This document shows, one piece after another, positions 1 through 27,675 of a stretch of DNA of 27,675 bases; the stretch's first letter is position 1, and each line of letters starts with the position of its first letter. The position numbers were made by a program, and so were the translations under genes. The notes under the pieces are model-generated. The model was not told the origin of the DNA, did no database searches, and saw only the letters and a program-made list of their open reading frames with translations. Source of the DNA: Stramenopiles sp. TOSAG23-6 (lineage: Eukaryota; Sar); assembly GCA_900128565.1 (NCBI GenBank), contig LT635979.1, forward strand, positions 1 to 27,675, given 5' to 3'.

Positions 1-63
1 TTTTTTTTCGTACGAAATTTTGTACCTAACAAATTTTTTTTGAAATATTTTTCCAAAATATAT
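1..63 (+). mobile_element. Introner-like intron, 5' end cut by window edge
   Basis: This is the 3' part of an intron of the repeated family. It opens inside the core palindrome (TTTCGTACGAAA), continues through TGTACCTAAC (branch-like A at 29) and ends CCAAAATATAT at 63, followed by coding sequence of the ankyrin gene. There is no AG between the branch-like site and position 63. The 3' boundary is placed by alignment to the other copies. The upstream exon is outside the window, so this junction cannot be tested by frame. Confidence 0.75.
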
Positions 64-1250
64 ACACTCGTCAAGGTTTTATAGATTTTTATGGGAAGAA
101 AAAAGGAATAGCAAACTGGAATAATGCTGTAGGGAAACCTAATAAAAGTAAAACAGATACTAAAACTCAAGGAAATTTTTCAATTAGTAAACACTTCAAC
201 ATTATGCAGATGTCATCCGAGAATCAGCAGAACAAGGGTCAGATGACTAGCGAAAGATCAATAAATGGAGAAGTTTTGTGTGATACTCAACAAAATCGAA
301 ATTTGTTAGTTACGAAATCCATGAATGATCAAATAGATGATGTAGCGGAAGGTATAGTTTCGTATTCATCTGATGCGAACGACGTCGATATAATGAAACA
401 AAAAAGTAAGTCAAATACAAATACAAATCAGAAACAAAATAAAATTAAGTCAAATACAAATGTGGAAAAAAATAAAATTAAGCCAAATGCAAATGTTGAA
501 CACCAACCAATGTTTGACTCCGTATTTGGTCCTAATTCTCCTGCTGGTCGTCGCCACATTATGGATGAAGATATGATTCTATATTCACCAAATACGATTA
601 ATATTGAAAAGAAGCAACTAAAAGAAAAGTCTAGAATTTCGAAAGTTCATACATCAGTGAATATCTCACCACCGACACCTCCGATTGCATTATCAGAACC
701 TATATCTGATCCAGTAGTAAATCAGAATAATTCCACTAATCCAGTAGTACATCAGAATAATTCAACCGACACCTTACTTCTTTCAAATGAAAATGTGCTA
801 AATACCACAACACAAAAAAAAACACAAAAAAAAGCAATACCTAATGTAAAGACTAACAAAACAAATAAAAGTAGTAAAAAGAAAAAAAATGATAGAAAAT
901 TAACAAAGAAAGAATTGGACCATAAACTTCATGAAGCTGCGAGAAAAGGTCGACCTCAAACTGTGAAGTACTTCATTGATGCTGGTGCAGATGTAAATTC
1001 TAGAGATTCTCGAAAGGGATACACGGCACTCCATCAGGCGGCATGGTACGGTCATCGTGCTGTAGTGCAAGTATTACTTAATCAGGGTGCAAGACCTCAA
1101 GTAGTAAACTTTCGCGGCGAAACAGCTGTAGATGCAGCGTCTCTTGCAGGAAGACCGGATATGGTAGAACTTATGAAGGATGCACTTGGTCCAACTGATT
1201 TCTTTGCTCCTGTAGAGGCTTCGGATAATGATAGTAGTAGTACTATATAA
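64..1250 (+). CDS. Ankyrin-repeat protein, 5' partial
   Basis: The first ATG in this frame is at 204 (348 aa from there). The frame is open and protein-like upstream to about position 64 (residues such as GFIDFYGRKK and NWNNAVGKPN), right up to the end of the intron at 1-63. I therefore take 204 as an internal Met and the gene as continuing before the window. The N-terminal two thirds is Asn/Lys/Ser-rich low complexity with short internal repeats (KSNTNVE-like, and PVVxQNNST twice). The last ~110 residues hold about three ankyrin repeats, marked by LHEAARKGR, DAGADVNSRD, GYTALHQAAWYGH and ETAVDAASLAGR. Ankyrin repeats are protein-binding modules; the partner and role are unknown. The gene converges on the next one with a 90 bp gap. 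Confidence 0.8.
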
Positions 1251-1340
1251 ATATTATATAATATAATTAGATATTCATCTTTAAAGATAGTGATTGTCGT
1301 GTAACATTTTTTTTAATTTATTTGATAGTAATAGGTATGG

Positions 1341-3281
1341 CTAAAATGCATATTTAACATTTAAATTACCACCATATGAATGCTTTCTTCGCATTGGAAT
1401 TTCATCTCCTTTATTAACATTATCATTTATTATCCTATTTGTAATGTTTGAGGTATTAGATTTCTTTCTTTGTTGCGCTGATGATACCCTGGTAATCTTT
1501 GAAGGTTGAAATTTTTTTCTCTGTCGCGCTGCTGATGCCGCACTAGCTCGTATTCTGGCATTTCCTCTAGTACTATTAGTTTGCACACGATAAATCTTAT
1601 TACTATAGCTACTATGTGAAACCTCTTTATTTATCTGTTGAACAACTTTAACGGCATTTAGTGCAGACCCACTAGCTACAAGCGGGGAAACATCTTGATA
1701 ATCTGGGTGAGATGTACCTTTTGATGTTGCTTTAATTGCAGCGGCAAGAGCTCCAGGAATGGTATTAAAATCAATATCCTCGTTATCATTTTGAAATCCT
1801 TTTTCTAGTTTCTGTACAGGAGAACTCCAAATCCCTTCCATTAAATGCGATCGCTTCTCAAACGGAGATACACTTGTGCTTATTGAATTTTCTCTTTTTT
1901 TGCTATCTGGTATTTTTACTGGAGTTTTCACAACGTTTTCCCATATTTCATCTATAGACATTTGCATTTCTAATAAGCCTTTAGGTTTTACTTTTTGAGA
2001 TATCATATTATCATTATTCATATCATCATCCCTTGTATTTTTTATATCTTTTGTATCTTTTGCATCATTTGTATCTATTGCATTTGTTGTATGTTTTGTA
2101 TCTATTGTATCTATTGGACTTTCTTGACTTGATGGTTTTTTACTACTGTGGTGGAGAGCAAAACCAATGGTACTATTTTTATTACTAACAGGAAAATTTT
2201 CACTAATATTGTTTTGCAAAATGACATTATTATCATTATTGATACTAGTGGCGTTGACTTTGCATTCAATGGGAATATCTCCGACATTTTCTTCATCATT
2301 AATCATCCCATGATCTTCAATTATTTCCATTCTATTCTCAATATTTCTAATTTTTTCCTCAATTTGTAATTTTTTTTCTTCTATATCAACATTTTTATAT
2401 TGATCATCATCATCCATTAATAATGCTCTTAACTCATCTTCCAGAATTTGCATTTCTTCATCTAACTGTTCATATTCATGTAAAAGTTTGGAATGATCTA
2501 CTTTATCTATATAGACTATTTCATGATGCGGTATGTTCGAATCTTTTGATGTTTCTGAAGGTTGGTTTCGATTAGTTTCAGAAGGTTGGCTTCGATTAGT
2601 TCCAGATAGCGCTTCCTCTAGTTTAACATTGGCTTGATGAAAGCTTTTGTTTCTACTATAAGAGAAATCAACAAAACTCGTTTTTTTAGATTGGCGATTC
2701 ACATGTGAATGTTTTAAATGGTCCGATATTTGAAATGTTGTTGACATTTTTGAAGCGACTGAAGATGAATTTTCAGAAAACTGACTTTTCAATAAACTCT
2801 CATCAGGGACAGGGACAGCAATGTCACTTGTGTGGGTTGCAGCTAGTTTCTGTGAAGAATGATCAACACTTTCATGTGCAGTCAGCACGTATGCAACCGC
2901 ATCTGCGGCAGCTGCAGCCAAACTATCAGCATCTTTGACGTGATCGAAATCGAAAACATCAAGACCTGCTGCGACAGCGCTTGCTTTATTACCTGTTGAA
3001 CGAGCACACTGGATGAGTTGTTTGTCCCGCTCTTTCCGCCAATTACGAGAGATCCGAATAATGCCATGTTTATCAAATGAATCCCGCCGTCGATTTAAGC
3101 GCTCCAACCAATTGTCAGACGCAGATGTATGTGGTTGGCTGTCTAACGATAATGAAGGAGATCTATCACCACGAGAAAAAGCCCTTCGAGCATTAAAACG
3201 AGTCTGGGTCAATGGTGAATTTATAAAGCCCTTTAGACCGCTTCCACGACTTTTGAGCTGCTCACGTGAAAGGACACTCAT
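1341..3281 (-). CDS. Uncharacterised coiled-coil protein, 646 aa
   Basis: A single uninterrupted frame starts at ATG 3281. I do not recognise a family. The N-terminus is Arg/Ser-rich (RRAFSRGDRSPS, WLERLNRRRDSFDKHG). An Ala-rich stretch lies near residues 120-130. Residues about 265-320 form an acidic coiled coil (LLHEYEQLDEEMQILEDEL, then IEEKIRNIENRMEIIED). The middle is Asp/Asn/Thr-rich low complexity made of short DTKDT-like repeats. The C-terminus is basic with ASAASAARQRKKFQ and is probably disordered. No signal peptide or membrane span is visible. A structural or cytoskeletal scaffold role is only a guess. The length and the biased but protein-like composition support a real gene; the opposite-strand frames inside it look like shadows. 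Confidence 0.7.
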   Translation of the reverse strand: MSVLSREQLKSRGSGLKGFINSPLTQTRFNARRAFSRGDRSPSLSLDSQPHTSASDNWLERLNRRRDSFDKHGIIRISRNWRKERDKQLIQCARSTGNKASAVAAGLDVFDFDHVKDADSLAAAAADAVAYVLTAHESVDHSSQKLAATHTSDIAVPVPDESLLKSQFSENSSSVASKMSTTFQISDHLKHSHVNRQSKKTSFVDFSYSRNKSFHQANVKLEEALSGTNRSQPSETNRNQPSETSKDSNIPHHEIVYIDKVDHSKLLHEYEQLDEEMQILEDELRALLMDDDDQYKNVDIEEKKLQIEEKIRNIENRMEIIEDHGMINDEENVGDIPIECKVNATSINNDNNVILQNNISENFPVSNKNSTIGFALHHSSKKPSSQESPIDTIDTKHTTNAIDTNDAKDTKDIKNTRDDDMNNDNMISQKVKPKGLLEMQMSIDEIWENVVKTPVKIPDSKKRENSISTSVSPFEKRSHLMEGIWSSPVQKLEKGFQNDNEDIDFNTIPGALAAAIKATSKGTSHPDYQDVSPLVASGSALNAVKVVQQINKEVSHSSYSNKIYRVQTNSTRGNARIRASAASAARQRKKFQPSKITRVSSAQQRKKSNTSNITNRIINDNVNKGDEIPMRRKHSYGGNLNVKYAF

Positions 3282-3650
3282 TTCTTTGATTGAAGCAAAG
3301 CCATTGAAATATTATCATTTCATTATGCAATTAATGAAAACGGTTGTTCGTGCTAATACCATCATACACCAATTTGTTATAAAAAGCTTCGTTAGAAAGT
3401 AATAAATATATAATATAGCTAGTAGTATATATAGCTATATAATTAGTTAACGGTTACTTGGCAGTTACGTACATATGACTTTACTAAACTACTACGAACT
3501 GTCTCAAAGGTAGTACTACTCTAGCTAGGATACATGTATACTATTAGCTAGTCTACTTTACAGATTGTAATAATGATGCCATTCTATTTCATTTGATACC
3601 CAAAAACATACTAGATAGTAGTCTAATACCCATTCATAAGCCTAAGGCCG
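3282..3650. other. Divergent intergenic region, 369 bp
   Basis: This lies between two divergently transcribed genes and presumably holds both promoters. It is AT-rich with many TA and CTAG steps (for example TATATATAGCTATATA near 3427 and several GCTAG/CTAGC words between 3417 and 3555). The open frame crossing the start of the minus-strand gene (3013-3402, +) is a shadow. I see no RNA gene here. Confidence 0.4.
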
Positions 3651-4994
3651 ATGAGATTAGTGAAGAAACCGTCACTAATTTCTCAACACACCCTTCGAAT
3701 ACTCAAAAAAAATAATTGTGACACTAGCTCTGCTGTGATTATCCATGAAGGAAATTGGGGGAGTAGAGACTCTGTGCAACGGCGAAATAGAAGACTTGAA
3801 TATGGAAACCATAAAAGGGGTATTGTCAAGAAAAAGAGTAGTATCCAAAAAGTCAAGAAAAAGAGTAGTAACCAAAAAGAGCAGCCTGCAACAGTGGTAA
3901 AAAGAAGTACACCCTATGAACAGCGCGAAGAAAAACAATCAAGTAAAGATGGCAAAACCTCTACTAAAAAATCTTTAGAGAAAGCTTTGGAGCATCAAAA
4001 AAAAAAGCGCATTATGCTTCAACTTAGACATATGGAACACCAGAGGCGTTTGGAAAAAACGCGCCTTAAAGCTCGAAGGAAAATCTCAAAACAATTTCCA
4101 AGCCATTGGAGACACAAACCAAAACGCAACATTAATGCACCTATTCACATAGAATCAACAAAGCACGTATCAGGTGGTCATCCTCCATTTGATTTCTCAG
4201 TTGGTACAATGCATTCAAATTATATCAAGTATATTTCTAAAGCTGTCGAAAACGAAGAAAAAGCTTTAGGAACTTATACTGGAAATGATGATTTGATTCA
4301 AAGACATGAGTCTGGTTGGGCGCCACGCGTTCTACACAAGATCAATCCATCATTTGAAAAAGATAGAATAAATGGAACGCTAGTCTTGAAAAATCCTCAA
4401 AAGGTTGTTCAAGACATAAATGCAGCCCGACTTGAAAAGAATGTTAATTTATCTTCCAAAAAGGTTCTTTTAAAGACGCGACATAAACTTGCAAGCGAAT
4501 TGAAAGAAACTTCTAATACATTAAGAAAACAAATCCGTCGAAAACATAAACGCGATAGAAAAAGTGTACTAAAATCAGCATTAAGTATGTTTCATGATGA
4601 TATTGATCTTTCACTTTATAAGCATCAACGAAAAAAGAAAGTATCTATTTTGGATTCAAAAGTTTCCAAACAAGGTAAAACGAAAAAGAAAGTTCAATGT
4701 TCAAAAAAAGGAAAAAAAAAAGTCCATGTTGGGAAATTTTCCATCTATAAAGGCAAACCATCACCTTTAAAGCATAGTATGAATTCAAGTAGCATGAAAT
4801 CTATTCTACGTTCATCAGGTGATGTTTTCAGATATCCCAAACTAATGAAAAGTACCGCCCAAATTATGAATACTACAATTAAAGAGAAGAATAAAATGAA
4901 CATACCTGAAAGAGTTGCACGTGCTATTACTTCAGAAAGAGACTTACAGTGTAAAGTCAAGGAACATTTAAGTCGTGTACATGTACGAGAGTAA
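3651..4994 (+). CDS. Highly basic uncharacterised protein, 447 aa
   Basis: One open frame starts at ATG 3651. The protein is extremely Lys/Arg-rich. A short tandem repeat near residues 60-78 (VKKKSS followed by IQK or NQK) matches a roughly 27-30 bp DNA repeat at about 3826-3880. Residues about 105-145 form a charged helix (EKALEHQKKKRIMLQLRHME). The central part (HPPFDFSVGTMHSNYIKYIS; HESGWAPRVLHKINPSFEKD) is less biased and is the best candidate for a conserved domain. Basic clusters such as SKKGKKKV could act in nuclear or microtubule targeting. No family is recognised. It converges on the K+ channel gene with a 136 bp gap. Confidence 0.65.
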   Translation: MRLVKKPSLISQHTLRILKKNNCDTSSAVIIHEGNWGSRDSVQRRNRRLEYGNHKRGIVKKKSSIQKVKKKSSNQKEQPATVVKRSTPYEQREEKQSSKDGKTSTKKSLEKALEHQKKKRIMLQLRHMEHQRRLEKTRLKARRKISKQFPSHWRHKPKRNINAPIHIESTKHVSGGHPPFDFSVGTMHSNYIKYISKAVENEEKALGTYTGNDDLIQRHESGWAPRVLHKINPSFEKDRINGTLVLKNPQKVVQDINAARLEKNVNLSSKKVLLKTRHKLASELKETSNTLRKQIRRKHKRDRKSVLKSALSMFHDDIDLSLYKHQRKKKVSILDSKVSKQGKTKKKVQCSKKGKKKVHVGKFSIYKGKPSPLKHSMNSSSMKSILRSSGDVFRYPKLMKSTAQIMNTTIKEKNKMNIPERVARAITSERDLQCKVKEHLSRVHVRE

Positions 4995-5130
4995 ATTAGT
5001 TCATAAAGTGAAATAAAAAAGAATTAACAAAGAAATAAGATACTGTACGTCTATATATATATAATTTAATCGATTCAATACATTCAAGTAAATTAAATAT
5101 CGCTACAAGATCATGAAATGTTCAAAAATC

Positions 5131-6336
5131 TTATAAATTCACTGCTTCCACATCAATATTGCCTTGTGGAACAACCTTGCTGTTTTTTTCTTTCTTCTTA
5201 TCCACTGTCCTCATACCTGTTTTTCTTTTCATAGCTTTCCTCCTTTTAGCTCTCCGCATGGCTTTGAAATCTAGCTCTTCCATATACTCAGAGTAACCTC
5301 CAAGAAGTCCAGACAGAAGTGCTAGTCCAAGTAGAGTTAAAAGGGCAAATGCAAAAAATCCAGATGCTTTGAACCATCCCTCTCTTTCAGGCTTAAACGT
5401 TGGAGCATAATCTCCAAATCCAATTGTCGAAAATGTGATAGTAGCAAAGTATACAGACTGTAGAAAAGTCCAACTCATCACGATTGGGCCAAACATACTC
5501 AAAAAGAATATGTAGACGATACAAACTGAACTAATAATAATTAACTGCTTCCACTTTGGTAAAAACCAGTAATGTTTTTCCTCTTGATTCATTTTTTTTG
5601 TATAATATGCTTTAGCCACTCTTTGAATGTAAACGAGAATGCGATCTGAAACTAATGTCAGGGTGTATCCGAAATATCCAATTCCAATAAAGCAAAATAT
5701 AGCAATAAATGCTTTACCTCCGTCCGTAGCAGGCGCAAAAGTACCATATCCAATTGTAGAAATAATCGTCATCATAAAAAATATACTTGATGTGATTTCC
5801 CAGCTCATCGCCTTCACATCCGAACCTGAAATATCTCCACTACTTAAGCCTTCCAGCTGTGTTTTCAAATACGAAGGTATAACACCGACATATTTAGCCC
5901 CAGTAGCATCTGCTGGACATTGTTGTACACCATCAGACAATTTTGTTGAATCTTTGTTTGCGTTACAGTTTGTTACTGTGAATATGAAGTCGCTTTTAAA
6001 TCCTGAAGAGCTGGTACCTGAAGCAGCTTCAAAAGTAGTAAAAGCAGTCGCACTATCGTCGAGATAATCTTGCACAAATGATGCCTGCTTGTGATAAGCA
6101 ATAGCAGCATCTTTTTCTGCATCTGCTTCTATCAATTGAAAAATAAAAGCACCTCCTACCAATATGAAAACCGTTATCAAAAAGTGAACGCCGCACTGCA
6201 GATTCGAATAACGGTTACGATGTTGAAGTTGAAGATGATGTTGCCAAGACTCTAGTTTTAGTTTATCCAAAGCCTTTTTTGACATGCTTGCCTTTCTTTT
6301 AACTTTCCCTTTGAACTGAAACTCACCATCCTCCAT
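5131..6336 (-). CDS. Two-pore-domain (K2P/TWIK-like) potassium channel
   Basis: The 401 aa protein starts at ATG 6336. It has the K2P order: TM1 (about 50-69), a long extracellular loop with C124 and C140 (about 70-180), pore loop 1 with selectivity filter T194-IGYG, TM2 (about 208-230), TM3 (about 264-286), pore loop 2 with T304-IGFGD, and TM4 (about 322-346). The C-terminal cytoplasmic tail is very basic (MRRAKRRKAMKRK). Two filters per chain imply a dimeric channel giving background K+ conductance at a membrane. The TIGYG and TIGFGD filters are what is seen; ion selectivity is inferred from the family. No EF hands are visible in the tail, unlike plant TPK channels. Confidence 0.92.
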   Translation of the reverse strand: MEDGEFQFKGKVKRKASMSKKALDKLKLESWQHHLQLQHRNRYSNLQCGVHFLITVFILVGGAFIFQLIEADAEKDAAIAYHKQASFVQDYLDDSATAFTTFEAASGTSSSGFKSDFIFTVTNCNANKDSTKLSDGVQQCPADATGAKYVGVIPSYLKTQLEGLSSGDISGSDVKAMSWEITSSIFFMMTIISTIGYGTFAPATDGGKAFIAIFCFIGIGYFGYTLTLVSDRILVYIQRVAKAYYTKKMNQEEKHYWFLPKWKQLIIISSVCIVYIFFLSMFGPIVMSWTFLQSVYFATITFSTIGFGDYAPTFKPEREGWFKASGFFAFALLTLLGLALLSGLLGGYSEYMEELDFKAMRRAKRRKAMKRKTGMRTVDKKKEKNSKVVPQGNIDVEAVNL

Positions 6337-6605
6337 ATTTGAAGATTTGTACTATCGAGCAACGGGTAATCAAGTGAGTAACACCAAATGAGTTGTATAC
6401 ACCTTTATGTAGAGTTTGGTTTGCAAAGTTGCGACCTATTTCCGTTACTTTCGAGATTTTCGTGAAACTCCCTAAATAACGGACTTTTTTTTCCCTTTTT
6501 CGTGTTTTGTTTTGCTACCCCCAGTTTAAACTTTCAAGAATATATTATTACTCAATCTTTCGGAGTTCATCCAAATCGTTAAATTTTACATCGCTACTTT
6601 GCATA

Positions 6606-6827
6606 ATGCCTAAAGGACACAGCGTAACGAATTCCGGTACGAATTCCTCAGGGAATAGCTATTCATCGTATAATGGAGGCTCCTCATATCGTTATTCAAA
6701 TTCCAACGGAGGAAGTTACTACAGCAGTGGCAGTGGTAATTTTTACACTGCTCCGTCTTCGTCTGGTGGTGGAAGCTATTACCAAAGTACTAGCAAAGGT
6801 AGCAGTGGTGGTTGGTCTAAAAAGTAG
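6606..6827 (+). CDS. Small Gly/Ser/Tyr-rich protein, 73 aa
   Basis: The frame extends upstream to 6507, but I choose ATG 6606 (MPKGHSVTNSG) because the low-complexity protein character begins there. The upstream residues read like 5' UTR. The protein is almost entirely Gly, Ser, Tyr and Asn in short motifs (GNSYSSYNGG, GGSYYSSGSG, GGGSYYQSTSKG). It has no Cys and no membrane segment, and is probably disordered. Similar small GS/SY-rich proteins with an SVTNSxGN-like start are, as I recall, found in several eukaryotic groups without known function. An overlapping +1 frame (6673-6858) is a shadow. Confidence 0.6.
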   Translation: MPKGHSVTNSGTNSSGNSYSSYNGGSSYRYSNSNGGSYYSSGSGNFYTAPSSSGGGSYYQSTSKGSSGGWSKK

Positions 6828-6897
6828 ATATTTTCATGTGAAAAGTTATGTACAATAAGAAAGGACAGTAATGTGTTAAAATGTTGATCATTTTTTT

Positions 6898-8852
6898 TTA
6901 TAAAAAATTAGATTGAGTAACCTTCATAGCCATATTTTTTTCCATCCGAGCTTTTTTTTTCCCTTTTAAACCTGCTACTTTATCTTCATATGTACCACCG
7001 CAGTGTCGTTTGCACAATTTCGTATACTTCTTTGTACGATTATCAGTAAAATCTGCATCAACGGTAAAACAATCTTCTTCGGGAGAATGACTCGCATTTT
7101 CTATTGATTGTAGCAGCGTTCTGGCCATTGCCGCTTTCACAGAATATCGACACCATTGCTTTTCAACAACTTTCCTAATTGATGACAATGCACGTGTACT
7201 AATTGTGTGATCAAAATCAAGGTTATCAAAACTACAATCATACAAAAGAAGAGGCCAGTCTGGTGCCATGTCGTATCCAGGTTTACAAGGGCATTTTGAA
7301 ATATCTAAAAGTTGTTTAATTATGTATTTTAGAAAAATATTTAAAAAAAAAAAAAATTGTTAGGTACAAAATTTCGTACGAAAAAAAAATAAATTCGAAA
7401 TTGAAAAAAAAATAAAACATACATAGAAGGGTTTTCTTGACCACGACCGACTAGAAATAGTACCGCAACCATACAACGTACTTGATGCCATAAAAATCCA
7501 CGTCCACAAATTTCAAATACGAAAACTTCATCAGTATTGTTTTCTTGTATTGTTTCATCATTACTTTTCATTTCTTCTTCTTCTAAAATTTTTACTCCGT
7601 TTTGGGTTGCTTTAAATATTTTACAGGTGAGAATTTCTCTAACAAAATTGTGGACATTTACCACATCCATTTTACAAAAGTTACGAAAGTCATGCTGACC
7701 AACGAAATACGATGCTGCTTCTTGCATTTGATGAAGATTGAGGGATCTCTTTGGGAAGAAATATCTATAAGTTCTACTACGACAACTAAATCGTGCATCA
7801 AATGGTTGCAATGTTTGAGATTCATTTTTTTCATTTAATTCTTTCAAACGAAATGTATGTTTTTGTCTTGGAGCTTCGGACCAACCTAAAACTCTAATTT
7901 CTAAAGGTAATACATTATTTAGTAGCATTGCGTAGTCATGTTCTTTTTTGTGCATGTTGAGTTTACTTTCTAATGAACTTGAAGGTATTAAACGAACACT
8001 GAGCGTTCTACTTTTGAACTGTTTCTCAAAAACACAAGATTCTGATGCACCAACATCTCTCCAAGTTGAGTTTTTCTCGTCCAATATTTGAATGATTGTA
8101 TCAATCGGTGCAATTCCCATATAGTGATCGATTTTAGTTTCCAAATCTGCAACAGTTGCATTTTTTGGAAGATGTAGACAGGTTTTTCGGAAACCTCCGA
8201 ACATTTCAGTTTCCACTTTGACTACAACGTTATCACTATCATCAATAAGATCAATTTGTTTAGACTTATACTCCATATATTTAATACCTTCGGCAGCAGA
8301 CTTTGATGCGGCTTCTGTGAGAACACGGGGAACAAATGCAACACCACGTTTGAGTTTTGACCGAAGGTTCAAAGCAATAACTTGACCTGATGCACTAACA
8401 CCTTTATCGGTGCGACCACAACGGGAATACACAGATGATAAACGGTTTTCAATAAGGCAAGTTTTTTGTAAAGCATCAAATAGTTTTGATTCTACAGTAT
8501 TATCCGTATCAGATTGAGATGCGAGACCTAAATAATCTTCTCCATTATACCAAACTTTAAGAGCAATATGCCGCTGTCTATATTGTGAGAAATCAAATGG
8601 TCGACGGATCTTTTTCTTCTTTTTACATTTCACTTTTGCTGTTTTGTTATTTACACTAATGGAAGAATGTACAGTTGCTGTAATGACTTTTTTAGTTATT
8701 GTAGACAGCCGAAGTTTTTTAAGAGGAGGCTCTTCTAGTTGCACATGAGAACCTACGATACGACCGTTAATTTCGATTCTAGGACTTCCACTACGGTATT
8801 GCTGTACCAAATCAATCAGTTCCTCTTTTGAAAGGTTATCCAACCCATCCAT
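6898..8852 (-). CDS. PUS3: tRNA pseudouridine synthase, PUS3/Deg1-like (two exons)
   Basis: Exon 1 is 8852-7423 and exon 2 is 7321-6898, giving 617 aa after removal of a 101 bp intron. ATG 8852 (MDGLDNLSKEE) is the first ATG; the longer frame starts at TTG. A basic N-terminal extension (KCKKKKKIRRP) precedes the TruA-family core. FDFSQYRQRHIALKVWYNG and RCGRTDKGVSA follow, with catalytic Asp139, then CRSRTYRYFFP and FLWHQVRCMVAVLFLVGRG. PUS3 enzymes make pseudouridine at positions 38/39 of the tRNA anticodon arm. The join gives ENPS-II-KQLLD then CPCKPGYDMAPDWPLLLYDC, collinear with PUS3 of other eukaryotes. Without the intron the frame runs into nonsense at 7422. The gene is divergent from fumarylacetoacetase, with 229 bp between start codons. 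Confidence 0.9.
7322..7422 (-). mobile_element. Introner-like intron in PUS3 gene, 101 bp, GT...AT ends
   Basis: On the minus strand it begins GTATGTTTTATT at 7422. It carries the core palindrome TTTCGTACGAAA and GTACCTAAC (branch-like A at 7360), then poly-T, and ends CTAAAATACAT at 7322. The join TCT-ATA-ATT keeps the frame and restores the conserved ENPSII segment. The nearest downstream AG (CTTTTAG, about 20 nt into exon 2) would shift the frame. The dinucleotide AT lies on both sides, so the exact cut can slide by 2 nt without changing the product. Confidence 0.88.
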
Positions 8853-9081
8853 TGTACTGGAAGACAAGATGAATCTCGGGTTTTTGTGATTTCGACACTC
8901 AATTGTTCAGTATATTAAAGCTCAAAGTATCACTGCTGAAGTTCGACACTGACTGACTACTATTTTATTTCGAACACGAAATCTTGTTGCTGCCGCGATA
9001 TTATTATTGGCCAGTCTTTCGAATTCGCGTTGATATATTTGCATATTTGCTCTCTCTCTCTGCGCAATAATTGTGTCACTA

Positions 9082-10473
9082 ATGAATTCACCAGAACCAA
9101 AGAAGCATAAAAAAACACACCATACCATGCGAAGTTGGGTAATGTATAAAGCGGAATGCGAATTTCCAATCCAGAATTTGCCATATGGAGTATTTCAGCG
9201 AAGCACTGATAGTTGCGGTAAAATAGGTATTGCTATTGGTGACTTAATTCTTGATCTTGGAGTACTCTCCAGGGTCGGTAAGTTCGCTTCTGCTCCAGTA
9301 GGAACGGAAAGTGCTCTTCAAGAATCAACGTTAAATACGTTTATGTCGCTTGGTAGACCATCGTGGTCATATGTTCGTCAAAAAGTCACAGAATTGTTAT
9401 CATCTGAGTGCGCGGAATTGCAGGGCGATCAGGCATTGCGTAGTGAAGCTTTTGTTGCCCAAAGCGAGGTCAAGATGTTGTTACCAACAAGAATTGGCGA
9501 TTACACCGATTTCTACTCTTCAAAGGAACATGCCAGTAATGTTGGTACAATGTTTCGAGGTAAAGAAAATGCACTTCAACCTAATTGGACTCGTATGCCT
9601 ATCGGATACCATGGACGATCTTCTTCTGTTGTTGTATCTGGCACTCCTTTCCGTCGTCCCTGTGGTCAGTTACAAAAGGATGCTAAGGATAATAAACAGG
9701 GCTCCCGGTATGGTCCTTGTAGGCTAATGGATTTCGAATTAGAAATTGGTTGCTTTGTGGGTAAAGGAAACGAACTCGGCGTGCCTATCAATATTAATGA
9801 TGCCCTCGAAGAAAATATATTTGGACTTGTCTTGATGAATGATTGGAGTGCTCGTGACATACAAAAGTTTGAGTATGTTCCATTGGGTCCTTTTTTGGGA
9901 AAAAATTGTATGACTACTATATCGCCATGGATTGTTACTATGGATGCTTTGAAACCATTCCGCGAGGAAACGTCCGTTGGACTGTCCGGTCAAATTCCCA
10001 AGCCTCATAAGTATCTTCGATCAACCGACTACAGAAGTTACAATATTGATCTTCATGTTGCTATCTCCAGAAAGGAGTGGTCAAACCCTCACCGTATTAC
10101 AACATCAAATTTTAAGTCTATGTATTGGACAGTTGAGCAGCAATTGGTACATCACAGTAGTTCTGGCTGTAATATGCAACCAGGAGATCTTTTTGGTTCT
10201 GGAACAATCTCGACAACAATGGATGACGGTGAAGGTGCTGAAGTACCACCTGGTTTAGGTTCTATGTTGGAAATGTGCTGGAAAGGGAAGCGCGAAATAA
10301 CAGGATTCCCCGATGGTTCTGTACGTAAATTTCTCAAAGACGGTGATGAAGTAATAATGACAGGTGCATGTAACGGCGATGGATTTCGTGTTGGATTTGG
10401 ACAATGTTCTGGCGTTGTCCTCCCAGCATTACCACAACTCAAGGAGTTGGGTGAAGATGGTTATGTTTGTTGA
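9082..10473 (+). CDS. FAH: Fumarylacetoacetase
   Basis: This 463 aa protein starts at ATG 9082 (MNSPEPKKHKK); ATG 9127 (MRSWVMYK) is an alternative start nearer the usual family N-terminus. It hydrolyses fumarylacetoacetate to fumarate and acetoacetate, the last step of tyrosine catabolism. Full collinearity with the family is visible: FPIQNLPYGVF, IGDYTDFYSSKEHASNVG (metal-binding Asp and catalytic His), MFRGKENALQPNW, PIGYHGRSSSVVVSGTP, FELEIGCFVG (the two metal-binding Glu), LMNDWSARDIQKFEYVPLG (metal-binding Asp), GDEVIMTGACNGDGFRVGFG. It is uninterrupted by introns and normal in length. The 3' flank has an AATAAA word at about 10549 that may serve polyadenylation. Confidence 0.97.
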   Translation: MNSPEPKKHKKTHHTMRSWVMYKAECEFPIQNLPYGVFQRSTDSCGKIGIAIGDLILDLGVLSRVGKFASAPVGTESALQESTLNTFMSLGRPSWSYVRQKVTELLSSECAELQGDQALRSEAFVAQSEVKMLLPTRIGDYTDFYSSKEHASNVGTMFRGKENALQPNWTRMPIGYHGRSSSVVVSGTPFRRPCGQLQKDAKDNKQGSRYGPCRLMDFELEIGCFVGKGNELGVPININDALEENIFGLVLMNDWSARDIQKFEYVPLGPFLGKNCMTTISPWIVTMDALKPFREETSVGLSGQIPKPHKYLRSTDYRSYNIDLHVAISRKEWSNPHRITTSNFKSMYWTVEQQLVHHSSSGCNMQPGDLFGSGTISTTMDDGEGAEVPPGLGSMLEMCWKGKREITGFPDGSVRKFLKDGDEVIMTGACNGDGFRVGFGQCSGVVLPALPQLKELGEDGYVC

Positions 10474-10639
10474 AATTTCTAAATTGAAGGGTAGAAACAT
10501 TTGAGTAAGTATAGCCCATGGTTATTATTTTTTGATTCTTGTATTGACAAATAAAATTTTCAGTTTTCGTTTAAAAAAAGATTTTGATCCTTTTACTAAC
10601 AAATAAAAAGTTCAGTTTTAAAAATGCGATTTATAAGAT

Positions 10640-13600
10640 TTACGTAAAAGCATTTGCTATGCTTGTAAGTAGTACATCAAGTTTCTCTACTAATGGCCTT
10701 TCATCATCGTAGTTTGCAAGTGCGACTCGTGCTATTGCTTCAAGGAAGTCAAGGAAAGAAAGCTCTCGATGTCTATTTGAGATTAAATGGTTTACTACGT
10801 ATGGGGTACTCGCAAGAAATGCCCACCTTGTCCGAAATTGATCAATCTCAATATTACATTTTTTGAGGACTCGTCGAAACGACTGGTAATTTATCGTACT
10901 TAATCTATTGGTGGAACTCTTGAAGTATCCACCACAAAATATGAAACATTTGCGACACGAGGATAAATATTTTTTGAAACAATCATCAATCGATGGGTGG
11001 TATAAATATTCAATACGGAATTTATCTGGCGACATCCGACGAGAGAAAGGCATAATATGTCTTTCGATTAACATTTGAACTGCCTCCATTCTACTAATCG
11101 AAGAATCACTTTTCTTCCAAAATTTTCGCAATGCAAGTCGAACAACACTATGCAGAAATAGTGGTCGACATAACAACTTTGAGAAATTATTTTTTGCTTC
11201 TGCCTTTGAAAATTGTCCTTGGGTTGTAACAGTACTTTGAACAAAACAAATTGCACAGTCATTTTGAGATAGATTTTTATCCAATATATGAATATCTTCA
11301 CAAAAATCTGCAAAATCAGATGGCCCAACAAAGTACATTTGCTTGCCTCGACGTTTGAGATCTTCCACTGCACGCACCAAAAAGACATCTAGTAAAAGAG
11401 GATAGTATTTTTGTATAAATAGTTTAAGACAAGATATTTCGCGTTGGATACTGTTCTTATCATCCTCTTCGTTATTGAGAAGCTTTTGTATTCCACTCTG
11501 TTTCCAATCTGTTAGAAAAATTCGATTATAAAGCTTTTTATTGTTGACATAATCTCGGGCATCATTTTCTGTTTTTCGACGTCCAAATATACTTGAGGAA
11601 GACACATCCCATTCTACACAATCTCTAACCTCAGGCATTTGATGACTCAAAATTACTTTAATTGCAGCCTTTTTTCGTTCATCTGCCTCAAAATCATTCT
11701 TTGAATTAAGCTGTTTTGCCCCAAGTCTTGGTTTTGATGCCTCAAGTATCATTTCGTCAATATCAGTCACCAAAATTGCAAATAATGCAGCATCCATTGA
11801 AATTTTTGCAGCTTGCTTTGCTGCACGCTTTCGAAAAAGACGTTTCCTAGAATTTCGACCACGTACAATTGTTTGTAAAACAACTGTCGCCCATGTTCTA
11901 ATATGAGTTCTGACATTATCTGAAACTTCAGCTGCAGTCAATGCCCCAGTGGAAAGTAATTTTGCATTTGACATTGCTTTATTTGCAGCTAATGCGGCCA
12001 CAAGTGCAGACAATTTTGCAGAGACGCTCTGTGCGGTCCTTGCTGCATACATTGACGCAAAAGCAGCACCAACTGAAGCATAACAACAGGCAACACTTTG
12101 CTCAAGTTCCGTCACACGATCCCGATGCCACACAAGAGCATCCCACATCATTCCCCTGGATAAATATGAGTATGCCTCACTATAACTAGGATTCCACTTT
12201 GAGCCTTTAGTTTTTATATTTGCATTTAAAAGACTAATATTTTTTCTTGTACTACTTTTGTGAGTTTTGCGTTTTTTGCTCTCTTCACGTTTTGATTCTA
12301 GAAGAACTTCAGCAATTTCTTTCGGATCAGTACCACTTCTAATCATAGCTCTTTCTAAAATAGCTGTCTCATATTCTATAAGTTCTTTGTCAACAAACGC
12401 ATCCTCCACGAGTTTTGTTTTTCTATTGCTTACTAAGGGGAAGCGTTCAGACTTTGATGATCCAAATGCGACTGTATTCGGAATTCTCGATGTAGTTGTA
12501 CTCTTTCGACTAGTTGTTTTCACACGAGCAAACTTTGTTTTCGGGCTATTGTAGTTGTCTTTCAAATTTCTATCTGAGGTTAAACCGGCTCTAGTTTTCC
12601 ATTTTTTCAGTTTCTGTGTAGGTGTATTTGATACAAGAATATTATTTGCTCTATGTATTTTCTTTTTTGTGAAAGATATTTTTTCTTTCATTCTCTCTTG
12701 TTGAATGTCAAGTTTTTTTTTCGTGAAAGATAATTTTTCTTTCATTTTCTCATGTTCAATTTCAAGTTTCTTGATTTTATTTTTTATCCTAAGTTCTTCT
12801 GGTGTGAAAGCTGTTGTTGAAACATTCAAACTTTGATGAACGTTTTCAGAAATGCCTTTTCTTTTACTATTTCGATCTGTTTGTATACGGTTTTTATATT
12901 TCTTACTACTACTTGACACACCACTAATGTAATGATCAACATCTAGACCTAACGCACTGAATGTAGTTTTGTGTTTTTCATATTCTAAATCCTTTCTAGA
13001 TCGATTCTTTATTTCTTCTAATGATCGTTCAGTATGATTATGAAGTGTATCTGAATATGGTACTTGTGGCCAATAACCAGAATTTGGCGATACATTGTAA
13101 TTTCTGAATGAAGTAGTAGAACTATCTGGTGCAACTATTTTGGAGTTATTTTTGTTTTTAATATATACTGCGTGGGCTAAATCTAAAGTTGCAAAGAAAC
13201 GTCTTGTGTCAATTAATCCGATATCTTGTGTATCCATTTCAAAAGCAACTTCTGCAATATTAGCTGGAGTAATGCCGAACTCTAAGCGCAGAATAGAATC
13301 CATAAATATGGATGTAGGAAGTAAAGAAGTATCAGTTGGTCTATTTCTATTTGAATGTATCTCGTGATTTTGTAAGTCTCTTTTATACCGAGTTTGATCA
13401 AGTTCTATAACAGACTTCATTTTTTTTAATCGTCTATCAAATATAGTTTTCGGTCTTTCTACAATCTCATGTAGGCTCTCTCCGATTCTTTTGGCTAATT
13501 CATGTTCTTCAATACGTTGGTGATGTATCTTTTCAATTTCATCTGAGCCTCCATGGACGGTAACTTGAAGACGCTCTGAAACACTAGGCATGGATTCAAC

Positions 13601-13714
13601 TATATTATTTATATTATTTGGTACCCGGTCTACATTTTTGGAATACACTCTACTATGTTGTATCCGTGTACTATTTCTAGTAGGCGATTTCCCTGATACC
13701 GGAAAGGTCATCAT
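10640..13714 (-). CDS. Large IQ-motif, coiled-coil protein of unknown function, 1024 aa
   Basis: One open frame starts at ATG 13714 (a second ATG follows directly). I do not recognise the family. Near residues 157-177 lies FEMDTQDIGLIDTRRFFATL, which resembles one degenerate EF-hand loop. Residues about 310-350 form a Lys-rich coiled coil with an 18-residue tandem repeat (MKEKLSFTKKK, then MKEKISFTKKK). Residues about 530-600 are Ala-rich helix (YASVGAAFASMYAARTAQS). An IQ-like motif follows at about 608-632 (VVLQTIVRGRNSRKRLFRKR), suggesting calmodulin or centrin binding. The C-terminal third (PSDFADFCEDIHILD; FLDFLEAIARVALANYDD) looks helical, like calponin/EF-hand-type cytoskeletal proteins. 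A cytoskeletal or ciliary role is inference only. Confidence 0.72.
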   Translation of the reverse strand: MMTFPVSGKSPTRNSTRIQHSRVYSKNVDRVPNNINNIVESMPSVSERLQVTVHGGSDEIEKIHHQRIEEHELAKRIGESLHEIVERPKTIFDRRLKKMKSVIELDQTRYKRDLQNHEIHSNRNRPTDTSLLPTSIFMDSILRLEFGITPANIAEVAFEMDTQDIGLIDTRRFFATLDLAHAVYIKNKNNSKIVAPDSSTTSFRNYNVSPNSGYWPQVPYSDTLHNHTERSLEEIKNRSRKDLEYEKHKTTFSALGLDVDHYISGVSSSSKKYKNRIQTDRNSKRKGISENVHQSLNVSTTAFTPEELRIKNKIKKLEIEHEKMKEKLSFTKKKLDIQQERMKEKISFTKKKIHRANNILVSNTPTQKLKKWKTRAGLTSDRNLKDNYNSPKTKFARVKTTSRKSTTTSRIPNTVAFGSSKSERFPLVSNRKTKLVEDAFVDKELIEYETAILERAMIRSGTDPKEIAEVLLESKREESKKRKTHKSSTRKNISLLNANIKTKGSKWNPSYSEAYSYLSRGMMWDALVWHRDRVTELEQSVACCYASVGAAFASMYAARTAQSVSAKLSALVAALAANKAMSNAKLLSTGALTAAEVSDNVRTHIRTWATVVLQTIVRGRNSRKRLFRKRAAKQAAKISMDAALFAILVTDIDEMILEASKPRLGAKQLNSKNDFEADERKKAAIKVILSHQMPEVRDCVEWDVSSSSIFGRRKTENDARDYVNNKKLYNRIFLTDWKQSGIQKLLNNEEDDKNSIQREISCLKLFIQKYYPLLLDVFLVRAVEDLKRRGKQMYFVGPSDFADFCEDIHILDKNLSQNDCAICFVQSTVTTQGQFSKAEAKNNFSKLLCRPLFLHSVVRLALRKFWKKSDSSISRMEAVQMLIERHIMPFSRRMSPDKFRIEYLYHPSIDDCFKKYLSSCRKCFIFCGGYFKSSTNRLSTINYQSFRRVLKKCNIEIDQFRTRWAFLASTPYVVNHLISNRHRELSFLDFLEAIARVALANYDDERPLVEKLDVLLTSIANAFT
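12669..12772 (-). repeat. 54 bp tandem duplication inside the IQ-motif gene
   Basis: Two units begin at 12669 and 12723 on the plus strand, both starting GTGAAAGATA. They encode the duplicated 18-residue coiled-coil segment and differ at several bases, so the duplication is not recent. Confidence 0.7.
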
Positions 13715-13984
13715 ATATACTCAAACTTTACTTCAATATTCTAAAAGTAAAGAAAGATGTCAAAAAAAAAGGAAAGAAATCGAAATGTAACTGTCAAATT
13801 CCAGGCCGTATTAAAGGTACCGGGTTCCGGTTCGATCTGAACAAGAAAGATGACAGTATTCAATGGTAGTATTTCACCAGTACTTCTAGAAATTCAGAAT
13901 AACAATCAAATCTAAACATTGTGTGCATTATCTTTATTTATTTGAATTGGTTCGTGACTACCCAGTGTCGCTTCTATTCAAAAC

Positions 13985-15391
13985 ATGTCGTATCAAAGGA
14001 TTGAAGATGTGGATTTTCATGGACATGCTCATAGTGGTGCTGACCATGGGCATAGTCATAGTCACAACGACAGTCACAGTGGTAATGACAACGGTCATTT
14101 CGAGCATCATAGTGATCACGGACACAGTCATCAAAGTGATCATGGACACAGTCATCAAAGTGATCACGGGAATAGCCATCAAAAAGATCACGGTCATAGT
14201 CATCAAAGTGATCACGGGCACAGTCATCAAAGCGATCACGGACACAGTCACCACAGTGATCACGGACACAGTCATGGCTCACATGATTTAGACCATGATA
14301 GAGAAGCGTATTTGGTCGCTAGACGAAAACTGTTATGTGCCGGTGGCTTCTGTTTTGTTTTCATGATTGTAGAAGTTATTGGAGGTTATATCGCGGGATC
14401 CTTGGCAATAATGACTGATGCTGCGCACTTACTCAGTGATGTTGCTGGATTTGCTATTTCTTTATTTGGGCTATATGTAGCACAAAAACCGACAAACTTA
14501 GAGTATACTTATGGTTACCAGAGAGCTGAAGTCATTGGTGCAATTCTTAGTGTTTTGATGTTATGGTTTCTGACTGGTATTTTAGTGTATGAAGCGATTA
14601 ATCGGCTAATACATCCGAGTCCTGTTGATGGTAAAATTATGTTTATAGTCGCAACTTTGGGTTTGTTTGTTAATGTCATTATGGGATTAATTTTAGCATA
14701 TTCAGGTCATGGTCATTCTCACGGCGAACTTCCTGGTTCTTCACACGGTCACTCACATGGCATTATTGCAAAAGAGACAGAGACTGAGAGTATCGCTGTT
14801 CGATCAGCTCTTATTCATGTTGTTGGAGATTTGGTACAAAATGCTGGAGTTATGTGTGCGGCAGGTTTAATTTGGTATAATCCAAAATGGACTGTTGCGG
14901 ATCCTCTCTGTACATTCGTATTTGCTACTTTAGTGCTTGCCACAACACCGGGAATTCTCAGGCAAGGTTTTAATATTCTTCTCAGTGCTGCTCCAGTGGG
15001 AATGTCGGGTCAAATTTATTCAGATCTAAGTGAAGTTCCTTGTATTGTTGATGCTCATGATTTACACATCTGGCCGTTAAATTCTTCTGGAAAACTTTCA
15101 TTAACAGTTCATGTCGTTGCGACCGACAAAGAAAAAGCTCTAGATGCCGCTCAATCTATTGCTAAAAAATACGAAATACGCCACACAACGATTCAAGTAG
15201 AAGGTGCAAATTCTATGGAAGTCGAAAATTGTGCAACTATAAATATGCATCATCATAATGAACTTGGATCATTTTTCAAAACAAGGAAGGATTCGGACTC
15301 TGATCATTATTTTCAAACGGCTCATGTTGATACCAAAATAAATATGAACCATCCCGAAACAAATCATTATGGAAGTACAAGTATTGGATAA
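13985..15391 (+). CDS. Zinc transporter, cation diffusion facilitator (ZnT-type)
   Basis: The 468 aa protein starts at ATG 13985. The His-rich cytosolic N-terminus (residues 12-106) includes seven SDHGHSHQ-like octads. Six membrane segments follow: about 114-137, 139-165, 181-204, 216-241, 272-294 and 300-325. The two zinc-site motifs of vertebrate-type ZnTs are intact: H148-xxx-D152 in TM2 (TDAAHLLSDV) and H278-xxx-D282 in TM5 (IHVVGDLVQNAGV). A second His-rich loop (SGHGHSHG, SHGHSHG) sits between TM4 and TM5. A C-terminal cytosolic domain has VDAHDLHIWPL. The HxxxD pair at both sites points to Zn2+/H+ exchange out of the cytosol into an organelle or out of the cell. Both other reading frames of the octad repeat stay open as artefacts. 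Confidence 0.95.
   Translation: MSYQRIEDVDFHGHAHSGADHGHSHSHNDSHSGNDNGHFEHHSDHGHSHQSDHGHSHQSDHGNSHQKDHGHSHQSDHGHSHQSDHGHSHHSDHGHSHGSHDLDHDREAYLVARRKLLCAGGFCFVFMIVEVIGGYIAGSLAIMTDAAHLLSDVAGFAISLFGLYVAQKPTNLEYTYGYQRAEVIGAILSVLMLWFLTGILVYEAINRLIHPSPVDGKIMFIVATLGLFVNVIMGLILAYSGHGHSHGELPGSSHGHSHGIIAKETETESIAVRSALIHVVGDLVQNAGVMCAAGLIWYNPKWTVADPLCTFVFATLVLATTPGILRQGFNILLSAAPVGMSGQIYSDLSEVPCIVDAHDLHIWPLNSSGKLSLTVHVVATDKEKALDAAQSIAKKYEIRHTTIQVEGANSMEVENCATINMHHHNELGSFFKTRKDSDSDHYFQTAHVDTKINMNHPETNHYGSTSIG
14111..14278 (+). repeat. 24 bp tandem repeat x7 (His-rich octads) in ZnT gene
   Basis: Seven in-frame 24 bp units, consensus AGTGATCACGGACACAGTCA plus TCAA, encode residues 43-98. Units differ at a few positions (one starts Lys, one has Asn for His). 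The array is expected to vary in length between strains. Confidence 0.95.
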
Positions 15392-15546
15392 TTGATGAAG
15401 ATGAAAATTACATCACAGGTATTTTGGATTCAAAAAGTAAAAATATTTGTATTTTTTATGACATTTTATATCTACTATTTTTTTTCTTTTCATTGCAATA
15501 TGAAAAGAATCACCAATTTTGTTTTTGAAAGAAAATATCTAGAGTA

Positions 15547-16392
15547 TTACCGCTTTCCCTTTGCACCACCCTTTCTCCCTATATACACTGGTCGACCTGA
15601 AGATTCTGCTATAGCAAAATTTGGATCAATAACATCTCCTTCCTTGATCAAAACTTTTCTGTAAAACTGTGAACATTGATATCCTACTCTATGAGGTATA
15701 TGACTTGAAAATAAGCCCCATTTATCTCCACCACCATACTTTGTTAGAACTTTTAAAAATAATTCTTTTTCAGAATTTGACCAGGAATGATCCGAATCCA
15801 TCCAATGCGCTTCGCCTGGTGCACAATGACGATAAAAATATTGGTTTGGATTCTTAAATAACATACCTTTTGCAGACTCTTTTGCACTAAGTTTTCCTTT
15901 TACACCTTTACCCCAAGTGAATTTTCCACCGCCACCAGCAGCCCAGGCTTCCGCAGCACTATCAGCAATACCAAGCTTCTTACACACCTCTTCATTAACC
16001 CATCCTCGGTAATGACCTTCAACTTCTATTCTACTTTTGGGTTGTACTCGTCCTGCCTTTATTTCGCGCTCCCAATAGTCCTTGGCACTTATAGTACCCA
16101 GTCCAAATTCCTCGTTCGAAACTGCAGCTATTGTCGTATCTGTTTTTTCCTTCATTGATGTGCTTTTCCTTCGCGATGACCTCCGTAAAGGTCCCGTGTG
16201 AGGTACCGGCGGATTTCTCTTGCGCTTCGTTCGGTTAGACTGTTTTGCATTATTTTCACCTTTTGGGTCTTTGAGAGAAGAAAGTAATTCACGTCTCGCG
16301 ATGTGTAAATCAAGTTGCTTTAGCACAGAGTTATTTCTTCGAATGTTTGCTTCTCTCTGCAACTCATATTCACTCTTTTCTGGGACTGGCAT
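15547..16392 (-). CDS. SANT/Myb-like domain protein
   Basis: The 281 aa protein starts at ATG 16392. The N-terminal half is basic (TKRKRNPPVP, RRSSRRKST), with a probable nuclear signal. The middle has an unusual conserved-looking stretch, KDYWEREIKAGRVQ, then GHYRGWVNEEVCKKLG and GGGGKFTWGKG. Residues about 202-248 form one SANT/Myb-type helix-turn-helix (HSWSNSEKELFLKVL, GGDKWGLFSSHIPHRVGYQC) with the spaced tryptophans W204 and W225. It ends in a basic GRKGGAKGKR tail. A single SANT domain suggests binding to histone tails or DNA in a chromatin or transcription factor role. The family is not identified further. It converges on the ZnT gene with a 155 bp gap. Confidence 0.8.
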   Translation of the reverse strand: MPVPEKSEYELQREANIRRNNSVLKQLDLHIARRELLSSLKDPKGENNAKQSNRTKRKRNPPVPHTGPLRRSSRRKSTSMKEKTDTTIAAVSNEEFGLGTISAKDYWEREIKAGRVQPKSRIEVEGHYRGWVNEEVCKKLGIADSAAEAWAAGGGGKFTWGKGVKGKLSAKESAKGMLFKNPNQYFYRHCAPGEAHWMDSDHSWSNSEKELFLKVLTKYGGGDKWGLFSSHIPHRVGYQCSQFYRKVLIKEGDVIDPNFAIAESSGRPVYIGRKGGAKGKR

Positions 16393-16670
16393 ATTACGTA
16401 TGTTTAGTGTAGCGATAGAATTATCGAATTCGTCGTAATCTAATGTATATGCGTAAGAGTGTAAAAATTTGTATCCTATATTTTGACTGATTCTGACTGC
16501 TCCTCTGGATTCCGTGTCGAATCGAATGCAATCAATGATGCAGTCAGTCGATCAAGAGTTTTGACTACGTAAATATACTACGGATACTACCAGCTACAGT
16601 AGCCTACTATACAAACCATACGAGAAGGCTTTAGGGCTTTTTAGTTATTTGATTTTATAGCGTTTGCAAC

Positions 16671-17936
16671 ATGAGTACGTCTAGACCTCGCCAATGGTCT
16701 GTATCTAAAGTCCAAGAGCAGTTGCTTCATTCTGAACTACTTTCGACAGATTCTAGAAGGAAAAGGTATGGTTATATCGTCGAGGAAATTGTTGAAGTAC
16801 TCAAAAATTGGGATAATAGGTTTTCAGGTCAAAAACGTTGGCAGTCATTTCTAAATAAACGAGCCTTGCTCCATGAAATCGAGGAGAGCACGGTTGCATT
16901 GCAGTCACTATTTGAGTTCTTAGGAATAAACAAGGTTGAAGAAAATGAAGAGGTCTGTAGAAATAGCGAAAAGCAAATAACTGTTGTTGACCTTTGTTGT
17001 GGTAAAGGTTATTTTAGTATGCTTTTATCGTACCTTGCTGCGAGAATTCCCGCACTCCGTGCTAGAGTAAAGAAAATTGTCGCATTGGACAAAATGACAA
17101 AGCAGAAAGTGAATTGGTATCATATAGAGGTTGCGAATACGGAATATCTACAATACTATGAAAATAATATTGAGCAAAGTGATTTTCTTATTCATGGGAA
17201 TGGATTCAACGGAAATAGTATTTTAGTTGCTGGTTTACCAATAGAGCTCATTGATAATTGTAATATTCACAACAATAATTTTATTGATATTCTTCGGAAC
17301 CAACCAGGCCCCTTAGCTTTGATTGGTATTCATTTATGTAAAGGTTTAAGTCCATGTTGTGTAGGAACGTTTAATCGTTTAGGTGTAGAAAAAGCTCATT
17401 TTCTCTGTCTGGCACCTTGTTGTTTACCTAGACTTAACCAAAAATCAGTTGCTGTTCGACAATATGAGACGAAATTTGAAATAAAGAATCGTTTAGAATT
17501 AGAAAAACTTCGGATACTTGCCTGTAGTAAGAAACGTAACTCTTGTCTTTATTGTAGAGAAGAAGGGCATTATCTTCGTGATTGTAGTAAGTTACCGAGT
17601 GATCCAATTCAAAAGAAAGAAACAATTATAGACATATTATCAAAAATACCTTGTTTTAAATGTGGAGGTTTAGGTCATAAAAAGGGACAATGTCCTGTAT
17701 TACGCAGTGCAAGTCGACCTCCTAGACCGTTACCTATAGCTACAGAAATTAATCTTGAACCAATCCGATCATCAGAAACTCCATTTGATAGTTATTGTAA
17801 AGCACTTTTAGAAACTATTGATGTATCGCGAGAAAAGAGAGAAATTAAAGTAGTACAAATGCCAGGTAATGGAATGAATCACGACACGAAAAATTGGAAT
17901 AGTAATAGAAAATGTACATGGCTTATTAGTAATTAA
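16671..17936 (+). CDS. SAM-dependent methyltransferase with two CCHC zinc knuckles
   Basis: The 421 aa protein starts at ATG 16671. Motif I of a class I methyltransferase is clear (VVDLCCGKGYFS, residues 105-116), with an acidic motif II (VALDKM, 137-142). GIHLCKGLSPCCVG (219-232) and LCLAPCCLPRL (246-255) match the METTL25/TRM13-like group, where a Cys-rich GIHLCxxLS segment follows motif I. Two retroviral-type CCHC knuckles follow: C292-C295-H300-C305 and C328-C331-H336-C341. They suggest an RNA substrate, since CCHC knuckles commonly bind single-stranded nucleic acid. Substrate and modified base are unknown. The last codons and the stop lie in a 30 bp perfect tandem duplication. No intron is seen. 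Confidence 0.82.
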   Translation: MSTSRPRQWSVSKVQEQLLHSELLSTDSRRKRYGYIVEEIVEVLKNWDNRFSGQKRWQSFLNKRALLHEIEESTVALQSLFEFLGINKVEENEEVCRNSEKQITVVDLCCGKGYFSMLLSYLAARIPALRARVKKIVALDKMTKQKVNWYHIEVANTEYLQYYENNIEQSDFLIHGNGFNGNSILVAGLPIELIDNCNIHNNNFIDILRNQPGPLALIGIHLCKGLSPCCVGTFNRLGVEKAHFLCLAPCCLPRLNQKSVAVRQYETKFEIKNRLELEKLRILACSKKRNSCLYCREEGHYLRDCSKLPSDPIQKKETIIDILSKIPCFKCGGLGHKKGQCPVLRSASRPPRPLPIATEINLEPIRSSETPFDSYCKALLETIDVSREKREIKVVQMPGNGMNHDTKNWNSNRKCTWLISN

Positions 17937-17976
17937 CAAAAATGTACATGGCTTATTAGTAATTAACAAAAATGTA
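17911..17976 (+). repeat. 30 bp perfect tandem duplication over the methyltransferase stop codon
   Basis: The 30 bases at 17911-17940 are repeated exactly at 17941-17970, and a third partial unit starts (AATGTA). The first copy supplies the C-terminal residues (CTWLISN) and the TAA stop. The second copy is 3' UTR. The identity of the two copies suggests a very recent event or an assembly artefact. Confidence 0.95.
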
Positions 17977-18037
17977 GTACTATTTTAATGTGAAAGGCAC
18001 ACAAGCTGTTTATAAGCATTATATAATGATTTCCAAA

Positions 18038-19213
18038 TTATGAAATATTTAGTGACCTGCCCAAAGTGTTGTCATATTTTTCCTGTGAAAATCCACACAC
18101 TGTCAATGTATATGCATTACTACGAGCAATTCTACCTGAATGTTTTTCAAATAGTTGTGCAGAAAAAGGATTCACTCGACCTTTTTTTAGCTCATCTTTA
18201 GAATCACTAAATGAATCTGTAAAATGCGCGCCTATCTCATATAGAAACTCTCCATCACCTTTAACATCTTCTAAACAATTGGCTGTCGCAAATAAAGGAA
18301 CTTCTTCATTTAATATAGTTTCAATTGTATCTTTCCACATTACTTCATCTAATTTTAATCCTGCATTAAACGCAACATATAAATCAGGTTTCATCTTTTT
18401 CTCAACAGTGCTATCAGAGCCAGTGTCTTTATCCAAATTTGCTCTAACTTCATTATGGAAAGTCATATAATCTGATTTCATAAATGCTGCTGTGATTTTG
18501 TCGTTGATTTGAATAATCGGGTTTGCCTTTGTGTCCTCTGACAAATCAGGTCCAATTAAAACAAATTCAAAAAACACATCAGGCATCATTGCGCCCAACT
18601 CAGGCCAAAAATTTCGAATTAAAGACTCTTCTTGAGATGCAGCACCTAGTACGTAAATAACAAGATGCTTTTTATCAAGAACGGTAGTTGGTAAGTTCTG
18701 TATCGCAGAGTGAAGTGTTAAAGGACAAGTGAGAGCTGCGGTTACCTTCTGCATCAAAGTACGGTCTTTTTCGTCTAGTTTGATTTCGCCTTCATATCCT
18801 CTAAAAGCGAAATATTCTCCCCAAGATTTCCACAATGTTGGTGTATTCGGGTCCCCGCTTGCATTGCATGATATTATTGGAATCTCTGGACTTGAATTTT
18901 CAGTAGTCTTTTTAGGAATTTTAGGAACTTCAGGTAAGACAATGTCGTCAGGCATTAGAAAAGGGGTACGTTTGCTAGCAGCTAAAGCTTTATCATCTAC
19001 ATTCATTACGCGAATTTGCTCATCATTATCATCGTCGGGTGGCAATATCAATAACTTATCAATTGCAGCGGCTCGTTTTAATAAATTTTTCCTCTTTGTG
19101 AGAGCAATCTCTGCTTCAAGAGCAGATTGAGATAGTGCCGACGCCACTGATGACATATACTTTCTGTCTAAGAGTGTGTTTCGATTCAATCTTCGAAGTA
19201 TTTGCAACATCAT
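18038..19213 (-). CDS. MSS51 C-terminal-domain-like protein, possibly mitochondrial
   Basis: The 391 aa protein starts at ATG 19213; two adjacent ATGs are present. The first ~30 residues (LQILRRLNRNTLLDRKYMSS) are Arg-rich, amphipathic and free of acidic residues except one Asp, like a mitochondrial presequence. The core has the order seen in the C-terminal domain of MSS51/zinc-finger MYND proteins: WKSWGEYFAFRGY (128-140), CPLTLHSAIQNLP (163-175), LVIYVLGAASQEE (184-196), FEFVLIGPDLSED (215-227), KPDLYVAFNAGLK. There is no MYND zinc finger, so a role in mitochondrial translation like yeast Mss51 is not implied. The family assignment is from remembered motif order and is moderate. Confidence 0.65.
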   Translation of the reverse strand: MMLQILRRLNRNTLLDRKYMSSVASALSQSALEAEIALTKRKNLLKRAAAIDKLLILPPDDDNDEQIRVMNVDDKALAASKRTPFLMPDDIVLPEVPKIPKKTTENSSPEIPIISCNASGDPNTPTLWKSWGEYFAFRGYEGEIKLDEKDRTLMQKVTAALTCPLTLHSAIQNLPTTVLDKKHLVIYVLGAASQEESLIRNFWPELGAMMPDVFFEFVLIGPDLSEDTKANPIIQINDKITAAFMKSDYMTFHNEVRANLDKDTGSDSTVEKKMKPDLYVAFNAGLKLDEVMWKDTIETILNEEVPLFATANCLEDVKGDGEFLYEIGAHFTDSFSDSKDELKKGRVNPFSAQLFEKHSGRIARSNAYTLTVCGFSQEKYDNTLGRSLNIS

Positions 19214-19475
19214 ACAGGAATTAGTCGCCGTAGTTATATAGACGTGTATGTAAATTACCTATTATGCAATTAATGAAAAGTATACTATCTATCGATAATC
19301 TAATATTCTTTCCCCAGGCTGTTGTTGTTAATTAATGAATTTGGTGTTGGGAACACCACGCGACTCGACTCGTGAGTCGTGACTTTGACTGGCGAATGAC
19401 ACGTGGCAAAAAATAGCTCCGCGAAACAAGAATAAAATTTATCGACAGAATTAATTAAAAAAAAAGGAATGAAAA

Positions 19476-20613
19476 ATGATCAAGACGAAATTAGAAACAA
19501 AAACAATGGGACCTACCCAAAATGCAATCCAAGAAAAGTATGGCTATAGACAATGGTTGTCTAAAAACTATGATTTTGCTAAAAAGCTTGAGGACGGAGC
19601 GCGTATGCTAACGTTGTTATGCTCTTCACAACTTGATGAGAGGTCTGGTCTCCTAGCTGAAGGTGTGTACGCAGTTATAAATACAATAGGAACTTTAAAC
19701 GACCATATTATATCTCGAGGTGAAACAACAATTGGTAGCAAATCTGCATGGGCATTGACCCTGATAAGTAATCTTGCTGTAGTTGCTGAAATGCTCTCTG
19801 CTAGAAAAGGAAATAAGTCAAAGTGGCGTACAATTACTTATGTCGAGTTGTTGAAGGCTGCTCTTAGAATTATGATTCTTATACGTAGTGGCTGGGCTAC
19901 CCAAATAAATGATTCTTTGTACATGCCAATTGACGACGATGTTCAAAGAACAAAAGATCAACAATTGTGGTGGAGAGGTCGTCGTAGTGGCTCTTTGATA
20001 CCACTTCCTTCTGGACTCTCTGCTCACAAATTCAAACAATTGAAGAACAAAGGAACACTTGTTCGTTCTCCAAATACTCCACGAGGTGTATATTCCAGTA
20101 TTGGTGAATTACTGTATATAATACGACCTGTAGTTTTCTCATTGATGCGATCTAAACAAAATACAAATACAAAGAAAAATATGTTCTGGGCTCCTTTTCT
20201 CCTATCCCTTGCTATTGACTTTGCGAGCTATCGTTGTTCAAATGCAGCTGTGAAATCAGCAGAAAAACGTGATGAAGCAACTACTGTAGGAGGCGGATCA
20301 GTACCATCTTTTATTAGTATGGAATTTTCTAGACGAAAACTTTTGTGGTTACTTTACGCACTTAGAGAACCTTTCTTCAGTTCTGTCACAAAAAGAGCAA
20401 CAGACAAAGTTAGCTCTTTGTCAAGTATGTTTTATTTTTTTCAATTTCAAAATTATTTTTTTTTCGTACGAAATTTCGTACCTAACAAATTCAACAAAAA
20501 AAAATATTTTTCACAATATATATTACGTTCCACTTTTTGGTATGTTAGTTCGTTATATGCTTGATATGTTGTACTATATCCAGCGACATCACTTTTATAT
20601 CTCTGGCTCATAA
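19476..20613 (+). CDS. PEX16: Peroxisomal membrane biogenesis protein PEX16 (two exons)
   Basis: Exon 1 is 19476-20424 and exon 2 is 20522-20613, for 346 aa. ATG 19476 is taken; ATG 19506 (MGPTQNAIQ) is an alternative. Pex16 is an integral membrane protein needed to insert peroxisomal membrane proteins. Collinear signs include YRQWLSKNYDF near the start, IIRPVVFSLM, WAPFLLSLAIDF, and the C-terminal FSRRKLLWLLYALREPFFSS before the intron. Removal of the GT...AT intron joins L-S-N-Y to VPLFGMLVRYMLDMLYYIQR then FYISGS and stop, matching the VPxxG and aromatic FY ending of the family. Reading through the intron gives an unrelated tail (FYFFQFQNYFFF). It converges on the tail-anchored gene with a 179 bp gap. 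Confidence 0.88.
20425..20521 (+). mobile_element. Introner-like intron in PEX16, 97 bp, GT...AT ends
   Basis: It starts GTATGTTTTATT, has the palindrome TTTCGTACGAAA, then TCGTACCTAAC (branch-like A at 20485), a 36 nt AG-free stretch and the end CACAATATAT. The join is in frame and restores VPLFG. Here a GT-AG alternative also keeps the frame (AG about 25 nt downstream, in GTATGTTAG), but it would delete the conserved VPLFG segment. This is one of two copies in the window where AG use is compatible with the frame. Confidence 0.82.
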
Positions 20614-20792
20614 AAATAAACATATACAATATTTTTATATTTCAAGTTGAATTTAATGTAATAATAAAAACGTGTTATTTAGAATGTTAAATATTATTTT
20701 CTATTTTAGAAACTATTTCAAAAGTGTTTACGATTTAAAAAAAATGAAAACCTTTCATAATCTAATCCTAGGTACATATATCTACAACCCTA

Positions 20793-21362
20793 TTATGTAG
20801 TATTAAATACACAAAATATTGTAACAACAAGTGCTACAACGGATAACAAAATAAACGGTCTCACATTCATTCTTGAAGGAAAAGTGTTTTCTTCTCCATT
20901 TTTTTTTTTAGATTTCATATTTGTTTTCATTGTAGGCTTATCATCATAAAGCCCCTTTGCCGTTTTTTTTGAAAAGAATCCTTTTCTTAAACGTAGAGGT
21001 TTTCCTTTGCCATGTTGTGCAACCTTTTTTCTATATTTTTCTTTACAATCCTGATCTTTTTTATATCGCAAAGTGGCATTGATGATACGCTTTGTGTAAT
21101 TATGAGCAGCAGGTTTCGCTAACTCAGCCTCTAACTCTTCAACACTGAGTTGTGATAGCTTTTCAATGGCTAAATTCCGATCACTCGGTTTAATAAAAGG
21201 TACGGACGATACTCCAGAGACTGAACCATCGTCATCCGCCTGGCGTTTGGCAGTAGCCAACATTTCTGCATTTCTTTCACTTTCTGCGGCAGCAACAGCA
21301 TCTTCCTCGGCTCTAGATTCGACAACCTCAATCTTTTCAAATTTTGAGTAATCTATAGGCAT
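20793..21362 (-). CDS. Small predicted tail-anchored membrane protein, 189 aa
   Basis: The open frame extends to 21413 but begins there with TTG. ATG 21362 (MPIDYSKFEKIEVVE) is the first Met. The protein is charged, with a helical Glu/Ala region (EEDAVAAAESERNAEML), a central segment LSVEELEAELAKPAAHNYTKRI that looks like a short conserved helix pair, and a basic region (KGKPLRLRKGFFSKK). A single C-terminal hydrophobic span (FILLSVVALVVTIFCVF) is followed by only three residues. That is the layout of a tail-anchored protein with its bulk in the cytosol. Target membrane and role are unknown. I do not recognise the family. Confidence 0.7.
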   Translation of the reverse strand: MPIDYSKFEKIEVVESRAEEDAVAAAESERNAEMLATAKRQADDDGSVSGVSSVPFIKPSDRNLAIEKLSQLSVEELEAELAKPAAHNYTKRIINATLRYKKDQDCKEKYRKKVAQHGKGKPLRLRKGFFSKKTAKGLYDDKPTMKTNMKSKKKNGEENTFPSRMNVRPFILLSVVALVVTIFCVFNTT

Positions 21363-21744
21363 TGGTACGCACTTAGTATTGTTACAATCAAGACATTTCG
21401 ATGATATAATCAATCTCCAATATTATTTATATTATATAAGCTTGGAGTATGAAAGAATACTAGCGAAAACACGAAAAATAAATTAAAATTTGACCGATAT
21501 GAAAAAAATACGCTCATTGCGCGCCAAACGTCGGTCGACTCGATCGATCCATCAAAAAAAAAGAAGAAGAAGAAGTGATTGATGTGTGTGTGCCGCTTCG
21601 ATTGATTCCGATTGATTGCGATTGGTACCAGGTCCCAGGAGCTGTTCTTTTTTTGAATTATTGATCATTCACAACAGCGACACTGTTCACGACAACGAAC
21701 AGCAACACGAGTCTGTTCAAGGCAGTAACTGTTTCGAGATAACG
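21363..21744. other. Divergent intergenic region with purine tract
   Basis: This 382 bp region lies between divergent starts. It holds a less AT-rich block near 21515-21560 (GCGCGCCAAACGTCGGTCGA, CGATCGATCC), then an A/G-rich AAG run and GATTGATTCCGATTGATTGC near 21600-21620. A 21 nt word at 21564-21584 (AAG x4 then TGATTGATG) recurs inside exon 1 of the following gene at 21911-21931. The frame of that gene is open back to 21616 but only with a TTG start. Confidence 0.4.
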
Positions 21745-23706
21745 ATGAATATATCGTTTTTCTCGGACGTTTCCACCACAAGTTACCAAAATCTTTCGGC
21801 AGCTTGTGTATTTGACGGCTGCAATCAGTCATCAATAGTATTCGGGAATGATCAAGAAAATTCCTTTGATAGTAATTTTAACGCTTCCGCAGAGTTTGGT
21901 CGGGGAGAAAAAGAAGAAGAAGTGATTGATGACTCCATTTATCAAGGGAAGCCCCCCATAGAAATCAAAAGTCCACGTAGTCCACAACTAAATGGTACAA
22001 ATTTGTTTTTGCCAAGGTCCAAATTGACTGAAAGTATCTTGGAAAGCAAGTCGCCTGTACATTTGCATCATTCATTTCAAATTTATAGTTCAAGTTTTAT
22101 TTATTTTATATCCAATGTGTCTAATGAATTTCAAATTTGAAATATTCTTTTACAATATATGTTCCTATATCTCGAAATGATCAAGATGATATTAGAAATG
22201 ATGTCAGTGTCCCCGCTACTGCCTGTTCTGACTTCTCTACCCCGAGTAGTTTTGACGGTTCTAGTGCACCAGGTGGAGGCGTTGATGTGACTTCTCGTAA
22301 ACATACTGGTGATCAAGATGATATTAGAAATGATGTCAGTGTCCCTGCTACTGCCTGTTCCTCCCTCTCTACCCCGAGTAGTTTGATCGGTTCAAGTGCA
22401 GCAGGTGGAGGCATTGATGTGACTTCTTGTAAACATACTGGTGGATACATTCATGATGACCATACAAACAAAATAACACCCAACAAAAATGTACATTTAC
22501 GTCATTCATTTCAAATTTATAGTTCAAGTTTTATTTATTTTATATCCAATGTGTCTAATGAATTTCAAATTTGAAATATTCTTTTACAATATATGTTCCT
22601 ATACCTCGAAATGACCAACAAGATGATATCAGAAATGATCTCAGTGTCCCTGCTACTGCCTGTTCCTCCCTCTCTACCCCGAGCGGTTCAAGTGCAGCAG
22701 GTGGAGGCATTGATGTGACTTCTTGTAAACATACTGGTGGATACATTCATGATGACCATACAAACAAAATAACACCCAACAAAAATGTACATTTACGTCA
22801 TTCATTTCAAATTTATAGTTCAAGTTTTATTTATTTTATATCCAATGTGTCTAATGAATTTCAAATTTCAAATATTCTTTTACAATATATGTTCCTATAT
22901 CTCGAAATGACCAACAAGATGATATCAGAAATGATGTCAGTGTCCCTGCTACTGCCTGTTCTGACTTCTCTACCCTGAGTAGTTTGGTCGGTTCTAGTGC
23001 AGCAGGTGGAGGCATTGATGTGATTTCTCGTAAACATACCTGTGGAACTCGTGGAACTGGTGGTTACATTGCTTGCCCTAAATGGACCACTTCAAAAAAA
23101 AGTGCCATATTGGCAAGAGATATTTTGTGTTGTCAAAAAAAACAACAACCCGATCAAGGTGGTCTTGTCATGCACCGTCATTGCAAAATACAACACTCGA
23201 ATCTTGGTGGACGAAATTGTTGTTTGAATGCCTTCGACTTTGCAACTGGAAAATTTCGTACAGTCACAAGGAAGCAGATGCAACTGGAAGGTGCAGGCGA
23301 CATCAGCATTATTGACATAGCCAAATACGTTAATGAATGTGGAAAGAAGGTACCCTTTAGATTGCGTACAAGGCCTGGGATGACCTGGGGTTGCCTAATT
23401 TCAAAAAAAGAAGGAATATTTGTTGGTCGTAGCTATGTTTATTCTGATAAATCTCATCATTACATCGTTTATGATGCCTGGCGCTCGATCATATATATTG
23501 GATGTGGTTTTGCAGATGTGATGATCCAGGAAAGTGATCGTGAGGATCCAAAAGCCTTTGAGAAAAGATTTTCTGATGAATATGGCCTTGGTCTCCAAGT
23601 GGAACATTTGTACTGTTTGTATGTCATTGCAAAGCATGCATTCAAAACAACATACAACACTCCAGATGACTACAAGCCTAAGTCGAAGAAGCGTAAGCTA
23701 ATGTAA
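21745..23706 (+). CDS. Repeat protein with C-terminal Cys/His domain (four exons)
   Basis: Exons are 21745-22056, 22161-22490, 22595-22786 and 22891-23706 (312, 330, 192 and 816 nt, all multiples of 3), giving 549 aa. ATG 21745 (MNISFFSDVS) is chosen; the frame upstream has only TTG. Residues about 105-300 are four copies of a Ser/Thr/Gly-rich unit (QDDIRNDVSVPATACS, GSSAxGGGxDVTSxKHTG), probably disordered. The C-terminal ~230 residues are globular: Cys pair NCC at 388-389, DISIIDIAKYVN, KVPFRLRTRPG, GIFVGRSYVYSD, then H467-H468 and D473 in HHYIVYDAWR, and a basic end KSKKRKLM. Cys...His...Asp order could be a papain-like hydrolase triad, but no family is recognised. Each apparent separate frame here is one exon of this gene. 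Confidence 0.72.
22057..22160 (+). other. GT...AT intron 1 of repeat gene, 104 bp
   Basis: It begins GTACATTTGCATC, has GTCTAATGAA (branch-like A at 22124), the 16 bp palindrome ATTTCAAATTTGAAAT, and ends TTTTACAATATAT. The join CCT-GTT is in frame. The next downstream AG would lead to a stop within about 90 nt. The 5' and 3' words belong to the same design as the introner copies, but the palindrome is different. Confidence 0.82.
22491..22594 (+). other. GT...AT intron 2 of repeat gene, 104 bp
   Basis: It is the same length as intron 1 and differs from it at two bases near the 5' end (TACGTC for TGCATC). The join AAT-GTT keeps the frame. ATGT occurs on both sides of the junction, so the cut can slide by up to 4 nt with the same product. 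Confidence 0.82.
22787..22890 (+). other. GT...AT intron 3 of repeat gene, 104 bp
   Basis: It differs from intron 2 at one base, in the palindrome (TTTCAAAT for TTTGAAAT). The join AAT-GTT is in frame with exon 4. Introns 2 and 3 start exactly 296 bp apart, the period of the segmental duplication. Confidence 0.82.
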
Positions 23707-24543
23707 AAAATGTGTCTTTATATGGTATAGTGAGTTTTTCCTAGTATTTTTGTTTTTATTACCAAGATGAATAATGTTAGTTTTGAAAATAAGAATTTTA
23801 TTCATTTAAAATACTATTGACATATTGTGCATATTATTTGATACCAAGACTGATAATGTTCGCTTTAAAAATAGCAATGCTTATTCATTTTTAAAATATT
23901 GTTCGACACAAAGACAAATAATATTAGGTTTAAATGCATTGTTTATTCATTTTTAAAATACGGCTAACATATTTTACATATTATTGGATATATTTTTGTT
24001 TTATTGCAAAGCAATTGAAAATAACATTGTTTATTCATTTTAAATACTACTAACATATTGTCCATATTATTTCCATCATATATGTCCCCCTCTAGTTTTG
24101 GAGTTTTTTTTATAAAGTACTGTATAATTTGGGGCAAATATTGCCCTATGTGTTTTTGACCTTTTTTTTTTTTGATTTTTTGATTATTCTATTGTTTTGG
24201 GAATTTCAACATATATTATGTAGTATAAAAGTTGAGTCTCCTAGAGTAAATGAAAATGGAAACTTCTATTTATTACTAATGAGCTTGATGTCCTTGGTTT
24301 GTGAATCTTTTATTCATATTGTGATACCTCTAGAATTTCATACTACATGTATTATTGAAATGTGTAAACTACGAATAAGAAATTTCAAATTTTGATTTGA
24401 GATTTTTAGATTGCCATTGCGGTCAAAAACTGTCATTTTTGATGATTTTTTGAAATTTTTATCATTTCTCGTGCCTTGCATGATTAATCAGAAGGTTTTA
24501 TCAACTTTGTTGGTTTATTTTTTACTTTGTGTCTGCATTCGCC
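23707..24543. other. Long AT-rich intergenic region, 837 bp
   Basis: This is the longest gene-free stretch. Its first part (about 23760-24073) is a degenerate tandem array, listed separately. The rest is AT-rich with a T10 run at about 24164 and no protein-like open frame. The 88-codon frame at 24129-24395 is F/I/L-rich from AT bias and starts without context, so I leave it out. The 3' UTR of the repeat gene and the promoter of the DENN gene must lie here. Confidence 0.5.
23761..24073. repeat. Degenerate AT-rich tandem repeat, about four units
   Basis: Units share the order ACCAAGAnnAATAATnTTnG, TTTAAAAATAnnAATG, TTATTCATTTTTAAAATA and CTAACATATTNTNCATATTAT. Starts are near 23761, 23841, 23907 and 24015 (the last lacks the first block). 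Spacing is about 65-110 bp and divergence is high, so this is an old array. Confidence 0.65.
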
Positions 24544-27500
24544 ATGAGTGGACGTGATCGTTTGATTGATTACTTTGTTTGTTCTTCTTGTGATGATTAT
24601 GAATCGCAGCTGCAAAGTATGCTTGCCGAAACTTCAGAAGTTTATGGATCGGATCTTCCGATAACAGATCTTGCGGTCATCTTTCCAACGTGTGGTGATT
24701 CAGTTCCCGATGGTTTCGAGGTCATTGATAGAAGCTATGGTGGTCAAAGTGCAGACTTAAATGGCGGGCGATTTATGTCTAAGATTTGCTATATCTGCGT
24801 CGAACGAAAGTCTAACAATCGTCAACCTATTATTGACATAAAACTAATCAAAGTCAATGAAAGTGACATTGTAGAATACAGAAAATATGTACCTGGAGTT
24901 ACACCAGAATCCCCTACGAATAAAACAACTTTATCAGCTGGAGGTCGTACAATATTAAAACTAGCTCTCTCTGGGTATATTATTATTAAGGAAACACCGT
25001 CTGGTTTGCCTGCAAATTTAAATATGGGTCGGTTTGGTCCAGACATTTTCATGGCATTTAGAAGACAAGCAGATGTTCCTACTGTTGAAGAATTATACAG
25101 ATCATTGGCCCCCATTGTCGAAGTTGCCGTCTTACAGCCTGGTAATACCACACCACCTCCAGGTTTTTTTATGGATCCTACAAATGTCAATGAAGTGAAA
25201 TTATCAAGGACACCAGCACGGCATATCTGTTTCCGACGTGCCGAAGCCAATTCTTTAATAGATTATACATTTGAAGCAAAAATTTCAGATCGATTTCCAG
25301 AGAGTAATTATTCTGACTTTGATTTGCCTTCAATTATTCATCATTTTTGTTTCCCTCAGGGAGTTAAACTAAAAAGATGTAAAAATGATGCGATGCCAAT
25401 ACCTACTTGGCATATCTTTGTACTTACCGGTGGTGCTGGACAAAGAGTATTCGGAGCTTGCCTAACGTTTTATGAGAAACTTTCAAAGGAGACAACGTCT
25501 GCAATTCAAAATCTACAATGGAAAAATCGAATTTCATTGATAAGTAATGAAGGATTGAAATTAGAACCGATAAAATCTAGTGTATCGAATGGACCTACAG
25601 GTGAAATGTCTAATATGTGCACATATACACCAAAGTGTATTGCTGTACTCTCACATTTTGCATTTTTTAAACCCCTTAAACAGTTTCTCACACAATTATA
25701 TAGTGTTTCGTTAGGTACTTCTCTTGTTCCAATTGAACGGATAATTGGTCAATTTCTACTCAATGTGCCAAGACCTGTCTCTGGAGAGCAATCAGTGATG
25801 ATGTGGCCTGCTAAAGATAAAACATTTTCAGAATTAACATTCAATCCTGATAATCTAAACAATCCGGAAATTGAGGGATCTCAAAAAGTCATTAGTGGAG
25901 CTTTCGATACAGTTGTAATGACTGCGGATGAACGTGGTGACAATGGACAGTTTGTAACATCTAAAAAAGTTCCCGCAGGATCTGTAAAATTTACACCGTC
26001 AGATGTCAAATTCTCAGCTCCAAGGGCTGATTACCTCCCTTTGTTAGATTTATCATTTGTTCCTTTATTTCAACATTTAGGGTGTGATCTTGTAATTGCG
26101 GTAATCTATACACTTCTATTAGAAGAACGTGTACTTTTTTATCATTCATTTAAATTTTGTGTTTTGGTAGAAAATTCTGTACCTAACAATTTTGTTTTGA
26201 AATGTTTTTCACAATACATGTACTTTTGGTTTCCCGACAACTTGCACTACTTGGTCAAGTGGGTGAGCTTTTGCGTGCATTACTTTTACCCTTCCAATGG
26301 CAAGGTGTTTACATACCAGTTTGTCCTAATTACATGTCCGGATTTTTAAATGCTCCGATGCCTTTCATATTAGGTATATCACCTGATGAATTACCAAATG
26401 ATTTGGTACCAAAAGAAGGCCAACTCGCTGTCCCTGATGATGTTTTGTGTGTTAACCTTGATAGTAATTCAGTGTCCATGGGTTGGCGAGGCAATCAAAA
26501 AGGTGATACAGTTAGTGATTTAATCCGTGGGTCTGAATGGCGTGCATGTTCTAATGCAGCAAATGAGTTAGCTAAAGTAGTAAAATCTAGTGGAATTGAT
26601 CCAAAAGGTCCTTCGTATTCTTGTATGTTTTCATTAGAAATTTCGAATATAGTATTCAAATGTATTGTTCAAATATATTGTTTAAATATATTGTTTACAT
26701 ATATTTATGTTTGTATCAAATGTTGTTTCCAATAATTATTGAATTTGACATAATTTTTCACATTACATCTACTTCAAATGACAACATCAAAAATAAAACA
26801 ACAAACAATTTAGATTTTGGCTTTGCATTCAAGACTGAAATGTGTGTAGATTACAATTTGCCACCACTACGCATCCGTGCAATTGTCTTGACAATGATGT
26901 GTGAAATTCTTGGAGGTTATGTATGTTTCATCGCCAACATTTTTGTAAGAAAATTCTGTACCTAATGATTTTTTTACTAACAAAATATATACATATATAT
27001 ATTTTTCACAATTCATAGACGTTTTCTTAAAATTGGATTTCCAAAAAATAATACTCAAATAAAATCTGATGCTAGTGTTTCATCAAGTAGCTGTGAGACT
27101 AATCATGTATGTTTTATTTTTTTTTTACAAAAAATTCGATTTTTTTTTTCGTACGAAATTTTGTACCTAACAAAAAACAATTTGAAATATTTTTCCAAAA
27201 TACATTTCGTATACGTTTATTTGAAAATAATAGAATTTACACCAAAAATAACAAAAATACAAATTCTGATTGTTTATGTAAATATTTGAGTATTGACCGA
27301 GAAGGACCTCTTTATGTTTTCACAATATATCTAACTCGTTCATCGTATGATATGATTCCAAAAGAAATGCAAATAATTATAGAAAAAAGTAATAGATGTA
27401 CGTAGTCTTGTTATATTTCGTGTTTTTTTTTTTTTTTTGTAAAAAAAAATTTGTAAAAAAAAGTCATACCTAACGATTTTTTTAAACAAAAACAAAATCT

Positions 27501-27616
27501 TTTTTCACAATACATCTCATAAACAAAATGGAAACAAAATTAAGGGATTAATTCGTGTAATTCCTGTAATCTTTCAACAAGGCATTAACGAGAAAGCATT
27601 ACTTCAAGACTGGGTT
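24544..27616 (+). CDS. MABP/DENN-domain protein, 3' partial (six exons seen)
   Basis: Exons: 24544-26130, 26220-26622, 26769-26920, 27017-27106, about 27206-27397, 27516-27616. ATG 24544 (MSGRDRLIDYFVCS) is the first ATG; the open frame begins upstream at GTG. Two MABP-like segments (DLAVIFPTCGDSVPDGFEVI; VAVLQPGNTTPPPGFF) precede uDENN (HHFCFPQGVKL, HIFVLTGGAGQRVFGACLTF, residues about 270-315). The DENN core has LLLEERV-LLVSRQ, LLLPFQWQGVYIPVCPNYM and a dDENN part RAIVLTMMCEILGGY-RRFLK. The layout resembles animal DENND4 and plant SCD1, which are Rab GEF-type traffic regulators. Exon 6 has a QGINE motif, seen also in some inositol phosphatases; I draw no conclusion. Removing GT...AT introns is needed to keep DENN motifs whole. 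The gene continues beyond the window. Confidence 0.88.
26131..26219 (+). other. GT...AT intron 1 of DENN gene, 89 bp
   Basis: It begins GTACTTTTTTATC, has a decayed core (TTTTGGTAGAAAATTCTGTA then CCTAAC, branch-like A at 26186) and ends TTTTTCACAATACAT. The join GAA-CGT-GTA-CTT-TTG restores EERVLLVSRQ, a conserved DENN segment. The 9 nt TGTACTTTT at 26130-26138 recurs at 26219-26227, a possible target-site duplication. An AG about 40 nt downstream breaks the frame with this 5' site. Confidence 0.88.
26623..26768 (+). other. GT...AT intron 2 of DENN gene, 146 bp, diverged
   Basis: It begins GTATGTTTTCATT and ends AATTTTTCACATTACAT. The inside is different from the other copies: it has an imperfect 15 bp repeat (AATATATTGTTTA-like) and no clear CTAAC. 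The join TCT-TCT-ACT is in frame. A GT-AG alternative ending in CAATTTAG (about 26818) is also in frame and would drop 16-17 low-complexity residues, so this one is less certain. Confidence 0.65.
26921..27016 (+). other. GT...AT intron 3 of DENN gene, 96 bp
   Basis: It begins GTATGTTTCATCG, has the decayed core TTTTTGTAAGAAAATTCTGT, then CCTAATG and a second ACTAAC (A at 26980, 36 nt from the end), and ends TTTTTCACAATTCAT. The join gives GGY-RRFLK, the conserved end of the DENN module. Using the AG two bases further on (CATAG) gives a stop after three codons, so it excludes the nearest AG directly. Confidence 0.9.
27107..27205 (+). mobile_element. Introner-like intron 4 of DENN gene, about 99 bp
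   Basis: It begins GTATGTTTTATT, has the intact core TTTCGTACGAAA and TTGTACCTAAC (A at 27170), and ends CCAAAATACAT. With the standard ends the flanking exons are out of frame by one base. Frame returns if the 5' site is the GT four bases later (27111, giving TNHV-FRIRLFENN) or the 3' end is one base earlier (ACA). The exon that follows is clearly coding in the second frame. Confidence 0.72.
27398..27515 (+). other. GT...AT intron 5 of DENN gene, 118 bp
   Basis: It begins GTACGTAGTC, has long T and A runs, CATACCTAACG (A at 27473) and the end TTTTTTCACAATACAT. The palindrome is lost. The join AGA-TCT-CAT is in frame and continues NRSHKQNGNKIKGLIRVIPV. The first downstream AG (ATTAAG) would break the frame. 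Confidence 0.82.
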
Positions 27617-27675
27617 GTACGTTTTATTTTTTTTTCAATTTTGAATTTATTTTCGTACGAAATTTTGTACCTAAC
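27617..27675 (+). mobile_element. Introner-like intron 6 of DENN gene, 3' end cut by window edge
   Basis: It begins GTACGTTTTATTTT after a codon-complete exon (QDWV), has the near-palindrome TTCAATTTTGAA, the core TTTCGTACGAAA and stops at GTACCTAAC at the last base. The 3' end lies outside the window. Confidence 0.8.

Follow-up and report, generated by a model that had tools for sequence, protein, structure and literature searches.

Introner-like introns that appear to end mostly in AT instead of AG in the genome of a probable MAST-3 stramenopile

Nearly all eukaryotes close their introns with AG, one of their most conserved signals. Several genes in the DNA analysed here are interrupted by segments that begin with GTAY and close on AYAT, which raises the question of whether these segments are introns, where exactly they are cut, and how AT came to stand where AG is expected. 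The window, i.e. the whole stretch of 27,675 nucleotides, is contig C29 of a eukaryotic assembly of 8,027,113 bases (8.03 Mb) in 408 contigs which, judging from the name of one EukProt record, is probably the single-cell genome of a MAST-3 stramenopile, an uncultured marine protist. We consider it likely that the segments are spliceosomal-type introns which originate from a short, non-autonomous, DNA-transposon-like introner, and that the copy of a two-base target, XY, supplies their AU 3' end. The reading frames give strong reason to think that removal occurs in frame at these ends, and there is a fair case that the spliceosome is responsible for it.

A sequence-only reading had listed 12 introns in the window and all of them are present, ten complete and two truncated where the window starts and stops (Table 1); the 11 visible donors read GTAY, as it had claimed. 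Its statement that the reading frame is restored at the AT ends holds for nine of the ten complete introns under a codon model trained on this genome. The exception, 27107-27205, would be repaired by an end at ATACA, by a donor 4 nt later or by correction of an assembly error. A CTAAC or CTAAT near the 3' end, also part of that reading, is found in nine of the ten, at 37-46 nt counted from the C, and is missing from the intron at 26623; in all nine introns with the motif no AG lies between it and the end, again as had been claimed. The next AG is out of frame in each of the seven introns for which this had been asserted (7322, 22057, 22491, 22787, 26131, 26921 and 27398), and falls in frame in those at 20425 and 26623, which had not been listed. 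The intron at 26921-27016 has an additional CTAAT at 55, and use of the AG directly 3' of its end would break the frame. That at 20425-20521 has a left flank AA and a right end AT, with a small upstream margin of the codon model (1.9). In the PUS3 gene, the junction left by intron 7322-7422 aligns without gaps to a solved tRNA pseudouridine(38/39) synthase (PS/IIKQLL to PEIIDELL; slashes mark the cut throughout).

Table 1. Introns of the class in the window, with their terminal sequences and the evidence for each.
Feature	Position	Strand	Sequence	Basis
3' part, class intron cut by window start	1..63	+	TCGTACGAAATTTTGTACCTAAC ... CCAAAATATAT	sequence
Class intron, PUS3 gene	7322..7422	-	GTATGT...CTAAAATACAT	frame join and homologue alignment
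Class intron, PEX16-like gene (name from the sequence-only reading)	20425..20521	+	GTATGT...CACAATATAT	frame join
Diverged class intron, copy 1 of 3 near-identical	22057..22160	+	GTACAT, CTAAT, ...TTTTACAATATAT	frame join
Diverged class intron, copy 2	22491..22594	+		frame join
Diverged class intron, copy 3	22787..22890	+		frame join
Class intron, DENN-like gene (name from the sequence-only reading)	26131..26219	+	GTACTT...CACAATACAT	frame join
Class intron, DENN-like gene	26623..26768	+	GTATGT...TTCACATTACAT, no CTAAY	frame join
Class intron	26921..27016	+	GTATGT...CACAATTCAT	frame join
Class intron by sequence	27107..27205	+	GTATGT...CCAAAATACAT	sole complete one without frame restored (codon model)
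Class intron	27398..27515	+	GTACGT...CACAATACAT	frame join
5' part, class intron cut by window end	27617..27675	+	GTACGTTTTATT...GTACCTAAC	sequence

These introns belong to a large family. The genome-wide motif search that the earlier reading had proposed gave 431 matches to a strict motif GTACCTAAC..CAATAYAT (run as GTACCTAACN{10,40}CAATAYAT, duplicated contigs counted) and none in the reversed control. With A, C or G as the final base there were 43 matches (20 G, 12 C, 11 A; reversed 0), a number that again counts duplicated contigs and includes a few that are not true ends, such as the one in contig C82 (locus L043), which continues to ...TACAT. A weight-matrix scan of the window and 40 loci (L001-L040) identified 122 distinct elements, compared with one in reversed sequence; the loci had been picked for the presence of the strict motif in them or on their contigs and are thus uninformative on density. 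The matrix skips two bases at either end, and includes AYGT at +3 to +6, the branch motif and the pyrimidine tract. The elements are 87-120 nt long and carry the branch motif 37-52 nt before the end (5-95%, n=122), with the branch C at a median of 43 nt from the intron end. Their consensus ends are short and inverted (GTATGT vs GTATTGT). Doubled or nested elements occur at L054:62-245, L033:6986-7148, L033:7452-7630 and in L042; they are either two introners that adjoin without an exon between them or internal duplications of the part with the branch motif. An exact scan for one 23-base pattern gave no matches in the viral or the prokaryote collection.

The ends were assessed by a frame test that used flanks of 75 nt and a hexamer model derived from the long open reading frames of this genome. 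A clear coding frame on both sides was obtained for 100 of the 122 elements, and in the count of in-frame joins, likewise proposed beforehand, a cut at GTAYGT and AYAT restored the frame in 87, whereas a cut at the first AG did so in 34, about the chance level. Retention would bring a stop or a frameshift in 82 of the 87. Among the 13 out of frame, three are mis-assigned donors (window 27417, L033 7047 and 7513), and the other ten include window 27107. An AG between branch motif and end is present in 26 of the 100; 22 of these are in frame at the AYAT end and nine at that AG. By a more lenient test, 74 of 77 elements (window and L021-L040) lie within an open spliced frame. When breaks in coding frames were collected in the window and 16 loci, 43 of 58 gaps carried a class element and ten more were diverged members as judged by eye, one of which ends in CACAGTACAG and one of which has an end not shown; the last five were intergenic or short frameshifts. 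A GT-AG intron of another kind was not seen among these 58 gaps.

Introns were also collected without use of the motif, by comparing the genome with the Pfam models Pkinase, kinesin, TCP1, myosin, SNF2 and AAA and reading by eye 26 chosen stretches with gaps between exon matches or matches with internal stops. Without contig C380, the 3' end could be read in 38 introns, of which 28 end in AT, six in AG (the first of L048, that of L051, the fifth of L059, the second of L060, the second of L064 and that of L067) and three in AA (L050, the first of L059, L066). The remaining one, the third of L059, is a 49-nt remnant without a branch motif. Two introns fit the class loosely, in L043 (donor AATGCG) and L050 (end TTCATACAA), and the branch motif is missing from the second intron of L052, from L055 and from one of L063. 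L045 and L053 were read and have no introns, and the TCP1 search yielded, apart from the gene on C380, only single-exon pieces and a gene without introns.

Removal of the introns joins conserved residues. The joins include KPY/TYKSD, HR/DLKP, MH/RDLKPNN, GY/PPFYG and RNN/NSSRFGK, as well as DSL/GGTSKT, where two elements stand back to back; outside CDK7, the sequences at the kinase and kinesin joins are ones that we take to be motifs of these proteins. Removal of intron 1 of the GlnRS gene gives RDPILYRV, which matches homologues. Junctions without gaps relative to solved structures were obtained for CDK7 (three introns), PUS3 (one), AAA (two) and SNF2 (the first of two), and in myosin for four introns (with AA, AT, AT and AG ends) and the remnant, whose ends were set by homology. 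In an ILVBL-like gene the joins WII/WGDG and DAC/WTQI are likewise gapless. The myosin remnant (L059:797-845) has a class donor and neither a branch nor a terminal motif, its removal is needed for the conserved FHIFY, and it represents either a deletion or an assembly error.

When the boundaries were left unconstrained in a scan over 1150 pairs, which covered 14 introns for which a homologue was available but neither the myosin remnant nor SNF2 intron 2, the pair given by the motif came first or tied in five, and in 11 of the 14 the best pair removed the same length, slid by a few bases; in CDK7 intron 1 the motif-based pair lies 13 points under the best. The exact cut therefore rests on the motif together with a small body of evidence from XY, the two bases before the donor. 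These equal the last two intron bases in 79 of 122 elements, while 5000 shuffles gave a mean of 58.6 and a maximum of 68, which argues that the element proper is GTAYGT...ACAATAY and that XY is a 2-bp target copy, so that the terminal AT would mostly be the copied target. Among non-AT ends, 12 of 22 equal their own left flank. Agreement of the flanks stops at -3, being about as expected from -3 to -6. A 4-bp target duplication (XYGT) was considered and dropped, as the agreement between intron start and right flank was 61 vs 58.6 and 51 vs 49.7 expected by composition.

The two copies of XY do not behave alike. The right one is AT in 100 of 122 elements and the left one in 70; a right AT with another left occurs in 33 elements, and a left AT with another right in three, an asymmetry which indicates that AT is maintained or preferred as the end of the intron. 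No age difference was seen between XY-matching and non-matching elements, nor were those with matching non-AT XY nearer to the consensus, so that age lends no support to a drift towards AT.

An invasive intron class with an extended ACAAUAYAU element at its 3' end, as put forward by the sequence-only reading, is thus borne out at the DNA level, while several details of the ends are not. The last two bases are not fixed, as those which are not AT include GT, AC, TT, AG, AA and others. Nor is AG absent from the ends: it occurs in 20 of 474 strict matches and in six of the 38 introns found without the motif, although only two of the 122 scanned elements have this typical U2-type terminus. The 5' GT is not invariant either, since 23 of 122 elements start otherwise, some of these being mis-assigned donors in doubled elements; non-GT donors backed by homology are GAACGT in the GlnRS gene and GGATGT in the ILVBL-like gene. 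Finally, no canonical GT-AG intron had been recognised in the window, and such introns without the class motif are present elsewhere in the assembly, on contigs C380 and C275. The latter has a kinase intron GTATGT...ACTATAG. On C380, an HSP60 gene (L058, C380:31800-34560, - strand) contains long GTAAGT...AG introns without the class motif; a further 7 kb of this contig showed no TACCTAAC, one weak AATATAG match and no clear class element. Its coding usage resembles that of the host, and it might be a contaminant. AG is usable as an intron end in this genome, and AG acceptors are probably still served.

Four other explanations have to be weighed. If these were ordinary GT-AG introns, the acceptor would be the nearest AG before or after ACAATAYAT, and the AG-ending members just described do show that AG can be used. 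We nevertheless regard this explanation as scarcely credible: the first AG restores the frame no more often than chance, as opposed to the AYAT ends, and in 13 of the 14 introns compared with a homologue even the best-scoring AG, with the donor unchanged, falls 1 to 81 points short of the assigned end, the 14th (the fifth myosin intron) having AG as its assigned end already. A subtler alternative shifts both boundaries by two bases, giving an AT-AC intron XYGTAYGT...ACAATAC with the right XY exonic. The resulting mRNA is the same wherever the two copies are identical, and a hexamer score on which copy is exonic is neutral (14 vs 13). The 27 elements with differing copies speak against it: a stop arises in three if the right copy is kept and in none if the left one is, although the numbers are small and the left copy belonged to the flank used for calling the frame. 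Keeping the right copy would moreover put a stop before the conserved W in the ILVBL-like gene and turn HRDLKP into HHDLKP in L044, where the HRD is presumably that of kinases, and the right XY is the more uniform of the two. HRDLKP and the tryptophan need the left copy, and together with the stop counts this makes the intron /GT...AT/; a few cases thus support an exonic left copy, and we consider the shifted boundaries very improbable.

The remaining two alternatives dispense with the spliceosome. Were the segments removed from DNA, like the internal eliminated sequences of ciliates, the assembly would represent unprocessed DNA, and a 2-bp duplication with precise restoration would fit. Yet 92 of the 94 elements with a scorable orientation are in sense and two in antisense (28 of the 122 were not scorable), and GTAYGT, CTAAC and a T-tract at a fixed distance are signals of the transcript strand for which DNA excision has no need, so that this is very unlikely. 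Non-spliceosomal removal through paired intron ends, as discussed for the non-canonical introns of euglenids and diplonemids, could draw on the partial complementarity of GUAYGU and ACAAUAY. The predicted pairing of nucleotides 1-6 with the last 12 is 0.24, vs 0.15 after shuffling of the last 12 (60 of the 122 elements). Such pairing is weak and short, however, and would leave the conserved branch motif and T-tract without a role; we think it most improbable.

Donor, CTAAC, T-tract and sense orientation point instead to the spliceosome. A U2-type GT donor is found in 99 of 122 elements, the GT lying outside the scan matrix, and a CTRAY branch motif with a pyrimidine tract, which is built into that matrix, is also present in most introns found without the motif. 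A gene with a Prp8 PROCN domain is present. Searches for U1, U2 and U6 snRNAs gave no match, a result which by the tool's own control does not show their absence. U12-type introns have an RTATCCTT donor and a branch site TCCTTAAC 10-20 nt from the end; an assignment to the U12-type or AT-AC class was rejected, as the donor here is GTAYGTTTT and the branch C has a median distance of 43 nt from the end.

We favour a process in which an element of the form GTAYGTTTT ... ACCUAAC branch motif ... U-tract ... CACAAUAY would insert in sense orientation into coding exons, chiefly at AT/G, duplicating its 2-bp target XY. Many similar copies at intron positions of one genome, short inverted ends and the 2-bp duplication are what is expected of an introner; a transposase would presumably have moved the element. 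The pre-mRNA would then read exon-XY/GTAYGT ... ACAAUAY-XY/exon, and removal from GT through the second XY would restore the target exactly, rendering the insertion silent for the protein. With AT as the usual target, the intron would usually end in AU and not in AG. Host splicing would accept AU as the 3' splice site after ACAAUAY, about 37-52 nt past the branch motif, and pass over nearer AGs, and later mutation may move most non-AT ends to AT. A more far-reaching version, to which we give an even chance, is that a mobile AT-targeting element rewrote the rule for the 3' splice site: the spliceosome would take the YAU in ACAAUAYAU as standard, with AG as a tolerated minority, and new GT, TT, AA and AC ends would be removed until mutated to AT.

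Introners described as DNA transposons (Gozashti et al. 2022, PMC9860276) are alike in their many similar introns, inverted ends and target-site duplication, in splice sites that derive partly from the duplicated target, and in mostly keeping the mRNA length. They differ in that the core nucleotides which that paper reports are GY/AG, with rare GC and GA donors, whereas the target copy supplies AT here, and in that it quotes 3-9 bp for the duplications of earlier families, compared with 2 bp. By analogy, the present family would work like an introner whose duplicated target gives part of a splice site, but with AT as this part. The marine protist Amoebophrya (PMC7789003) has likewise been invaded by non-canonical introns that carry direct and inverted repeats. 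There, >60% of introns are described as non-canonical, with no clear signature at their ends, and some have hairpin-forming inverted repeats of 8-20 nt; the introns described here share one strong consensus with a branch motif, a terminal ACAATAYAT and short ends. AU 3' ends also occur in Fritillaria borealis (PMC13326754), an animal with duplicated U2AF subunits, while here a single introner family has one dominant AU end. Non-GT-AG introns are the majority in two diplonemid species as well (PMC12621601), but their ends base-pair extensively and are reported to lack splice-site conservation, in contrast to the conserved donor, branch motif and 3' element found here. Human U2 introns with TG 3' splice sites (PMC2374985) indicate that ends without AG are possible, as alternative sites in 36 genes and not as a standard end like AT here. 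The first three of these non-AG systems (PMC7789003, PMC13326754, PMC12621601) show that the introns of a genome can be predominantly non-AG; in the parts of these papers drawn on here, no single introner family with a fixed ACAATAYAT end is described. If most detected introns are AT-ended by virtue of their insertion site, the spread of introns and an altered splicing rule would be directly linked, and one could test which part of the spliceosome gave way: U2AF35, Prp8, Slu7, Prp18 or an snRNA.

There are also consequences for annotation. With both class introns removed, the protein of the GlnRS gene (L034, contig C43) has as its best match the EukProt P0001 model GSMAST32.ASY1.ANO1.2262.1, which is identical over most aligned exon stretches. 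The model is without several stretches, including conserved exon parts, is disrupted at each of the two introns and runs on into intron 1, apparently through forcing of GT-AG introns; other gene models of the genome may be affected in the same way. From its name, we infer that it belongs to the published annotation of the same genome, of the kind in PMC5778133. Given these breaks in the sole published model compared, gene counts and calls of pseudogenes that rely on GT-AG models in this group may need rechecking. The main text of that study (Seeleuthner et al. 2018, PMC5778133) contains neither 'splic' nor 'canonical', and 'intron' twice, neither time on splice-site types; it regards dynein heavy chain genes as pseudogenised in MAST-3A, to which unrecognised introns could have contributed, provided that MAST-3A has the same intron class. 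Among the papers listed by our literature searches there was no report of such introns in this group of organisms. The best 120 matches each to GlnRS and importin-alpha protein queries included no recognisable transcript of the organism, those listed for importin-alpha being distant homologues only.

Some further observations concern duplications in the assembly and in the window. Contigs C13 and C14 are near-identical and there are inverted duplicates within C2 (L024, L025) and C37 (L038, L039), all with the same elements; these represent either haplotypes or artefacts of assembling amplified single-cell DNA. At 14081-14299 of the window, repeats with a 24-nt period encode a His-rich N-terminal stretch in a protein that, from its motifs, we take to be cation-efflux-like. 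The region 22057-22976 is a tandem exon-intron repeat gene, and its 296-nt unit (22385-22976) includes the intron, which indicates that exon and intron were duplicated together.
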